A DNA stretch of 58,578 nucleotides from a virus, in IMG/VR virus record IMGVR_UViG_3300008107_000057, positions 1 through 58,578 of that record; one strand, given 5' to 3'. The notes below the pieces were generated by a model, which searched no databases, had not been told where the DNA came from, and was given only the letters and a program-made list of their open reading frames with translations. Made by a program: the position numbers and the translations under genes. Positions 1 through 58,578 of this stretch are shown here, in pieces; the first letter of the stretch is position 1; every line of letters starts with the position of its first letter.

Positions 1-426
1 GGTCCTAAATTTGGTGGCGGTGGAAGTAGTGAAGGTCCTAAATTTGGCAGCGGTTCAGCAGCAACTTCGGGTGCTGCAAGTGCAGTAGACTTCACTAATA
101 TGAGCCCGGAACAAGTTGCAGCCTATGCCTACAAGAATCAAAACGGAAGTCCAGCTACCGGAGGCAACGAAGCTAGCAGACGCGAAATGGAAAATAAAGC
201 CAAAGCAGAAGCTGAAATAAAAGAAAAAGCCGCAGAAGAAATTAAAAAGAAAAATGAATCACAGAAGTCCGGCAAGCCGCCAGAAAGTGCAGAGACCTTG
301 CTAGCGAGCTTAAATACTAAGATGGATCAACTAATCGTAATTAATCGAGGCGTACACTCACTTAATGATAAACAACTTACAGTACAACAAGGTCTTGGCA
401 GTGACGTATTTTCGTCACCCGTATAA
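1..426 (+). CDS. C-terminal part of an unknown virion-type protein (5' truncated by window)
   Basis: The frame is open from base 1, so the gene begins upstream; the internal ATG at 100 is probably not the start. The visible part opens with two GPKFG(G/S)G repeats and Gly/Ser/Ala-rich low-complexity sequence. A Lys/Glu/Ala-rich charged helix follows (around 185-260), and the tail resembles a short amphipathic helix (LLASLNTKMDQL...). It ends 12 nt before the portal gene, so it probably belongs to the same late operon. Flexible linker, coiled-coil helix and short C-terminal helix suggest a structural or tail-associated protein, but I do not recognise the family. Confidence 0.6.
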   Translation, partial: GPKFGGGGSSEGPKFGSGSAATSGAASAVDFTNMSPEQVAAYAYKNQNGSPATGGNEASRREMENKAKAEAEIKEKAAEEIKKKNESQKSGKPPESAETLLASLNTKMDQLIVINRGVHSLNDKQLTVQQGLGSDVFSSPV

Positions 427-438
427 TTTGGAAAATAT

Positions 439-2160
439 ATGAGCTGGAAAAAGCATTTTACACCTGTAAAAATTGATGGTACAAGCGGCACTTTTAGCCC
501 GCTAGGTAACGGCGGTGGTAAACCCGGACCGGCCCGTACTAACTATTCAAACTATCTACCAGACGTATATGCAGGTACGCCAAATCGTGTTGAGCGTTAT
601 CAACAATACAACACCATGGACATGGACAGTGAGATTAATGCTGCCCTTGATATCCTAGCAGAATTCTGCAGCCAAAAGAATAAAGAGAATACTACATCGT
701 TTCAAATATTTTTTAAAGGTGCACCAACAGCAACTGAAGTTAAACTATTAAAAGAAAGTCTACAGAAGTGGAACAAGATACAACAATTTGAAAATAGAGT
801 TTTTAGAATTGTTCGTAATACCTTTAAGTATGGCGATTGCTTTTTTGTACGAGATCCAGAAACACTTAAATGGTTCTATGTTGATCCAGCAAAGGTTACT
901 AAAGTTATTGTAAATGAAAGTGAAGGTAAGACACCTGAGCAGTATGTTATCCAGGACTTTAATTTTAACTTTAAAGATCTAGTAGCAACATCAATTCACC
1001 CAAACAATAATAGCAGTCCAGCAGGAGGTGGCGGTTATGTCACCGGTGGCGCCTTAGGTCGCGGCATGGTTGGCGCCGCCCCACAACAAACTGGTTCACG
1101 CTTTACCACAGGCACCAACGAAATTGCCATCGATGCTAAAAACGTGGTTCATATTAGTTTAAGTGAAGGTCTTGATAATAACTATCCTTTTGGCAACAGC
1201 CTGCTAGAAAGTGTTTTTAAAGTATATAAACAGAAAGAATTACTAGAAGATGCGATTATTATCTATCGTATACAACGTGCGCCAGAGCGCCGTATCTTTT
1301 ATATTGACGTTGGTAATATGCCAGCGCACATGGCCATGGGCTTTGTTGAACGTGTAAAAAACGAAATTCATCAAAGACGTATTCCTAGCTCAACCGGCGG
1401 ATCTTCTGCAATCGATGCTAGCTACAATCCATTAAGCATCAACGAAGACTACTTCTTTCCGCAGACAGCAGAAGGTCGCGGTAGTAAAGTTGATACACTG
1501 CCCGGCGGCACTAACCTAGGCGAAATCGATGACTTGAAGTATTTTACCAACAAGTTATTCCGCGCCTTGCGTATTCCAAGCAGCTATCTACCAACAGGTG
1601 CAGATGATAGTCAGCAGTCATTTAACGATGGCAAAGTAGGTACTGCATATATTCAAGAGCTAAGATTCAACGAGTATTGCAAACGTCTACAAAGCTTAAT
1701 GGTTGAAGAATTTGACTTAGAATTTAAACTTTGGATTGTAAAGCAAGGCATTAATATTGATAACAGCTTGTTTGAATTGAAGTTTAATCCACCGCAAAAC
1801 TTTGCTGCGTATCGTCAAAGCGAGCTGGATAATGCACGTATTAGTTCGTTTACTAGTCTACAAGAAGCTCCTTACATCAGTAAGCGTTTTGCATTAAAAC
1901 GTTTCTTAGGGCTAACGCAAGAAGAGATCACAGAAAACGAACGTATGTGGAAAGAAGAGAACGGTGGCAAGCTAACACCAAGTAATGATGCAGCGGGCGA
2001 TATGCGCTCAATGGGCATTACACCGGGCGGTATGAGTTCAGACATGGCAGATCAATCAGCAGAAGCTCCTCTAGATATGGCAGCAGCAGCTGAACCGGGC
2101 GCAGAGGGCGGCGAACCTCCACTACCAGACAGTGGCGCAACAACACCTCCACCGGCTTGA
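439..2160 (+). CDS. 20: Portal vertex protein (gp20-like)
   Basis: Predicted portal of a T4-like head: a dodecameric ring at one vertex that nucleates prohead assembly, docks the terminase and conducts DNA. At 573 residues it is near the T4 length (524). The N-terminal half has the usual gp20 features: RVERYQQYNTMDMDSEINAALDILAEF, a KYGDCFFVRDPE strand, and later LPGGTNLGEIDDLKYF and LFRALRIPSSYL. A Gly-rich insertion lies near residues 190-225, and the C-terminus (about 515-573) is a Pro/Ala/Gly/Met-rich tail, probably disordered. It is followed by the prohead core, protease, scaffold and capsid genes, the classic T4 order. Confidence 0.93.
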   Translation: MSWKKHFTPVKIDGTSGTFSPLGNGGGKPGPARTNYSNYLPDVYAGTPNRVERYQQYNTMDMDSEINAALDILAEFCSQKNKENTTSFQIFFKGAPTATEVKLLKESLQKWNKIQQFENRVFRIVRNTFKYGDCFFVRDPETLKWFYVDPAKVTKVIVNESEGKTPEQYVIQDFNFNFKDLVATSIHPNNNSSPAGGGGYVTGGALGRGMVGAAPQQTGSRFTTGTNEIAIDAKNVVHISLSEGLDNNYPFGNSLLESVFKVYKQKELLEDAIIIYRIQRAPERRIFYIDVGNMPAHMAMGFVERVKNEIHQRRIPSSTGGSSAIDASYNPLSINEDYFFPQTAEGRGSKVDTLPGGTNLGEIDDLKYFTNKLFRALRIPSSYLPTGADDSQQSFNDGKVGTAYIQELRFNEYCKRLQSLMVEEFDLEFKLWIVKQGINIDNSLFELKFNPPQNFAAYRQSELDNARISSFTSLQEAPYISKRFALKRFLGLTQEEITENERMWKEENGGKLTPSNDAAGDMRSMGITPGGMSSDMADQSAEAPLDMAAAAEPGAEGGEPPLPDSGATTPPPA

Positions 2161-2183
2161 TACAAATTGGCTAAATACAAGAT

Positions 2184-2429
2184 ATGAAATTATTAGAGTT
2201 TTTCTACTTTAACGACAAGAGCAACAACTATACTATCGATCGTCGCTACGAGTCGAGTAATGACGTGTCTATTTTAGATCAAGAAGATACCCGTAAGATT
2301 AGACTTACATTCAAGCAAATTAATATGTTGCGTATGCAAAGCGAAGCACACGAAGCAGAGCAAGAATCCGAACTTGGTTTTATTAGACAGATGTATGGCC
2401 AGCCACCCGCAGAACAACAACCCCAATAA
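2184..2429 (+). CDS. Small conserved-looking phage protein after portal
   Basis: 81-residue protein with an aromatic N-terminus (MKLLEFFYFND), a polar middle and a Glu/Gln-rich helical C-terminus ending in a PPAEQQPQ tail. No enzymatic motif is seen. It sits 24 nt after the portal stop in the position where T4 has small prohead-core genes, so a head-assembly role is plausible but unproven. No Shine-Dalgarno is visible; instead GCTAAATA (2170-2177) ends 6 nt before the ATG. Its last 35 bases overlap the next gene when that gene is started at 2395. Confidence 0.6.
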   Translation: MKLLEFFYFNDKSNNYTIDRRYESSNDVSILDQEDTRKIRLTFKQINMLRMQSEAHEAEQESELGFIRQMYGQPPAEQQPQ

Positions 2430-3021
2430 ACCCGCATTTGTACTAGGAAACGGCATCAGCAGACTTGTAGTTGATATCGCCGAATTGCAGCCGCACGGCA
2501 CAATTTTTGCCTGCAATGCTGTGTACAGAGAAGCAGAAGTCGATCATTTAGTAGCAGTAGATGTTAAGATGGTCAATGAAATTATTGCTGCTGGATATCA
2601 TAATACCAATAATGTTTGGACAAATCCAAACAAGGGCGTTCTAGAAACTTCAAATATTAACTTCTTTGACCCACATAAAGGCTGGAGCAGTGGGCCTACA
2701 GCACTATGGCTTGCAGCATCAATGGGACATAAAGACATCTATATTCTAGGATTTGACTTTGAAGGAGTTCAAGGCAAGTTTAATAACGTCTACGCAGATA
2801 CCTTTAATTACAAGAAAAGCTATGAGCCTCCTACATTCTTTGGTAATTGGGTATCTCAAACTGAAAAGATAGTTAGAGATTTTCAAGATGTAAAGTTCCA
2901 CAGACTGGTCGGAAAAAAGTTTATGACCCCCCCTGCATTTAGTTCTGGACTAAATAATTACAAGAACATTTCATATAACGAGTTATCAGAAAGATTTGCA
3001 ATAAATCTTAAAAAAGCCTGA
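2395..3021 (+). CDS. GT42/DUF115-like Rossmann protein in head operon (putative glycosyltransferase)
   Basis: About 208 residues from ATG 2395. A longer TTG start at 2374 would lie deeper inside the preceding gene and adds no conserved sequence. Residues 13-23 (PAFVLGNGISR) resemble the nucleotide-binding start of CST-I type sialyltransferases (GT42) and MptE-like DUF115 proteins. Residues 98-123 (SSGPTALWLAASMGHKDIY, then GFDFE) resemble the second conserved block of that fold, where CST-I has TSG...AIALGYKEIYLSGIDF. The GT42 catalytic His region is not clear, so activity is uncertain. It could modify a virion protein, be a remnant enzyme, or be structural. It lies between portal and prohead-core genes. 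Confidence 0.6.
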   Translation: MASHPQNNNPNKPAFVLGNGISRLVVDIAELQPHGTIFACNAVYREAEVDHLVAVDVKMVNEIIAAGYHNTNNVWTNPNKGVLETSNINFFDPHKGWSSGPTALWLAASMGHKDIYILGFDFEGVQGKFNNVYADTFNYKKSYEPPTFFGNWVSQTEKIVRDFQDVKFHRLVGKKFMTPPAFSSGLNNYKNISYNELSERFAINLKKA

Positions 3022-3110
3022 AAACGATCAAAAAACTACTATATAACACCGAATTGTAATAATAGTAGTAAATAACTCGACAGCCAAATTAATACCCTAA
3101 GGAGACCAAC

Positions 3111-3959
3111 ATGGCGGATAAAACCACTATTGAGCAAATGCTCGAGCACCTAGTTAATGGTGAACAAGATAAAGCGGAAGAACTATTCCACGAATACGTT
3201 GTTGCGCAGTCACGCGAAATTTACGAAGGACTAATTGAGTCCGAAATGAGCGATGAAGAAGAAGAAGAAGCAAAAAAGAAACAACAAGAAGCAGTTGAAG
3301 AAGACTTCGAAGTAGCCGAAGGCGACGACGATGAAGAAGGCGACGATGGCGAAGAGTCAGATTCAACAGATAACCTATTAGGTAATCTAGCAGGTGAAGA
3401 AGATAGCGAAGATGAAGAAGGCATGGACGAGCCAGCAACTAAGCAAGACGTAGTTGACGGGTTTGACGAACTAATGTCTAAGTTTGACGAATTAGCAGCA
3501 GGTCTAGGCGGCGATCACGAAGAGCCAGACATGGATAACATGGGCGGACCAAGCGACATGGACGCTGACAACACGGGCATGGGCATGAAAGATGCATTCG
3601 AACCACAAATGGCTACTGTACGTGAATACGTAGAGAAAGTTGGTGCGGGCCATGGTGCTGAGAAGAAAGGCTCTGCTGAACAAGGTGGCGGCAATACAAA
3701 ATCAACTATCGACAACATGAAAAATGATATGGGCGGTACTGTTGCTAACACTGCTAGAGGCGGTGAAGGCAACGACAAAGGCACAGCAGGTGGTCTAGCT
3801 GGTAACAAAGCTAAAGAAGACAATGCTGGCAATATTAATGTTCCAGGCGGTAAAGCAGGTAATGCTTTCAATACAAAACAGCCAGGACACGGCGCTGAAA
3901 AGAAAGGCGCAGGCGAACAAGGTGGAGCGAACACTACAAGTTTGTTCCGCAATAAGTAA
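3111..3959 (+). CDS. 67: Acidic prohead core protein (gp67-like) with extended repeat tail
   Basis: 282 residues. The N-terminal 50 residues (TIEQMLEHLVNGEQDKAEEL, then LFHEY...YEGLIESEMSDEEEEE) parallel T4 gp67: a short amphipathic helix, a second helix, then a long Asp/Glu run. The acidic block spans about residues 46-120. The C-terminal third is Gly/Asn/Lys-rich and holds two copies of a GHGAEKKGxxEQGGxNT repeat (about 179-197 and 261-279). T4 gp67 is only about 80 residues, so the tail is an extension. gp67 is an essential scaffold-core component that gp21 degrades. There is a clear SD (AAGGAG) and a weak late motif, AGTAAATA, at 3067-3074. Confidence 0.7.
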   Translation: MADKTTIEQMLEHLVNGEQDKAEELFHEYVVAQSREIYEGLIESEMSDEEEEEAKKKQQEAVEEDFEVAEGDDDEEGDDGEESDSTDNLLGNLAGEEDSEDEEGMDEPATKQDVVDGFDELMSKFDELAAGLGGDHEEPDMDNMGGPSDMDADNTGMGMKDAFEPQMATVREYVEKVGAGHGAEKKGSAEQGGGNTKSTIDNMKNDMGGTVANTARGGEGNDKGTAGGLAGNKAKEDNAGNINVPGGKAGNAFNTKQPGHGAEKKGAGEQGGANTTSLFRNK

Positions 3960-3972
3960 TCGGAGCCTTTAG

Positions 3973-4605
3973 GTGAAAAATTTCCTTAGTGAGCATCTGA
4001 GTTTTGACCAAGCTGGGCTGGTCCTTGAATCCTCTGACATAGATGGGAAGAAGACTCTGCATTTGAACGGTATCTGCATTCAAGGGGATATCCGTAACGC
4101 AAATCAGAGAATTTACCCTGTCTCCGAAATAGGTAGGGCTGTCAAAACCGTCAATGAACAGATTGCAGGTGGTTACTCAGTACTAGGAGAAGTTGATCAT
4201 CCTGCGGATCTACGCATTAATTTGGATCGAGTCAGCCACATGCTAACAAAGATGTGGATGGATGGTCCAAATGGTTATGGAAAATTAAAGATTCTACCAA
4301 CTCCTATGGGACAACTTATTTCAACCATGTTGGAGAGTGGAGTCAAACTTGGCGTATCAAGCAGAGGTTCCGGTAATGTTTCCGATGATGGTAGTGGAAA
4401 GGTGAGCGAATTTGAAATTATCACAGTTGATATCGTAGCTCAACCTTCCGCCCCGGGAGCTTACCCAACACCAGTTTATGAACACATTATGAATCAAACA
4501 GGCGGATATAACGCATTTAAAATAGCACAGGAAGTACAAGGCGATCCAAAGGCACAGAAATACATAGCAGAAAGTCTCAAGAAAATCATCTTGGGACTCA
4601 AATAA
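3973..4605 (+). CDS. 21: Prohead core protease (gp21-like)
   Basis: 210-residue maturation protease that cuts scaffold, internal and capsid proteins at (L/I)xE sites before DNA packaging. It starts at GTG 3973 with GGAG 7 nt upstream. The catalytic His is predicted at H76 in LGEVDHPAD and the catalytic Ser at S129/S130 in LGVSSRGSG, the order and spacing of T4 gp21 (His85, Ser140). The downstream EFEIITVDIVAQPSAPGA block is also typical. The N-terminus contains FLSE, a possible self-cleavage site. It lies between gp67-like and scaffold genes, as in T4. Confidence 0.93.
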   Translation: MKNFLSEHLSFDQAGLVLESSDIDGKKTLHLNGICIQGDIRNANQRIYPVSEIGRAVKTVNEQIAGGYSVLGEVDHPADLRINLDRVSHMLTKMWMDGPNGYGKLKILPTPMGQLISTMLESGVKLGVSSRGSGNVSDDGSGKVSEFEIITVDIVAQPSAPGAYPTPVYEHIMNQTGGYNAFKIAQEVQGDPKAQKYIAESLKKIILGLK

Positions 4606-4620
4606 CAGTAGGAGAATCAC

Positions 4621-5712
4621 ATGCTAGATTTTGTAAAACAATTATTTGAAAACAATGTGATTTCCGAAGAGATGAAATCGGAAATTGAACAAGCTTGGCA
4701 GACGAGAATTCAAGAAAGCCGAGATCAAGTTACAGCAGAACTACGTGAAGAGTTTGCTCAGAAGTATGAGCATGACAAGTCAGCAATGGTTGAAGCAGTT
4801 GAGTCAATGTTGCAAGACCGGTTACACGCTGAGCTTTCAGAGCTTGCAGAAGATCGTCAAGGTCTAATCGAAGCAAAAGCACAGTATAAGAGAAAAATGA
4901 AAGACGATGCTAAGAAAATGGAAAGCTTTGTTCTCCAAAAATTAGTTTCTGAACTTTCTGAACTTCATGAAGATCGCAGAAGTGTCGCAGCAAACGTTGC
5001 CAAGTTAGAATCATTTATCGTGGATGCACTAGCCAAAGAAATAGCAGAATTCCACACCGATAAGAAAGATCTAGCTGAAACCAAAGTTAAATTAGTTCGC
5101 GAAAGCAGAGCTAAATTTGAAACAGTTAAGAAGCAATTCGTAACTCAATCAGCAACTTTAGTTAAAGAAGCCGTATCTAAAACGCTACGTGCCGAAATGG
5201 GACAACTAAAAGAAGACATTGAACTTGCTCGCAAAAACGACTTCGGTCGTCGTATCTTCGAATCATTTGCTAGCGAATATGCAGCAAGCCACCTAAACGA
5301 AAGAAGCGAAACTTCTAAACTATTAAAAGTAGTTAATCAGAAGCAAGTTGAACTCGAAGAGGCAGCTAAGATTGTTGCAGATCATCAAAAAATCGTTGAA
5401 AGTAAAGACAGAGAACTTCGCATTGCGAAAGATCTTGCGTCCCGTAAAGACATTATGAGTGAACTTTTAGGACCTCTAACTGGAGACAAGCGTACAGTAA
5501 TGAACGAGTTGCTAGAATCAGTGGCAACAGATAAACTTCGCGTAGCATACGACAAGTATGTGCCTGCTGTAATGGCCGGTGACGCACCAAAGAAAAAAGC
5601 ATTAACAGAATCAACAGAAATCACAGGCAATAAACAGGCACATCAAATCAGCAGTGGGGAAAAAACTGCTGAGATATTCACAATCCGCAAGCTTGCGGGA
5701 CTTAAAGTTTAA
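4621..5712 (+). CDS. 22: Prohead scaffold protein (gp22-like)
   Basis: 363-residue, highly charged and almost entirely helical protein with long Glu/Lys/Arg-rich coiled coils (about residues 30-260), as expected for the main core scaffold around which gp23 assembles. The C-terminal region has RKDIMSELLGPLTGDKRTVM. This resembles the capsid protein's own N-terminus (LLEGLQGTKRTVM), an echo suggesting that both contact a common partner. ALTE near residue 330 fits a gp21 (L/I)xE cleavage site. SD AGGAG precedes the ATG. It is followed 11 nt later by the capsid gene. Confidence 0.88.
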   Translation: MLDFVKQLFENNVISEEMKSEIEQAWQTRIQESRDQVTAELREEFAQKYEHDKSAMVEAVESMLQDRLHAELSELAEDRQGLIEAKAQYKRKMKDDAKKMESFVLQKLVSELSELHEDRRSVAANVAKLESFIVDALAKEIAEFHTDKKDLAETKVKLVRESRAKFETVKKQFVTQSATLVKEAVSKTLRAEMGQLKEDIELARKNDFGRRIFESFASEYAASHLNERSETSKLLKVVNQKQVELEEAAKIVADHQKIVESKDRELRIAKDLASRKDIMSELLGPLTGDKRTVMNELLESVATDKLRVAYDKYVPAVMAGDAPKKKALTESTEITGNKQAHQISSGEKTAEIFTIRKLAGLKV

Positions 5713-5723
5713 GGAGAACTAAT

Positions 5724-6893
5724 ATGTCAGAACTACTCGAATCGCGCTGGTCAGAAACCAAAGAGGCTCTATTAGAAGGCCTACAAGGTACAAAGCGCAC
5801 AGTAATGGCAACTACTCTTGAAAATACCCGTAAGTATTTGTCTGAGAGTGCCACAGCAGGTGCAACTTCCGCTGGAAACGTTGCAACATTAAACCGCGTA
5901 ATTTTACCGGTTATTCGTCGTGTCATGCCAACCGTTATTGCTAACGAATTGGTAGGTGTTCAGCCAATGACAGGACCAGTTGGTCAAATTCATACTCTAC
6001 GTGTTCGTTATGCAGATAGCGGAAACGGTGTTGTAGCTGGTGAAGAAGCATTCAGTCCATTCAAGATTGCTGCTGCTTACTCTGGTAACGATACAGATGC
6101 TACACCTAAAGCTAACTCAACAGCTAGCCTAGAAGGTCAAGCAGGTAAGCGTATGTCTATTCAAATCTTGAAACAGACAGTCGAAGCTAAGACACGTAAA
6201 TTGTCAGCTCGCTGGACGTTTGAAGCTGCTCAAGATGCACAAGCCCAACAAGGCATTGACATCGAAGCAGAAATCATGGCTGCTTTAGCACAAGAAATTA
6301 CTGCTGAAATCGACCAAGAAGTATTGGCTTCGTTGCGTTCGTTAGCTGGTACAGCTACACAAACTTACAACCAAGCTGCTGTATCTGGTACTGCTACATT
6401 CGTTGGTGACGAACACGCTGCTCTAGCTGTTCAAATCAATCGTGTTGCAAACTTGATCGCACAACGTACACGTCGTGGTGCAGGTAACTATGCTGTGGTT
6501 TCTCCACTAGCATTGACAATCCTACAATCCGCTACAACTTCTGCTTTTGCTCGCACTACAGAAGGTACTTTCGAAGCACCTACAAACACTAAGTTTGTTG
6601 GTACATTGAACAGTGCAATGCGTGTTTATGTTGACGGTTATGCTGCTGATAGCACATCCGTACTAGTTGGTTACAAAGGTTCTAGTGAATCTGATGCTCC
6701 AGCATTCTATTGCCCATACATTCCATTGATGAGCAGTGGTGTTGTATTGGACCCATCAACATTCGAACCAGTAGTTAGCTTCATGACACGTTATGGTTAT
6801 GTTGAGTTAACAAACACAGCTAGCTCATTGGGCAATGCTGCTGACTACCTAGGTAAGGTTGACATCACTGACGGTAACGTTAAATTCAGCTAA
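5724..6893 (+). CDS. 23: Major capsid protein (gp23-like), short form
   Basis: 389 residues, HK97-fold capsid subunit. Residues 1-41 form a charged helical propeptide ending in KYLSE, a good gp21 cleavage site after E41, which would leave SATAGATSAGNVATLNR as the mature N-terminus. Typical gp23 signatures follow: ILPVIRRVMPTVIANELVGV, QPMTGPVGQIHTLRVRY and IAQRTRRGAGNYAVVS. It is well below the T4 length (521), so the T4 insertion domain is probably reduced or absent. The SD is AAGGAG. Codon usage here is the most uniform in the window, consistent with very high expression. A strong hairpin terminator follows. Confidence 0.95.
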   Translation: MSELLESRWSETKEALLEGLQGTKRTVMATTLENTRKYLSESATAGATSAGNVATLNRVILPVIRRVMPTVIANELVGVQPMTGPVGQIHTLRVRYADSGNGVVAGEEAFSPFKIAAAYSGNDTDATPKANSTASLEGQAGKRMSIQILKQTVEAKTRKLSARWTFEAAQDAQAQQGIDIEAEIMAALAQEITAEIDQEVLASLRSLAGTATQTYNQAAVSGTATFVGDEHAALAVQINRVANLIAQRTRRGAGNYAVVSPLALTILQSATTSAFARTTEGTFEAPTNTKFVGTLNSAMRVYVDGYAADSTSVLVGYKGSSESDAPAFYCPYIPLMSSGVVLDPSTFEPVVSFMTRYGYVELTNTASSLGNAADYLGKVDITDGNVKFS

Positions 6894-6919
6894 TCAAATC
6901 TTTGGTTTAGAAGAAATTC

Positions 6920-6947
6920 AAAAAGGCCCTTTGGGGCCTTTTTGTTT
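6920..6947 (+). terminator. Intrinsic terminator after major capsid gene
   Basis: AAAAAGGCCC (6920-6929), loop TTTG, GGGCCTTTTT (6934-6943): a perfect 10-bp stem with a T-run, 26 nt after the gp23 stop. Confidence 0.93.
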
Positions 6948-6961
6948 GACTTAAATATCCC

Positions 6962-7231
6962 ATGAAGGTTGAAACAGAACACGACTTTAAAGAATTAAGG
7001 AAACACCTAGATAGTTGGCGTAAAAAATTTCCTATGTTCAAACACGATGTGTATCAAATAGAACACATTGTAGAAAAGCATATTCAAAACTATAGCATTA
7101 TAATGGTGCAATACAGACAGACTAAAAGTCGAGCATGTATTGAAAAAGCGCAGCACGAGATAGATGAAATTAATCGAGTTTTAGAGCTTGTGGGTAAAAT
7201 GGAACTCATGGCATTACTTTCCCAAAGATAA
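6962..7231 (+). CDS. Small helical protein, unknown function
   Basis: 89 residues, rich in Lys, Glu, His and Gln, predicted almost wholly alpha-helical or coiled coil. No catalytic motif or transmembrane segment is visible. It is monocistronic-looking between the capsid terminator and the fibre block. There is no SD; CTTAAATA (6950-6957) ends 4 nt before the ATG, one of the suspected leaderless starts. The reverse-strand gene at 32080-32340 is similar in size and style, but I cannot show homology by eye. Confidence 0.65.
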   Translation: MKVETEHDFKELRKHLDSWRKKFPMFKHDVYQIEHIVEKHIQNYSIIMVQYRQTKSRACIEKAQHEIDEINRVLELVGKMELMALLSQR

Positions 7232-7234
7232 ATA
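7227..7234 (+). promoter_or_regulatory. T4-type late promoter GATAAATA
   Basis: Exact NATAAATA octamer overlapping the stop codon of the 89-residue gene. It would drive the fibre block starting at 7319 with a leader of roughly 75-80 nt. That leader contains a small GC hairpin, CCGCA-GCC-TGCGG (7252-7264), and a strong SD (AAGGAG) before ATG 7319. Confidence 0.7.
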
Positions 7235-7318
7235 CATTGTCTAAATGAGCGCCGCAGCCTGCGGACTTATGCTGTAACCCACAGCGTAGACCTAAAACGT
7301 CAAATTAAGGAGAATCAA

Positions 7319-7702
7319 ATGGGACGTCCATTAAGAACAGATATAAATGGTGTTGATGTACTAAACACCTACGCAGCAGCAAATACCGGTATTAGAATTG
7401 AATTCCATGACGGTACAGCACTAAGAACAGACGGTATTCTAATCAAACAACGCGGTGCAAAAACATTCGTAGTTGCAAGAATCGGAACTCCAACAGTACT
7501 AACTACCGCAGTTGTAAAAAACGGCGCACCGAGTGCCAATGGCGAAATGAGATTGTTTGGTTACATTGGTGGCAATGGTACATCTGCAACTAACATTGCT
7601 AAAATTACCAAACGTGTTGCAACTGACTTCAGTGGCAATCGCTACACATGGGTACTAGCAAACGATTCTTCAAACGACTACATCGTGCTAACAGCAATCT
7701 AA
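7319..7702 (+). CDS. Small beta-rich virion protein, unknown role
   Basis: 127 residues, Gly/Thr/Asn/Ala-rich with alternating hydrophobic residues, suggesting an all-beta virion protein. It starts MGRPLRTDINGVDV. It is first in the run of structural genes after the capsid gene and has a strong SD (AAGGAG) and an upstream late promoter. No recognised catalytic motif. A head decoration or tail connector role is possible. Confidence 0.7.
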   Translation: MGRPLRTDINGVDVLNTYAAANTGIRIEFHDGTALRTDGILIKQRGAKTFVVARIGTPTVLTTAVVKNGAPSANGEMRLFGYIGGNGTSATNIAKITKRVATDFSGNRYTWVLANDSSNDYIVLTAI

Positions 7703-7714
7703 ACGAGATAAACT

Positions 7715-8686
7715 ATGTCACAAGTTGTTCAAACTAACGGCAATTACACACTTAAGACGGTCCGTGCTGGTGTTATTAGATTAGACACTGGCCCGGGCGT
7801 TGGTGAAACAAGAATCACTGGTAACTTAGTAGTTGACGGCGTTACTGTAACTGTTGATGCAGAAAACATCGACATTAAAGATAATGTTATCACGCTAAAC
7901 TACGGTGAACTTGCCAACGGCGTTAGTCTACAATATTCGGGCATAGAAATAGATCGGGGGTTTAGCGGTGGTATTGCTAACCCTCGAGCTTCTCTAGTTT
8001 TTAATGAGCTAACAGATACATTCGAAGTTGCTAAAAAAACAGGGTCAGGTGTTTATAATTTCTTTGACAGTGCTATTAAAACCAGATATGTCAAAACAGA
8101 CGGGGCGACTGATCGAGGCGACCTTGGATTAATTAATACCGGTATTGGTGTTGTTAAAGTCACAGGCACCACAGATTACCTCAACGAAATATTATTAAGA
8201 ACTGCTGAGAATTCAGTAACGGCCAGAGATATTTTAGCCAACAAAGCCTACGTTGATTATGCAGTATTGAATAACCCAACATACTTCGTTGAAGATGACG
8301 ATACTCGCGTAGTTGCAGCAGATACTACAATTCATGGTAATGGCGGCCCAAGTAGAGTATTGGTTCAGATTGATAACAACACAAGAGCAACATTCTATGA
8401 TGATAGAATGACATTGTTTAATATTGATATCAGTGATAGAAAAATTGCCGCACGAAATACAAACGATAGCATTGCCATTGAAGCCAATGGCACTGGCAAG
8501 GTTACAATTAATGCACCATTGCAAATGGAAAATCAAAGTTTTGTTCCAGCAGCAGTGTCGCTTAATACAATCGTATATTCAGGAACACCCGGCACAGGTA
8601 AATCGGGAGTGTTTTTTGTAAACACCACCGAGAGTGCAGAATTAACAAACAAAAACAGAGCATTGCTGTGGAGCATACTCTTTTAA
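7715..8686 (+). CDS. Tail-fibre-like structural protein
   Basis: 323 residues with beta-rich fibre signatures. An early segment (ETRITGNLVVDGVTVTVDAE) is followed by IDIKDNVITLNYGE, of the kind seen in T4-like phage fibre and baseplate-attached proteins. A later stretch reads EANGTGKVTINAPLQMENQS, which matches the (S/N)GTGxVxI module repeated in the genes at 9818 and 11422. The C-terminus is short and polar. It is the second gene of the fibre operon, 12 nt after its neighbour. Confidence 0.7.
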   Translation: MSQVVQTNGNYTLKTVRAGVIRLDTGPGVGETRITGNLVVDGVTVTVDAENIDIKDNVITLNYGELANGVSLQYSGIEIDRGFSGGIANPRASLVFNELTDTFEVAKKTGSGVYNFFDSAIKTRYVKTDGATDRGDLGLINTGIGVVKVTGTTDYLNEILLRTAENSVTARDILANKAYVDYAVLNNPTYFVEDDDTRVVAADTTIHGNGGPSRVLVQIDNNTRATFYDDRMTLFNIDISDRKIAARNTNDSIAIEANGTGKVTINAPLQMENQSFVPAAVSLNTIVYSGTPGTGKSGVFFVNTTESAELTNKNRALLWSILF

Positions 8687-8699
8687 CGGATAAAAACAA

Positions 8700-9284
8700 A
8701 TGATTCAATCTACATTGCTACTCGCTGGTTTCGACCAAACAATTTACACAAGTGCAAATACCAATGCAATTACAACCATGGTATTTTGTAATACTGCGAC
8801 ACCAGATGCTTCGGACGAATCAGTTAGAGCAGTTTCATTACAGGTGCATTTAGTTAAAGCGACTAAAACTAAAAACTTTTCAAATACTATTATTAAAAAT
8901 CTTGTTATTCCAGCAGGGGAAACATTATTCTTTGATACAGAACGTGTTGTTCTAGACAATGGTGATAGCATGATTGCAACCACCACTGGTGCAAACAGAA
9001 CAGCTTCGATTACCCTTATCACAACAGCCGCCCAGGCAGTAGTAACAGCAGCAGGTCATTTGTTAGAAGTTGGAAACTATATTAGTATTTCCGGAGTAAG
9101 TGGTATAGTAAACAATAGTAATCCTGCATTATCTATTAATGGCGGAACATATCAAGTTACTCAAATTAATAGTGGTAATGAATTTGTTATTAACTTTAAC
9201 AGCACAGGTTACACGCCATATACATCCGGTGGAATATTTGAGTCCGGGCATCTTGCTGCCACGGTGAGTACATTAACAGTATGA
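8700..9284 (+). CDS. Beta-rich virion protein, fibre-attachment type
   Basis: 194 residues. The N-terminal 100 residues resemble a small beta-sandwich with a pattern shared with the 109-residue protein at 12934: a hydrophobic IxxAGFDQTIYT-type start, then IIKNLVIPAGETLFFD, which parallels LKDIIIPPFQTLRAV. The second half adds Thr/Ser/Gly-rich repeats ending in QINSGNEFVINFNS, a motif that recurs in the giant protein at 17066. It is probably a virion adaptor or decoration protein. Its stop overlaps the next start (ATGA). Confidence 0.62.
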   Translation: MIQSTLLLAGFDQTIYTSANTNAITTMVFCNTATPDASDESVRAVSLQVHLVKATKTKNFSNTIIKNLVIPAGETLFFDTERVVLDNGDSMIATTTGANRTASITLITTAAQAVVTAAGHLLEVGNYISISGVSGIVNNSNPALSINGGTYQVTQINSGNEFVINFNSTGYTPYTSGGIFESGHLAATVSTLTV

Positions 9285-9799
9285 AATTCTTAAAAACTAA
9301 AAACATTTCTAAATTTAGTGTAAGCGATAATGCTTACATTCAATATCCATCTGGTAGAATTGTTATTGACTCTACTAATAGTTTAAAGGTTCCTAAAGGC
9401 ACTACTGCACAACAACCACAGAGTAGTCTAGTAACTGGTGGTATGGTTCGATACAACACCAGTTCTGGCACAGGTGCTAATCCTGCTGCTACTGCGATTG
9501 GTCTAGAAATATACCACGACGGTGCATGGAGAACAGTTCGTTTAAAAGGTCCGTCGACTATCACTAAACAAACACTCGGTCCTGGTAATAATTCTGAAAC
9601 TAAATTTGGTCCAATGACTTTTGTACCAGCTAGTGCTGACAATATTATTGTATTGGTTGAAAACGTTATTCAAATTTCAACTACAAACTTTACATTGGTT
9701 ACTAATCCAGTTGGCTATGCCACCGGAACATACATTAACTTTCTTTCATCGGTACCAACAGGCAAAGAGATCACAGTTTATTACGGCTTCGATCAGTAA
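9281..9799 (+). CDS. Small fibre protein with G-T-T..R-P / R-Y-N-T module
   Basis: 172 residues, translationally coupled to the preceding gene by ATGA. It carries the module LKVPKGTTAQQPQ ... GMVRYNT ... LEIYHDGAWRTV (about residues 34-88). This also occurs in the proteins at 9818 and 11422 and is a recurrent phage fibre element. The C-terminal part (TLGPGNNSETKFGPMTF ... ITVYYGFDQ) looks like an independent beta domain, possibly for trimerisation or receptor contact. Enzymatic activity is not suggested. Confidence 0.68.
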   Translation: MKFLKTKNISKFSVSDNAYIQYPSGRIVIDSTNSLKVPKGTTAQQPQSSLVTGGMVRYNTSSGTGANPAATAIGLEIYHDGAWRTVRLKGPSTITKQTLGPGNNSETKFGPMTFVPASADNIIVLVENVIQISTTNFTLVTNPVGYATGTYINFLSSVPTGKEITVYYGFDQ

Positions 9800-9817
9800 T
9801 AACTAACAGGAGCGGCA

Positions 9818-11302
9818 ATGGCAGAGTTGGGTAGAATTTCCGGGCAGATGCTAACTGCCAATCTTGAACGATTGGGTGTAGATCTTGCGTTCGAAACTGA
9901 TCAGCTTTATCTTGATGTTAGTGCTCGCGGTATTGGTATTAATACTGATGCATTTAGTCGTCGACTAGAAGTTAATGGTACTACACAAACTCAATCTCTA
10001 ATAACTCCTCGCGTTGATGTCAACGGGTTAACCATACAGACCAATCAGATTTCCAGTCTTAGTGGCCCAATTTATATTTCTGCCAGTGGCGGTGCAGCTG
10101 GTACTGTGCGATTTGACAGGAACGAGACAGATGGATTATTCTTTGACGGTAATGTAATTGGTAGTAAACTCTTAAACTCAAGCATAGAACTTCGTCCATC
10201 TGGTTCTGGGGTTGTTAACATTATCGATAATGCTGAGATTTATGCAAATCTTCGGGTAACTGGCAACATCCAAATCGACGGCGACCTAGGATTTAAAGGA
10301 CAGTTAATTGTTGGCGATTCTGCATCAGATACTGTTACCATTAATCCTGAGTTCACACAATCATTAACTCCATACACTGATAATACATATAATCTAGGAT
10401 CTGCTAGTAAGTCCTGGAATGGCATGTTTTTATCTCAAGACACGCAGTTAAACTTTGGTAACATTCGAGCACAGTTTAATACCATAGAAACTACTGTATC
10501 TAACTCAAATCTTGAACTCTACGGCAGTGCCACAGGCGGAGTATTAGTTGAGTCTTTAAAATTTAACGATAATGTAATTTCAAATACCAACGGAAGCATA
10601 GTATTAATTCCAAATGTAATTTTTGATAAAACAACTGCAATAGTTGCTCCAGTAGGAACTACTGTAAATCGCTCTACATTAACACAGGCTGATTTTAGAT
10701 ACAATACTACAATAGATACATTCGAAGGCTTTACGACTGCTAAAACACAGTTTAACGGAGTAGCAGATTCAGATGGCAATACTCGAGTCATTGCACCTAG
10801 ACCAAGGTCACTAAACAACGACACATTAAGTTTCTTTGTTAACGGAGCACTCACAGCTACTATTAGCCCAACTGCGGTTTCGACTGATATCTTTGAAGTA
10901 AATCAAACGCTGAGATTAGCATCGGTCGGTAACCTCATCACTACTGTGCAAAACAATTTAGATATTAATTTTTTAGTATCCGGCACAGCAAGAACAAACG
11001 TTGAAGATATTGCATTTAAAGAAAATACAATATTCGGCACCGCCAATAATATAGAATTTGCTGCTACTGGACAGGGGTATTATGTATTAGCAGGAGATAA
11101 TGGATTGGTTATTCCTAACGGTCCAACGCTGACTACTATCCCTCCAAATACGCAGCTTGGCGATTTTAGATTCAATACAACATTGGGCGAGTTTGAAGTC
11201 TATGACGGTGTAGCTTATGGCCAAATTACAGGCAGCGGGCAAACTGTTACTATTGACCAAATGGAAGAATATGTCGATATTTACAGCCTAATCCTAGGCT
11301 AA
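9818..11302 (+). CDS. Tail-fibre shaft protein, paralogue of next gene
   Basis: 494 residues, SD AGGAG. Its N-terminus, GRISGQMLTANLERLGVDLA then FETD, is shared with the next gene (GRISGPLLKANLLRSGTDLA then FETD), so the two are tandem paralogues with a common virion-attachment domain. The shaft repeats SxLELxxSGTG-type beta modules, an NTYNLGSASKSWNGMFL module of the common phage-fibre type, and two GTT/R-Y-N-T modules near residues 290-320 and 430-465. The C-terminus is a short acidic helix (QMEEYVDIYSLILG), matching VNEITAIDIAIEKVLQLG in the paralogue. The likely role is a side or tail fibre shaft. Confidence 0.78.
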   Translation: MAELGRISGQMLTANLERLGVDLAFETDQLYLDVSARGIGINTDAFSRRLEVNGTTQTQSLITPRVDVNGLTIQTNQISSLSGPIYISASGGAAGTVRFDRNETDGLFFDGNVIGSKLLNSSIELRPSGSGVVNIIDNAEIYANLRVTGNIQIDGDLGFKGQLIVGDSASDTVTINPEFTQSLTPYTDNTYNLGSASKSWNGMFLSQDTQLNFGNIRAQFNTIETTVSNSNLELYGSATGGVLVESLKFNDNVISNTNGSIVLIPNVIFDKTTAIVAPVGTTVNRSTLTQADFRYNTTIDTFEGFTTAKTQFNGVADSDGNTRVIAPRPRSLNNDTLSFFVNGALTATISPTAVSTDIFEVNQTLRLASVGNLITTVQNNLDINFLVSGTARTNVEDIAFKENTIFGTANNIEFAATGQGYYVLAGDNGLVIPNGPTLTTIPPNTQLGDFRFNTTLGEFEVYDGVAYGQITGSGQTVTIDQMEEYVDIYSLILG

Positions 11303-11313
11303 TTCCAAAATCA

Positions 11314-11321
11314 CATAAATA
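11314..11321 (+). promoter_or_regulatory. T4-type late promoter CATAAATA with structured leader
   Basis: Exact NATAAATA octamer 12 nt after the preceding stop and 101 nt before ATG 11422. The 119-base intergenic stretch also holds GTAGAAG...CTTCTAC (about 11327-11353, 13-nt loop), a GGTAAACC/GGTTAACC partial repeat (about 11365-11392) and an SD (GAGGAG). A structured 5' leader is possible. Confidence 0.65.
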
Positions 11322-11421
11322 ACTTAGTAGAAGTGTTGACCAAATGCTTCTACAATCAAACTGTGGTAAACCCGCAACGTAAGGTGGTTAACCGTGAAAC
11401 ACGGGGTATTGAGGAGAGCAC

Positions 11422-12930
11422 ATGGCTGTTGGTCGTATTTCTGGGCCGCTCTTAAAAGCAAACCTGCTACGTAGCGGCACGGATCTGGCTTTTGAGACCG
11501 ACTTACTATTCCTGAAGGTAGCTTCGCCTACCAACACTACTCCACGAGTGGGCATCAACACGAATAATCCTCAATACGATCTAGATGTCATTGGTACAAC
11601 CCGAACAACAAATTTAGAAGTTACAAACCAAGCTAACATTGCAGGTGTTACTTTTAACGGCAATAATATTAGTTCAGATACAAACGTTCTATCGTTTTAT
11701 CCAGGTGCTAATGACTTTACTGTTTATCAATCTAAAATACAGATTGATGACATTCAAATTCAACAAAATAAAATATCAACCACTGTTTCTAACGCAAATT
11801 TAGAACTAAGAGCCAACGGTGCCGGCACAGTTGACATTTATTCAAACACAGTTATCAATGGCAATCTGCACACCACTGGCAGTATTAATGCAGATGGCAA
11901 TATTACCATTGGTGGCAATATCACTATTGGCGACGAAACCACTGATTCTATTGTTATCAACGCTGGTATTAAAAGCGACTTATTACCCGAAGTAACAAAT
12001 ACATACAATTTGGGTTCGTCAACACTGCGTTGGAAAGATTTATTTGTTGCTAAATTAAATCTTGCAGACATTGAAATCTTTGACAACGTTATTCGAAGCA
12101 TTAGCAGTAATGCTAACCTAGAATTAAGAGCCAGCGGCACTGGTGCAATTAGATTAGAGCGCATTGACATCAACGAAAATGTTATTTCTACTTGGAATAA
12201 CAACGAAGATTTAATTGTAAGACCTAGCGGCACTGGTGTTGTGCGATTTGATACCACCCAAGCAATTACATTACCAAAAGGTACAACTTCACAACGTCCA
12301 ACTGGTTCGACAGGTATGATGAGATTTAACACTGAGTTAAATCGTTACGAAGGTTTTGATGGTACTAATTGGTTTAATCTAGCAGGCGTAGAAGATATTG
12401 ACGGTAATACAAAAATTACAGCAGAATTAACACCTGGTGCGAACGATAATACTATTAGATTTTATGCGGGCGGATCAGTAGTTGCCGATATTAATACATC
12501 AAGATTTAATATTGCTAACAAATTAAGAGTTGGTAGCATTGAATTAGAAAATAATACAATTCAGTCAACAGTTACCAACACTGATCTAAGTATTCAAGCC
12601 AACGGATCCGGTAGAGTCCTTGTTGAAAATTTTGCATTTCGTGACAACACAATTACAAATACTGCAAATAATGCAGTAGTTACATTTCAACCATCTGGCA
12701 ACGGATATTTTAAAATTGCCGGTTCGAATGGATTTGTATTGCCATTTGGATCTAGCACCGGTAGACCAACTGCGTATGCAGTGGTTGGTATGACACGATA
12801 CAATACTGATACAGGAGCCATTGAAGTATGGAATGGAGCAGCCTGGGCTAACCCGTCCGGCCTGCAAGGTGCTGTAAATGAAATTACTGCAATTGATATT
12901 GCAATTGAAAAAGTTCTACAACTAGGATAA
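11422..12930 (+). CDS. Tail-fibre shaft protein, paralogue of preceding gene
   Basis: 502 residues. The N-terminal attachment domain (about 1-45) is shared with the gene at 9818. The shaft has at least four beta modules containing NLELRA(S/N)GxG-type or LIVRPSGTG-type strands (about residues 130, 237, 270 and 395). It has an NTYNLGSSTLRWKDLFV module and two copies of the PKGTTSQRP...RFNT...FDGTNW module (about 290-325 and 440-480). The C-terminus is a helix ending AIEKVLQLG. Because the paralogue lies immediately upstream, they may form alternative or hetero-oligomeric fibres. Confidence 0.78.
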   Translation: MAVGRISGPLLKANLLRSGTDLAFETDLLFLKVASPTNTTPRVGINTNNPQYDLDVIGTTRTTNLEVTNQANIAGVTFNGNNISSDTNVLSFYPGANDFTVYQSKIQIDDIQIQQNKISTTVSNANLELRANGAGTVDIYSNTVINGNLHTTGSINADGNITIGGNITIGDETTDSIVINAGIKSDLLPEVTNTYNLGSSTLRWKDLFVAKLNLADIEIFDNVIRSISSNANLELRASGTGAIRLERIDINENVISTWNNNEDLIVRPSGTGVVRFDTTQAITLPKGTTSQRPTGSTGMMRFNTELNRYEGFDGTNWFNLAGVEDIDGNTKITAELTPGANDNTIRFYAGGSVVADINTSRFNIANKLRVGSIELENNTIQSTVTNTDLSIQANGSGRVLVENFAFRDNTITNTANNAVVTFQPSGNGYFKIAGSNGFVLPFGSSTGRPTAYAVVGMTRYNTDTGAIEVWNGAAWANPSGLQGAVNEITAIDIAIEKVLQLG

Positions 12931-12933
12931 GAT

Positions 12934-13263
12934 ATGGCAACCTTTTTTAGAAATATAGTTATACCACAAGTCGGAATTACACCGACACAGATAATTCAAA
13001 CTGGTCCTGGTAACAGAGCAACGATCATTGGTTTTAGTTTGGCTAATCTGTTAGAAGAAGCAATTCAAATTAGTATTTTGTTAACTGACTCAGCTAGTAC
13101 CACAGGGTATTATTTAAAAGACATTATTATTCCGCCATTCCAGACTCTTAGAGCAGTTAACGGTGGCGAGAAATTGATTATGACAACAGAAAATGAATTA
13201 AAAGTAGTAAGCAGCAAACCAGATTCGGTAGATGTACTAGTAAGTTTCGTGGAGATTACATAA
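12934..13263 (+). CDS. Small beta-sandwich virion protein
   Basis: 109 residues, starting 3 nt after the fibre stop. The alternating hydrophobic pattern and DIIIPPFQTLRAVNGGEKLI suggest a compact beta-sandwich related to the N-terminal half of the protein at 8700. No signal peptide. A cofactor or adaptor for the adjacent fibre is likely; the molecular role is unknown. Confidence 0.62.
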   Translation: MATFFRNIVIPQVGITPTQIIQTGPGNRATIIGFSLANLLEEAIQISILLTDSASTTGYYLKDIIIPPFQTLRAVNGGEKLIMTTENELKVVSSKPDSVDVLVSFVEIT

Positions 13264-13264
13264 T

Positions 13265-13636
13265 ATGAGTCAAACCAATTACGTCGGAGCTCCGGACCTT
13301 AGCTCATTATTGGGCGAAGGCAATATTAGATATTTCTACGCATTAAGACGAGACGACGAAGGCTTTGTATATCTTACAAAAGTTGATCAGGTACTCGGCG
13401 ATGATGTTGTTCAAGTTAACAAAGCTGGTGACGCAGCCGACGACTTTGATAACTTTGAATTTGGAATTGACTTTTTTGATGGTATTTTGGACGACAAAAG
13501 TCGCCCATTTGCAAACTTGACATTTGATCAATATAAATGGGACGAACGAAACATCTATTATTATATCAATGACGAAGGCGAACTAGTAGCTAGGATCAAC
13601 AAGAAGTATGAGTATCCAGCAGATCAGATAGTGTAA
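13265..13636 (+). CDS. Acidic virion protein, unknown
   Basis: 123 residues, rich in Asp and aromatics (DNFEFGIDFFDGILDDK), beginning MSQTNYVGAPDLSSLLGEGN. It starts 1 nt after its neighbour's stop, so it is probably translated by coupling. The many Asp and Tyr residues without catalytic motifs fit a small structural protein of T4-like marine phages. It precedes the CBM-array fibre gene and may attach it. Confidence 0.62.
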   Translation: MSQTNYVGAPDLSSLLGEGNIRYFYALRRDDEGFVYLTKVDQVLGDDVVQVNKAGDAADDFDNFEFGIDFFDGILDDKSRPFANLTFDQYKWDERNIYYYINDEGELVARINKKYEYPADQIV

Positions 13637-13642
13637 TAAATA
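13635..13642 (+). promoter_or_regulatory. T4-type late promoter AATAAATA
   Basis: Exact NATAAATA match overlapping the preceding stop, 35 nt before ATG 13678. AAGGA lies in the leader as SD. Confidence 0.65.
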
Positions 13643-13677
13643 TAAGAATAGAGAAATAATTATAAGGAATAGCAACT

Positions 13678-16600
13678 ATGGCAGAGTTTAAATTAGGTAG
13701 ATTGCGCTTTGTTTGGAAAAACATTTGGGCGATTTCTACCGCATACGTTAAAGATGACGTTATTAGATATGGTGGTAAAGTTTATGTTTGTTCGATAAGT
13801 CATACATCGAGCGCAACCGCTAATGGTGGATTTTATACTGACCTAACAGCCGCAAAATGGCAGTTAATGACCGACGGTATTCAATGGGCACAGGCGTGGA
13901 ATGTTAGCACATACTACAAAGTAGCTGACGTTGTTCGCTGGGGTGGACGTTCATATATTTGTAATACAGGTCACGTGTCAAACGCATCTGCTACCAGCGA
14001 AGCAGGCGGTCTAGAAGCCGATATTGCAAAATGGGATCTGTTAAACGATGGTATTGCATTTGCCGGAAGTTGGTCTAGTGCTGTACGTTACAAATTAAAT
14101 GATGTTGTCAGCTACGGTGGACAACTTTATATCTGCCAATTATTTCACTTATCTATTGGTTCTTTTGAACCTGCTAACTGGACATTATTTGCATCTGGTC
14201 TTCAATTTGAAGGTGCCTACAGCGGCGCAACTGCATATCAACCAGGTGACGTGGTAACCTACGGTTCAAACTCTTACGTTGCTATTCAAACCACAACTGG
14301 TAATTTACCAACTGACACAAACAATTGGACTGCTATTACCAGCGGTGTACAATTCCGTGGTGCATACGCAGGTGGTACTGCTTATAGAAAAGGCGACATC
14401 GTTAGCTTTGGTGGTTACAGCTACGTAGCTAAACAAGACTCAACCGGTAATGCTCCAAGTAATGCAACATTCTGGGATGTATTAAACGGCGGTATCAAAT
14501 ACAGCGCCACAGCATATGCTGGTGGAACAACCTACAACATCGGTGATGCAATTACCTATGGTGGGTATACTTACCTTGCCAAGCAGACAACAACTGGCAA
14601 CAGCCCAACTAATGCAACATACTGGGACGTTCTTAATAAAGGCTATACCTTTATTGGAACATATAATTCAGCAAACACATACAAGCCAGGCGAATTAGTA
14701 GCCTACGGTGGCAATTACTACGCTGCTAAAACTGATGTACTTGCTACACAAACTCCAGCTAATGCCACATACTGGGATACATTTAGTGTTGGATTCAAAT
14801 ATGAAGGTGTGTGGGCTTCACGCACAGCACCTAACAGCTATAAGAAAGGCGATGTTGTTAAACATGGTGGTCACTTATACCTCAACGTATTAGAGTCAAA
14901 CACAGAACTTCCAACCAATGCAACATACTTTTCAAAGCTAGTTGATGGATTTTCTTTTGTTGGAGCATATGCTAATGCAACAGCATACAAACCAGGTGAA
15001 GTTGTAAGATACGGTGGTCGTTCATATCTATGTATTCTAGCACATACTTCAAACACAGCCACAAATATTGAACCACCAAATGCCACATATTGGGAACTAT
15101 TAGTTGCCGGTATGAAATGGCAAGGTACATGGAGTATCTCTACAGAGTATGAAATTGATGATGTTGTATCCTTTGCATCTAGCTCATGGATTTCTGTTGT
15201 CAGCGACAACGTTGGTAATCAACCAGATTCAAGTCCAGGTAGCTGGGACTTAGTTGCACAAACAGGTGACCTAGGTCCAGTATTAACTACCACAGGCGAT
15301 ACATATTTTAGAAACTCAAGCGGTGCAGTTGCAAGATTACCAATTGGCACTAATGGTCAACAATTAGTTGTTTCCGCAGCAGGTATTCCCGGCTACGAAA
15401 ATAATAATCAAACAGCTAACGTATTCTATGTTACTCCAGAAGGTAGTAACAGCAACAACGGTCGTACAATGAATCGTGCATTTGCCACGATTAGATATGC
15501 ATGTTCACAGGTTAGTTCGGGTGCAACAATTTATGTTAAGTCCGGAACATACGCAGAATTATTACCGATCGTTGTTCCAGTAAACGTAAGTATTGTTGGC
15601 GACGGTCTTCGTACAACCAGCATCGGTCCAGCAGCAGGTACAAGTGCAGACGGCAGTACATTAAACAATAGAACAACCATGTTCTTGATGAGTGACGGCT
15701 CACAGGTTTCTAGAATAAACGTAACTGGTATGACTGGATTTGTCAAGAGTGTAGGTAGTCCTACTAACATCGAACTTGCCACTAGAGGTGGTGTGTTCTT
15801 TGGATTTAATGACGCTAGCCCAGTTGTTAACAAGAGTCCATACATTCAAGACGTGACAACATTTAGTACCGGTGGTGTGGGCGCACTCATTGACGGTGGC
15901 GTTCATGCTAGTGGTAACAGATCAATGATCTTAAACAACTTTACATGTATCAATGACAATGGAGTTGGAGTTTGGGTAAGACATGCCGGCAAAGCAGAAT
16001 TAGTTTCTTGCTTTACCTACTATTGCGTATTTGGTTTTGCAGCCAGCGATGGCGGACAGATTCGTTCATTGAACGGTAACAACAGTTACGGTACATACGG
16101 ATCATCTAGTCAAGGATTCGACACCGGCGAAACTCCACCAAACGGAACATTATATGGTAGCGATTTAGTTTGGACATTGGGTTCATTAAGTGGCGGTTCG
16201 TTTAGTCCAGGTAATACAATTACAAGTTCGGGTGGCGCAACAGGTACAGTATTGAGTGTGCAAGACAGCACTGAACGAATAATTTATAAACTTGTATCTG
16301 GCACTTTTGTTGCAGGTCAAACTATTAGCAATGGTTCAGGAGTTACTGCAACGATTGCTACCAGCGGTGTAACTGGACAGAAAGGGTTTGTATTAGCAGT
16401 CAGTGGATTCGTAGCTGAACCAATTCCGGGCGGCAGCGTTTCAATTACTGGAGATTCAACTCCATATATTATTCAAGCAGTAAGTGAATATACATCCGGT
16501 CCAGCTGGATTTAAACCAGCAGGCTTTGCATTATTGGTATTAACTACTGAAAAACTAACAGCCAGTGCTGACGGTACAGCAACTATTATTAGATACAGAT

Positions 16601-17043
16601 ATAGTAAATTGCGTTTAACTGGACACGATTTCTTAAATATTGGTACTGGTGGTATTAGTACTACAAATTATCCAGGTACTCCTACACAGGCAGCATCACA
16701 GGCAAATGAAGTAATTGAACTATTCCCAGGTCGTGTTTATTATGTAACCACTGACCAAGACGGTAATTTTAGAGTTGGTGAATATTTCAAGGTTGATCAA
16801 GCAACTGGTCGAGCAACACTGAACGCTAGTGCGTTTGACTTGAGCGGTTTGACATCATTAAGACTGGGTTCAATCGGTGCTCAAATTGGAGAACTAATTA
16901 ACGAATTTAGTTCAGACGGAACACTAAGCGGCAACTCAAACGCTGCTGTGCCAACTGAACAAGCAACAAAGACATATGTGGATAGCAACATTAATCAAAC
17001 ACAAATTAGTGGAATTGCGTTCTCCATTGCGTTGGGATCATAA
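13678..17043 (+). CDS. Large fibre protein: ten carbohydrate-binding-like repeats plus beta-helix
   Basis: 1121 residues. Residues about 9-530 are ten tandem units of 45-55 residues with the pattern G-x-W/F-x-G-x-W/Y...TxYKxGDVVxYGGxxYxxxxxxTGNxPxxxxxW, resembling CBM5/12-type chitin or cellulose-binding modules. Near residue 580 begins VFYVTPEGSNSNNGRTMNRA then FATI, with ATIYVKSGTYAELLPIVVP, the opening of a right-handed parallel beta-helix (DUF1565 or pectate-lyase-like) running to about 800. The C-terminal part has GNFRVGEYFKVDQATGRATL, a recurrent phage fibre segment, and AVPTEQATKTYVDSNI. Predicted role: glycan-binding tail fibre or tailspike. No catalytic residues can be assigned by eye. 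Confidence 0.82.
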   Translation: MAEFKLGRLRFVWKNIWAISTAYVKDDVIRYGGKVYVCSISHTSSATANGGFYTDLTAAKWQLMTDGIQWAQAWNVSTYYKVADVVRWGGRSYICNTGHVSNASATSEAGGLEADIAKWDLLNDGIAFAGSWSSAVRYKLNDVVSYGGQLYICQLFHLSIGSFEPANWTLFASGLQFEGAYSGATAYQPGDVVTYGSNSYVAIQTTTGNLPTDTNNWTAITSGVQFRGAYAGGTAYRKGDIVSFGGYSYVAKQDSTGNAPSNATFWDVLNGGIKYSATAYAGGTTYNIGDAITYGGYTYLAKQTTTGNSPTNATYWDVLNKGYTFIGTYNSANTYKPGELVAYGGNYYAAKTDVLATQTPANATYWDTFSVGFKYEGVWASRTAPNSYKKGDVVKHGGHLYLNVLESNTELPTNATYFSKLVDGFSFVGAYANATAYKPGEVVRYGGRSYLCILAHTSNTATNIEPPNATYWELLVAGMKWQGTWSISTEYEIDDVVSFASSSWISVVSDNVGNQPDSSPGSWDLVAQTGDLGPVLTTTGDTYFRNSSGAVARLPIGTNGQQLVVSAAGIPGYENNNQTANVFYVTPEGSNSNNGRTMNRAFATIRYACSQVSSGATIYVKSGTYAELLPIVVPVNVSIVGDGLRTTSIGPAAGTSADGSTLNNRTTMFLMSDGSQVSRINVTGMTGFVKSVGSPTNIELATRGGVFFGFNDASPVVNKSPYIQDVTTFSTGGVGALIDGGVHASGNRSMILNNFTCINDNGVGVWVRHAGKAELVSCFTYYCVFGFAASDGGQIRSLNGNNSYGTYGSSSQGFDTGETPPNGTLYGSDLVWTLGSLSGGSFSPGNTITSSGGATGTVLSVQDSTERIIYKLVSGTFVAGQTISNGSGVTATIATSGVTGQKGFVLAVSGFVAEPIPGGSVSITGDSTPYIIQAVSEYTSGPAGFKPAGFALLVLTTEKLTASADGTATIIRYRYSKLRLTGHDFLNIGTGGISTTNYPGTPTQAASQANEVIELFPGRVYYVTTDQDGNFRVGEYFKVDQATGRATLNASAFDLSGLTSLRLGSIGAQIGELINEFSSDGTLSGNSNAAVPTEQATKTYVDSNINQTQISGIAFSIALGS
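13702..15276 (+). repeat. Ten tandem ~50-codon carbohydrate-binding-like repeats
   Basis: Protein-level repeat array within the gene starting at 13678. Recognisable cores include VADVVRWGGRSYICN, LNDVVSYGGQLYICQ, PGDVVTYGSNSYVAI, KGDIVSFGGYSYVAK, IGDAITYGGYTYLAK, PGELVAYGGNYYAAK, KGDVVKHGGHLYLN and PGEVVRYGGRSYLCI. The DNA copies have diverged, so this is an old array. Confidence 0.8.
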
Positions 17044-17046
17044 ATA
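17039..17046 (+). promoter_or_regulatory. T4-type late promoter CATAAATA
   Basis: Exact NATAAATA match overlapping the stop codon of the preceding fibre gene and 19 nt before ATG 17066; AAAGGA follows as SD. It would give a very short leader for the giant fibre gene. Confidence 0.6.
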
Positions 17047-17065
17047 TAACAAAGGATAGAAATAC

Positions 17066-20000
17066 ATGGCTAAGTCACTAATATTTAATTACACATTTTC
17101 TCCATCAACAGATTCAATTGCTGTCGACGGAAATGTGTCACAAAAGAGAGTATTGTTAGTTACTAATTTAACTGACAACATTATTTTATATAACTTTGCA
17201 GATACTTCGAAAAAGATTATCAGCAGAAGTTACAATGCGTCAACTGATGAAACTACATTCGTATTCCAATACGACTGTTCTGCAATGTCTGCTACGGACA
17301 CCTTGCAGATTTTTATTGAGCAAGATGCAACAAAGTTTGAACCGTCGGATACTTATCAAGATCCGGTGTCTAAATTCCGTGTATCTCAGCCTAATACGCT
17401 GATCGACACTGACTTTGAATACGGTCTACAAGCAACTAAATGGGAAACAGTCGAGCGTCTAAACGACGTCCCAGCATTTCACAGCATTGCCAACGATACC
17501 CCATTAACTGGTATTGTATCTATTACCACAGTTGGTACTAAGATTGTTACAGTGACCACTTCCACATCACACGGATTTGTAACAGGTACTCCGATTGATG
17601 TTCGCGGAGTTGATAGTGCATCGGCAGAAGGCACATTTATTGTTAAACGTACAACTGATACAGCATTTAGCTATGAAGCCAAAGCCGTTCAAGGTGGTAA
17701 CACAACAACTCCAGTTAATCTGTTAAGTCCATACACCACTATCACCGGTGGACGTTTTTATGTTGGTGCTCAGGTATTATTAGATAACACTGCGGCAAAC
17801 ACCGACGGTCCTATTACAACCAATGCAGGAGCTCCTGCACAGTTAACTGTAAGAACTGAACAACAACACGGTTTTGCTAATAACAGTCAATTTTATCTTG
17901 TAAACACTTTATCAAATACTTTCTTAAACTTTAATCCAGTTACTATTAGTAACTCCAGCGGTGAAGTTGACGATCGTCAAACATTGGCCGGCACAGGTGC
18001 TGTGTTTACAGCCACTATTGCTACAACTAACTTGACAATTTCTGCAATGACATCCGGTGTTGTATCGGTTGGTATGCTAGTTAGAGGTGCAGGCGTAACT
18101 GAAGGTACAATTATTACTGGTTTTACATCCGGTACATTTGGTGGTGCTGGTGTTTACACATTAAGTAAAACTAGTACTGTTGGCTCAGGTGTAACAATGA
18201 CAGGTACTAATTACAGTACTGGTTATTTCCTACCAAGCGAACCGTTCCACGTAGGTACTGTTAGACGTGAAATTACACAAGCCGGTATTAACATTTCCAC
18301 ACACGTTATTACTGTACCAGCACACGGACTAGCGTTAGGTGACAGAATTGCATACGTAGGTACAAGTTCCGGCGGATCTGCTCCGCAGGTCAACGCCAAC
18401 GTAAGTGCTAACTTTGCATTCGGTGCAGGTCCTTTGCCATCATATAGTACAACAAATGGTAGATTCTTGTATGTTGGTAACATTACCACTGATACATTTA
18501 AGTTGTTCTCAAGTCCAAAAGATGCATATGCTACAACTAACCCAATGCAGTTTAACGGTATTGGCTCTGGAACACATACATTTGTGTTCTACAAGCGCGG
18601 TGTTGATTTTATCACTGGTATTTCAAGCATTGCCAGCACCAGTGGAAGTCCAGACTATACAGTATCATTAAGCGGTAACAATACAAATATTAGTTTGAAC
18701 ATTTGGCCCAAGCAACAAATTACAATCAGTGGATCAGATGTTAGTAGCTTAAACGGTGTGTACATTGTTTCTTCTACAAGCTATTCACCAACTGGTACTA
18801 GCTTTGTAATGACTGGCCCAACTGACACCAGCGGTATTAACGTTAACGCCGGCAGTACACAAACCTATAGTATTGTAAACTCTGGCGGCAACGGGTCAAC
18901 AACGTTTAATCGTTGGGATTATATTACCACTATTGGTATCAGAGCACAGTTACATAACGACCCTGCAGTCAATGCAACTCGTGTTGCATACCATGACTGG
19001 AAGGCCAAGACTACTAAGTTCTTTGGATTACAAGATGTGCCAACCGGTAGTGACAGAATCTACATTAAAAATCACGGATTAGTAACAGGTGAGCCAGTGG
19101 TATTTGGCTTTAACGGTCAAGCGTGGTCTGGCGGTACAAACCCTCCAGTTGCCAATGCTATCTATTTCGTAAGCAGAATCAATGCAGACGAAATTGAATT
19201 GTATACCAACGAAACTGCAACAGGTTCTGGTCCATACAGTCCTGCGATAGCTAACTTGAAGATTAACTTTAGTGCAGTTACAACCCTAGCAGGCGGATTG
19301 TTTTCACTACACCCAGGTATGACCGTTGCTACCTTTACATCTCAGACAGTTGGAGCAACTGGTCAAGCACGTGACAGAGTTATTTGCTTATTCCAAAACG
19401 TCCCAGCCTGGGTGCGTGAAGGTCAAGCAATCATCCTAAGAGCAGGTTCGGGTTCAACACTGCCAACTCCAGTGGTTAACACTCCAGATACATTTACTTC
19501 ATACCAGAAGTATTATATCCGTAATGTGTTTAATCAAAACTCAACCACTGAATTCTCTCTAAGTATTACGCCAACTGGTCCTTTATTAGACTTTACTGGT
19601 GCTACTACTGCAGGTTCGGCAGGTACAACTACTGCAGGTGGTGGTAGATTCTTTGTTACAGCCATCGATGAGAATCTATATTCAAACAGTTTCTACTTAG
19701 AAAATCATGGCGGATTTGCCACAAACAGACGTGTTGGCGGAACGGTTATTACTGGCCTAACAACTGCGTATACTGGTCAGGGCGTGTATCCACAAACTCC
19801 AGACTATCCAGGTCCATTGTTTGACAAAATTACAGATGCAACTGGCCAAAACTGGCCACGTGTTAGAACATACCTATCGCAACAATCGGCAGCTCAGTTG
19901 ATTCAGGGTCTGACATTGAACGCACAGTATTATATGGTGCCAATTGATAACAACACTTTCAAATTACAGGCATACAGCACATCAGTTTTACCGTCCGGTA

Positions 20001-23000
20001 ACCCAACTGTGCAAATCACTGGTATTGTTCCGGGTGCAGCCGCAGGCGAAGTTGCATTCTCAAGCCCATTTGTGCAAAATCAATATGCCAACAGAATCGT
20101 TGTAGCTACCCAAAATCAGCTTTTCACCGAAAATGCTGTGGTACGTTACGAAAATAGAGGCGGTGTTGATATTGGCTCTGGTACTGTTGGTTTCCCAGGT
20201 TTAGTCAATAACAAGAGTTATATTGTTAGAAACGTAGTAAACGATATTGCATGGTCCGTTAGTGGATTACTATCGGCTGCTACATCAACTGCTACTTCAT
20301 TGACCATTACCACAGCAGTTGGTCTAAATATCGGCGATACTATTAAAGTTGGCAACGAGTACATTTATATTAGCAACATTGTCAGTCAAACACTAACAGT
20401 GATTAGAGGTTTTAGAGGAACTACAGCCGGTGACATACAAGAAGCAACCGCAGTTGAAAAATTATACGGTAGCTTCCAGTTGTTTGATACCACACAGGGC
20501 GCACAACGTACATTCTCGACTGGTGCAGCTGATGCAACCAACGATTTCTTTACGTTAGTTAATCATAATCTAAGAACCGGTGATACAGTTGCAATTTCTA
20601 GCACCGCAGCTGGTACAATTGCTGCCTTCGGTGGTGTGGCAATTTCATTAGTTGGTGCCTCAGTTTACTATGCGTTGGTGTATAACAACAACGAATTTGC
20701 CTTGGCATTTACACCTGCACTAGCATATGCACAATATCCATTGGATATTACAGCAGCAGGTACAGCATGGACATTTGTTCACTACTACAGTTCGATTCCG
20801 TTACAGGGCCTAGCATCTAGCACAGTAGGTAATCACACACTAGAGGACGTTTCTTCAACAGGCACACTGGACGGCGGGTATCAAGTTGTATCTACTACAG
20901 CTACTACCTTTAATCTAGCAACAAATACTACAGTTCCTGTAAGAGAGTTTAAATTTGAACCCGCTGATTATCTAAACATGTTAACTGGCGAATTTATAAT
21001 TCCTAATCATGGTTATATCACTGGTGGCAAAGTAACATACAGCAAAGGTGCATTGGTATATGCAATCGGTGAAGGCCTTGCTGCTGATGTTCCACCTAGC
21101 GGATACAATGCTCTTACAAACAACGCCGCATACTATACTATTAGAACTGGTATTGATTCCTTCCAGTTAGCTACTACCAAAGCTAACGCATTGGCAAATA
21201 TTCCAATTCGTAGATATGCCACATTAGGCAGTACTGGTGCTCATACATTTACTAGTTCATTGGTATATGGAGAAAGTCTAGCACAAGGTCTAGCAACAAT
21301 TGTTGCACGTGACGTTGTTGTCAACGGTTCTTTAAACACTGTTGTTTCAGCAGCTTCGGATAGAATTATTTCTACTGCACACGGTCTAATTACTGGTGAC
21401 CGCGTAACATATCGCGTATGGGCCGGTGGTCGTGTAATTAACGGTCTAGTTGACGGGCGTCAATACTTTGTTAACAACTCCGTAAACACAGGCCCTCGTG
21501 GCGGTGCACAAACCGGCCAATCAGCCAACCAATTCTCCTTGCATAACAGCTGGGTTGGTTCATATACCAACTCTGACCTAGTTGACATGTCCGGAGTAGG
21601 TTCAGGCACTGTTCACCAATTTAAAGTATCGAACCCAACATTAGTTGGTACGTTCTTCAAAGGCGAATGGAATGCAGCAGATACATATGTCTACGGTGAC
21701 ATGGTTATCTATAACGGTATGTATTGGATGAGTTTAGTTAATGCTAACGTTAACTTTGTTCCGGTGGCACTAACAACTGGACTCGATAACCTAGCTTGGA
21801 TGCGAGCTCCAACACTGCAAAACTACAGTACTAGATTCCTAGTCAGCTATAGAGGTGGTGATAACATTAAGTTAAGCAATCAGCTTATTCGCAGAACACT
21901 GATCATTGACGGTTCAAGTGCATCTCGTGTTATTACAGTAGATAACCGTATTAACTTTGCCACAGCACACAACCTAAAAACAGGTGATGCAGTTCGTTAT
22001 AACATTAGTGCTCCGGGTGGTAGTCATCAAGGTGCGACACCAGCAACTGGTGCTTATTCCAACTTTGTTGGAACCACTGGGGTTCCTCAGACACCTATTG
22101 GTGGTCTAGTAGCCAACAGAACTTACTATGTTAACGTACAAGGTTCTACAGATATTACTCTGCATGACACACTAGCAGGCGCTATCGAAGGCGGTTCTGG
22201 TGATACAGGTAACTTTGTAACTGCTGTTAACTTGACCGCAGTTGGTACTGGTACTATACATAGATTTGACTTGATAGAAAATGTTACCTACACAATGAAC
22301 ATCTTGTCGGTGACCAATGACAGAGAAATGATCGTCAGTGATCCATATCCAGCTAAGTCAATTCAATTCAACCCACAAGGTAGTTTTACAACAGTAGCCA
22401 ACCTGATAACAGACACTGTAGATATTCCAGAAAACGAAATTTACATTGCGAATCACGGTCTAGATACCTGCGTTAAGGTATACTACTCAGTGGGTCCAGT
22501 TGGTTCTGGTACTGCTATGGGCGGTTTAGTTGACGGTACTGCATACTATGTTATCAAGTCCGACGAAGACAGTTTTGCACTAGCAACAACAGTTACCAAC
22601 GCATTGTTAAACATTAGAATTGATATCACCTCAACTGGTACTGGTTTCCAACACTACTTTATCGCAGCAACAGCGGCCGGTTCAAGTCAGCTACGCTATG
22701 ATAACGCCGGAGCATTTACGACTACTGCTCCAAGTGGTACATTGTACTACACCGGTCAAATTGGTGCTAACATCCGTGACGGTGTATTAACAGCATTGCC
22801 AATTATCCAAGAAACACAGGTATATGTTCGTCCAGATTGTATCAACGTTCACAGACCGTTTGACGGCGGTGTTGAAATTAACGCTTCGACTAGTCCGGGA
22901 GTTTCGATTACTAGACAGACTCGTAAGTATTTCCGTTATCAATCTGGTAAAGGTCTACAATACTCAACCGGTATTAACTTTAGCCCAAGTATTGACGTTG

Positions 23001-23791
23001 CTAGAATCACACACGATGGCACAACTTATGCCACAGTTAAGACACGTAGACCACATAGATTAACTGTAAACAGCAAGATTATGATTGAGAATGTAGAAGC
23101 CAAAGACGAGTACACAGCAGTCAAATGTGAGCGTGACTTAGCTTACTTCATTGATGGTGTGCGTTATGACATTACATTGGGAACTAACTACAATGCAGTG
23201 TTCTTGGGTCTAGCAGAAGTTAATACTCTAGATTTTAGTGCTACTGTTGTGACAGCAATCAATAATACAAAAACATTGGTTGCAGCATTACCAAACGTTG
23301 CAGCAAGTGCAACAGCTACTAGCCGTTCAAATGCTTTCTTTACAGAAGTGTTAGACATTGCTACTAACGGTCGTGCTAATGCAGATGCGGTAACATTCAC
23401 AAATCCAGGCACAGCAACAGCAAGTCAAATTGCTGCCAAAGACAGAATTGCAGCCAACAAGGCGTTTATTGCAGCTGAAATTAATGCTTGGATTGCAGGC
23501 ACATACCCAACTGCAACCCACGATGTTGCTAAATGTACTCGTGACGTAGGTTATGCATTAAATGCACTAGCATACGACATATTGTATGGCGGCAATAGTG
23601 CAACAGTCAACAGGCAGCATTCTTCTTCTACTTTGATAGTTCTGGTGTATCCGGCATTTATACCCAGGATAAGACACAAACTGTTGCAGCCTATAACAGA
23701 TTGCAGGCAATTATCAGTCAAGTTGTTCAGAACCAAGCTATTACTGGCGGCTTTGGAAATCCAAGTGGAAAGTCAACAGGCAATGCATTGA
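17066..23791 (+). CDS. Giant virion/fibre protein, N-terminal fragment (frameshifted)
   Basis: 2241 codons as read. The N-terminal ~130 residues (ending in DTDFEYGLQATKWETVE) match the start region of the giant protein at 26534 (DADFEYGLQPTKWQAI). The middle has many tandem beta modules built on xAHGLxTGDxVxY ... GLVDGxxYFV ... NxFxL, plus one CBM-like unit (GEWNAADTYVYGDMVIYNG). After residue ~2130 come two KC(E/T)RDxxY...YDxxxG units. At about 23,615 the homologous frame moves by -1: YGGNSATVN in this frame continues as QAAFFFYFDSSGVSGIY in the other. The last ~57 residues printed here (NRQHSSS...) are therefore out-of-frame sequence. Confidence 0.8.
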   Translation: MAKSLIFNYTFSPSTDSIAVDGNVSQKRVLLVTNLTDNIILYNFADTSKKIISRSYNASTDETTFVFQYDCSAMSATDTLQIFIEQDATKFEPSDTYQDPVSKFRVSQPNTLIDTDFEYGLQATKWETVERLNDVPAFHSIANDTPLTGIVSITTVGTKIVTVTTSTSHGFVTGTPIDVRGVDSASAEGTFIVKRTTDTAFSYEAKAVQGGNTTTPVNLLSPYTTITGGRFYVGAQVLLDNTAANTDGPITTNAGAPAQLTVRTEQQHGFANNSQFYLVNTLSNTFLNFNPVTISNSSGEVDDRQTLAGTGAVFTATIATTNLTISAMTSGVVSVGMLVRGAGVTEGTIITGFTSGTFGGAGVYTLSKTSTVGSGVTMTGTNYSTGYFLPSEPFHVGTVRREITQAGINISTHVITVPAHGLALGDRIAYVGTSSGGSAPQVNANVSANFAFGAGPLPSYSTTNGRFLYVGNITTDTFKLFSSPKDAYATTNPMQFNGIGSGTHTFVFYKRGVDFITGISSIASTSGSPDYTVSLSGNNTNISLNIWPKQQITISGSDVSSLNGVYIVSSTSYSPTGTSFVMTGPTDTSGINVNAGSTQTYSIVNSGGNGSTTFNRWDYITTIGIRAQLHNDPAVNATRVAYHDWKAKTTKFFGLQDVPTGSDRIYIKNHGLVTGEPVVFGFNGQAWSGGTNPPVANAIYFVSRINADEIELYTNETATGSGPYSPAIANLKINFSAVTTLAGGLFSLHPGMTVATFTSQTVGATGQARDRVICLFQNVPAWVREGQAIILRAGSGSTLPTPVVNTPDTFTSYQKYYIRNVFNQNSTTEFSLSITPTGPLLDFTGATTAGSAGTTTAGGGRFFVTAIDENLYSNSFYLENHGGFATNRRVGGTVITGLTTAYTGQGVYPQTPDYPGPLFDKITDATGQNWPRVRTYLSQQSAAQLIQGLTLNAQYYMVPIDNNTFKLQAYSTSVLPSGNPTVQITGIVPGAAAGEVAFSSPFVQNQYANRIVVATQNQLFTENAVVRYENRGGVDIGSGTVGFPGLVNNKSYIVRNVVNDIAWSVSGLLSAATSTATSLTITTAVGLNIGDTIKVGNEYIYISNIVSQTLTVIRGFRGTTAGDIQEATAVEKLYGSFQLFDTTQGAQRTFSTGAADATNDFFTLVNHNLRTGDTVAISSTAAGTIAAFGGVAISLVGASVYYALVYNNNEFALAFTPALAYAQYPLDITAAGTAWTFVHYYSSIPLQGLASSTVGNHTLEDVSSTGTLDGGYQVVSTTATTFNLATNTTVPVREFKFEPADYLNMLTGEFIIPNHGYITGGKVTYSKGALVYAIGEGLAADVPPSGYNALTNNAAYYTIRTGIDSFQLATTKANALANIPIRRYATLGSTGAHTFTSSLVYGESLAQGLATIVARDVVVNGSLNTVVSAASDRIISTAHGLITGDRVTYRVWAGGRVINGLVDGRQYFVNNSVNTGPRGGAQTGQSANQFSLHNSWVGSYTNSDLVDMSGVGSGTVHQFKVSNPTLVGTFFKGEWNAADTYVYGDMVIYNGMYWMSLVNANVNFVPVALTTGLDNLAWMRAPTLQNYSTRFLVSYRGGDNIKLSNQLIRRTLIIDGSSASRVITVDNRINFATAHNLKTGDAVRYNISAPGGSHQGATPATGAYSNFVGTTGVPQTPIGGLVANRTYYVNVQGSTDITLHDTLAGAIEGGSGDTGNFVTAVNLTAVGTGTIHRFDLIENVTYTMNILSVTNDREMIVSDPYPAKSIQFNPQGSFTTVANLITDTVDIPENEIYIANHGLDTCVKVYYSVGPVGSGTAMGGLVDGTAYYVIKSDEDSFALATTVTNALLNIRIDITSTGTGFQHYFIAATAAGSSQLRYDNAGAFTTTAPSGTLYYTGQIGANIRDGVLTALPIIQETQVYVRPDCINVHRPFDGGVEINASTSPGVSITRQTRKYFRYQSGKGLQYSTGINFSPSIDVARITHDGTTYATVKTRRPHRLTVNSKIMIENVEAKDEYTAVKCERDLAYFIDGVRYDITLGTNYNAVFLGLAEVNTLDFSATVVTAINNTKTLVAALPNVAASATATSRSNAFFTEVLDIATNGRANADAVTFTNPGTATASQIAAKDRIAANKAFIAAEINAWIAGTYPTATHDVAKCTRDVGYALNALAYDILYGGNSATVNRQHSSSTLIVLVYPAFIPRIRHKLLQPITDCRQLSVKLFRTKLLLAALEIQVESQQAMH

Positions 23792-25371
23792 CACAAGACA
23801 CAACCGGCACAGCAGCAAGTGCAGGAGATGGCAGCATATTACAGACACTGGTACAGATTACAGAAGATGTAATTAATTCAGACAGCCAGTTAATTGCAAT
23901 CAGCGGATTACCGGCCATTGTTTATCCAAACGTAGCATGGGCACTTGATGAGTTAGAAACTGCAAAAACTGCTATCGAAGCAGCGAAAGACTCAATTATC
24001 GCCAACGTTGTACGCGGTGCACCATACTCACAGCCAGCAGGAGGCGGCGAGTACTTTGTTATAAACAACATCATCGATGACTTTACTTTCCGTTATGCAA
24101 CGAACGGTGTGCCAATTAATCTAGCACCAAGTGGATTCCCTAGCTTGTTTGTACATAGCTGGACTGATGCTGTGGTACGTGCTGGTGTATTTGATGATCA
24201 AAACGGTATTTTCTATGAATATGACGGCAAGCATCTAAATGCTGTTCGTAGAAGTTCAACAGCACAATTGGGCGGAACAGCGTCATCAACAAGCGGTTCT
24301 AGAAAGCTAACTGGTACAGATACTAACTGGACTAAGCAGCTACGTGCAGGTGATAGAATTGTTGTTCGCGGTCAACCACTAAAAGTTGTAGCGGTAATCA
24401 GCGACACAGAAATACACTTCCAGCCAACATATAGAGGTTCGTCAAGAAGTGGTATCGTTATTACTAAGACGTTGGATCTAAAAATTCCAAGTTATAGATG
24501 GAACAAGGATACCTGCGACGGCAACGGACCAACTGGCTTTAACCTAAACATTCACAGAATGCAGATGGCCTATGTTGATTATAGCTGGTACGGTGCAGGT
24601 AAAGTACGCTATGGTTTCAAGGGACCTGACGGTAAGGTATTCTATGCACATGAGTTAATTCATAACAACGTTGAAATCGAAGCCTACATGCGTTCTGGTA
24701 ACTTGCCAGCTCGCTATCAGATCGAAAACGGCGCGGCCCCAACATTTGCTCCAAGCTTGTACCACTGGGGTGCTTCGATGATCATGGACGGCGGATTTGA
24801 AGACGACAAGGCATATTTGTTCACTGTTGCTTCTGGTTCTGCTGGTAACGACACTGTTACAATTAACCAGGCATTAGCTGGAAGTCCAGTTCCAATCTTA
24901 AGCCTACGTTTAGCTCCTTCCGTAGATAGCGGCCTAGTTGGCGCATTGGGCGATCGTGACATTATCAACCGTATGCAGATTGCACTTGACTCTGTTGGTG
25001 TTGTGGTTTCTAACGCAACTTCTAGACCAGCTTCGTTTAGACTTGTACTAAACGGTGCTCTAGCACAACAAGCATACTTTGCTAACTATGGTAGTCCATC
25101 GTTGACACAGATTATCAAGCACACCGGTGCAGCCAATGACACAGTTGTTGGCGGTACAACACTGTTTGAATTCCGTGCGCTAGCAACAGTTACAGGTAAC
25201 GTGACAGCGCAAGATTTGTCACAGTTGGTCGAAATTGGTAACAGTTTACTTGGTGGTGATTATGTATTCCCGAACGGGCCAGACGTAATTACACTAGTTT
25301 GTGTGCCAAGAGATACTACAGCAGCGACAGCAGTAACTGCTCGATTTACCTGGAAAGAATCACAGGCTTAA
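23701..25371 (+). CDS. Giant virion/fibre protein, C-terminal fragment (-1 frame)
   Basis: Coding sequence is continuous in this frame from 23599 (after a TAG at 23596-23598). TTG 23701 is the first plausible start but has no SD, so it is probably not independently initiated. The 556 residues contain VRAGVFDDQNGIFYEYDGKH, VRRSS, a TxGTDTNWTKQLRAGDRIVV segment, DYSWYGAGKVRYGF, MRSGNLPARYQIEN and LRLAPSVDSG. Each has a counterpart in the C-terminal third of the intact giant protein at 26534. One added base near 23,615 would join both parts into about 2768 residues. Confidence 0.72.
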   Translation: MQAIISQVVQNQAITGGFGNPSGKSTGNALTQDTTGTAASAGDGSILQTLVQITEDVINSDSQLIAISGLPAIVYPNVAWALDELETAKTAIEAAKDSIIANVVRGAPYSQPAGGGEYFVINNIIDDFTFRYATNGVPINLAPSGFPSLFVHSWTDAVVRAGVFDDQNGIFYEYDGKHLNAVRRSSTAQLGGTASSTSGSRKLTGTDTNWTKQLRAGDRIVVRGQPLKVVAVISDTEIHFQPTYRGSSRSGIVITKTLDLKIPSYRWNKDTCDGNGPTGFNLNIHRMQMAYVDYSWYGAGKVRYGFKGPDGKVFYAHELIHNNVEIEAYMRSGNLPARYQIENGAAPTFAPSLYHWGASMIMDGGFEDDKAYLFTVASGSAGNDTVTINQALAGSPVPILSLRLAPSVDSGLVGALGDRDIINRMQIALDSVGVVVSNATSRPASFRLVLNGALAQQAYFANYGSPSLTQIIKHTGAANDTVVGGTTLFEFRALATVTGNVTAQDLSQLVEIGNSLLGGDYVFPNGPDVITLVCVPRDTTAATAVTARFTWKESQA

Positions 25372-25381
25372 TGGTAAGATT

Positions 25382-25415
25382 AAAAAGCCCCACAGAAATG
25401 TGGGGTTTTTTTTAT
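25382..25415 (+). terminator. Intrinsic terminator after giant fibre gene
   Basis: CCCCACA (25388-25394), GAAA loop, TGTGGGG (25399-25405), flanked by A5 and followed by T8. Perfect stem plus A/T extension. Confidence 0.92.
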
Positions 25416-25425
25416 TTTCTTGTTC

Positions 25426-25433
25426 GATAAATA
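25426..25433 (+). promoter_or_regulatory. T4-type late promoter GATAAATA
   Basis: Exact NATAAATA match immediately after the terminator at 25382-25415 and 23 nt before ATG 25457, restarting late transcription for the second fibre pair. Confidence 0.75.
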
Positions 25434-25456
25434 ATACGACAAGGTAAAAACTCATT

Positions 25457-26521
25457 ATGGCACAACGGGAAGTAATAACATCACGACTTAGAATTTTGCC
25501 GGTTGGTTTAAAAGACCTCCGACAGGGATTCCGCGGCGAAATCACCTACGATTACGAGAAGGACACTCTCAGACTATATAACGGTGAAGATCGCGGAGGA
25601 TTTGAACTTCTAAGAGCAGATCTATCAAACATTGGTGGCGGTTCCACATCGCTGACCCTAGGTACAATTACTGCACTTACTGCGTTTCAAGGTAAATTAA
25701 TTACCAATCAAACGCAGGGCATTGATTTCAATAATCTTGCAGGCCTAGCTACCCGATTGTCTGTAGATGCAACTAATTTTAAAATTCAGTCAACTGCAAA
25801 TGTGCAGAGTATTCGCATTGAAAATTCCACAGGCCTAGGCAAGCTTGAAATAACACAATCAGGTAATATCGATATTCAAGCCACTGATAAAGTTACCATT
25901 GAAGGTATTAGTTTCAAAGGCACTGAAATCGACACCACCGACTCGACCACGCTAAATATTGTTCCAGTAGCTAATTTTAGATCAAATATTACTTTTGCAG
26001 GAACGTTACTGCCTGCAATAACCAATACTGTATCTTTAGGATCTAGTTCAAAGAAATTTACCAAAGCGTGGATTGGCACAGGCGGTATTGACATTGACTC
26101 AGCACAGCTTTTAAAAGCTGCAAGTGGAAAGATTTTTTCATCAACAGGTTTTGAAACTGCAATTGGATTTGATGTAAGTGGTGGTATTAACATTAGAGAA
26201 ACAACGTACAATGGAACAACAGTTACAGGTAACACTTTCTTATCAACATCATCGGCTGCTACTAGCGGCGGAGCCGGTCAGTTGATTATTCAAACCTCTA
26301 ATCCACTATCAGTTGACAGACGATATGCGTTAGTTCCAGCGGTAAACAATCAATATACTTCAGGTAGCCCGTCGTTTAGATGGAAGGCTACATATACCAC
26401 AGAAGTAAAATACAATGACGGTACTACACAAACAACAGCACCTGAAACAAATCCTTTAGTTTCAACTAAGGTATACACAAACAGAAGAGCAACTGCATTG
26501 GCAATTGCATTAGGTGGATAA
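25457..26521 (+). CDS. Tail-fibre-like structural protein
   Basis: 354 residues. The N-terminal domain REVITSRLRILPVGLKDLRQ then GFRGEITYDYEKDTLRLYNG is an attachment-like start. The middle has beta shaft segments (IDIQATDKVTIEGISFKGTE) and an ITNTVSLGSSSKKFTKAWIG module of the NTxxLGSSxxxW family seen at 9818 and 11422. A second such element, YTSGSPSFRWKATYTTEVKY, lies near the C-terminus, which ends in a short helix (NRRATALAIALGG). It sits 12 nt before the second giant gene, probably co-transcribed. Confidence 0.72.
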   Translation: MAQREVITSRLRILPVGLKDLRQGFRGEITYDYEKDTLRLYNGEDRGGFELLRADLSNIGGGSTSLTLGTITALTAFQGKLITNQTQGIDFNNLAGLATRLSVDATNFKIQSTANVQSIRIENSTGLGKLEITQSGNIDIQATDKVTIEGISFKGTEIDTTDSTTLNIVPVANFRSNITFAGTLLPAITNTVSLGSSSKKFTKAWIGTGGIDIDSAQLLKAASGKIFSSTGFETAIGFDVSGGINIRETTYNGTTVTGNTFLSTSSAATSGGAGQLIIQTSNPLSVDRRYALVPAVNNQYTSGSPSFRWKATYTTEVKYNDGTTQTTAPETNPLVSTKVYTNRRATALAIALGG

Positions 26522-26533
26522 CGGAATAATAAA

Positions 26534-29500
26534 ATGGCAAAACAACTACTAAAAAAATATAGCTTTAAACCCGGAGTTTCATATCTAGGTAATTTAAAGC
26601 CTAATGCTTACGAGTTAATCCTCGCAAATAAAACATATCTTAAAAAAGAAGTAACTGCATTTTTAAATGCTCAAGTTTTAGCCGGCGCAAACGGATTTGT
26701 AGGGTACACATTCAGTGATGTAAAATGTGAAAGAGATACTAATTATGTTCTTGATGCATATTTGTTTGATCTACGATACGGCGGCAATGAAGAGACTCGT
26801 CGTGTAGCAAGCAAGTACTGGGATGGTGATGTTCCTCAAATCGACGGCGATCGAATTGCAGAAGTTGTAGGACATACTTTTTTACGTAATCTAATCAACA
26901 ATTATATCTTAACTAACACAGCAGCACCTTCTTATCAAGCTGTTGTTCCGCAGGTAATCGATTTAACTAAAACAAGAGAAACAGATGCAGTGTCCCGAAT
27001 TACTGCACTTTCTGGAATTCTTATTCAGGTTATCCAGTCCGGCACATCAGTTTTGCCAGCAGAAGTAACAGGCGTTAGTCGTATTAAGATTCCAAAGAGA
27101 TACGAGCAGGCAAATGTTTTATTAATTACCAATACAACTAAAAATGAAATTATCTACGATTTTAGTGATCCAGCAGCCGGCGCAACTATTGCATTCTTCC
27201 GCGAAACAACCGCCGAGTTTCCAAGACTATTAGAGTGGGCGCAGGGTTATACTGTATTAACATTGTATTACGATACACGCACCATGTTAGCCACAGACGA
27301 TATTCAAATCTTTGTGGACGAAGAATATCAAATCACTAGACCTTATAAATTTGGCACAGATGCCATGGAACGTATGAGAGTTGGCATACCACAGGCCATG
27401 CTTGATGCTGACTTTGAATATGGCCTACAACCAACTAAGTGGCAGGCTATTGCAACATCTAGGGGATATCCGTCGACCTACGAAATCCCAGGCAGTGATT
27501 TAATTGTTAGTCTTTGCGTCACTGACGCATCGACTGGTACAGCAGGTGTCGGTCCTAGTTTGATTACAGTAACCACAGTGTCTCCGCACTTTTTATCAGC
27601 AGGTACTCCGATTAGCATCAAGGCGTTGGCTAGCTCAGTATCGGGATTTAGCCGAGCAGAAGGAACATTCTTGGTTAATTCCGTTCCTTCTGAAAACACA
27701 TTTACATATTATGCAAAGTCTAGAGTAGGAACCATTAGCGGTTCACCGATTGCTACATCATATACTCAATTACGTTTGGCAGGATTTTACACTGGTGCTG
27801 CCCTAGGAAGTCCAACATTTTCAGTTGCAAGTCAAGGGTCGGCTGGTACAATCACAGCACTACTATCGAGCCCAACGGGTACAACTACTGTTGCATTTAG
27901 TGGAACCGCACCATTAGTAAGTAACCCAATTGCAACTGTTACTGCAAGATTTACAGGTAACTGTACAACTAGTACTGTATTAACCGTTACTGCAATTGCC
28001 ACAGGGGTGATTGTCAATGATCTAACTTTATCTGGCACCGGTGTTGCTAACGGTACAAAAATTACAAGTCAGTTAACTAGTACGGAAATTGGAAATACGC
28101 TAGGTGGTCGTGGAACTTATCAAATGAGCGGTTCTGCTCAGACTATTGCAAGTACTACTATTAGCGGTTCTTCGATTAACTTAGGCACACAGATTGCCAG
28201 CGTTACAGGCCCTGGTGGTACTATTGCTACTGTATATGCAAGCGTTAATGTGGAAATTGGTGCAACGGAAATCCCAGTAGTAAATGCAACTGGAGTTGTA
28301 CCTGGAGCAGTCATTGATAACGGCAGCGGAGCACCTATGGAAGTTAGCTCAGTTGTCGGTAATACAATTTACTTTCTAAGTCCACGCACAACAAGACTCA
28401 TTGGCGATGGCGGAATATACAATAATGTCGTTGGTACAAACGTTGTCCAAACGATCGATGACACTGCGGTGTTTAGTTTTACCAGCGGCGGTGGTTCGTA
28501 CAGTTTGTTATCAATCGATCAAACTGGTCAAGGATATAATATTAATGATACCATAGTTATTCCCGGATCGGATGTTACCTACTACACAACTACTGTACTA
28601 TTAGTACATTTTGATCAAAATCCAACTGGACCATACGCTCTTAGTGGTTTCTTAGATATTGCCAACGGAATCCAACCCACTATAACCGGTGCAGGAACAG
28701 ATGCCTTACTGAGTGAAAACATCAAAAGATTTGGACGCTCAAGTTTATTCTTAAATAATCCAACTACACTTGCAGCAACAGCCACTGGATATCTCGATTA
28801 TGCTATTAACAATAATTTTTTGTTTGTCTCCGGCGATTTTGAAATTGAAGCTCAGTTTTATCCAACAACACTAGGCACTGCAACATCTAAAACACTATTT
28901 GATTTTAGAGAGCAATCACCAGATGCAGCTATTACATTACGAATTAATTCGAGCAATAACCTAGTAATTACCATTGACGGTGTTGAAGTCATTGTCGGCG
29001 ATACTGTGTTAACTACTAATCAATGGTATCATATTGCTATTTCTAGAACCACTAATACACTAAGATTGTTTGTCAACGGTAGTCAAGAAGGCGCAAATTA
29101 TACTGACAACGTATCTTATCAGGCGCATACTAAAGTGCGTCTTGGTGCAGATTTTACAGGTGCTAGAGGCTTTGCCGGATATATTGACGAGTTTAGAATT
29201 AGAACAGTATCGACGCTTTACACTGGTTCATACACAGTACCGACAGTGCCTTACACACACGATGCACAGGGTAGTAGCGGCAACTCGATTACTCTGCGAG
29301 TAACAGCTACATTTAGTACGGGTGGTATTCAATCAGCAGCAGTTATTAGCGGAACACCTCCAGTAAATGGAGAAGCATACAGACAGTTGTCGACTGGTAT
29401 AGTTCAAATTCCGACTGGTATCAATGCTTCGTTCAATATTACTAGATCTGCCGGTACGTACTCTGGAATAGCTGTTTCATCTGGCGGGACTGGATACCTT

Positions 29501-32083
29501 GCTGGTAATTTAATTAACATATCAAACACCTTATTAGATGGTGGCGGAGATGGCAATAAAGACTTATTATTGATTGTAGTTTCGACTGGTTCTAACGGTG
29601 TTATACAAACAGTATCGGGTGTATCAGGTGTTGCAACACTTAGTGGTACTCCGATTCCAGTATTATCAGCCATTGATTTTAACGAAGTGCTTCAAGCGCC
29701 ATTACCATCGGGGCGCACATTAGAGTATAGTGCAATTGCATCCATTAATGTGACATTCCCTAATGCACACGGATTGGTCCCGGGACAAGGTATATCAGTA
29801 GTTATAGGTTCAGCAGGCACTAATCAATCTTTATTAAACGGTCCGTTCGTGGTTGAACAAGTACCGACATTGCAGACATTTAGATTTTCTGCAAGGTCAT
29901 CTGGAACTATTGGAACTTCGCCAACGATTACTGGAATAGTGTATCCAAGAACAGATGCATTCTTCTTGCATCGCCCGTTTGACGGCGGTGTATTACTAAG
30001 TACCGGTACTCCGGCACATGGTGCACAGGCAGTTCGTATGAGCAAGAAGTATATTCGTTATCAATCTGGTAAAGGTGCCATGTATACCACTGGTGCATTA
30101 TTTGCACCAAGTTATGACCTACGTAGCCTAACAGCAGAAAGTACGGCCTCAAATTCATTAATCACTATCACAGTCGACGACAACGACCACGGTCTTCAAA
30201 TTGGTGCAACTGTTAGGATTACCGGAGTTATAACCACTGGATATAACAATGATTACTCCGCCGTTGAAATAGTAGACGAGCGTATTTTTAAAGTACGGGC
30301 TAAGACACAGCTAGGCAATGTTACTGCTACTATTGGCTCTAGTTGTCAAATGGCCCACATTGGATGGCATGGCGCGGTAGTACGTGCAGGTGCGTTTGAT
30401 GATCAAAACGGTATTTTCTTTGAATACAATGGTCGTGAACTTGCTGTAGTAAGACGCTCTAGTACTTTCCAACTTGCAGGTACTGTGTCAATTAATGCAG
30501 ATTCAAATCTATGCTCTGGTACAAATACGAGATTTTTAGACCAAGTTGTTGCAGGTGATAGAATTATTATCAAGGGAATGACTCACGTTGTTACTGGTAT
30601 TACCAACAACACAACATTGACAGTTAACCCTGACTTCCGTGGTGTAAGCAATGTTGTTAATGCAAAGGTCTGTTTAATTCAAGATTATAGAATTCCACAA
30701 GACGAATGGAATCAAGATGCCTGCGACGGTACCGGACCTAGTGGTTACATTATCGACATTACAAAAATGCAGATGATTGGTATGCAGTATAGCTGGTACG
30801 GTGCTGGTTTTATCGACTGGATGTTCCGTGGTCCAAACGGTGACTATGTATTTGCACATAGATTAAAAGGTAATAATTTAAACACAGAAGCTTATATGCG
30901 TACTGGTAACTTACCAGTTCGTTACGAAGTGTTAAATGAAAGTGCTAGAAATAAATTAAGTGTCACATTAACAGCAATTGCAACGAGTATGACATTAATT
31001 GACGGTAACCAATTCCCAGATTTTGGTACAGTGTATGTTGATAATGAACTTATTTCATATACTTCTAAGACTGGTAATGTGCTTGGCGGACTATCGAGAG
31101 CAGTTGCATTGAGTAACTTTAATTCTGGATCACAAAGAACATATACAGCAGGCGCCGCCGCAATACACACTGCTGGTACTGGTGTCAACTTAGTATCGGT
31201 GCTGTCAAGTCCATTAATTAGCCACTGGGGTTCTGCCTATCTAATTGACGGTCAGTTTGACACTGATCGCGGTTATATTTTTAACTACCAAATTACTAAC
31301 TTTGCAGTTACAACTGTTAAGTCAACAGCATTTGCTATTCGACTAGCACCTAGTGTTTCAAACGCTATTACTGGTGACTTAGGCGAACGTGAATTGTTAA
31401 ACAGAGCGCAGTTATTATTGAACTCGCTGGAGATTGTGGGAGGTACTGCAAGTGCTAACTCGTTCGTTATTGAGGGTGTATTGAATCCACTTAACTATCC
31501 AGTTACAACTACTGATATTAATTGGTTTGGTCTTACATCAACAGCGCAGGGCGGTCAACCAAGTTTTGCACAGATTGCCAACGGTTCTAGCATTTTGTGG
31601 CTGAACACAGGATCTGCAGCAGCTACTGCAATTCAAGGCTACACTACCACACCTAGCTCTAGAATTAGAGTAGCTACTTTTACTTCGACCGAAGTTAGTG
31701 CAGTTCGACTAGGTTATGTTGTATCAGCTGCTGCTAGCATACAGCCAGGTACTGTTGTTGAAAAGATCGAATTTAACGTGCCTAGTGCAGGACAGACTAG
31801 AATCACAATCTCAAAAGACGTTACCGCTGCGGTAACTGGTGCAGTAACATTTAGTGCACCGGCATACGCACAACCGGGTGAACAGGTTTTTGCGTTCGTT
31901 GCTCCACTAGGTACTCGAGAAGTTATTGACTTGTCTGGATTGAAAGAATTAACGTCTACAGCAATTGGTGGTAGAGGTACATTTCCAAATGGTCCAGACG
32001 TGTTAGCAATTAACATTTACGTTACTGGTGGTGCTGCAACCAGTGCTAACTTGATTCTACGTTGGGGTGAAGCGCAGGCTTAA
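26534..32083 (+). CDS. Giant virion/fibre protein with LamG-like domain (intact paralogue)
   Basis: 1849 residues. It begins with a unique ~65-residue segment, then a KCERDTNYVLDAYLFDLRYG unit, then the shared DADFEYGLQPTKW attachment region (about 290-300). Residues about 685-900 form a concanavalin/LamG-like domain: TTVLLVHFDQNPTG, GRSSLFLNN, DFEIEAQFYP, QWYHIAISRTTNTLRLFVNG and FAGYIDEFRI. The C-terminal third (FDDQNGIFFEYNGRE, MQYSWYGAGFIDWMFRGPNG, MRTGNLPVRYEV, RLAPSVSNAITG) is the same architecture as the fragment at 23701. LamG folds often bind glycans, so host-surface recognition is likely. The stop overlaps the convergent reverse-strand gene by 4 nt. Confidence 0.83.
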   Translation: MAKQLLKKYSFKPGVSYLGNLKPNAYELILANKTYLKKEVTAFLNAQVLAGANGFVGYTFSDVKCERDTNYVLDAYLFDLRYGGNEETRRVASKYWDGDVPQIDGDRIAEVVGHTFLRNLINNYILTNTAAPSYQAVVPQVIDLTKTRETDAVSRITALSGILIQVIQSGTSVLPAEVTGVSRIKIPKRYEQANVLLITNTTKNEIIYDFSDPAAGATIAFFRETTAEFPRLLEWAQGYTVLTLYYDTRTMLATDDIQIFVDEEYQITRPYKFGTDAMERMRVGIPQAMLDADFEYGLQPTKWQAIATSRGYPSTYEIPGSDLIVSLCVTDASTGTAGVGPSLITVTTVSPHFLSAGTPISIKALASSVSGFSRAEGTFLVNSVPSENTFTYYAKSRVGTISGSPIATSYTQLRLAGFYTGAALGSPTFSVASQGSAGTITALLSSPTGTTTVAFSGTAPLVSNPIATVTARFTGNCTTSTVLTVTAIATGVIVNDLTLSGTGVANGTKITSQLTSTEIGNTLGGRGTYQMSGSAQTIASTTISGSSINLGTQIASVTGPGGTIATVYASVNVEIGATEIPVVNATGVVPGAVIDNGSGAPMEVSSVVGNTIYFLSPRTTRLIGDGGIYNNVVGTNVVQTIDDTAVFSFTSGGGSYSLLSIDQTGQGYNINDTIVIPGSDVTYYTTTVLLVHFDQNPTGPYALSGFLDIANGIQPTITGAGTDALLSENIKRFGRSSLFLNNPTTLAATATGYLDYAINNNFLFVSGDFEIEAQFYPTTLGTATSKTLFDFREQSPDAAITLRINSSNNLVITIDGVEVIVGDTVLTTNQWYHIAISRTTNTLRLFVNGSQEGANYTDNVSYQAHTKVRLGADFTGARGFAGYIDEFRIRTVSTLYTGSYTVPTVPYTHDAQGSSGNSITLRVTATFSTGGIQSAAVISGTPPVNGEAYRQLSTGIVQIPTGINASFNITRSAGTYSGIAVSSGGTGYLAGNLINISNTLLDGGGDGNKDLLLIVVSTGSNGVIQTVSGVSGVATLSGTPIPVLSAIDFNEVLQAPLPSGRTLEYSAIASINVTFPNAHGLVPGQGISVVIGSAGTNQSLLNGPFVVEQVPTLQTFRFSARSSGTIGTSPTITGIVYPRTDAFFLHRPFDGGVLLSTGTPAHGAQAVRMSKKYIRYQSGKGAMYTTGALFAPSYDLRSLTAESTASNSLITITVDDNDHGLQIGATVRITGVITTGYNNDYSAVEIVDERIFKVRAKTQLGNVTATIGSSCQMAHIGWHGAVVRAGAFDDQNGIFFEYNGRELAVVRRSSTFQLAGTVSINADSNLCSGTNTRFLDQVVAGDRIIIKGMTHVVTGITNNTTLTVNPDFRGVSNVVNAKVCLIQDYRIPQDEWNQDACDGTGPSGYIIDITKMQMIGMQYSWYGAGFIDWMFRGPNGDYVFAHRLKGNNLNTEAYMRTGNLPVRYEVLNESARNKLSVTLTAIATSMTLIDGNQFPDFGTVYVDNELISYTSKTGNVLGGLSRAVALSNFNSGSQRTYTAGAAAIHTAGTGVNLVSVLSSPLISHWGSAYLIDGQFDTDRGYIFNYQITNFAVTTVKSTAFAIRLAPSVSNAITGDLGERELLNRAQLLLNSLEIVGGTASANSFVIEGVLNPLNYPVTTTDINWFGLTSTAQGGQPSFAQIANGSSILWLNTGSAAATAIQGYTTTPSSRIRVATFTSTEVSAVRLGYVVSAAASIQPGTVVEKIEFNVPSAGQTRITISKDVTAAVTGAVTFSAPAYAQPGEQVFAFVAPLGTREVIDLSGLKELTSTAIGGRGTFPNGPDVLAINIYVTGGAATSANLILRWGEAQA

Positions 32084-32340
32084 TTAGAAATAGACTCTAG
32101 CTTGAGTCTAATTTCTTTAACGATCAAAGAGTTATGTCGCTGTTGTGACATAACTCTTTTTACATCTTCGTAAAAGATATTTTCTAGTCCGGTGTCTATC
32201 TTGTGGACTTGATTTTTATAATCGCGTAGCAGGCTTTGATATTGTAGGCGATCTTGTGGATCAGCTAATTTATCAATTGCTTGTTGATAGCGTTTAATAT
32301 CGCTGTGGTATTGTTCTAAATCACTTATTTTCAAAGTCAT
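32080..32340 (-). CDS. Small coiled-coil protein, unknown
   Basis: 86 residues, Gln/Lys/Asp-rich and helical (DLEQYHSDIKRYQQAIDKLA), with heptad-like spacing. It is last in the reverse-strand block and overlaps the upstream Nudix-like gene by 20 nt, so translation is probably coupled. It converges with the giant fibre gene, with stops overlapping by 4 nt. No function can be assigned. Confidence 0.62.
   Translation of the reverse strand: MTLKISDLEQYHSDIKRYQQAIDKLADPQDRLQYQSLLRDYKNQVHKIDTGLENIFYEDVKRVMSQQRHNSLIVKEIRLKLESISN
32086..32116. terminator. Possible bidirectional hairpin at convergent gene ends
   Basis: AGAAATAGACTC (32086-32097), loop TAGCTT, GAGTCT-A-ATTTCT (32104-32116): 12 pairs with one bulged A. 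It lies just inside the 3' end of the reverse gene and just past the stop of the giant fibre gene. There is no long T-run, so it may be only a weak terminator. Confidence 0.45.
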
Positions 32341-32722
32341 AATCTTGGCTCATTATTAATACAGTATCAATTTTTGTTTTGATCAACGGATTAGTAATTG
32401 TAGATTTTAATCCAGTATGTAAATGTTTGGGTAATTCATCTAAATCACTCCAACATATAGTACGTGCTTCGGTAGTTAAGAATTCATCTTCCACTAAACA
32501 GATATATGTTCCATATTCAAAGCCCTTGTCTTCAGAAAGATAAAGTTCAATTGGTAGTATTTTACCTTCTGAGTTCTTATATTTTTTGATTAGAGTTTGA
32601 GCATCTTCGAAAATGTTACTTTCTATTTCAAAGGTAGGCACTGTCCACTTGGTATTTTCGTGGACTAATAAAATGCGTTTAGTTAACGATGATAAGAATA
32701 AGATGCCGGCACGTTTTTGCAT
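32321..32722 (-). CDS. Nudix-like fold protein with degenerate Nudix box
   Basis: 133 residues. The start (QKRAGILFLSSLTKRILLVH then ENTKWTVP) follows the beta-strand pattern of Nudix hydrolases (AGxLxxxxxxxxILLxxxxxxW..P), and a later YICLVEDE...WSDLDELP segment fits the C-terminal part. The catalytic GX5EX7REUXEEXGU box is missing; the matching region reads TFEIESNIFEDAQTLIKKY. It is therefore probably catalytically inactive or altered. It lies between gp15 and the small coiled-coil gene. The possible promoter is AATAAGTA, 4 nt upstream of the ATG on the reverse strand. Confidence 0.55.
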   Translation of the reverse strand: MQKRAGILFLSSLTKRILLVHENTKWTVPTFEIESNIFEDAQTLIKKYKNSEGKILPIELYLSEDKGFEYGTYICLVEDEFLTTEARTICWSDLDELPKHLHTGLKSTITNPLIKTKIDTVLIMSQDYDFENK

Positions 32723-32732
32723 CTAATACTTA

Positions 32733-34172
32733 TTAGGCATCCATCCTAAAGCGCCAGTAACCTGACTTGTACTCGCCTTCAAAACTCTTAAGCCACTGTG
32801 TACCATCCCAACGATATTGGATACCTGTCTTAAGATTCTGCGTGTATACTGGAGTCGATCCGTTGTTAGTACTAGCATCGAATACCACAGTCCACCCAGT
32901 GCCTGTGTATTCGATAATATCATAGGCACCGGCAGAGAAATCATCCCATGCCCATACACCAGATTTTATTATTCCAGTAGTTGGATTACTATCGTGTTCA
33001 GCATCATAGGTTCTATTTGTAGTAACAATATCATCCAGTATTAAATATCTTGCACCAGCAGTAACAGGTTTTGGATTAAATTTAACTGGATCAATGATTG
33101 CATCAATTGTTGTACGACCGGCAATAATTGTATTAGAAGGTTTTTCGTCAATGCTCACTAACAAGTACGTAGAGTCAACTTCGTTGACAACAAAGGTACC
33201 ACGCAATTCATAGCCGTTCGGCTGCATTAGGTAAATTTTGCTAATACCTGGCTGATAACCTTCGTGTTGTTGTAATATAATGTTCCAGTCAATGCGCTTA
33301 CCTAACTTAGCAGGTACATCGTCGGCTAGTGTTTGTAACGCTTCGCCCGGACTTAGAATGCTTAAATCGTAGTCGTTGCCCATTTGATTGTTACTCTTTA
33401 ACAATAGCACACCAAAATTACCCGGAGTGGTGTTATACTTCAACGGTGCATCGCCATTATACACAAGACTGTTAATATCTTGTACATCGCCCGAGTTGTT
33501 AAAAATGTTCATAATAATATTTTTAACAACGCCAAGACGTTTAACTTTGGCTGGCGGTGTAATATAAACCGGCATTGAACATTCGATCGTGCATATATCA
33601 ATATCTGATTCTGTGCCCATTGGAATACTTCGAGAACTAAAGTTAACTGATGATAAATCAACAACACTCAAACTTGTCCAATCTATGTAGTTGTCAGTGG
33701 TTTGAACTTCTAAACTAGGATTAAACAACACAAGTATTTGTTCTAATAGTTGTAATTTTTGATCAGTATTAGAAGTCCATATATCGCACTTCATAGTTAA
33801 CTTGTATGGCGTTGGCATTAACCGTTCAACAGTATAAGATGCACCTTGAGTTTCCTGATATATAGGATCGCCAAAGCTATCGTATTCGTTGTAGCCACGT
33901 TCTCTAATATTCATCTTACTGACAAAGCTAGCATCTGCTAGTCTTGTAGTATCTAGTTCTAATCCACTGATATAACAACTGATTCTAGGTACAGTCATCA
34001 TTTTATTTTCAGAGTTTTCTTTGATAATCGAAGCAACAGAACGACTCATGTCGCCATACATAACTGGCACATGTCGATGTTCCCCATCTCCTGATTGATA
34101 TTTAAATCCAATAAAGATACGCATAAATTGGGTTACATATCTTCTTATCTGGCCATCATAGAAAAAGTCCAT
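32733..34172 (-). CDS. 15: Tail sheath stabiliser/completion protein (gp15-like), C-terminally extended
   Basis: 479 residues. The N-terminal 220 residues match T4 gp15: FFYDGQIRRYVTQFMRIF (T4 FYNSSFRRYATLM), HVPVMYGD, MPTPYKLTMKCDIWTSNTDQ, and LLEQILVLFNPSLEVQTTDN then YIDW, then an IECSMPVYITPP strand. gp15 caps the sheath and joins tail to head. T4 gp15 has 272 residues; the extra ~240 here include a YQPGISKIYLMQPNGYELRG segment and a C-terminal WDGTQWLKSFEGEYKSGYWR module. The start overlaps the stop of the Cys-rich gene (TAATG), indicating coupled translation. Confidence 0.85.
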   Translation of the reverse strand: MDFFYDGQIRRYVTQFMRIFIGFKYQSGDGEHRHVPVMYGDMSRSVASIIKENSENKMMTVPRISCYISGLELDTTRLADASFVSKMNIRERGYNEYDSFGDPIYQETQGASYTVERLMPTPYKLTMKCDIWTSNTDQKLQLLEQILVLFNPSLEVQTTDNYIDWTSLSVVDLSSVNFSSRSIPMGTESDIDICTIECSMPVYITPPAKVKRLGVVKNIIMNIFNNSGDVQDINSLVYNGDAPLKYNTTPGNFGVLLLKSNNQMGNDYDLSILSPGEALQTLADDVPAKLGKRIDWNIILQQHEGYQPGISKIYLMQPNGYELRGTFVVNEVDSTYLLVSIDEKPSNTIIAGRTTIDAIIDPVKFNPKPVTAGARYLILDDIVTTNRTYDAEHDSNPTTGIIKSGVWAWDDFSAGAYDIIEYTGTGWTVVFDASTNNGSTPVYTQNLKTGIQYRWDGTQWLKSFEGEYKSGYWRFRMDA

Positions 34173-34330
34173 TAATTATATCCTTTGCTGTCACTGACGT
34201 TTTTGCAGTCCGGGCACTCACAGTCTGGACAGTATTCGCAATCTTGGCAGCTATGGCCGCAATGTTTCTTACAGCCGCATTTACAGTTAGTTGCGGCTGT
34301 ATATCGTTTGTAATCGTTGTAGTCGTCCAT
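34172..34330 (-). CDS. 52-residue Cys-rich protein (putative metal-binding)
   Basis: Too short for usual ORF cut-offs, but well supported. ATG is at 34330 with a perfect GGAGG SD (34336-34340) and the stop is at 34172, overlapping the gp15 ATG as TAATG. The protein has ten Cys and two His: C16-x-C-x-C20, C24-G-H-x-C28, C31, C34, C37-x-C39 and C42, with polar ends and no hydrophobic segment. The close CxC and CxxC spacing suggests Zn or other metal coordination (metallothionein-like or a knuckle). It lies between gp14 and gp15, so it may be a neck or tail-terminator component or a translation partner. I do not recognise a family. Confidence 0.78.
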   Translation of the reverse strand: MDDYNDYKRYTAATNCKCGCKKHCGHSCQDCEYCPDCECPDCKNVSDSKGYN

Positions 34331-34341
34331 ATAAGCCTCCA

Positions 34342-35538
34342 TTAATTATCTGCCTTTGGACGTAATGCTTTTGTAAGACTTTGACGTTCTTCAACAACAT
34401 GACCGTTGATAGTTGTCGTTGCTTCATTATTGATAAAAGTTGATTTCTGATTATTTCTAACAGACTTGCCTTCAAAGGGTTGACCGGAAGTTACGTCACT
34501 TGGTCCTAGATTACTCATAGTTGCTCTAGTAACATCTTCAACTCGTGCCCAATACTTTCCTGTGTATCTAAACAATCTGTTTGGTTTATAATCTGTTCTA
34601 AGATGATATTGTCCTTCTTGCATATTAAGTGGAAATGCAATGCCGCTGGTAAATGGAGCACCGTTAGGAGCAATGCCTTGACCTAATAGATAACCGTCAT
34701 AGCCTAGCTTGTCTGCGGTCTGTAACACCAAGCTAACATCAATTGCAGTATTAGAACTTGCAACGGTATCGCTGTCAACAGTGATTAATTCTGGAGTTCC
34801 ATCTTCTCTAACCTGTACAGTATAGAATGCAGCAGTTTCGTAGCCACTATATGGCGCATCTGCTTCGGCTTGATCAAGCACAGCAGACGTAATTTGCATT
34901 TCTTTTTCGTAAGTCGACATAACATCGCGCAGTGTAAGATTAGTATCTTCGCCGGCAACGCCGTCAAGAATATCTTTAAATTCCTGACTGTCGACTAGTG
35001 GTTTACACTTTGCACGATATAGATGAGGATACCAAGTTACAGAAAATCCTTCAGCAGCTCTAGTTACTTCTTCAATGACATAAAATCGTTTCAATGCAAA
35101 ACTCAGATCATTAAGCGCATATTCGTCTTTTAGATGCGGAAGTTCAATAACATCACCGGACATTATTTTTCTTCCAACTTTTTCTACAGTATCATTAATA
35201 TGGAATGTAACAAAGATAGTATCATTTTGAAGAAATAATCCAAACTGTGATAAGTTAAAATCTAAATCTTGAAGATTATAATGACCTCTAAGAAGATATA
35301 TGTCCGGATCATACTTACGGTCTCTATTTTCAAGGAATAACATATCCTGAATCTGTGTAGGATTTGTAGAACTATACGCAGGTGTACTGGGAGTATCGCC
35401 CTGTACGGAAGCTCCTGGTCCTAGATATTTGTGAACAAGGATATCTGTACCGCCAATTTGGAACATCTCCCATATATTGCGGTCTATAAATCTGTAATCG
35501 TTGCCCTTTTCAGGGCGGTATAAACTGAGTCTTGGCAT
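34342..35538 (-). CDS. 14: Neck protein (gp14-like)
   Basis: 398 residues when started at ATG 35538 (MPRLSLYRPEKGNDYRFIDR). A further in-frame codon at 35598 would run 27 bases past the gp13 start on the other strand and adds no conserved residues. T4 gp14 hallmarks are NIWEMFQIGGTDILVHKYLG, DMLFLENRDRKYDPDIYLLR, DFNLSQFGLFLQNDTIFVTF and the ISGDVIELPHLKDEYALND-like segment (KIMSGDVIELPHLKDEYALN). gp14 joins gp13 to form the head-tail connector below the portal. It is longer than T4 gp14 (256). A late motif, GGTAAATA (35553-35546), lies 7 nt before the ATG. Confidence 0.87.
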   Translation of the reverse strand: MPRLSLYRPEKGNDYRFIDRNIWEMFQIGGTDILVHKYLGPGASVQGDTPSTPAYSSTNPTQIQDMLFLENRDRKYDPDIYLLRGHYNLQDLDFNLSQFGLFLQNDTIFVTFHINDTVEKVGRKIMSGDVIELPHLKDEYALNDLSFALKRFYVIEEVTRAAEGFSVTWYPHLYRAKCKPLVDSQEFKDILDGVAGEDTNLTLRDVMSTYEKEMQITSAVLDQAEADAPYSGYETAAFYTVQVREDGTPELITVDSDTVASSNTAIDVSLVLQTADKLGYDGYLLGQGIAPNGAPFTSGIAFPLNMQEGQYHLRTDYKPNRLFRYTGKYWARVEDVTRATMSNLGPSDVTSGQPFEGKSVRNNQKSTFINNEATTTINGHVVEERQSLTKALRPKADN

Positions 35539-35545
35539 AGTAGTA

Positions 35546-35553
35546 TATTTACC
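35546..35553 (-). promoter_or_regulatory. Late promoter-like GGTAAATA for gp14 block
   Basis: Reverse-strand octamer ending 7 nt before the gp14 ATG at 35538. Five bases separate it from the divergent forward late promoter at 35559-35566. Confidence 0.55.
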
Positions 35554-35558
35554 GTTGT

Positions 35559-35566
35559 AATAAATA
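35559..35566 (+). promoter_or_regulatory. Late promoter AATAAATA for gp13
   Basis: Exact NATAAATA match ending 5 nt before ATG 35572. No SD is present between them, implying a leaderless transcript. Confidence 0.65.
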
Positions 35567-35571
35567 ACAGT

Positions 35572-36330
35572 ATGAGCCAAATTAATCCAGACAAACAAGC
35601 CGTTTATGACTATTGCCGCACCATGCTAGGTGACGGAATGATTGACATCGAACTTGATCCAAAACATTACGAAACTGCATTAGACAGAGCATTGGCTGTA
35701 TTTCGCCAGCGCAGTGATAACTCCGTTGAAGAAAGCATGGCATTTTTGATCACTACAATTGATCAGAATGAATATTTTCTTCCAAAAGAAATTCAACAAG
35801 TTCGTCAAATTTTTAGACGTAGTGTTGGTTCACGTAGTGGCGGTGGTACTGGCGGCAGCGTATTTGAACCATTCAACCTAGCCTACACAAACACCTATCT
35901 ATTAAGTTCTACTAACATGGGCGGCCTAGCTACCTATGAACTGTTTGCTGGCTATCAAGAAATGGTAGGCAAAATGTTTGGTTCCTACATTAACTTTAAT
36001 TGGGTACCGCAGAGCCGCAAGATTGTTCTACAGCAACGCCCAAGAGCAGAAGAAGAACTCATGCTATGGGTATACAATACTCGCCCAGACAGTGCAATCA
36101 TCAATGACACCTATGCCGGGCAGTGGATCAAAGACTATTCTCTAGCTAACTGTAAAATGATGTTAGGTCAAGCTCGCGAAAAGTTTGCACAACTAGCAGG
36201 ACCACAAGGTGGATCAAGCCTTAACGGTGCAGCTATGAAGTCCGAAGCAGCGGCTGAAATTGAAAAACTTACAACAGATTTAACAATGTTGGTACCCGGT
36301 GGCCACGGCTACTCGTTTATAATCGGCTAA
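35572..36330 (+). CDS. 13: Neck protein (gp13-like)
   Basis: 252 residues. gp13 forms the head-completion ring with gp14 under the portal. Matching features are the N-terminal helix pair (DYCRTMLGDGMIDIELDPKH, ALDRALAVFRQRSDNSVEES), the ITTIDQNEYFLPKEIQQVRQ strand-helix, INFNWVPQSRKIVLQQRPRA, and NDTYAGQWIKDYSLANCKMM then LGQAREKFAQLAGPQGG near the C-terminus. It is slightly shorter than T4 gp13 (309). It is divergent from gp14, with only 33 bp between starts. Confidence 0.88.
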   Translation: MSQINPDKQAVYDYCRTMLGDGMIDIELDPKHYETALDRALAVFRQRSDNSVEESMAFLITTIDQNEYFLPKEIQQVRQIFRRSVGSRSGGGTGGSVFEPFNLAYTNTYLLSSTNMGGLATYELFAGYQEMVGKMFGSYINFNWVPQSRKIVLQQRPRAEEELMLWVYNTRPDSAIINDTYAGQWIKDYSLANCKMMLGQAREKFAQLAGPQGGSSLNGAAMKSEAAAEIEKLTTDLTMLVPGGHGYSFIIG

Positions 36331-36387
36331 GAAATATTTGACTGTATTACAGATTTGCTACATAATAGCATATCTAGAGGACAGTTT

Positions 36388-37071
36388 ATGATTATAGGCG
36401 TGTGCGGTTTTATTGGTTCAGGTAAAGATACAATAGCAGATTACCTTACAAACTTTCATGAATTTAGACGTGAAAGTTTTGCTAATACTTTAAAAGACGC
36501 AGTGGGTTATGTCTTTGGATGGGACAGAACCATGTTAGAAGGGCGCACAAAGCAAGCCCGAGAATGGCGTGAACAAGTGGATCCATGGTGGGCAGAACGA
36601 TTAGATATGCCTAACTTAACTCCTAGACTAATGCTTCAACTATGGGGCACTGAAGTGTGTCGCAGAGGTTTCCATGATGATATATGGATTGCTAGCCTAG
36701 AAAATAAACTCCGATCAAGTACAGACAATATTGTTATTAGTGACTGTCGCTTTCCTAACGAAATCAAATCAATTAAAGACGCCGGTGGTATCATTGTATG
36801 GGTTAGACGCGGTGAGCTACCTGAATGGTATGAAGATGCAGTTAATGCAAATCGTGGAGAAAATGGTAACTTCTCATGGTCCACTAGTAGAAGCAAACTT
36901 GAAAAATTAGGAATTCATGCCAGCGAAACGGCTTGGGTTGGCACTAAGTTTGATCATGTACTAGAGAATAGTGGCAGTATAGACGACTTGTTTACCCAAG
37001 TTAAAAGTCTGGTACAAGATCCCCTTGTCTCCATTGGATCCCTTCCTTATGAAGAATCCGTTGGCAGTTAG
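36388..37071 (+). CDS. 1: Deoxynucleoside monophosphate kinase (gp1-like)
   Basis: 227 residues from ATG 36388 (SD GAGG, 7 nt spacing); the longer frame from 36355 puts 11 unconserved residues before it. It phosphorylates dNMPs to dNDPs for phage DNA synthesis. The P-loop is at residues 7-15 (GFIGSGKDT). The lid-type Arg-rich helix is TKQAREWREQVDPWW, with LQLWGTEVCRRGFHDDIW and VISDCRFPNEIKSIKDAGG, a Walker-B-like strand and acidic base, all typical of T4-like dNMP kinases. It follows gp13 rather than sitting in a nucleotide-metabolism block. Its 3' end overlaps the reverse HNH gene by 71 nt. Confidence 0.9.
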   Translation: MIIGVCGFIGSGKDTIADYLTNFHEFRRESFANTLKDAVGYVFGWDRTMLEGRTKQAREWREQVDPWWAERLDMPNLTPRLMLQLWGTEVCRRGFHDDIWIASLENKLRSSTDNIVISDCRFPNEIKSIKDAGGIIVWVRRGELPEWYEDAVNANRGENGNFSWSTSRSKLEKLGIHASETAWVGTKFDHVLENSGSIDDLFTQVKSLVQDPLVSIGSLPYEESVGS

Positions 37072-37333
37072 AACACACTGTTTTTAAGTTAGTGGGACGG
37101 CAGTTATTCAAGTCGCCGTCTACATGAAACACATTAAACACCTCCTTGTGTGGACTTTTAAATCCACATTTGTCGCAGGTGTTTTTCATTTTGTAGCCAG
37201 CACGATACCATCTAGGTATTGAACTATCATTACCATATAAGCAGCTTTCGCACTTACTTCTATAAAATGTTTTACCATTTTTATGGTAATTAATTGCAGC
37301 TGGCCTTAAACCGCACTTGCATAATGGTCTCAT
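37001..37333 (-). CDS. HNH endonuclease-like zinc protein
   Basis: 110 residues. Paired Cys ligands are C5-x-C7, C28-xx-C31, C53-xx-C56 and C87-xx-C90. The core CDKCGF...FHVDGDLNNCRPTNLKTVCS then NC is an HNH (ICHH/zinc-type) signature with H70 and N82. Such free-standing genes are common in T4-like phages as homing-type or nicking endonucleases. It is inserted in reverse between dNMP kinase and tail sheath and overlaps the kinase by 71 nt, as an invading element would. GTTAAATA (37346-37339) ends 5 nt before its ATG. Confidence 0.78.
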   Translation of the reverse strand: MRPLCKCGLRPAAINYHKNGKTFYRSKCESCLYGNDSSIPRWYRAGYKMKNTCDKCGFKSPHKEVFNVFHVDGDLNNCRPTNLKTVCSNCQRILHKEGIQWRQGDLVPDF

Positions 37334-37338
37334 GCAAA

Positions 37339-37346
37339 TATTTAAC
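37339..37346 (-). promoter_or_regulatory. Late promoter-like GTTAAATA for HNH gene
   Basis: Reverse-strand octamer ending 5 nt before the ATG at 37333; no SD is visible. Confidence 0.5.
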
Positions 37347-37397
37347 CTTTTTGGCCCCTTTTGATACCGGTGTAAGCGACCCTTTTTTCAAATTAAC

Positions 37398-37405
37398 AAT
37401 AAATA
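37398..37405 (+). promoter_or_regulatory. Late promoter AATAAATA for tail sheath
   Basis: Exact NATAAATA match 34 nt before ATG 37440, with a GGGAG SD in the leader (about 37424-37428). Confidence 0.7.
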
Positions 37406-37439
37406 TATTGAGTATATTAATACCGGGAGATTTATCAAG

Positions 37440-40400
37440 ATGGCAACATTAAATTCACCAGGCGCAGAAGTAACCGTTATCGACGAGAGCTTCTATACGC
37501 CAGCAGAGCCAGGGACAGTACCACTGATCGTAGTGGCTACAGGCCAGAATAAGAAAAACGGTGCAGGCACAGGAACAGCGGCTGCAACGACAAAGGCTAA
37601 TGCAGGAAAAGCATTTAAAATTACAAGTCAACGAGATTTAGTTGACAACTACGGCGTACCGTTATTTGAAAAGACAGTAAGCGGTACACCAGTTCACGGC
37701 TCAGAAAGAAACGAATACGGTCTGCTATCAGCATACAGTTTGCTAGGTGTTTCTAATGCAGCATTTATTGTTCGTGCAGATATTAATCTAGACGAACTAG
37801 CAGGTACAACAACAGCCCCGGGAGCGAATCCAGATGATGGCGATTGGTGGTTAGACACCAAGAACACTGCTTGGGGTATTTTCGAATGGAACGGCAATGC
37901 CAGTTCTACAACAGGTGGTCAAAAGTTCGCAACAAAGACTCCTATTGTATTAACATCCGACGATGCTACTAAAGTAGAAAACAGCGCAACATACGGCCGC
38001 GCACCTAAGGCCAGTGTTGGTGTTCCAGGAGACTATGCAGTGGTTGCTGAAGCTAATGCAACATACTCAGAAACAACCGAGCCTGTAAGAATGTTCTATA
38101 AGCGCGATGTAACACTACTAGGTGGTGATGCGTGGGTGCTTCTAGGCTCAAACGATTGGACTGCAAGCCATGCAGCAGTTAAAGGTACAGTAACAAGTCC
38201 TACAATTACAGTTGGTCAAACTTTCTTAATCAATGGTGTTACTGTTACTGCTAACGGTACAACAGCAGCAAGTTTAGTTACTGCTATCAATGCATTAAAT
38301 ATCAACGGTGTTAAAGCAGCAAGATTCTTTGACAGAGTGCAGTTGTATACAGACGGCACTAACGATTTAGTTGGTGATTCTTCACTGTCAAATGCGATTG
38401 TTATTGCTAGTGGTGGTGGTAATCCAGGAACAATTTTGACAGCCGTGGGATTTACCGCAGGCACATATTATGGTCCTCAACTACAAATGAGCCCACATAC
38501 TTCTGTTCCAGAGTTTAAGTCTACTGATGCAGCACCTCGTCCAAGCGGCAGCGTATGGATCAAGACAACTGAAGCAAATATTGGTTCTCGTTGGAGATTG
38601 AAGGCATGGTCAACAGCTACAGCATTATGGACAGCCGTTGATGCATCACTATATGCAACACCACACGCAGCTATCTATTATCTAGATAGAACAGGTGGCG
38701 GTGCTAAAATTCCTAAAAATGCTGCATTTGTTCAATACAACTTTGAAGAAGATTTTGGTTACGATTCAACCCCGCAAACCGCAACATTTAGAGTTTGGAA
38801 AAGAAAACAAGTTGGACAAACAAGTATTGCTTCTACTGTAGTAACCGCAAGTACATTTACTGCTGGTCTAAACACATTCACAATACGTGAAATGAAGTTA
38901 GGCACCTTAGCATTAGATTCAGCTAAAACAGTGCAATTTACAGCAGCAGGTACAGCAGCCGATGCTGATAGACTAGCAACAGCAATTAACGCACTAGCAT
39001 TAACTCAAGTTGAAGCCAGTGTTACATCTAACAATGAAATTGTTATTGTTCATAAAACAGGCGGCGACATTAGATTCACTGACGGTACCAACGTACCATT
39101 AAGCAAGGTGTTTAGCGCATTTAATTTGTCAACACTAACTGGTACTGCTAATTTATATGAAATGCCTGCAGGTGATGGCGGAACATTCCTAGCATCTAAT
39201 TGGGTTCCAATGGCAACTGCGGATACCGACTTTAAAGTAAAAGCAAGTGCTCCATTAAACGAAGCAGCAGATGGCCAGTTATGGTTTAATCCAAGCTTTA
39301 GCGATGTTGATATTATGGTTCATAATGGTACAGTATGGAAAGGATACAAATCTGTATTCCCTACTACTGATCCAGCAGGTCCTATTGTTGCAGCATCTAA
39401 GCCAACAACACAAAGCGATGGAACAGCACTAGTAGATAATGACTTATGGATTAGCACAGCAGATCCAGAAAATTATCCAGTGATGTATAGATACAACAAC
39501 AGTGCAAAAGAGTGGACACTGATTGACAAAGCCGACGACCAAGGCGACGAAGGTGTAGTCTTTGGTGATGCACGTTATGGTTCAACTGGCGCAACAGGTA
39601 ACACAGCAGCAAGTATTGTTGATTTGTTAACCAGTGACTTTGTTGACCCAGATAGTCCTGATCCAGCACTTTACCCACGTGGCATTTTATTGTTTAACAC
39701 AAGACGCAGCAGCGGTAACGTTAAGAAATATAGAAACAACTACATCAATGTTAATACAGATAACACTAGATATCTAGGTCAATCAATGGCAGCATACGCA
39801 ACTGATCGTTGGGTAACTGCTAGCGGTAACCAAGAAGACGGTTCCGGTACATTTGGTCGTATTGCACAACGTCAAGTAGTTATTCAAGCATTGAAATCAG
39901 TGGTTGATACAAGCACAGAGATTCGTGACGAAGAGCGCCGTAACTTTAACTTGATTGCTTGCCCAGGTTATCCAGAGTTGTTGAGCAACTTGAATAACTT
40001 AAACTTGAATCGCGGTGTTACATCGTTTGTTGTTGGTGACACTCCATTCCGTTTACCAGCTAATGCAACTGCATTAACTAACTGGGGAACAAATGCCAAT
40101 GGCGCACTAGACAACGGTGACAAAGGTATTGTTACATACGACGAGTATTGTGCAGTGTTTTATCCAAACGGATTTACAACTGACCTAAGTGGTACAAACG
40201 CAGTAGTTCCAGCATCACACATGATGTTGCGTACAATTGCATTAAGCGACCAAGTTAGCTATCCATGGTTTGCACCAGCAGGTACAAGACGTGGTGGTAT
40301 TACTAACGCTACCGCAGTTGGTTATCTAGATGCTTCTACTGGTGAATTCCAAACAGTGGCATTGAACGAAGGCCAACGTGATACATTATATGATATCAAA

Positions 40401-40790
40401 GTAAACCCAATTGCATTCTTTAACGGTGTAGGCCATGTTAACTATGGTCAAAAAACTCGTGCTAAGAATGCCAGTGCTTTAGATCGCATTAACGTTGCAC
40501 GTTTAGTAGTTTACTTACGTAGTCAATTATCTAAGTTAGCTCGCCCATATGTGTTTGAACCAAACGATAAAATTACTCGTGACGAAATCAAACAGGCATG
40601 TGACAGTTTGCTATTAGAATTAGTAGGCTTACGAGCTATCTATGACTTTGCAGTTGTTTGTGACGAAAGTAACAACACAGCAAGCAGAATTGATAGAAAC
40701 GAGCTTTATGTGGATATTGCGATTGAACCAGTGAAAGCCATTGAGTTTATCTACATCCCATTAAGACTAAAGAATACAGGGGAGATTTAA
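37440..40790 (+). CDS. 18: Tail sheath protein (gp18-like), very long
   Basis: 1116 residues, versus 659 in T4. Contractile sheath subunit surrounding the tube. The N-terminus (ATLNSPGAEVTVIDESFYTP then AEPGTVPLIVVATG) and the RDLVDNYGVP...GLLSAYSLLGVSNAAFIVRADI block are classic. The C-terminal third (ENRNF-type ERRNFNLIACPGYPELLSNL, MLRTIALSDQVSYPWFAPAG then TRRG, NPIAFFNGVGHVNYGQKTRA, DRINVARLVVYLRSQLS) is the conserved sheath core. Between them, about residues 130-720, lie extra domains with four W-rich units: DDGDWWLDTKNTAWGIFEWN, PSGSVWIKTTEANIGSRWRL, ADGQLWFNPSFSDVDIMVHN and DNDLWISTADPENYPVMYRY. These probably project from the sheath surface. Confidence 0.92.
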   Translation: MATLNSPGAEVTVIDESFYTPAEPGTVPLIVVATGQNKKNGAGTGTAAATTKANAGKAFKITSQRDLVDNYGVPLFEKTVSGTPVHGSERNEYGLLSAYSLLGVSNAAFIVRADINLDELAGTTTAPGANPDDGDWWLDTKNTAWGIFEWNGNASSTTGGQKFATKTPIVLTSDDATKVENSATYGRAPKASVGVPGDYAVVAEANATYSETTEPVRMFYKRDVTLLGGDAWVLLGSNDWTASHAAVKGTVTSPTITVGQTFLINGVTVTANGTTAASLVTAINALNINGVKAARFFDRVQLYTDGTNDLVGDSSLSNAIVIASGGGNPGTILTAVGFTAGTYYGPQLQMSPHTSVPEFKSTDAAPRPSGSVWIKTTEANIGSRWRLKAWSTATALWTAVDASLYATPHAAIYYLDRTGGGAKIPKNAAFVQYNFEEDFGYDSTPQTATFRVWKRKQVGQTSIASTVVTASTFTAGLNTFTIREMKLGTLALDSAKTVQFTAAGTAADADRLATAINALALTQVEASVTSNNEIVIVHKTGGDIRFTDGTNVPLSKVFSAFNLSTLTGTANLYEMPAGDGGTFLASNWVPMATADTDFKVKASAPLNEAADGQLWFNPSFSDVDIMVHNGTVWKGYKSVFPTTDPAGPIVAASKPTTQSDGTALVDNDLWISTADPENYPVMYRYNNSAKEWTLIDKADDQGDEGVVFGDARYGSTGATGNTAASIVDLLTSDFVDPDSPDPALYPRGILLFNTRRSSGNVKKYRNNYINVNTDNTRYLGQSMAAYATDRWVTASGNQEDGSGTFGRIAQRQVVIQALKSVVDTSTEIRDEERRNFNLIACPGYPELLSNLNNLNLNRGVTSFVVGDTPFRLPANATALTNWGTNANGALDNGDKGIVTYDEYCAVFYPNGFTTDLSGTNAVVPASHMMLRTIALSDQVSYPWFAPAGTRRGGITNATAVGYLDASTGEFQTVALNEGQRDTLYDIKVNPIAFFNGVGHVNYGQKTRAKNASALDRINVARLVVYLRSQLSKLARPYVFEPNDKITRDEIKQACDSLLLELVGLRAIYDFAVVCDESNNTASRIDRNELYVDIAIEPVKAIEFIYIPLRLKNTGEI

Positions 40791-40793
40791 TAA

Positions 40794-41441
40794 ATGGCTA
40801 TTACTTCATTAAACAAGTACACAGTACCGCTAGCTAGTAACCAATCTAGCTCAACACAAGGTCTGTTAATGCCAAAACTAAAGTACCGCTTCAGAGTGGT
40901 ACTACAAGGTTTTGGTGCAAACGGTTCAATCTCTACAGAACTAACTAAACAAGTTAGCGATGTTACAAGACCAAAAGTATCGTTTGAAGAAATCGAAATC
41001 CCTGTTTACAACAGTAAGGTTTACCTAGCTGGCAAGTACACATGGGAAACTATGACGCTTAACCTACGTGACGATGCTTCCGGCAACGTACAACGTTTGG
41101 TTGGCGAGCAAGTTCAAAAGCAGTTCGACTTCATGGAACAAGCTGCTGCACGTTCAGGCATTGATTATAAGTTTACAACTAAGATCGAAATCCTAGACGG
41201 TGGCAATGGCGCACAAACTCCAAGCATTTTAGAAACATTTGAAGTGTATGGTTGTTTCATTCAAAATGCTGACTACGGCGAAATGAACTATGCAACAAAC
41301 GAGCCAGCAACAGTGGCATTAACAATTCGCTTCGATAACGCTATCCAGTACAAAGGTGGCGCAATTGACGGTATTGGTCGTTCTATTGGTACTAGAATTG
41401 CAGCAGGTGCAGGAAGCACAGGCGGCGGCGCTACAAACTAA
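40794..41441 (+). CDS. 19: Tail tube protein (gp19-like)
   Basis: 215 residues, starting 3 nt after the sheath stop. Tube-fold markers are LMPKLKYRFRVVLQGFG, TKQVSDVTRPKVSFEEIEIP then VYNSK, YTWETMTLNLRDDASG, and EVYGCFIQNADYGEMNYA. gp19 hexamers stack into the inner tail tube. It is longer than T4 gp19 (163), with a Gly-rich C-terminus. A strong terminator follows. Confidence 0.92.
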   Translation: MAITSLNKYTVPLASNQSSSTQGLLMPKLKYRFRVVLQGFGANGSISTELTKQVSDVTRPKVSFEEIEIPVYNSKVYLAGKYTWETMTLNLRDDASGNVQRLVGEQVQKQFDFMEQAAARSGIDYKFTTKIEILDGGNGAQTPSILETFEVYGCFIQNADYGEMNYATNEPATVALTIRFDNAIQYKGGAIDGIGRSIGTRIAAGAGSTGGGATN

Positions 41442-41457
41442 TCAATATTGGTTTAAG

Positions 41458-41486
41458 AAAAAAGCTCGGGAAACCGAGCTTTTTTT
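41458..41486 (+). terminator. Intrinsic terminator after tail tube gene
   Basis: AAAGCTCGG (41461-41469), GAAA loop, CCGAGCTTT followed by more T (41474-41486). Perfect stem with a long T-run. Confidence 0.93.
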
Positions 41487-41489
41487 ATC

Positions 41490-41497
41490 GGTAAATA
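41490..41497 (+). promoter_or_regulatory. Late promoter-like GGTAAATA
   Basis: Octamer right after the terminator, ending 5 nt before ATG 41503. No SD. Confidence 0.5.
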
Positions 41498-41502
41498 AAT
41501 GT

Positions 41503-42579
41503 ATGGCAGATAAATTTACAAGATTCCTAACCGGCGTTGTTAACGGCGCAACAAATCCTAAAGGTCAAATGGGCAACTTCCGCCATGCGACTCGCATGTT
41601 TGTGGATAACAACTATGCATTGGCACCAAGAACTAAGTTTATGTTCTACGTGCAATTTGACATTGATAGTCTAGCAGCTGGTGCAACAGTATTCAAAATG
41701 AAACACGCTAGAGAAGTTGGCATACTTTGTAAGTCAGCAGATCTACCAAAATTTACCTTTGATCAAATTACAAAAAATCAGTATAACAGAAAAAAGATTA
41801 TCTATAAGCAGATCAATTACGATCCGATTAATCTAACTTTTCACGACGATAATACTGGTGTTATTAACGCTCTTTGGGCTTTGTACTACGGTGCATATGT
41901 AGTTGATAGACAACTACCCAACGCAGCATACAAGGCTAATCATTATCGACCAGCTGGTCAGATTATGAACAATTATGCCTACGGTCTAGATAATAATGTA
42001 ACAGTTCCGTTTATTAAAAGTATTTCGATTTACACAATGAGTCGTCGTAGATACAACGGATACACTTTAGTTAATCCAAAAATTATTAATTGGAATCACG
42101 GTAGTATGTCGTATGCAGAAGGTGGTACTGCAGAAAGTACCATGCAGGTTGCTTACGAATCTGTACAATATAGTACAGGCAAAGTGTATCAAAACAATCC
42201 TAAAGGATTTGCCAATCAAGCCTACTACGATTTATTGCCAAGTCCATTGAGTGTAGCGGGTGGCGGTACTGTTAGTCTGTTAGGTGAAGGCGGAGTGTTA
42301 GCAGGTGCAGATCAAGTATTCCAAAATTTTGCAGACGGTACTGCATTTGGTAGCATCGGTGGTTTCTTAAATACAGCCATTGCCGCAGTTAACACCGCGC
42401 AGAACATAGCATCACTAACTAAAGAAGGACTTGCATCGGAAGCATTAAATTTGCTTACTAGTGATTCTGGTATTGACGTTGGCAATGTAGTCAGCGGCGT
42501 TCAAGGAGCATTTTTTCCAAAGAATGACGCAGCTCAAGCAGCCACACAAGCATCACAACGAAATCTTACAGGACAATAA
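41503..42579 (+). CDS. Second tail-tube-fold protein (gp54-type tube initiator candidate)
   Basis: 358 residues from ATG 41503; the longer frame would begin inside gp19 and cross a terminator. The segment order resembles gp19: LAPRTKFMFYVQFDIDS, then KSADLPKFTFDQITKNQYNR, then YDPINLTFHDDNTGVINALW, then a late AYESVQYSTGKVY strand. The C-terminal ~120 residues are Gly/Ala-rich and probably helical or flexible. In T4 the gp19 fold is shared by the tube initiator gp54 and gp48, so a baseplate-side tube initiator is the best guess. A second tube variant cannot be excluded. Confidence 0.68.
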   Translation: MADKFTRFLTGVVNGATNPKGQMGNFRHATRMFVDNNYALAPRTKFMFYVQFDIDSLAAGATVFKMKHAREVGILCKSADLPKFTFDQITKNQYNRKKIIYKQINYDPINLTFHDDNTGVINALWALYYGAYVVDRQLPNAAYKANHYRPAGQIMNNYAYGLDNNVTVPFIKSISIYTMSRRRYNGYTLVNPKIINWNHGSMSYAEGGTAESTMQVAYESVQYSTGKVYQNNPKGFANQAYYDLLPSPLSVAGGGTVSLLGEGGVLAGADQVFQNFADGTAFGSIGGFLNTAIAAVNTAQNIASLTKEGLASEALNLLTSDSGIDVGNVVSGVQGAFFPKNDAAQAATQASQRNLTGQ

Positions 42580-42948
42580 ATGAGCACGAATCTACCCCCA
42601 CGCGATAATAACGACAGCGCACGGGCTACTAAACTATTCTTTGATAGTTATGGTAAAGTACCCCTTCAGTTTAATGCAAATGAAGTTGGAGCAGCTCAGG
42701 CATTTTTTGAAACTAAGGGATTTGACCTAGATGCATCGGCCTTGACTTCTGCTGTTCTATTAAAGCAAGCAAAATTAGATAACATGAATGTTTTTGAAAT
42801 ACTCGATACATTAAAGGGTTTCAGCAACATTCAACTAAGCGCACTAGTAGCAGAAATTATTAATAATAATCGCCCAGCAACATCTACACTAGGTTATAGA
42901 AGAACCAGAGTAAACAACGAAACCGTTAACAGGAATATTATACCGTAA
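42580..42948 (+). CDS. Small protein before gp4, unknown
   Basis: 122 residues. The ATG directly follows the upstream stop, and its own stop overlaps the gp4 start (TAATG), so it is tightly coupled. It is predominantly helical (AAQAFFETKGFDLDASALTS then AVLLKQAKLD) with an Arg/Asn-rich tail. No recognised motif. Position between a tail-tube-like gene and head completion gp4 suggests a virion assembly role. Confidence 0.7.
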   Translation: MSTNLPPRDNNDSARATKLFFDSYGKVPLQFNANEVGAAQAFFETKGFDLDASALTSAVLLKQAKLDNMNVFEILDTLKGFSNIQLSALVAEIINNNRPATSTLGYRRTRVNNETVNRNIIP

Positions 42949-43388
42949 TGGGACGTTTTGCACAAGGTAAATTCGAAATGAAAAATCCCGAGAAGTATAT
43001 TGGGAAGAAAACACCGTTGGCAAGAAGTAGCTGGGAGTTTGTGTTTATGAGAATGCTCGACGAGCATCCCAGCGTAGAGAAATGGGCCAGCGAAGCAATT
43101 CAAATTCCATATCGTGATCCGCTAACTGGTAAACACACAATATATGTTCCGGACTTCTTTGTTAATTATATTGACAAAGGCGGAAAACGCCACGCAGAAG
43201 TAGTAGAAGTAAAACCAGAAAGTCAAACTCTCCGAGAAAAGACTGGCAAGAGTCAATACAATCAACAACAGTATGTAAAGAATCTAGCTAAATGGGAAGC
43301 AGCCCAAGCATGGTGCAAACAACAAGGTATTAGGTTTAGGGTCGTAAACGAAGGTGATATTTTTCATCAAGGCTCAAAACGTAGATAA
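42948..43388 (+). CDS. 4: Head completion nuclease-fold protein (gp4-like)
   Basis: 146 residues. T4 gp4 (gp50/gp65 class) finishes packaged heads so tails can join. Here FEMKNPEKYIGKKTPLARSS then WEFVFMRMLDEHPSVEKW closely follow the T4 pattern (NPxKYxGK...RSSWExxxMRxLDxHPxVxxW). PD-(D/E)xK nuclease elements are P68-D69 (YVPDFF) and E87-V-K89 (VVEVKP), with downstream QYVKNLAKWEAAQAWCKQQG. The catalytic pattern is intact, so DNA-end trimming activity is plausible. Confidence 0.9.
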   Translation: MGRFAQGKFEMKNPEKYIGKKTPLARSSWEFVFMRMLDEHPSVEKWASEAIQIPYRDPLTGKHTIYVPDFFVNYIDKGGKRHAEVVEVKPESQTLREKTGKSQYNQQQYVKNLAKWEAAQAWCKQQGIRFRVVNEGDIFHQGSKRR

Positions 43389-43395
43389 GTACTGT

Positions 43396-43869
43396 ATGAC
43401 AAAAAAATTGGAAGAACTCTTTAATTTAGCTGATACAGATCCGGAAACGGATGTGGCTCTTCCGGTTGAGCATCAAGAAGTTATGGACATAGAACGCAGT
43501 TATAAAGAAGCAGAAGCAATTGCTGCTACTTTGCCAACTATCACAGAACTAAACAATCTTGACGAACAAGAATTAGATGCGCTTTCTAAAAAAGCAGAAA
43601 CAGCATATGACGATTTAATGGATTTAGGCATGAATGTAGAAGTGCGATATGCCAGTCGAATTTTTGAAGTTGCTAGTAGTATGTTAGGTCATGCAATTAC
43701 TGCTAAATCTAACAAAGTCGAAAAGAAGCTAAAAGCCATTGATATACAACTAAAAAAATACAAAATCGATAAAGATAACAATGAAGACCCAAATAATGTC
43801 CTAAACGGGCAGGGCTACATTATTACAGATCGCAACGAATTGATCAAAAAACTCGGTGGAAAGGAATAA
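43396..43869 (+). CDS. 16: Terminase small subunit (gp16-like)
   Basis: 157 residues from ATG 43396; the longer frame from 43354 would overlap gp4 by 35 nt. It regulates gp17 and recognises DNA for packaging. The acidic N-terminus (LEELFNLADTDPETD) leads to a central coiled-coil pair (YASRIFEVASSMLGHAITAK then SNKVEKKLKAIDIQLKKYKI) and a C-terminal tail, the T4 gp16 layout. Head-completion gene upstream and gp17 three genes downstream support the call. GATAAGTA lies 4 nt before the ATG and there is no SD. Confidence 0.85.
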   Translation: MTKKLEELFNLADTDPETDVALPVEHQEVMDIERSYKEAEAIAATLPTITELNNLDEQELDALSKKAETAYDDLMDLGMNVEVRYASRIFEVASSMLGHAITAKSNKVEKKLKAIDIQLKKYKIDKDNNEDPNNVLNGQGYIITDRNELIKKLGGKE

Positions 43870-43872
43870 ATA
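43865..43872 (+). promoter_or_regulatory. Late promoter AATAAATA
   Basis: Exact NATAAATA match overlapping the gp16 stop and ending 5 nt before ATG 43878; no SD. Predicted leaderless start. Confidence 0.55.
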
Positions 43873-43877
43873 TTACT

Positions 43878-44447
43878 ATGAAAACTTTTAAAGAATACCT
43901 ATCTGAAAGCAAAAAAGTTTGGTCTTTTAGGATCAAAGTTGCTGGCGAATTGCCAGAGGGCTTTCAAGCAACTGTCAAAGACAGACTACAAAAATTTGGT
44001 GTAACTCGTTTCGAAAAATCATCTCAATCTCCAATTCAAAAAACTGCACTTGATTTTCCGCAGTTAGAGAATGTTGAAGTTGCAGTGTTTGAAATAGAAA
44101 CTGCTTATCCAACTACACCACCAGAATTACTAAATGTAATTAAGACATGTAATCTAATCAAAGAAGAATATATTCTTGTTAGATATACATCCGAAGAAAT
44201 GGATATCATCGATGATGCAAAAGCAGATTCGTTGTTGGCCGATTCAACATATAGTGAAGTTGCTAAAATCAAACACAAAGATTATTTTGGTGACGAATTT
44301 AATACAGCATTTCTAAAAGACTTAGAAAAGACTGCTAAACAACGCAGAAAAGATTTGGGACATGACAGTAAAAAAGTAGATGTTCTAGCAACAGCTCCCA
44401 AAGTAAAAACTGATAAAACTGGCTCTAAGAGTCCTATGGGGAGTTAA
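43878..44447 (+). CDS. Predicted internal head protein with capsid-targeting sequence
   Basis: 189 residues. The N-terminus MKTFKEYLSESKK matches the T4 capsid-targeting sequence (MKTYQEFIxE of internal proteins IPI-III), including a gp21-type cleavage site after LSE (residue 10). After cleavage the protein would start SKKVWSFRIKVAGELPEGFQ. Residues 13-110 look like a mixed alpha/beta domain; the C-terminus is Lys-rich (EKTAKQRRKDLGHDSKKVDV), as is common for DNA-contacting internal proteins. It sits between the two terminase subunits' genes. The targeting motif is seen in the sequence; packaging into the head is inferred. Confidence 0.72.
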   Translation: MKTFKEYLSESKKVWSFRIKVAGELPEGFQATVKDRLQKFGVTRFEKSSQSPIQKTALDFPQLENVEVAVFEIETAYPTTPPELLNVIKTCNLIKEEYILVRYTSEEMDIIDDAKADSLLADSTYSEVAKIKHKDYFGDEFNTAFLKDLEKTAKQRRKDLGHDSKKVDVLATAPKVKTDKTGSKSPMGS

Positions 44448-44448
44448 T

Positions 44449-45264
44449 ATGAATTTCAATGAATTATACAAAAGAATTAATAATATCGATAAAGGTTTAA
44501 CCGAGTGCGGGGAACCAATGGGTGCAATGATGGGCAATCAGCCTACTACACCACCTCCAACTATGAGCGTTAATTTTAATGCTCAAGGCATGGACAATAT
44601 TAAAAGCATGATGGATCTATGGACCAAGGTCAATCCAGATATGATGCCAGCAGGCGGTTTGCCACCTACTCCATCGTTATCAGATCCTTCAATGTCAAAA
44701 ACACCAACACTACAACTAACACCTCCAATGGGCGCAAGTTCAGATGACATCGATGATTTATCTCCAAGTGATATGGGAGATAACGATTTAGACATCGACA
44801 TCGATGGCGACGATACTCCAGACATTGCAATTGGTTCAGACGACCGTGATGACGTTTCTACAGCAATGGGCGACATCGACGGTGATGGCGATCACGACAT
44901 GGACGACCATGATGCTGAGAAAACAGGTTTTGCTAACAAGCCAGACGAAAAGTATGCAGACATCGATGACATTACTACCAAAGCCGGCGGCGGCATGAAT
45001 GGTCCTAAGAATCCTAAAGACCTACGTGTAAAAGATCCTTCACCGTATGAAAACGAAGAGTATGCAAATTCACCAGACGAGCATACAGATGATCATTTAC
45101 GAATCATCAAACACCTAGCAGGTGGCATGAACAAAGAAAAACCTATGGTCAAGCACAGCTACAAGCAAGGTGATAATCCAATGGCAATGCCAGAGAGCGA
45201 AGATCCGTTAGCGAGTATTAAACATGATCTACGTTCAAGACTACAAAACTACAAAGCACAGTAA
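44449..45264 (+). CDS. Acidic low-complexity protein with DxDxDG repeats
   Basis: 271 residues. The N-terminal helix (FNELYKRINNIDKGLTECGE) is followed by a Pro/Met-rich linker. An Asp-rich stretch (about residues 100-150) contains DIDIDGDD and GDIDGDGDHDMDD, resembling Ca-binding loops of dockerin or thrombospondin type 3 repeats. The C-terminal part has YANSPDEHTDDHLRIIKHLA and GGMNKEKPM...QGDNPMAM, a segment I associate with marine T4-like phage virion proteins. It starts 1 nt after the preceding stop and is followed by gp17. The role is unknown; a head-associated protein is likely. Confidence 0.66.
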   Translation: MNFNELYKRINNIDKGLTECGEPMGAMMGNQPTTPPPTMSVNFNAQGMDNIKSMMDLWTKVNPDMMPAGGLPPTPSLSDPSMSKTPTLQLTPPMGASSDDIDDLSPSDMGDNDLDIDIDGDDTPDIAIGSDDRDDVSTAMGDIDGDGDHDMDDHDAEKTGFANKPDEKYADIDDITTKAGGGMNGPKNPKDLRVKDPSPYENEEYANSPDEHTDDHLRIIKHLAGGMNKEKPMVKHSYKQGDNPMAMPESEDPLASIKHDLRSRLQNYKAQ

Positions 45265-45279
45265 TAAGGATACGACCCC

Positions 45280-46866
45280 ATGAGTAAAAGTCTCGACGGG
45301 GTCTTAATCAAAAAGGCCCATGCACCACAACGGTATACGCTTGAAGAAGTAAGACATCTCGAAGCTTGTATGGATCCTGTTACAGGACCGTTGTATTTCT
45401 GCAAAACTTTTTTAAAGATTCAGCACCCAGTACGTGGATCGATTCCATTTGTACCCTACGAATACCAAGAGCGATTAATTAATTCCTACCATACTCATAA
45501 GCAGTCGATTGGTATGTTACCGCGTCAGATGGGTAAAACTACGTGTGCAACTGGTTACCTATTATGGTACACGATGTTTGTTCCAGAAGCGCAGGTTCTG
45601 ATAGCGGCCCACAAATACGAAGGCGCACAGGATATTATGAATCGATATCGATTCGGCTACGAGAACTTGCCAGACTTTATTCGTGCAGGTGTTTATTCTT
45701 ATAATCGTAATACAATCGAATACGATAATGGCGCACGTATTCAAGCAACTACTACAACAGAAAACACAGGTCGTGGTAAATCTCTTTCATTAATTTACTG
45801 CGATGAGTTCGCATTCGTTCAACCTCCAGAGAAAGCCAAAGAGTTTTGGACTGCGTTATCACCAACCCTATCAACGGGTGGTAAATGTATTATTACATCA
45901 ACACCCAACAGTGACGAGGATCAGTTTGCTCTTATCTGGACTGAAGCTAACAAGAAGTTTGATGAGTTTGGTAACGAACAAGAGTTAGGTTCAAACGGAT
46001 TTTACAGTTTCTTTGCACATTGGAGCGAGCATCCAGATCGTGACGAAGCATGGGCAGCAGTTGAACGTAGTAAAATTGGTGCAGAGCGTTTCCGCAGAGA
46101 GTTTGATTGTGAATTTTTGATCTTTGACGAAACATTAATCAACGCAGTACGTCTTGCAGAAATGAAAGGTGTTGAGCCCACAATGACTATGGGACAAACA
46201 CGCTGGTATAAAGATATTAACCCGCAGGCAACATATTTGATTGCACTTGATCCTAGCCTAGGAACAGGCGGTGACTACGGTGCTATTCAAGTCTACGAAA
46301 TGCCAAGCATGGTTCAAGTTGCAGAATGGCATCATAACTTAACTCCTATTCAAAAGCAAGTTAGACACATGCGTGAAATTTGCAAATACATTTCTGATCG
46401 CGGCGAGGAATTAGGCGGCGTTCCGCAGATATATTATTCGGTCGAAAATAACACAATCGGCGAAGCAGCATTAATGGTAATCAGTGATATTGGTGAAGAA
46501 AACTTTCCTGGATTGTTCCTAAGCGAACCGATACGCAAGGGTCATGTACGTAAGTTCCGCAAGGGATTTAACACAACACATAAGACCAAAATCACTGCTT
46601 GTAGCCAATTAAAGAATCTAATCGAAACACAAAAAATGACTATTAAGTCAAAACCCTTGATGTCAGAACTAAAAACCTTTGTTGCACACGGTGTAGGATA
46701 TGGTGCAAAATCTGGAGAACACGACGATTTAGTATCTTCTACTTTACTATGCGTTAGAATGGCTAACGTGCTAGCAGATTGGGATCCTAAAATCTACGAT
46801 AAAATGACGGAAAAACTCAACGAGGATCAGTTGCCTATGCCAATCTTCATTAGCACAGGCTATTAA
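45280..46866 (+). CDS. 17: Terminase large subunit (gp17-like)
   Basis: 528-residue packaging motor. The ATPase domain has Walker A PRQMGKTT (81-88), Walker B LSLIYCDEFA (168-177) with catalytic Glu in DE, and motif III CIITSTPNSDED (about 203-214). The RNase-H-like nuclease domain starts with IALDPSLGTGGDYGAIQV (metal-binding D324). It continues with a central Glu (VENNTIGEAAL) and a third acidic residue in the GEHDDLVSSTLL segment. All expected motifs are intact. Length is below T4 gp17 (610). The SD is AAGGA. Confidence 0.96.
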   Translation: MSKSLDGVLIKKAHAPQRYTLEEVRHLEACMDPVTGPLYFCKTFLKIQHPVRGSIPFVPYEYQERLINSYHTHKQSIGMLPRQMGKTTCATGYLLWYTMFVPEAQVLIAAHKYEGAQDIMNRYRFGYENLPDFIRAGVYSYNRNTIEYDNGARIQATTTTENTGRGKSLSLIYCDEFAFVQPPEKAKEFWTALSPTLSTGGKCIITSTPNSDEDQFALIWTEANKKFDEFGNEQELGSNGFYSFFAHWSEHPDRDEAWAAVERSKIGAERFRREFDCEFLIFDETLINAVRLAEMKGVEPTMTMGQTRWYKDINPQATYLIALDPSLGTGGDYGAIQVYEMPSMVQVAEWHHNLTPIQKQVRHMREICKYISDRGEELGGVPQIYYSVENNTIGEAALMVISDIGEENFPGLFLSEPIRKGHVRKFRKGFNTTHKTKITACSQLKNLIETQKMTIKSKPLMSELKTFVAHGVGYGAKSGEHDDLVSSTLLCVRMANVLADWDPKIYDKMTEKLNEDQLPMPIFISTGY

Positions 46867-46877
46867 CTAAATATACT

Positions 46878-49241
46878 ATGGACTCACAAAAAAGCATCGC
46901 TACAGACTTATTTTACAAAATTAGAAGCCGTTTCACAGGACTGAAACTTGGTGAAAGCGCAGGTGCGGTTACTATTAACCCGGAATCTGCTGTGTTTTTT
47001 GATTTTGATTATATCGATGAAGATATTGCTCTTGGGCATGTTAGCATTAGTCTAGCAGAACCTACATCGATGAAAGTATATTTCAGTAATGGTATTACTG
47101 AACAAATGAATATCGTACAAAAAGAAAAATGGTATGGTTTTCTAAGAGAATTGCGCCAGTTTGCAAAACGCAGATTGCTTACCTTTGATACTAGAGATGT
47201 TGCCAAAGACAATCTTGATCAAAGAGACTTTGCTTTTTTGAGTCAGTATAATAAGCCACAGAATATCGGAGAATCAGTTATGAATGGAAACGGTCTATAT
47301 GGATCAAAGACTGTTAGCTATCAAAAGCTAATGGACACACGCTTGATCATCAAGCACGTTAATGCGCTTACAGATGATCAGCAGCCAGGAGCACGAAGCA
47401 GAAATATTGGTGCTTTATTTATTGAGAACCAACACGGTGAACGTTTTAAATATCCGTTCATTCATCTAGCAGGTGCTCGTGCTATGCAACGTCACGTCGC
47501 AAATGGCGGAGTTCCATACGATGACCTTGGCAAAAGTATAGTTGGTATGAGTGAGCAAATTGCTCAATTGAAAGGGTTTGGCAACTATGTTGTTAGAAAC
47601 GATTTACTTAACTCTGATACAAACAGTATCTACGAACGCAGTGCAGATGCACTAAATGGATTACGCGAGCAAATCGCAAAATTATCTAAACAGGCTTACT
47701 ACGAGCAATATAAAGAATCATTCCAGGCTCCGGATAGTTTCGAGATTCCCGAAGACGTTGTAGAAGACTTCACAGAAAAATTCACTGTCAAAAATTTCAA
47801 AGAGGACATTAAGTCCGTATTTCCAATTCTATACAGACTTATGAAGGAAGAGTCCAGATTAGGCTATGACGACATAGTCGCCATGACAGGGCAAGAACAA
47901 GCAGACGAACAAATTGAATCTGCACAAGTTGATCCGTTTGCACAATTTGAAAGTTGGGCAATGACATTAGGTGAAGCAAGTGCTGTTCAAAGTCAAGATC
48001 CACAAGAACGTACACTAGCAATTCAAAAATTAAACGAATTAACATTACAATCATTTCCGGCTGGTGAAAGCGGACTGAATGCTATTACAAGTCTTGAGGG
48101 AATCATCGAAGATAAAGAATTATATGATGCATTTAAGGCAGCAGGCGTAGAGGAATCAAACACAGATGTTCGTCCATTCATTCAAGTATGGTTGCAACAG
48201 AATGCTCCAGACGTATTGTCAGAAGTTGATTTTGGTGATTTAGCAAATGCAGATGCTAGTACACAACAAGAGGGCTCCGGCGACCAACAAATTAAACCCG
48301 GCATGAAAACTCAATACGGAACTGTAGTGTCTGTAGAAGGAAATACAGTAACAGTAGATGCCGGCAATGGTGATTTAACCACGGTTAATATTCACGATAT
48401 AGAGCAAGGCATTGACGAAGCAGCCGAAGGTAAGCCGGCATTTCCAAAAAACACCGACTATGGCTACGATGGCAATAACTGGGATGAGTGGAAGAGCTCC
48501 CCAGGATATGCAGAATATCGTGCTGCTACAGATGCGTGGAGTAAAGCTGACAAAGCATGGCGAGCAAAAGAAGCACGTAAGTATGACACAACAATGTGGA
48601 TCTCAAATCCGCACTTTGACGTAAACGGTCCCGAAGACGAAGAAGATCCTGACTTCCAAGCAGAAGAACTTGAAGTAGGAGTAGATTATTCTAGCGAAAC
48701 AACGGGCGAATATCGTGCAGCAACATGGGGATATCATGGTGGTGAGCCAGAAGAGCATCCAGAAACCGAATACGAAATTACAAAAATTGTTGATATTGAC
48801 ACAGGTAAGGATCTTACCGATGACAGCTCAGTATTTGATCTAGTATATGAAAAACTCGACGATGAACAATACGAATCGATCGATCCTAAGAACAAACAAG
48901 ACTACGAACGTCCGGCAATAGATCGTAAAAAAGCAGGACAGCCGCCTTTGACTATGAAAGACGTTAAGGACAAAGATGAAAAATCCGAACGTGATCGTAA
49001 ATCTCGTGCAGGCGTTAACGTACAAGAAGTAGCAGAATTTATCTACAGTTTTTATGATAAAAAGACCAACACTTTCCCTAAAGGTCCAGAAAGCGTAGCT
49101 ACAATGACCGGAAAGAAGTTTGGTGAACAGGCAGAAGCAATGGCGAGAAAACTAGCAGAAAGACTAGCACCACAGCAAAGTCCACAGGCAGATCCAAGAC
49201 TTGCAGAAATTGCAAGAATTAAACAATTGTCAGGCATGTAA
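46878..49241 (+). CDS. Large protein after terminase, unknown (virion-associated candidate)
   Basis: 787 residues. The N-terminal 100 residues form a mixed domain (SAVFFDFDYIDEDIALGHVS) followed by a Lys/Arg-rich helix (LRELRQFAKRRLLTFDTRDV). The middle (about 130-330) is helical. Residues about 475-510 look like a small KOW/SH3-like barrel (GMKTQYGTVVSVEGNTVTVD then AGNGDL). Acidic and aromatic segments follow (about 520-660). The C-terminus has PQADPRLAEIARIKQLSGM. ACTAAATA ends 4 nt before the ATG. Similar large proteins follow gp17 in some aquatic T4-like phages. Role unknown. Confidence 0.68.
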   Translation: MDSQKSIATDLFYKIRSRFTGLKLGESAGAVTINPESAVFFDFDYIDEDIALGHVSISLAEPTSMKVYFSNGITEQMNIVQKEKWYGFLRELRQFAKRRLLTFDTRDVAKDNLDQRDFAFLSQYNKPQNIGESVMNGNGLYGSKTVSYQKLMDTRLIIKHVNALTDDQQPGARSRNIGALFIENQHGERFKYPFIHLAGARAMQRHVANGGVPYDDLGKSIVGMSEQIAQLKGFGNYVVRNDLLNSDTNSIYERSADALNGLREQIAKLSKQAYYEQYKESFQAPDSFEIPEDVVEDFTEKFTVKNFKEDIKSVFPILYRLMKEESRLGYDDIVAMTGQEQADEQIESAQVDPFAQFESWAMTLGEASAVQSQDPQERTLAIQKLNELTLQSFPAGESGLNAITSLEGIIEDKELYDAFKAAGVEESNTDVRPFIQVWLQQNAPDVLSEVDFGDLANADASTQQEGSGDQQIKPGMKTQYGTVVSVEGNTVTVDAGNGDLTTVNIHDIEQGIDEAAEGKPAFPKNTDYGYDGNNWDEWKSSPGYAEYRAATDAWSKADKAWRAKEARKYDTTMWISNPHFDVNGPEDEEDPDFQAEELEVGVDYSSETTGEYRAATWGYHGGEPEEHPETEYEITKIVDIDTGKDLTDDSSVFDLVYEKLDDEQYESIDPKNKQDYERPAIDRKKAGQPPLTMKDVKDKDEKSERDRKSRAGVNVQEVAEFIYSFYDKKTNTFPKGPESVATMTGKKFGEQAEAMARKLAERLAPQQSPQADPRLAEIARIKQLSGM

Positions 49242-49258
49242 CATTTTAATGTAAAAAG

Positions 49259-49283
49259 AAAAAGCTACTTCGGTAGCTTTTTT
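49259..49283 (+). terminator. Intrinsic terminator with TTCG loop
   Basis: AAAAAGCTAC (49259-49268), TTCG tetraloop, GTAGCTTTTTT (49273-49283). It separates the packaging operon from gp32. Confidence 0.94.
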
Positions 49284-49330
49284 CTTGACATAGTTTTGGT
49301 AAAAAAAAGCCAATTATATGTTGTTTTTAT

Positions 49331-49359
49331 TTGACACTGATAAATAAAAAGCGCATAAT
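49331..49359 (+). promoter_or_regulatory. Strong sigma70 promoter for gp32 with a late promoter inside its spacer
   Basis: TTGACA (49331-49336), 17-nt spacer, CATAAT (49354-49359): near-consensus host-type promoter. GATAAATA (49339-49346), an exact late octamer, lies within the spacer, giving early and late transcription options for gp32-UvsX-UvsY. The remaining ~58 nt leader ends in AGGAGG (about 49403-49408) before ATG 49418. The 176-base gap 49242-49417 otherwise holds only the terminator. Confidence 0.82.
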
Positions 49360-49417
49360 AACACATGTGCATAAGGCATAAAATACATTTTAAGGCATAA
49401 CATAGGAGGCATCTAAA

Positions 49418-50410
49418 ATGGCATCATTAGCAGAAATTCGTGCAAAACTTCAAGACGCACAAAACAAGGGTCCTAGCGGCTCACAACAAGGCGGCGGCGA
49501 CAACGCAATTTACCCCCACTGGAACATGCAAGAAGGCAAAGAAGCGACCATTCGCTTGTTAGCTGACGGCGACACTAATAACACTTTCTTCTGGGTAGAA
49601 CGTGCTATGATCAAACTAGAATTCAACGGCATCAAGGGTGAGACTGATTCTAGAAAAGTTCAAGTACAAGTACCATGTGTAGAAATGTATGGTCCAAACG
49701 AAGTTTGTCCAATCCTAAGCGAAGTTCGCGGTTGGTTCAAGGACAAGTCGTTGGAAGACATGGGTCGTAAATATTGGAAAAAGCGTAGTTACATTTTCCA
49801 AGGCTTTGTAGTAGATGATCCAATTGGTGAAGACAAAACACCAGAGAATCCAATCCGTAGATTCATCATCGGACCTCAAATTTATCAAATCATCCGTTCA
49901 GCATTAATGGATCCAGAGTTGGACGAATTGCCAACCGATGCACTAAAAGGTGTTGACTTCCGTATTGCTAAAACTAGCAAAGGCGGATTTGCTGACTATT
50001 CAACTTCTAAGTGGTCACGTCGCGAACGTGCTCTTAATGAAGCTGAACAAGCAGCAATTGCACAGCATGGTTTGTTTGATTTGAAAAGCTTCTTACCTAA
50101 GAAGCCAGGTGAAGTTGAACTCAAAGTAATCAAAGAAATGTTTGAAGCTAGCGTTGATGGTGAGGCATACGATCCAGCACGTTGGAGTCAATATTACAGA
50201 CCAGCAGGCGTGAGCCAAGCTACCGGCGATCCTTTGAAGCCGTCAGCACCACGTCATGACGAAGAGGAAGCAATGGCTGCACCAGCAGCATCATCTGCAC
50301 CAGTTACACCATCAGCACCAGCGGCTGCACCAGTTGAATCAGCTGGTTCGACAGATGGCGCAAGTCGTGCGCAAGACATTCTTGCCATGATTCGTAACCG
50401 TCAAAAGTAA
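49418..50410 (+). CDS. 32: Single-stranded DNA-binding protein (gp32-like)
   Basis: 330 residues (T4 gp32 has 301). It coats ssDNA in replication, recombination and repair. The N-terminal cooperativity helix (SLAEIRAKLQDAQNK) is followed by the OB-fold core: YPHWNMQEGKEATIRLLADG, FFWVERAMIKLEFNGIKG, RSYIFQGFVV and RRFIIGPQIYQIIRSALMDP. The T4 zinc ligands are only partly recognisable (C-x9-C in CVEMYGPNEVC). The acidic/Ala-Pro C-terminal tail ends in ASRAQDILAMIRNRQK. It is first gene of the recombination operon with a very strong SD. Confidence 0.94.
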   Translation: MASLAEIRAKLQDAQNKGPSGSQQGGGDNAIYPHWNMQEGKEATIRLLADGDTNNTFFWVERAMIKLEFNGIKGETDSRKVQVQVPCVEMYGPNEVCPILSEVRGWFKDKSLEDMGRKYWKKRSYIFQGFVVDDPIGEDKTPENPIRRFIIGPQIYQIIRSALMDPELDELPTDALKGVDFRIAKTSKGGFADYSTSKWSRRERALNEAEQAAIAQHGLFDLKSFLPKKPGEVELKVIKEMFEASVDGEAYDPARWSQYYRPAGVSQATGDPLKPSAPRHDEEEAMAAPAASSAPVTPSAPAAAPVESAGSTDGASRAQDILAMIRNRQK

Positions 50411-50423
50411 TTGTAATAAACAA

Positions 50424-50448
50424 AGAGTATGGGCCAGTCCCATACTCT
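50424..50448 (+). terminator. Hairpin between gp32 and downstream gene (partial terminator)
   Basis: AGAGTATGGG (50424-50433), loop CCAGT, CCCATACTCT (50439-50448): a perfect 10-bp stem. The following CTTTGATT is a poor T-run, so it is likely an attenuator or mRNA 3'-end stabiliser that lowers UvsX expression relative to gp32. Confidence 0.7.
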
Positions 50449-50470
50449 CTTTGATTCTAGGAGAATAATA

Positions 50471-50665
50471 ATGGCAAAGAAACTAGCTAAATTAGCAAAA
50501 GTAAATGAATCATTTACTGTTAATCGTTATGATAACGGATTTATGATTGAAGTCGGCGGACGTGATTCTGAAAGTGAATGGAAGACCGCTAAAGTAATGT
50601 GTTCAACTGAAGCAGAGCTTTTTGAAGTAATTAAAGAAGCATTGGCAATGGAAGTGGACACCTAA
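50471..50665 (+). CDS. Small protein between gp32 and UvsX, unknown
   Basis: 64 residues from ATG 50471, preceded by AGGAG. An upstream in-frame ATG (50429) lies inside the hairpin and is unlikely. The Lys-rich N-terminus (MAKKLAKLAKVNESFTVNRY) leads to a small alpha/beta segment (GFMIEVGGRDSESEWKTAKV) and a final helix. It is 1 nt from the uvsX start. The location suggests a recombination accessory role. Confidence 0.7.
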   Translation: MAKKLAKLAKVNESFTVNRYDNGFMIEVGGRDSESEWKTAKVMCSTEAELFEVIKEALAMEVDT

Positions 50666-50666
50666 T

Positions 50667-51746
50667 ATGACAAAAGCATTTGATATTTCAAAATTTCGTA
50701 AGACTCTAACAAAGAGTATCGAAGGTCTTGGTGTTGGATTTAACGATCCAACTGATTGGGTAGGCACGGGCAGTTATGCTCTTAACTATTTGATTAGTTC
50801 GGATTTCCATAAAGGTATTCCTTTGGGCAAAGTAACTGTATTTGCAGGCGAGTCAGGTGCAGGTAAGAGTTATTTTTGTTCAGGAAATATTATTAAAAAT
50901 GCACAAGCTCAGGGAATTTTTGTTGTCTTAGTTGACAGCGAAAACGCACTTGACGAAGCATGGCTCAAAGCATTAGGCGTTGATACAGCCGAAGATAAGT
51001 TGTTGAAACTTAATATGGCTATGATCGATGACGTTGCTCGTACTATTAGTGAGTTTATGAAAGAATACAAAACAATGGATGAAACTACTCGTCCTAAGGT
51101 ATTGTTTGTCATTGACTCTTTAGGTATGTTGTTAACACCGACTGATGTTAATCAATTCGAAGCAGGCGAAATGAAAGGTGATATGGGTCGTAAGCCTAAA
51201 GCACTTACAAGTCTTGTTCGTAATTCTGTTAACATGTTTGGCAGTTATAATGTCGGAATGATCTGTACTAATCACACATACGCAAGTCAAGATATGTTTG
51301 ATCCAGACGATAAAATTTCAGGTGGCCAAGGCTTTATCTATGCATCATCGATAGTAGTTGCTATGCGTAAACTAAAGTTGAAGACTGATGCAGACGGTAA
51401 TAAGACTACAACTGTAAACGGTATTCGTGCAGCCTGTAAAATTATGAAAACACGATATGCAAAACCGTTTGAAAGTGTGCAAGTTGAAATTCCTTATGAG
51501 ACAGGTATGAACCCGTATAGCGGTTTGACAGACTTGTTCGAAGCAAGAGGGTTGCTCAAGAAAGAAGGAAATAGTCTTGTATACACCACAGCCGACGGCG
51601 AAATTATCAAACAATTCCGCAAGGCCTGGGAACGCAACGAATCCGGAAGTCTTGATACAGTGATGGCTGACATTATTAAAAATGGTGAATCAGCACCAAT
51701 TGTGATAACTAATAATGAAGAAGTTGAAACGGAGATTACTGAATGA
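50667..51746 (+). CDS. uvsX: RecA-like recombinase UvsX
   Basis: 359 residues. Forms presynaptic filaments for strand exchange and recombination-dependent replication. Walker A is GESGAGKS (61-68) after GKVTVFA, with VLVDSENALDEAWLKALGVD and Walker B VLFVIDS (145-151). SLGMLLTPTDVNQFEAGEMK then GDMGRKPKAL and the SGGQGFIYASSIVVAMRKL DNA-binding/L2 region are typical of T4-like UvsX. Its stop overlaps the next start (ATGA). Loader UvsY follows one gene later. Confidence 0.95.
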   Translation: MTKAFDISKFRKTLTKSIEGLGVGFNDPTDWVGTGSYALNYLISSDFHKGIPLGKVTVFAGESGAGKSYFCSGNIIKNAQAQGIFVVLVDSENALDEAWLKALGVDTAEDKLLKLNMAMIDDVARTISEFMKEYKTMDETTRPKVLFVIDSLGMLLTPTDVNQFEAGEMKGDMGRKPKALTSLVRNSVNMFGSYNVGMICTNHTYASQDMFDPDDKISGGQGFIYASSIVVAMRKLKLKTDADGNKTTTVNGIRAACKIMKTRYAKPFESVQVEIPYETGMNPYSGLTDLFEARGLLKKEGNSLVYTTADGEIIKQFRKAWERNESGSLDTVMADIIKNGESAPIVITNNEEVETEITE

Positions 51747-51982
51747 AAGAAGATTTAATTGCAGACATCTGGAACTTAATGATTGAGCATATTCCAGAGA
51801 AATCTAGAAAAGATGTTGCCAGTGATTTTGTAAACACATTACTTGACTATGGTATTAAAGATTCTGTTATAGAAAGCCTATTGGGAATCGATCCATACTT
51901 GGATGATGCTATCAGTTATGCAATTGACGGTGACACCATCATTGACAGCAACGACGAAGAATACTACGAAGACGAAGAATGA
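51743..51982 (+). CDS. Small acidic protein between UvsX and UvsY, unknown
   Basis: 79 residues, joined to uvsX and uvsY by ATGA overlaps on both sides, so produced with them in a fixed ratio. A helical N-terminus (DLIADIWNLMIEHIPEKSRK) precedes a strongly acidic tail (DSNDEEYYEDEE). The acidic end resembles ssDNA-mimic or protein-docking tails. No family recognised; a recombination accessory role is inferred from context. Confidence 0.72.
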   Translation: MKEDLIADIWNLMIEHIPEKSRKDVASDFVNTLLDYGIKDSVIESLLGIDPYLDDAISYAIDGDTIIDSNDEEYYEDEE

Positions 51983-52434
51983 ATTGGTACGACAAAGTTT
52001 CTAAGGATATCAGCCACATACCTGATGCAGTAGCTTACTATGAGGCTGAACTTTTAGAAGCAAAGTTGGAATGTAGAATCTATGGCAACATAGAAAAAAA
52101 CAGTTCAGTAATGCCCGGTATTGTTGAGAATAGATTTAATCAACTACAAGAGATTGAAGCTGTTCTTGAATATCTAAACATAGAACTTCGTAGATTAAAG
52201 AGTCAGCACTTTCGTAAATATCTCGAAAGTTATCAGCGAGCATTGTCGTCTAGAGACTGTGAAAAGTTTGTAGACGGCGAAGCAGATGTTGTAGACTTTG
52301 AGAAAATTATTAATGAAGTTGCCTTACTACGTAATAAGTGGTTAGGCATTATTAAGTCATTGGATCAGAAGCAATGGCACTTAACTAATATTATTAAGTT
52401 AAGGGTCGCTGGATTGGAAGACGCCACTCTTTAA
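51979..52434 (+). CDS. uvsY: Recombination mediator UvsY-like
   Basis: 151 residues. UvsY loads UvsX onto gp32-coated ssDNA. The protein is helical, with a SMRLxExxK-like helix replaced here by DAVAYYEAELLEAKLECRIY. The following arrangement (AVLEYLNIELRRLKSQHFRK then YLESYQRALSSRD, then EVALLRNKWLGIIKSLDQKQ then WHLTNIIKLRVAG) resembles the UvsY of T4-like cyanophages. The position after uvsX and similar size to T4 UvsY (137) support the call. The 3' end overlaps the convergent gene by 41 nt. Confidence 0.8.
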   Translation: MNWYDKVSKDISHIPDAVAYYEAELLEAKLECRIYGNIEKNSSVMPGIVENRFNQLQEIEAVLEYLNIELRRLKSQHFRKYLESYQRALSSRDCEKFVDGEADVVDFEKIINEVALLRNKWLGIIKSLDQKQWHLTNIIKLRVAGLEDATL

Positions 52435-53263
52435 ATAAATCATCGTGCGGTACCTCACATGGATGGCCCTGGTAATACAGGGTCATCTCTTGAGCACTGC
52501 CATCAAACCATTCGTTGTGATTAAATTGCACCCATGCAACATGTTCGTGCCATGCATGTCGATTAACTGGCTCTGTGGGATCATTCCAATTATCTAGTGT
52601 GTGTTCACAGGCTACCCAAGTTGGACACGGTCCTAGACTAATTACTTTCTTTCCGTACCAAAATGCTTCAGCAGTAATTGCAGAACTGTAACTAACGACT
52701 AGATCGGCCCATTCAAAATCACCGTCGTCACCGAATACTCCTTTAAAGAGTCCGTTACCGTAATGTTGTATACCCTTCTTGCCTATCTTCAATCGAACCT
52801 TTACATTAGCACCCTGTGATTCAAAAAACTCTTTGAGCTGATTAGACCATACCACTGGATCAACTGTTGTAAAGATGCCTTGACTTTTTTTGCTAGGCGC
52901 AATCAATACATTCTTAATCTCCTTTACCTTCCATGGTTGGATGTCCAATCTAGTTGTATTCCATCTTTGGTAAGACGCATTACCAAATCGTGTACATGCA
53001 AATGAGTTAACTGCAACTCTAGCAGCAAATCTTTTTGTTTCTAACCACGACCCTATATAAGGTCGATTAATGGCAATATATGGACGTTTTGCAGCCATCC
53101 ATTCTCCAATAAGTCCCAATGGATTTGCAGGCACAACTAATGGTATTTCTGGGTTCGCTAGTGCTATATCGTCAACTACTATCAATTGATGAGTAAACCG
53201 TTTCCATCCGTTAATGAACTGTTCGTCGAATTCTCTAGATAGTATTTGAAACTGTTTCGTCAT
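52394..53263 (-). CDS. GT-B/capsule-type glycosyltransferase-like protein (paralogue A)
   Basis: 289 residues from ATG 53263. A GTG at 53290 would add nine residues, but AGTAAATA (53276-53269) ends 5 nt before the ATG, supporting the shorter form. The C-terminal half has VLIAPSKKSQGIFTTVDPVV and DLVVSYSSAITAEAFWYGKK then VISLG, the nucleotide-sugar pocket pattern of GT-B folds such as KpsS/KpsC-type capsule enzymes. The same block recurs in the proteins at 54726 and 56193. Likely role: surface glycan modification. Substrate unknown. Confidence 0.65.
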   Translation of the reverse strand: MTKQFQILSREFDEQFINGWKRFTHQLIVVDDIALANPEIPLVVPANPLGLIGEWMAAKRPYIAINRPYIGSWLETKRFAARVAVNSFACTRFGNASYQRWNTTRLDIQPWKVKEIKNVLIAPSKKSQGIFTTVDPVVWSNQLKEFFESQGANVKVRLKIGKKGIQHYGNGLFKGVFGDDGDFEWADLVVSYSSAITAEAFWYGKKVISLGPCPTWVACEHTLDNWNDPTEPVNRHAWHEHVAWVQFNHNEWFDGSAQEMTLYYQGHPCEVPHDDLFKEWRLPIQRPLT

Positions 53264-53268
53264 ATCAG

Positions 53269-53276
53269 TATTTACT
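53269..53276 (-). promoter_or_regulatory. Late promoter-like AGTAAATA
   Basis: Reverse-strand octamer ending 5 nt before ATG 53263; no SD. It helps choose that start. Confidence 0.5.
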
Positions 53277-53289
53277 AGAAAACTGACCA

Positions 53290-53297
53290 CATAAATA
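53290..53297 (+). promoter_or_regulatory. Late promoter CATAAATA
   Basis: Exact NATAAATA match ending 5 nt before ATG 53303, divergent from the reverse promoter at 53269-53276. No SD. It probably drives 53303-57125 as one operon. Confidence 0.65.
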
Positions 53298-53302
53298 ACA
53301 GC

Positions 53303-54055
53303 ATGAAACGTATTGTACTAATCACAGGCGGATTCGATCCCCTACACTCAGGTCACATTGCTTACTTTAAAGCAGCCAAAGAACTCGGTGATATGCTTAT
53401 TGTTGGCGTTAACTCTGACGAATGGCTTCGTCGAAAGAAAGGGCAAGAATTTATGCCCTGGGAAGAACGAGCAACTATAATTGCAGCTCTACAAGACGTT
53501 GATAGAGTTATTAACTTTGACGACAGCGATAATAGTGCTAAAGATGCTATTAGAAAAGTTAGAAAGATTCATCCACAATCTCATATTATCTTTGCCAATG
53601 GTGGAGATCGAACAAAGACAAATATTCCAGAAATGGATGTACTTAAGGAAATGCTTCATGTAGAATTTGTCTTTGGCGTCGGCGGAGAGGACAAAAAGAA
53701 TTCAAGCAGTTGGATCTTACAAGAGTGGAAAGCACCTAAGACTATTCGTCCTTGGGGATATTATAGAGTACTGCATACGGTAGGCGATAATGTTAAAGTC
53801 AAAGAATTAACAGTCGATCCTGGAAAAACTCTAAGTATGCAGAGACATAAACATCGAGCCGAACTTTGGTTTGTTGCTGAAGGCCAAGCTGCATTAAATT
53901 GGGAATATGGCGGTGAAAGAATTGACGTATACAAACAAGAAACTATTAATGTTGGCGAATGGCATCAATTACAGAACCCAACAGATAAACCGCTGCGGGT
54001 TATTGAAATACAATACGGTGAACAATGCGACGAAGAGGACATTGAAAGAAAATGA
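53303..54055 (+). CDS. Nucleotidyltransferase-cupin fusion protein
   Basis: 250 residues, two domains. Residues 1-130 form a cytidylyltransferase-like (RfaE/HldE-C or TagD type) domain: TGGFDPLHSGH with the HxGH motif H15-x-x-H18, NSDEWLRRKKG, and FANGGDRTKTNIPE in the place of the second nucleotide-binding motif. Residues 148-245 are a cupin of mannose-6-phosphate isomerase type II: RPWGYYRVL, metal ligands H182, H184 and E187 in MQRHKHRAELWF, and H221 in VGEWHQLQNP. Predicted to activate a sugar phosphate and to isomerise or bind a related sugar. The stop overlaps the next start (ATGA). Confidence 0.82.
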   Translation: MKRIVLITGGFDPLHSGHIAYFKAAKELGDMLIVGVNSDEWLRRKKGQEFMPWEERATIIAALQDVDRVINFDDSDNSAKDAIRKVRKIHPQSHIIFANGGDRTKTNIPEMDVLKEMLHVEFVFGVGGEDKKNSSSWILQEWKAPKTIRPWGYYRVLHTVGDNVKVKELTVDPGKTLSMQRHKHRAELWFVAEGQAALNWEYGGERIDVYKQETINVGEWHQLQNPTDKPLRVIEIQYGEQCDEEDIERK

Positions 54056-54729
54056 TTAAAGTTTTTATTGGATACGATCCTCGAGAGGCCATTGCATTTC
54101 ATGTGTGCTCTAACAGTATTATTAGACATGCGACCAGACCAGTTAGTATTACTCCACTAGCTCTTAATAATTTTAAAGATTATAAAGAAACACACATGGA
54201 TGGAAGTAACCAGTTTATCTATTCTAGATTTTTAACACCTGTATTATCTGACTTTATGGGATGGACATTGTTTATAGATGGTGATATGATTTTACGTGAG
54301 GATATTGTAAAACTTTGGGAATTACGAGACGACTCTAAAGCAGTTATGGTTGTCAAACACGATTATAAAACTAAGATGAATGAAAAATATCTTGGCAGTA
54401 AAAATGAAGATTATCCACGCAAGAATTGGTCAAGCGTTATTATGTGGAACTGCGGTCATCCTAAGAATAGAGTACTTACTCCGACATTTGTTGAACAAGC
54501 AACAGGAGCACAGTTACATAGATTTACATGGTTAGATGATTCCGATATTGGCCAATTGCCAACTGAATGGAATTGGTTAGATGTTGAATATGATCACAAT
54601 CCTAATGCGAATCTAGTTCACTATACCTTAGGTACTCCTTGTTTTCACGAGTTTGCTGACCAAGGTAGCTTTGCCGATGAATGGCACCGCGAGCGAATTT
54701 TAACTGAGTATTGTCAACAACGTCTATGA
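54052..54729 (+). CDS. Glycosyltransferase, GT-A fold (GT8-like)
   Basis: 225 residues. KVFIGYDPREAIAFHVCSNS opens the nucleotide-sugar-binding domain, and LFIDGDMIL carries the DxD metal motif (D76-G-D78). SSVIMWNCGH and NLVHYTLGTPCFHEF match the later GT8-type active-site region. Likely transfers a sugar from a UDP-activated donor. Coupled by ATGA to genes on both sides, so made together with the fusion protein and paralogue B. Confidence 0.82.
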   Translation: MIKVFIGYDPREAIAFHVCSNSIIRHATRPVSITPLALNNFKDYKETHMDGSNQFIYSRFLTPVLSDFMGWTLFIDGDMILREDIVKLWELRDDSKAVMVVKHDYKTKMNEKYLGSKNEDYPRKNWSSVIMWNCGHPKNRVLTPTFVEQATGAQLHRFTWLDDSDIGQLPTEWNWLDVEYDHNPNANLVHYTLGTPCFHEFADQGSFADEWHRERILTEYCQQRL

Positions 54730-55529
54730 ATTGGATCTTTTTAAATAATACCAAAAAATCACAGTACGTTGATATTTTTGCAGAAGGTAGTGGTTCTACT
54801 ATTACAAGTTATGATGACTTTGTCTATGAGTCTAGTAACAATCCCATTGTACTAAGAGGCATACTAAAAAAGAAAATAATACAGCAGTGTTGGGAAGATC
54901 GGCGAGATTTCTACTACATGGATACTGGTTATTTTGGAAACGAGATGTCAATTACTAATCCTAATGGTTATAAATTTTGGCATCGTATTGTTAAAAATAA
55001 TCTACAGCACGGTGAAATTATTACTAGACCTGATGACAGATGGTTACGATTAGGCAAAACTATTTCTAAATGGAAGCCACCTGGAAGAAAGATTATAATT
55101 GCTGCACCGGACGAAAAGCCATGCAAATTTTACGGTATTGATTTAGAGCAATGGTTAGAACAAACTGTAAACACAATCAAACAACATACTGATAGACCTA
55201 TTGTTATTCGACAGCGACCTGCAGACAGAATTGATAGAAAACAAAATATCCCCTTAACAGTAGCTCTTCAAGATGATGTGTTTGCATTGGTAACTTTTAA
55301 TAGTGTAGCATCAACTGAAGCAATTTTAAATGGAATTCCGGCATTTACATTGGCTCCAACAAATGCATCAAGTCCAGTGAGTCTGCAAGATTTAACCAAG
55401 ATAGAAACACCGTACTATCCAGACCGTGATAAATTATATGCATGGGCCTGTCATCTTGCATACGGGCAATTTCACACCGAAGAATTGCGTAATGGAATCG
55501 CAAAACATATATTAGAAGAATTAACATGA
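54726..55529 (+). CDS. GT-B/capsule-type glycosyltransferase-like protein (paralogue B)
   Basis: 267 residues from ATG 54726, which overlaps the previous stop as ATGA. A TTG at 54711 is less likely. Shared segments with the protein at 56193 are WLEQTVNTIKQHTDRPIVIR and VFALVTFNSVASTEAILNGI then PAFTL, followed by IETPYYPDRDKLYAWACHLA and a FHTEELRNG helix. The pattern suits a GT-B C-terminal donor-binding domain. Activity and substrate are unknown. It ends with ATGA into the next gene. Confidence 0.68.
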   Translation: MNWIFLNNTKKSQYVDIFAEGSGSTITSYDDFVYESSNNPIVLRGILKKKIIQQCWEDRRDFYYMDTGYFGNEMSITNPNGYKFWHRIVKNNLQHGEIITRPDDRWLRLGKTISKWKPPGRKIIIAAPDEKPCKFYGIDLEQWLEQTVNTIKQHTDRPIVIRQRPADRIDRKQNIPLTVALQDDVFALVTFNSVASTEAILNGIPAFTLAPTNASSPVSLQDLTKIETPYYPDRDKLYAWACHLAYGQFHTEELRNGIAKHILEELT

Positions 55530-56233
55530 AACTACACTTTGTAACAAGTATCTCAAAAAATTATTGGAACTCTACCGCCAAGTATTGTATCCCTACTTGG
55601 CAGTTACCTGGAGACGTAACAATCTTTGTCGATCAATCCGGGGGTGATTTAGATTGGATCTACGATGTTCCCTTCCATAAAGAACTGTTACATGTTCCAG
55701 AGTTAAAAACTCGGGGCGCGGAACGCTCAAAGGTAAGAAAATTTTGGGGTAAAGCATCAGCACAATTAGAGGCAGTGCGTAACAGGGGTGTAGATGAACG
55801 CATTATTTGGATTGATGCAGATGTCGAACAAACGGGGGTGTTAACTGCTGATATGTTTGATTTTGAATTCAGCGAACCGTTAGCAATGATGTACTCTGGT
55901 GATAAGGAAGATTGTTGGGAAACCGGTATTGTTATCTTTAATCAGCGATTTGGAAAAATAAACATTGTTGCTAGGCAGTACGAACGTATATGGAATGATG
56001 ATGATGAATTAATGGCTCTATTTCGCCCCTATGATGCGCAGGTACTGGGTCATGTAGCTGAATCACGCACGTTTTTAAATTTATGTAATTCACCCTGTGA
56101 AAACATAGATGCGCTGAAAAATACTAGGTTTAACGGCCTCTTAACGCATTGGATTAACAAAGATAACAAGCAAAAACTTCGAGAATTAAAAGATGGCTCT
56201 AAAAGTAGCGATATACCACAAGTCGATTCCTAA
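55526..56233 (+). CDS. Glycosyltransferase-like protein, GT-A fold
   Basis: 235 residues. The start KLHFVTSISKNYWNSTAKYC is a Rossmann-like first strand. RIIWIDADVEQTG carries a DxD-type metal motif (D97-A-D99). DCWETGIVIFNQRFG and LTHWINKDNKQK complete a GT-A-like layout. It overlaps the next gene by 41 nt. Predicted to add one sugar of a surface glycan. Family assignment is tentative. Confidence 0.72.
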   Translation: MKLHFVTSISKNYWNSTAKYCIPTWQLPGDVTIFVDQSGGDLDWIYDVPFHKELLHVPELKTRGAERSKVRKFWGKASAQLEAVRNRGVDERIIWIDADVEQTGVLTADMFDFEFSEPLAMMYSGDKEDCWETGIVIFNQRFGKINIVARQYERIWNDDDELMALFRPYDAQVLGHVAESRTFLNLCNSPCENIDALKNTRFNGLLTHWINKDNKQKLRELKDGSKSSDIPQVDS

Positions 56234-57125
56234 CAGTAAGAACCAAGAAAAAATTGATATCCTAGTTAATTATTCACAGGGTGTCAAGGTTTCTGGTGAT
56301 CATGCCGTTGATGTGTATGATCATAATGTCGTGCAGGCCGATGTAGGTGTTATACAGGGATGGTGCGTTCCGGGTGTTCCTCCGTCATCTCTTCATACAC
56401 AGTTACGAACTAATGTTATTCAAAGAATTACTAACAAGCACTCAGTAGGTGTTGACAGTAATTTATTCCTTTATGCTACACCAAATAATCCTCAACATTA
56501 TCTACGCTACAGCTTTAACGATGTTTTTCCAACTCACGGCATTTATTGCGATACAGAGATTGACCCTAATCGTTGGAATAAACTTTCAAGCAATCTAGGC
56601 ATACAGCTAAAAGATTACAGAACTACCGGCGACCATATACTGTTATTACTTCAGCGTAATGGCGGTTGGAGTATGGGAGGGTATGATGTTCAGGACTGGG
56701 CAATTTCAACTATAGACGCTATTAGACAGTTTACAGATAGGCCCATTGTTATTAGACCTCACCCAGGGGATAAAGCAGCAAGGACTTATCTTAATCCTAA
56801 CAGTCATCATTGCAAAATTAAATTTTCTAAGCGTGTACGATTAAGTACTAATCCTAATTTAGTAGACGACTTACATAATTGCTGGGCCGCAGTTAACTAT
56901 AATTCTAGTCCAGTAGTCGGTGCAGCAATTGAAGGATACCCAATATTTGTGTCTGATCCATTAAACAGTCAATGTGCCGAAATTGCTAATACTGACTTTT
57001 CACAAATAGAAAACCCACAATTGCTAGATAGGCAACCGTGGGTTGAACGTCTTGCTATGTTTCACTGGAACTTTGACGAACTGAGATCCGGTGAGTGCTG
57101 GCAACACATGAAGAAGTTTATTTAA
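56193..57125 (+). CDS. GT-B/capsule-type glycosyltransferase-like protein (paralogue C)
   Basis: 310 residues. The N-terminal domain (KVAIYHKSIPNSKNQEKIDI) precedes a GDHILLLLQRNGGWSMGGYD strand. Then come the shared blocks WAISTIDAIRQFTDRPIVIR then PHPGDK and CWAAVNYNSSPVVGAAIEGY then PIFVS. These correspond to paralogue B and, more distantly, A. The last helix (FHWNFDELRSGECWQHMKKF) resembles the end of B. Its start lies 41 nt inside the preceding gene, and its 3' end overlaps the convergent reductase gene by 8 nt. Confidence 0.68.
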   Translation: MALKVAIYHKSIPNSKNQEKIDILVNYSQGVKVSGDHAVDVYDHNVVQADVGVIQGWCVPGVPPSSLHTQLRTNVIQRITNKHSVGVDSNLFLYATPNNPQHYLRYSFNDVFPTHGIYCDTEIDPNRWNKLSSNLGIQLKDYRTTGDHILLLLQRNGGWSMGGYDVQDWAISTIDAIRQFTDRPIVIRPHPGDKAARTYLNPNSHHCKIKFSKRVRLSTNPNLVDDLHNCWAAVNYNSSPVVGAAIEGYPIFVSDPLNSQCAEIANTDFSQIENPQLLDRQPWVERLAMFHWNFDELRSGECWQHMKKFI

Positions 57126-57936
57126 AGTTCTTCATTTCCTTAATCATACTATCGTAATCGAGAATTTCAAAATCAAAATCTTTTCTAGTATCTACTAGAA
57201 TTTTATTAACTGGTTTTGGTCCTTGTGTTCTTACAATAGTCTTACCTAATTGATATATGTCGTTAATTTTCGACAATAAATCATACTTGCTAATTTTATT
57301 TGTATTGTTAACAACATGATATACTCCTATAATTGTAGGAGCACTCATATATTTTTCAATGCACTTTGCAAGTTCTAAAGTAGTAATTCCATTCCACCAT
57401 GCATTGTCCCAACCTTGTAATTCTTGTTGGGGATTTGTTGATAACCAATGAAACAAACCAGTTCCACTTGACTTGATCTCTGGCCCAATAATACTCATTC
57501 TAAAGGTAATATCTTTGGTATTGTTTAACTCACCTAGCGATTTTGATTTACCGTAGGAATTAATTTCTGTATGAGTATCTGATTCGATGTAGTTACCTTT
57601 CTTACCATCAAATACACAATCTGTTGAAAGATGTACTATTCTTGTTTTACTATTTGAAAATGTATGCTCTAAGAAGTGCGGGAACCAGCCATTAATCAAT
57701 GCAGCTCGATCTGGTCGATCATTGCTATCTTTGACTAGCAATCCCACACAATTGATTACAAAATCAAATGCAGTAGCGACTTCACTAAGGCGCTGTACTT
57801 CTGCAAAATTCTCTATATTCATAACAACATCTGCATTGGATCTTGCTAAGGTAGTTACAATATGACCTTGTTGTTTAAGGTATCGTGTAATAACATGCCC
57901 TGCCATTCCATTGGCACCAATTACTAAAACTTTCAT
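57118..57936 (-). CDS. RmlD-like sugar-nucleotide reductase (SDR family)
   Basis: 272 residues. The Rossmann NAD(P)-binding motif is MKVLVIGANGMAGHVI (G7-x-x-G10-x-x-G13). FVINCVGLL and IVHLSTDCVFDGKKGNYIES follow RmlD, and the SDR catalytic pair is YGKSK (Tyr-x-x-x-Lys) in INSYGKSKSLGE. Predicted to reduce a 4-keto sugar nucleotide, probably the product of the upstream dehydratase. The two reverse-strand genes overlap by 4 nt (ATGA type), supporting a shared pathway. Confidence 0.85.
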   Translation of the reverse strand: MKVLVIGANGMAGHVITRYLKQQGHIVTTLARSNADVVMNIENFAEVQRLSEVATAFDFVINCVGLLVKDSNDRPDRAALINGWFPHFLEHTFSNSKTRIVHLSTDCVFDGKKGNYIESDTHTEINSYGKSKSLGELNNTKDITFRMSIIGPEIKSSGTGLFHWLSTNPQQELQGWDNAWWNGITTLELAKCIEKYMSAPTIIGVYHVVNNTNKISKYDLLSKINDIYQLGKTIVRTQGPKPVNKILVDTRKDFDFEILDYDSMIKEMKNFK

Positions 57937-58578
57937 ATAAACTTACCCTTCTTAAGCATTTCTTTAATTTCTTGCTTGTTCATTATTTTAGTTACAGACG
58001 AAAACTCGTTGTATGGAAATGGAGCGCAATGCTGTTGATAACGAGTAGCTAGTGCTTGATTATATCCGGCTGGTAATGTTAAGAAATAATTGTTGTCGTA
58101 ACAAAATGACAACTGCGATTCGTGATGTGAAATTAACATTTCATCTAACTTTTCACCTGGACGCATGCCTGTTTCTTTGACTTCAACAACACCGTATTCG
58201 TCCATTAACACTTCTGCAAGATCTTTAATATAACATGCAGGCATGTTCATTACAAAGGTTTCTCCACCTATACTGTCAATGCTTGCTTTGAATAGTAATT
58301 CTATGGCTTCTTCTAATGTCAAAAAGAATCGTGTCATTTTTACATCAGTGATTGTAATTGGTCCACCTGCTTTAATTTGCTCAATGAAAAACGGAATAAC
58401 TGATCCGCTAGAACCCATGACATTGCCACCGCGGATACAAACAAATTTAGTATAGTCAGTTAGGTCGTTTGCCTGTACGATGATCTTTTCACCCACTGCC
58501 TTTGTCATACCATATAAGTTAATTGGCTCAACTGCTTTATCTGACGAAACATCAATGACTTTCTTTACACGATTTTCA
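57933..58578 (-). CDS. PseB/CapD-like UDP-GlcNAc 4,6-dehydratase-type SDR (N-terminus outside window)
   Basis: About 214 residues visible and still open at the window end; the ATG at 58508 is internal, not a start. Residues just before it read VIDVSSDKAVEPINLYGMTK, the Ser-Tyr-x-x-x-Lys active site of polysaccharide-synthesis dehydratases (SSDKA, YGMTK). Downstream are CIRGGNVMGSSGSVIPFFIE, KMTRFFLTLEEAIELLFKA, GMRPGEKLDEML and a C-terminal SSVTKIMNKQEIKEMLKKG like the family's polysacc_syn_2C tail. It probably makes a 4-keto-6-deoxy sugar nucleotide. Confidence 0.85.
   Translation of the reverse strand, partial: ENRVKKVIDVSSDKAVEPINLYGMTKAVGEKIIVQANDLTDYTKFVCIRGGNVMGSSGSVIPFFIEQIKAGGPITITDVKMTRFFLTLEEAIELLFKASIDSIGGETFVMNMPACYIKDLAEVLMDEYGVVEVKETGMRPGEKLDEMLISHHESQLSFCYDNNYFLTLPAGYNQALATRYQQHCAPFPYNEFSSVTKIMNKQEIKEMLKKGKFI

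Follow-up and report, generated by a model that had tools for sequence, protein, structure and literature searches.

In an uncultured T4-like jumbo phage, about a dozen late genes, together with their counterparts in the surrounding clade, are very probably expressed from gp55-type late promoters that yield leaderless mRNAs, translated from a 5′-terminal AUG. The window (the whole stretch of DNA analyzed, 58,578 nt) is a fragment of this phage. Before these genes, the late octamer, which matches the T4-type NATAAATA/TATAAATA or a close variant, ends 4 to 5 (sometimes 6 to 7) nt from the start codon, so that RNA polymerase carrying the phage late sigma factor would begin RNA synthesis at the A of AUG or no more than about 2 nt away from it, and the promoter-proximal gene would be translated as a leaderless mRNA through recognition of its 5′-terminal AUG. 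Leaderless late mRNA appears to be the best reading of the spacing and of the other sequence signs taken together. The eleven octamers and spacings listed in a sequence-only reading of the window were all found as written, and a twelfth, absent from that list, precedes ATG 32722 on the minus strand. The twelve sites are given below with six leadered genes.

2170..2186, plus strand: GCTAAATA, spacer 6 nt, ATG 2184 (81 aa, phrog_13986); homologues leaderless-type in 52/52
6950..6964, plus strand: CTTAAATA, spacer 4 nt, ATG 6962 (89 aa), terminator-like hairpin directly before; 11/12
32720..32734, minus strand: AATAAGTA, spacer 4 nt, ATG 32722 (133 aa); 13/16, all 13 with TAAGTA
35536..35553, minus strand: GGTAAATA, spacer 7 nt, ATG 35538 (398 aa, virion structural protein, phrog_11591); 13/14
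35559..35574, plus strand: AATAAATA, spacer 5 nt, ATG 35572 (252 aa, head-tail adaptor Ad2 family, phrog_211); 13/16
37331..37346, minus strand: GTTAAATA, spacer 5 nt, ATG 37333 (110 aa, HNH endonuclease family); 34/34
41490..41505, plus strand: GGTAAATA, spacer 5 nt, ATG 41503 (358 aa, tail-tube family), terminator-like hairpin directly before; 17/18
43384..43398, plus strand: GATAAGTA, spacer 4 nt, ATG 43396 (157 aa, phrog_16202); 20/22, all 20 with TAAGTA
43865..43880, plus strand: AATAAATA, spacer 5 nt, ATG 43878 (189 aa); 11/14, with a Shine-Dalgarno (SD) core as well in 9/14
46866..46880, plus strand: ACTAAATA, spacer 4 nt, ATG 46878 (787 aa, virion structural family, phrog_13484); 14/14
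53261..53276, minus strand: AGTAAATA, spacer 5 nt, ATG 53263 (289 aa, no family found); not conserved, 0/2
53290..53305, plus strand: CATAAATA, spacer 5 nt, ATG 53303 (250 aa, adenylyltransferase-like, phrog_7878); 5/6
3067..3113, plus strand: leadered contrast, AGTAAATA 36 nt before ATG 3111, SD; homologues leaderless-type in 0/49, SD in 49/49
13635..13680, plus strand: leadered contrast, AATAAATA 35 nt before ATG 13678, AAGG SD core; leaderless-type in 0/19, SD in 14/19
37398..37442, plus strand: leadered contrast, AATAAATA 34 nt before the tail sheath ATG 37440, SD; leaderless-type in 0/21, SD in 21/21
Gene 7319: leadered, octamer 84 nt upstream, SD present
Gene 11422: leadered, octamer 100 nt upstream, SD present
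Gene 49418: leadered, octamer 71 nt upstream, SD present

Four of the twelve genes form two divergent pairs, with 33 nt between the ATGs of 35538 (minus) and 35572 (plus) and 39 nt between those of 53263 (minus) and 53303 (plus). The lack of an SD sequence that had been claimed for the listed genes held for most of them but not for 37333 (minus) and 43878, which carry AAGG 12 to 13 nt upstream of the ATG. The five genes named as leadered in the same reading (3111, 7319, 11422, 37440, and 49418) do combine the motif with an SD sequence, the octamers lying 34 to 100 nt upstream.

Within the window, 10 of the 38 TAAATA occurrences lie 4 to 7 nt upstream of an ATG that opens a frame of at least 60 aa, while the 14 other arrangements of the same letters gave 0 to 7 sites at 3 to 8 nt; the top-scoring one (AAATAT, 7 sites) overlaps TAAATAT. 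When TAAGTA was included (TAA[AG]TA), 12 of 61 occurrences were so placed, whereas 10,000 circular shifts averaged 0.87 and reached 6 at most. When all hexamers were scanned at 0 to 30 nt before the first two ATGs of open reading frames (ORFs) of at least 100 aa, TAAATA at 5 nt was the only pair seen at least four times (6 observed, 0.03 expected). Searches of the window for known RNA elements and tRNAs gave none.

The pattern is real and extends beyond the window. Among 106 deduplicated relatives (of 160 loci; 1.24 Mb), 1,050 occurrences of TAAATA included 39 sites at 4 nt, 127 at 5 nt, 0 at 6 nt, and 14 at 7 nt. A peak in the distance between octamer and start codon, compared with controls, had been set beforehand as the test, and it emerged at exactly 4 to 5 nt (8.8% of TAAATA occurrences), eleven scrambled motifs showing no spike (0.2 to 0.9%). 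In 12 related records the distance was bimodal, with 97 sites at 4 to 5 nt, 17 in the gap at 8 to 15 nt, and 159 in a leader class at 16 to 31 nt. The division of late genes into two translation classes is likewise real at the level of sequence, since an SD core was present in 8 of the 97 sites of the spike versus 87 of the 159 of the leader class. The predicted leaders would measure −1 to 2 nt (110 sites) or 11 to 26 nt (162 sites), those of 3 to 10 nt being rare (17 sites). Over all leaderless-type sites, an SD core was found in 20 of 285 (7% when family-weighted), with the homologues of 43878 as the exception. Two records, G008 and G010, each taken alone, showed no significant peak at 5 nt (P = 0.06 and 0.15), and start calling left 285 of 632 ORFs with neither an octamer nor an SD signal.

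The position of the transcript end is inferred from T4, where the late octamer occupies −13 to −6 (PMC1524935). If late transcription begins at the same distance past the octamer as in T4, 6 nt, the A of AUG becomes +1 wherever the spacer is 5 nt. The base at −1 is T or C in 98% of the 167 5-nt sites (94% when family-weighted over 34 gene families), compared with 40% of 280 SD-led starts. This pyrimidine appears to be an extra feature, of which the octamer alone has no need, and together with an A at +1 it agrees with a predicted start 6 nt after the octamer. Applied to a 4-nt spacer, the T4 rule would instead make the U of AUG +1, and there the pyrimidine is weaker (57% of 54 sites; 69% over 18 families). 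ATG is strongly preferred at 4 to 5 nt (124 ATG, 2 GTG, 8 TTG, and 1 CTG), and the three other codons are near background, which leaves ATG only. Upstream of the start codon, the conserved part is the TAAATA core; the preceding base is A in 55 to 65% of the 5-nt sites, and the first octamer base is not conserved. With respect to a −35 element, the family-weighted profile, which extends upstream to −20, shows no strong preference at −20 to −13. Terminator-like hairpins lie within 90 nt upstream of 22 of 139 leaderless-type starts, compared with 4 of 228 SD-led ones, and the clade holds 9 distinct divergent pairs with ATGs 26 to 44 nt apart, an arrangement found 0 times in nine other T4-like phages.

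The predicted leaderless class is gene-specific and conserved in this uncultured jumbo T4-like clade. Homologues of the window's 12 genes are leaderless-type in 203 of 220 cases, compared with 0/62 for the major capsid protein, 0/49 for gene 3111, 0/21 for the sheath, and 0/13 for SSB. These four keep an SD sequence, and any late promoter close to them is followed by a leader. The late sigma factor gp55 (phrog_234) is encoded in 18 of 49 partial clade records and in 9 of 14 in the 14-record set; it is absent from the window fragment itself.

The spacing could also reflect translational coupling, in which the TAA of TAAATA is the stop codon of an upstream gene, the ATG is reached by reinitiation, and the motif is no promoter. 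As a general explanation this is very unlikely. In 77 of 285 sites the TAA does close an upstream frame that is open for at least 60 codons, and the last listed base of the gene before 43878 (43869) falls inside the octamer; coupling to an upstream stop may therefore help some genes. When family-weighted, however, coupling fits just 11% of the sites, and the divergent pairs and the post-terminator sites have no upstream reading frame from which to reinitiate. Nor does coupling require the full TAAATA, the pyrimidine at −1, or the same motif 16 to 31 nt before SD-led genes.

Leaderless transcripts might instead be made by a host sigma-70-type holoenzyme, since a −10 box immediately upstream of the start codon gives rise to leaderless mRNAs in many bacteria. 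We consider this very unlikely, since TAAATA does not end in T as the −10 consensus TANNNT does, and structural genes, both here and in other T4-like phages, are preceded by this motif at leader distance; the motif has also been reported as ATAAATA for the late genes of phage CBB (PMC5259590).

It is highly improbable that the late promoters are genuine and the annotated ATGs unused, with translation starting from a downstream SD-led codon. The start codons of these uncultured phages are indeed predicted, not measured, but such an in-frame codon occurs within 30 codons in only 6 of 262 leaderless-type genes, compared with 10 of 148 in a control stretch. In all 11 families that have at least 10 members, variation across codons 2 to 16 is highest at position 3 (weakly so in one), so this stretch is translated. 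The orthologues of 35538 (minus) in six other phages start at the same residue within one codon and are SD-led, and in the annotated stretch of pelagiphage HTVC008M all 8 such ATGs coincide with annotated starts. Finally, that the octamers are chance likenesses in A+T-rich, unstructured, SD-less initiation regions, with the mRNA beginning elsewhere, is barely credible: the genomes have 35 to 41% G+C, A-rich starts are common, and the first codons of this class are A-rich, but composition accounts neither for the difference from scrambled motifs nor for the exact spacing (127 sites at 5 nt, 0 at 6) and the gene-specific conservation.

Late promoters that yield leaderless mRNAs, the reading we prefer, would be a property of this lineage and not of T4-like phages in general. 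When T4 was pooled with eight other T4-like phages, no spike was seen at 4 to 5 nt, the nearest ATGs peaking 24 to 39 nt away, and in six of these nine the orthologue of 35538 (minus) has the octamer, a leader, and an SD sequence. A wider spread was rejected on counts of TAAATA-N5-ATG versus the reversed pattern in whole records: T4 10 versus 5, 121Q 6 versus 11, GAP32 5 versus 8, PA5oct 15 versus 12, RaK2 5 versus 17, S-PM2 5 versus 3, KVP40 2 versus 2, phiM12 0 versus 0, Aeh1 1 versus 2, XaC1 2 versus 11, Syn9 3 versus 3, Phosso 3 versus 2, Vibrio 2.275.O 3 versus 3, P-SSM4 4 versus 6, AG-345-E02 1 versus 2, Atu_ph07 15 versus 9, ACG-2014e 3 versus 1, and P-SSM2 6 versus 6. The small excess in T4 was gone for ATGs opening 80 aa (2/225 at 5 nt; P = 0.37), and none of 125 TAAATA occurrences in the 200 of 359 kb examined of GAP32 lay at 4 to 7 nt. 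Two pelagiphages show the spike separately from the jumbo clade, HTVC008M with 12 ATGs at exactly 5 nt (P = 1e−12) and Mosig with 6 (P = 3e−4), while methylophage Melnitz has 3 (P = 0.06). Unlike the clade, these three have smaller genomes and belong to the Kyanoviridae, on a separate branch of the T4 superfamily.

Leaderless phage mRNAs are known for P2 gene V, lambda cI, and Thermus phage P23-45, where an AUG-initial mRNA is translated without an SD sequence, as predicted here, but from other types of promoter. The T4-type late promoters (gp55/gp33/gp45; TATAAATA at −13 to −6) have the same core motif, with a first base that is variable in the clade; both sets go with a gp55 homologue and precede head and tail genes on either strand, the difference being the 4- to 5-nt spike. 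The related jumbo phages CBB and GAP32 have the promoter motif ATAAATA upstream of structural genes, as in the clade (35 locations in CBB), and the matching passages of that report make no mention of leaderless genes (PMC5259590). Mapped transcripts of Lactococcus cremoris are reported to have leaders shorter than 5 nt or of about 40 nt and none of 4 to 14 nt (PMC10986495), the same forbidden zone as predicted for the clade, although this is a measured Gram-positive host transcriptome in which a late sigma factor is not involved. No description of leaderless T4-type late mRNAs was recognized among the matches listed in our literature search.

Having no ribosome-binding site, the leaderless genes should be poorly translated from read-through RNA, which would tie their synthesis to their own late promoter. 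A comparable dependence is reported for T4 genes e, soc, 49, and I-TevI, translated only from RNA of the near late promoter and not from read-through (PMC3014915); there an RNA hairpin covers the SD sequence, whereas the clade genes would have none. More tentatively, and with less confidence than we would need to favor it, this can be extended to a lineage-wide program of two classes under one late sigma factor, in which a conserved late set was made leaderless by keeping the promoter and deleting the leader and SD, locking synthesis to each gene's own promoter, with the SD retained in highly expressed structural genes; the trait would have arisen separately in pelagiphages.

Such a program may accompany a particular state of the translation machinery, here only as a lead. 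Initiation factor IF3 is said, by Tedin in 1999, to antagonize start selection on leaderless mRNAs. It is encoded by six of seven related jumbo phages (121Q, GAP32, Phosso, Vibrio 2.275.O, RaK2, and Atu_ph07), in which the spike is absent or only pattern counts are available, and by 0 of 49 partial records of the leaderless clade (fragments of 15 to 210 kb, anchored on capsid or sheath), in a comparison that leaves out T4, KVP40, and Syn9 and on the jumbo side amounts to a single evolutionary contrast. The seventh, PA5oct, has neither IF3 nor the spike. Ribosomal protein bS21 was considered since HTVC008M encodes it, and was rejected: PF01165 occurs in HTVC008M, PA5oct, Phosso, and Vibrio 2.275.O and in 0 of 14 clade records, and thus does not track the leaderless trait. 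A phage-encoded S1 domain was also rejected (PF00575 in 0 of 23 records).

If the leaderless reading is right, a phage sigma factor and its promoter build leaderless mRNAs gene by gene, in a conserved manner, and one virus would have two predicted ways of translating its late genes. Sister phages still show the leadered orthologue, which offers a natural before-and-after comparison bearing on when evolution prefers leaderless over SD-led initiation and on why leaders of about 3 to 10 nt are avoided. Gene-calling and promoter-scanning methods that look for an SD sequence or a leader will misplace such genes; in a genome survey of pelagimyophages, late-promoter prediction is reported to have failed (PMC7029224), possibly because the promoters abut the start codons.

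All eleven octamers that the sequence-only reading had placed 4-7 nt before start codons of genes without a Shine-Dalgarno (SD) were found as described, and a twelfth, absent from its list, lies at 32727-32734 on the minus strand. In the window, 12 of the 61 occurrences of TAA[AG]TA stand 4-7 nt ahead of an ATG whose reading frame runs for 60 aa or more, against a mean of 0.87 and a maximum of 6 in the shift null. Close relatives were drawn from IMG/VR (best 80 of more matches per search), and removal of near copies retained 106 of 160 loci (1.24 Mb). Among their 1050 occurrences of TAAATA, an ATG opening 80 aa followed at 4 nt 39 times, at 5 nt 127 times, at 6 nt never and at 7 nt 14 times. 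A hexamer scan ranked TAAATA at 5 nt first in the window and in the uncultured relatives G002, G004, G005 and G006, and, beside SD motifs, second in the cultured pelagiphage HTVC008M and fifth in G001. The 5-nt peak had P<0.01 in 9 of 11 further records of this environmental clade and lay above that value in G008 (0.06) and G010 (0.15), the control being the mean over 10-59 nt. The expected distance peak also stood out from scrambled controls: 8.8% of TAAATA occurrences lay at 4-5 nt, against 0.2-0.9% for eleven scrambled motifs. The fixed spacing is confirmed in the window and extends to the relatives.

The window, a virus record of 58,578 bases, encodes a major capsid protein sharing 67-74% identity with its counterparts in jumbo T4-like phages, among them Phosso, GAP32, 121Q and PA5oct (closest cultured phage 73.7%, among the matches listed). 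Gene families recognised in it cover portal, sheath, tail tube, head-tail adaptor Ad2, SSB and virion structural proteins, among others. The spacing was scored gene by gene among homologues.

Share of homologues showing leaderless spacing (3-8 nt accepted); numbers are ATG positions in the window
2184 (+): 52/52
6962 (+): 11/12
32722 (-): 13/16
35538 (-): 13/14
35572 (+): 13/16
37333 (-): 34/34
41503 (+): 17/18
43396 (+): 20/22
43878 (+): 11/14
46878 (+): 14/14
53303 (+): 5/6
53263 (-): 0/2
Capsid, SD-led: 0/62
3111, SD-led: 0/49
11422, SD-led: 0/30
Sheath, SD-led: 0/21
SSB, SD-led: 0/13
7319, SD-led: 1/28

The TAAGTA variant (window octamers 43384-43391, +, and 32727-32734, -) was kept in all leaderless-type members found of families 43396 (20/20) and 32722(-) (13/13), suggesting gene-specific promoter strength or timing. 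The best-conserved leaderless promoter of all (34/34 homologues) precedes a small HNH endonuclease gene (37001-37333, -), which may be mobile; such promoter conservation is unusual for a mobile gene. Two tail-tube-family genes adjoin: 40794-41441 (+) is apparently transcribed from the sheath unit, and 41503-42579 (+) has its own leaderless-type promoter downstream of a terminator.

Taking the nearest ATG per TAAATA in unique contexts of 12 clade records, several covered in part, an SD core was present at 8 of 97 sites at 4-5 nt, 0 of 13 at 6-7 nt, 3 of 17 at 8-15 nt, 54 of 90 at 16-23 nt, 33 of 69 at 24-31 nt and 25 of 44 at 32-39 nt. With +1 set 6 nt past the octamer (PMC1524935), predicted leaders measure -1 to 2 nt (110), 3-10 nt (17) or 11-26 nt (162). 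The same gap in leader length appears in a mapped bacterial transcriptome, with leaders of <5 nt or about 40 nt and none of 4-14 nt (PMC10986495).

Base and codon preferences at these sites point to transcription starting on the AUG. At 5-nt sites the ATG was preceded by T in 81% of cases and by C in 17% (n=167), or 82% and 12% with 34 gene families equally weighted; C or T preceded 40% of SD-led starts (n=280), and the pyrimidine preference was weaker at 4-nt sites (57%, n=54). Start codons 4-5 nt past the motif comprised 124 ATG, 2 GTG, 8 TTG and 1 CTG, an essentially ATG-only pattern that agrees with the stricter AUG rule for leaderless RNA in E. coli. Mycobacteria accept either AUG or GUG as the start of leaderless RNA (PMC4633059).

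Of 139 leaderless-type starts, 22 had a terminator-like hairpin in the 90 nt upstream, against 4 of 228 SD-led starts, two sets with slightly different ORF cut-offs and stretches. Nine distinct divergent pairs had both ATGs leaderless-type and 26-44 nt apart: the window has two such pairs, G001, G002, G004, G005 and G006 together have six, and HTVC008M has one. The pelagiphage Mosig, the methylophage Melnitz and nine other T4-like phages yielded no such pair. The octamer's TAA could serve as the stop of the upstream gene at 77 of 285 sites (11% weighted by family).

In the capsid tree, six jumbo phages without the 4-5-nt spike form one starred group separate from the environmental clade, and HTVC008M and Mosig lie in another, distant part. 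The spike label requires 4 changes, of which starred branches force 2 or more; the labels were set by a threshold that neither G003 (P 0.01) nor Melnitz (P 0.06) reached. In the annotated stretch 5500-33000 of HTVC008M, all 8 leaderless-type sites are annotated starts, including those of head closure, tail tube cap, tape measure and baseplate wedge genes. The orthologue of 35538(-) has TAAATA 19-33 nt upstream plus an SD in all six phages where it was found (Atu_ph07, Phosso, PA5oct, Vibrio 2.275.O, GAP32, 121Q). TAAATA at leader distance and an SD likewise precede the 35572 orthologues in Atu_ph07, PA5oct and Phosso, the 46878 orthologue in Phosso and the 43878 orthologue in PA5oct; for 35572 in 121Q, neither a TAAATA promoter nor an SD signal was found. 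The promoter is therefore common to both groups, and the leader is what differs.

These sequence-level results support the proposed leaderless late mRNAs and two translation classes, transcript starts being predicted. A gp55-directed polymerase would start on the AUG, yielding leaderless mRNA; a gp55 gene is present in 18 of 49 clade records, which are partial. In T4 e, soc and 49, hairpins block early translation from read-through RNA (PMC3014915). Leaderless genes in the clade would need no hairpin for such a block, a benefit that we infer. Neither T4-type late promoters nor leaderless phage mRNAs are new in themselves; as far as our searches show, the literature holds no description of their systematic, gene-specific pairing.

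Of 8 named records searched for IF3, 6 gave a match (121Q, GAP32, Phosso, Vibrio 2.275.O, RaK2, Atu_ph07) and PA5oct and HTVC008M gave none. Among clade records, which are fragmentary contigs, it was found in 0 of 15, the window being one of them, and then in 0 of 49. This distribution, with phage IF3 present outside the leaderless clade and not found within it, is a lead towards a link with leaderlessness. Phage-encoded bS21 occurs in 4 of 28 records, adjoining the IF3 gene in Vibrio 2.275.O:

HTVC008M, 91237-91392, bS21
PA5oct, 170985-171143, bS21
Vibrio 2.275.O, 32291-32431, bS21
Phosso, 389762-389905, bS21

Follow-up and report, generated by a model that had tools for sequence, protein, structure and literature searches.

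An Exchangeable Island of Sugar Genes with KpsC-Like Glycosyltransferase Paralogues in Large Aquatic T4-Related Phages, with a Putative Role in Glycan Assembly

Between the recombination genes uvsY and uvsW, large aquatic phages related to T4 can carry an island of about 11 kb in which sugar-activating enzymes, several types of glycosyltransferases and a family of KpsC-like proteins are brought together. We regard this as a self-contained and exchangeable island for glycan assembly in the cytoplasm, with the decoration of virion proteins as its most likely role, and consider this reading about as probable as all others together. A first-pass annotation had described part of the set as a surface-sugar cassette with three GT-B-like paralogues. 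That observation is real and its assignment of the fold is correct; the island is larger than reported, and the purpose ascribed to it is too specific.

Phage Lineage and Extent of the Island

The window, that is, the whole stretch of DNA analysed here, is a virus record of 58,578 bp and represents a fragment of a large T4-related phage. Upstream of the island, it contains genes for a portal, a tail fibre, a sheath, a terminase, UvsX (a name based on sequence and position) and a UvsY-like protein. TerL is closest to PA5oct-type phages and Phosso jumbo phages, with 50-52% identity, and the closest relatives of UvsY are found in the same group. Moraphages, a distinct lineage of large freshwater phages that probably live on Bacteroidota and have core glycosyltransferases (PMC12619734), resemble the phage studied here in size, habitat and the possession of several conserved glycosyltransferases. 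However, they form a separate lineage, and a Moraphage identity was set aside because TerL as well as UvsY point to phages of the PA5oct/Phosso type. The T4 late promoter TATAAATA was not found within the window.

The UvsY-like recombination mediator (51979..52434, + strand; phrog_231, 1.1e-15) is the left core neighbour and lies outside the island. It is followed by P1 (52394..53290, - strand), P2 (53303..54055, +), P3 (54052..54729, +), P4 (54726..55529, +), P5 (55526..56233, +), P6 (56193..57125, +), P7 (57118..57936, -) and P8 (57933..58577, -), the last of which is cut by the window end. All eight open reading frames of the earlier annotation were found in place. Further sugar genes past 58578, for which it had suggested looking, are present in two contigs, L006 and L008, which are 99.94% identical over 10,386 bp and extend 6.5 kb beyond the window end. 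Here, P8 is complete (L006:9741-10724, 327 aa) and is followed by a methyltransferase (P9), a Glyco_transf_7C/GT2-like protein (P10), a GT25 protein (P11, 2.7e-20), a GT2-like paralogue of P5 (P12), P13, a fourth KpsC-like paralogue (P14), P15 (399 aa) and then a UvsW-type helicase; P13 and P15 have no function assigned. As the window ends inside the set, it is this continuation that defines the island between uvsY and P15-uvsW. Short ATGA overlaps join P2/P3, P3/P4 (with the P4 start at 54726), P4/P5 and also P8/P7. Such overlaps had been described for the forward set, and this holds for its first three junctions but not for P5/P6, where the overlap amounts to 41 bp. The proposal of one operon does not apply to the island, since P1 and P7-P13 run leftward.

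Exchange among Related Phages

After merging of near-identical contigs, 24 distinct contigs span the region from UvsY to UvsW. They share a near-constant core, in which P3, P6, P12 and P14 occur in all 24 and P2 and P4 in 23, while P1 and P5 are present in seven each, P7, P8 and P10 in four each, P9 in five, P11 in 10 and P13 in 13; the counts for P6 and P1 are biased because the spanning set was found through one or the other of these. The core therefore consists of the nucleotidyltransferase-cupin protein, the GT8-like protein, three KpsC-like proteins and one GT-A enzyme. Among the swapped genes are many methyltransferases, dehydratases/epimerases, pyruvyl transferases and sugar dehydrogenases, as well as an aminotransferase. 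Furthermore, island parts are linked to each other by gene fusions in other phages (P3+P4, P3+P5 and P2+P3+P11; redundant counts).

The site itself can also be empty. Of 80 contigs selected through uvsY, 54 have cassette genes downstream of this gene, 18 have an empty site, where about 1.2-1.3 kb contain just one gene of P15 size, and the remaining eight belong to neither count; as this set was ranked by identity to the window, the ratio 54/80 is not a population frequency. In three of the 54 cassette-bearing contigs, only P2 or a P2 remnant is present. In a cultured PA5oct-type phage uvsY adjoins uvsW, and in a Vibrio phage a single gene lies between the two.

The KpsC-Like Paralogues

The proteins encoded at 52394 (reverse strand), 54726 and 56193, namely P1, P4 and P6, are indeed paralogous, as had been noticed from the sequence, with profile-profile probabilities of 99.6-99.7%. 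By BLASTP, the relationship is evident for P4-P6 (2e-16) and weaker for P1-P4 (7e-4) and P1-P6 (just 0.026); the profile of P1 matches those of P4 and P6 with two-profile E-values of 9e-25 and 1.7e-25, and P14 is tied to the family by phmmer. The motifs on which the kinship was originally based are less general. The TDRPIVIR block is common to P4 and P6, while P1 has GANVKVRLK instead, and the E-A-x-x-x-G block is not common to all three, as P6 reads NSSPVVGAAIEG and therefore lacks the E. In the IMG/VR loci, the family counts 405 members, which fall into 145 clusters at 75% identity. For P1, P4, P5 and P6, neither Pfam nor PHROG gave a family match above noise, a tblastn search of phages with P1 yielded no match, and pattern scans of bacterial genomes, with a reach of close relatives only, found no relatives of this fold.

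AlphaFold models were obtained with a pLDDT of 96.1 for P6 and 89.7 for P1. The top Foldseek ranks are taken by WbbB, KpsC and KrkA for P1 and by WbbB and KpsC for P6. With VIA-align, P6 is superposed on KpsC with a Z-score of 14.1 (rmsd 3.9, 245 aligned), on WbbB with 13.4 and on KrkA with about 12.1-12.2, the next other fold reaching 10.6. For P1, the score with KpsC is 10.8 and all three Kdo-transferase families score at least 8.8, the next fold reaching 7.7. The paralogue block thus corresponds to a glycosyltransferase fold, and the earlier suggestion of KpsC was right as to the fold, because the models of P1 and P6 match KpsC, WbbB and KrkA above all other GT-B folds, with KpsC as the best structural match. 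As modelled, the fold of P1 and P6 is the KpsC/WbbB/KrkA type of GT-B; P4 and P14 are predicted to share it by homology to the modelled paralogues.

KpsC (GT107), WbbB (N-domain, GT99) and KrkA (GT140) belong to the retaining beta-Kdo transferases, in which QxxxD supplies the nucleophile and (K/R)xHP is the motif for CMP (PMC10148158, PMC12887879). They have been described as a group with divergent sequences, to which the PDB offered no other proteins of global similarity (PMC10148158). The similarity of the phage proteins to these enzymes extends over nearly the whole chain, and it includes the (K/R)xHP motif in P6 and P14. Unlike these enzymes, all four island paralogues lack the catalytic Asp in the aligned columns, which is replaced by G, S, P or other residues, and the HP is lost in P1 and P4. 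When the motif columns are read from an alignment of all 405 members, clean classes emerge: QxxxG with RxHP in the P6 class (105/105), QxxxS with RxHP in the P14 class (72/72), mostly PxxxP without HP in the P4 class, and varied columns without HP in the P1 class, P1 itself having neither Q nor D there, with class counts that include near-duplicate contigs. A distant sister class has retained QxxxD in 36 of 37 members and RxHP in nearly all. It is represented in 34 of 127 loci, none of these members being located in the window's island.

Sequence matches to known structures stay below significance, with PDB hmmsearch values of 0.58 for WbbB and 0.67 for KpsC, though in the latter case HMMER aligns the sister-class motifs QxxxD and RxHP in register with QVESD and KPHP of KpsC. 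One of 20 sister-class members gives a weak match to PF05159 (0.018). Judged by the QxxxD nucleophile that defines the Kdo-transferase families, the paralogues of the island, although KpsC-like in fold, do not belong to these families. Neither a CMP-sugar synthetase (CTP_transf_3) nor NeuB was matched in 13 related records, which is a further difference from these systems; host CMP-Kdo is a possible donor.

As the nucleophile is lost in all four, some of the paralogues may be non-catalytic. It could be imagined that P1, P4 and perhaps also P6 and P14 serve the GT-A enzymes as non-catalytic scaffolds or as partners that recognise the acceptor, with transfer carried out by P3, P5, P10, P11 and P12 alone. 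The additional loss of HP in P1 and P4, together with the P3+P4 fusions, is in line with this idea, which concerns the paralogues, not the acceptor, and is compatible with the other explanations. In P6 and P14, however, the Q as well as the R and HP of RxHP are invariant, so a kept nucleotide site is suggested, and many retaining GT-B enzymes work without an Asp nucleophile. Such a non-catalytic role for the paralogues seems rather unlikely.

The family represents a large viral branch of the KpsC-type fold, with hundreds of members. Since nucleophile-bearing and nucleophile-free forms coexist in this one branch, nature itself offers a comparison of what the Asp contributes.

Sugar Supply and a Putative Assembly Route

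P2 combines an RfaE-II/TagD-like (HldE-C/TagD-like) nucleotidyltransferase domain (PF01467, 1.9e-15) with a type II PMI cupin (PF01050, 2.2e-24), in agreement with the fusion sugar-activating enzyme of the first-pass annotation. The two GT-A-like enzymes named there are recovered as P3, with a weak GT8 match (1.2e-5), and P5, which is related to P12 (hhalign 99.7%); P3, P5 and P12 all have an invariant DxD. Profile comparison of P3, P10 and P11 with P5/P12 gave nothing significant. P7 is an RmlD-like NDP-4-keto-sugar reductase (PF04321, 1.2e-22) and P8, a Polysacc_synt_2 protein, is PseB/FnlA-like, so both of the earlier assignments, to an RmlD-like reductase and a PseB/CapD-like dehydratase, stand. 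P8 scores near equally with WbjB/FnlA-like 4j2o (237 bits), CapE (236) and FlaA1/PseB (235), and for this reason the claim is limited to the class of 5-inverting UDP-GlcNAc 4,6-dehydratases. The presence of such an enzyme next to an RmlD-like reductase supports the idea of a modified deoxy-sugar, and, judging from the enzyme families, the joint product of P8 and P7 is likely UDP-2-acetamido-2,6-dideoxy-L-hexose. Nevertheless, the deoxysugar genes are one interchangeable module, found in four of the 24 spanning islands, and not the heart of the set.

On this basis, a route of assembly can be proposed. P2 would activate, and possibly isomerise, a sugar phosphate to an NDP-sugar, while P8 with P7 would convert UDP-GlcNAc into the deoxysugar nucleotide. 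The DxD enzymes P3, P5 and P12, together with P10 and P11, would then add sugars singly to a cytoplasmic acceptor, and P6 and P14, in some phages along with the QxxxD class, may do so as well. P4 and P1, in which both known donor motifs are missing, could for that reason bind a donor at a different site or function as partner subunits, as the fusion of P4 to P3 in some phages might suggest. The exchange of the middle module (methyltransferases, deoxysugar, pyruvyl and other genes) is predicted to vary the outer sugars.

The Acceptor

Even with a mild transmembrane threshold, only one of 634 open reading frames in 49 island loci passes, marginally, and none in the island of the window. This near-absence of membrane proteins implies that export functions are lacking and favours a cytosolic acceptor. 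It speaks against a cassette that would export O-antigen or capsule on its own; unlike group 2 capsule or gtr/O-antigen conversion cassettes, the island has no transporter, flippase or bactoprenol transferase of its own.

The main rival to decoration of the virion is modification of the host surface. The island would then remodel LPS or capsule during infection and shut out competing phages, with soluble glycosyltransferases modifying lipid-linked intermediates of the host at its inner membrane and with export of the product left to the host. The gene families of the island are LPS/capsule-like, and similar genes of pelagimyophages and bS21 phages have been read in this way (PMC7029224, PMC9723584). 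Host lipid carriers and flippases could be borrowed, which would allow a change of the host surface in the absence of phage membrane proteins. Against this stand the lack of a flippase or initiating transferase, which follows from the membrane-protein count with its one marginal case, and the occurrence of several proteins with the KpsC-type fold in Tetraselmis virus 1, a giant virus of algae for which LPS is no target. We consider host-surface remodelling possible but less probable than decoration of the virion.

T4 glucosylates its own DNA, and transfer of the sugars to modified bases of the phage DNA, as a protection against restriction, would fit a T4-related phage with an island situated among DNA-recombination genes. 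However, in contrast to T4-type glycosylation, no match to PF00303 (thymidylate synthase/dCMP hydroxymethylase) was present in 13 related records of up to 327 kb, which are possibly incomplete or fragments; the control of this search was positive in nine genomes. A search for Tet/JBP, run without a positive control, likewise gave no match, and variable deoxysugar and methylation modules would be unusual for DNA glycosylation. DNA as the acceptor is therefore improbable.

The genomic contexts of related genes favour, by analogy, decoration of the virion: in Caulobacter phages a P3/GT-B pair is flanked by a giant tail gene on one side and by lysis genes on the other, in the pelagiphage Mosig P3 and P4 are adjacent, and the fold relatives of Tetraselmis virus 1 seem to point in the same direction. 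The acceptor would most likely be a virion protein, in a tail fibre or the capsid, and a phage-specific glycan type would be the result. If so, the island would be to phages what serotype loci are to bacteria, and it would give a testable explanation of why abundant freshwater phages exchange sugar genes. More speculatively, and with a probability that we place well below that of virion decoration as such, it may be a true phage "serotype" locus, in which a conserved core with swappable outer modules yields a phage-specific sugar coat of the virion, and in which a KpsC-fold family, split into fixed classes that mostly lack the Asp of double displacement, performs a chemistry as yet undescribed for this fold.

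For mycobacteriophage virion glycosylation genes, a virion acceptor has been demonstrated (Freeman et al. 2023, cited in PMC12619734). Both systems have phage-encoded transferases, with a virion acceptor that is proposed here from the genes; in comparison, the island is far larger and exchangeable, and possesses its own sugar-nucleotide enzymes. In pelagimyophages, glycosyltransferases reside in the host recognition cluster between VrlC and gp14 (PMC7029224). Similar to the island, that cluster is a hypervariable, GT8-rich set in T4-related aquatic phages, and Mosig shares the P3-P4 pair with the island, but the phage lineage is another one and so is the genome position, which in pelagimyophages is VrlC-gp14 as opposed to uvsY-uvsW.

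Boundary and reduced forms of the island

The last gene before uvsW, P15 (399 amino acids; positions 14706-15905 of L006, the near-identical contig that completes the island), lies between the island and uvsW. Since the related contigs with an empty site keep a gene of the same size at the same position, P15 looks like a core gene standing outside the island. In three loci (L194, L195 and L200), the interval from uvsY to P15 holds just a 246-amino-acid version of P2, the nucleotidyltransferase-cupin fusion, or a 141-amino-acid P2 remnant; these are minimal or decayed islands.

Related genes in other viruses

In the Caulobacter phage CcrColossus (L214:3620-6780), a giant tail gene is immediately followed by a putative alpha-2,3-sialyltransferase-like gene and, shortly after, by a pair of GT-B and P3-like (GT8-like) genes. 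At least four proteins of the giant algal Tetraselmis virus 1 share the fold of the KpsC-like paralogue P6 (BFVD models A0A2P0VP54, A0A2P0VNK4, A0A2P0VP74 and A0A2P0VP72; TM 0.70-0.72), two of them being annotated as "capsule polysaccharide biosynthesis protein".

Late-promoter core and possible alternative strings

The T4 late-promoter core TATAAATA has no occurrence on either strand of the window (1-58578), against 4.85 expected; in its place, TAAATA-like strings are found in the gaps upstream of several window genes.
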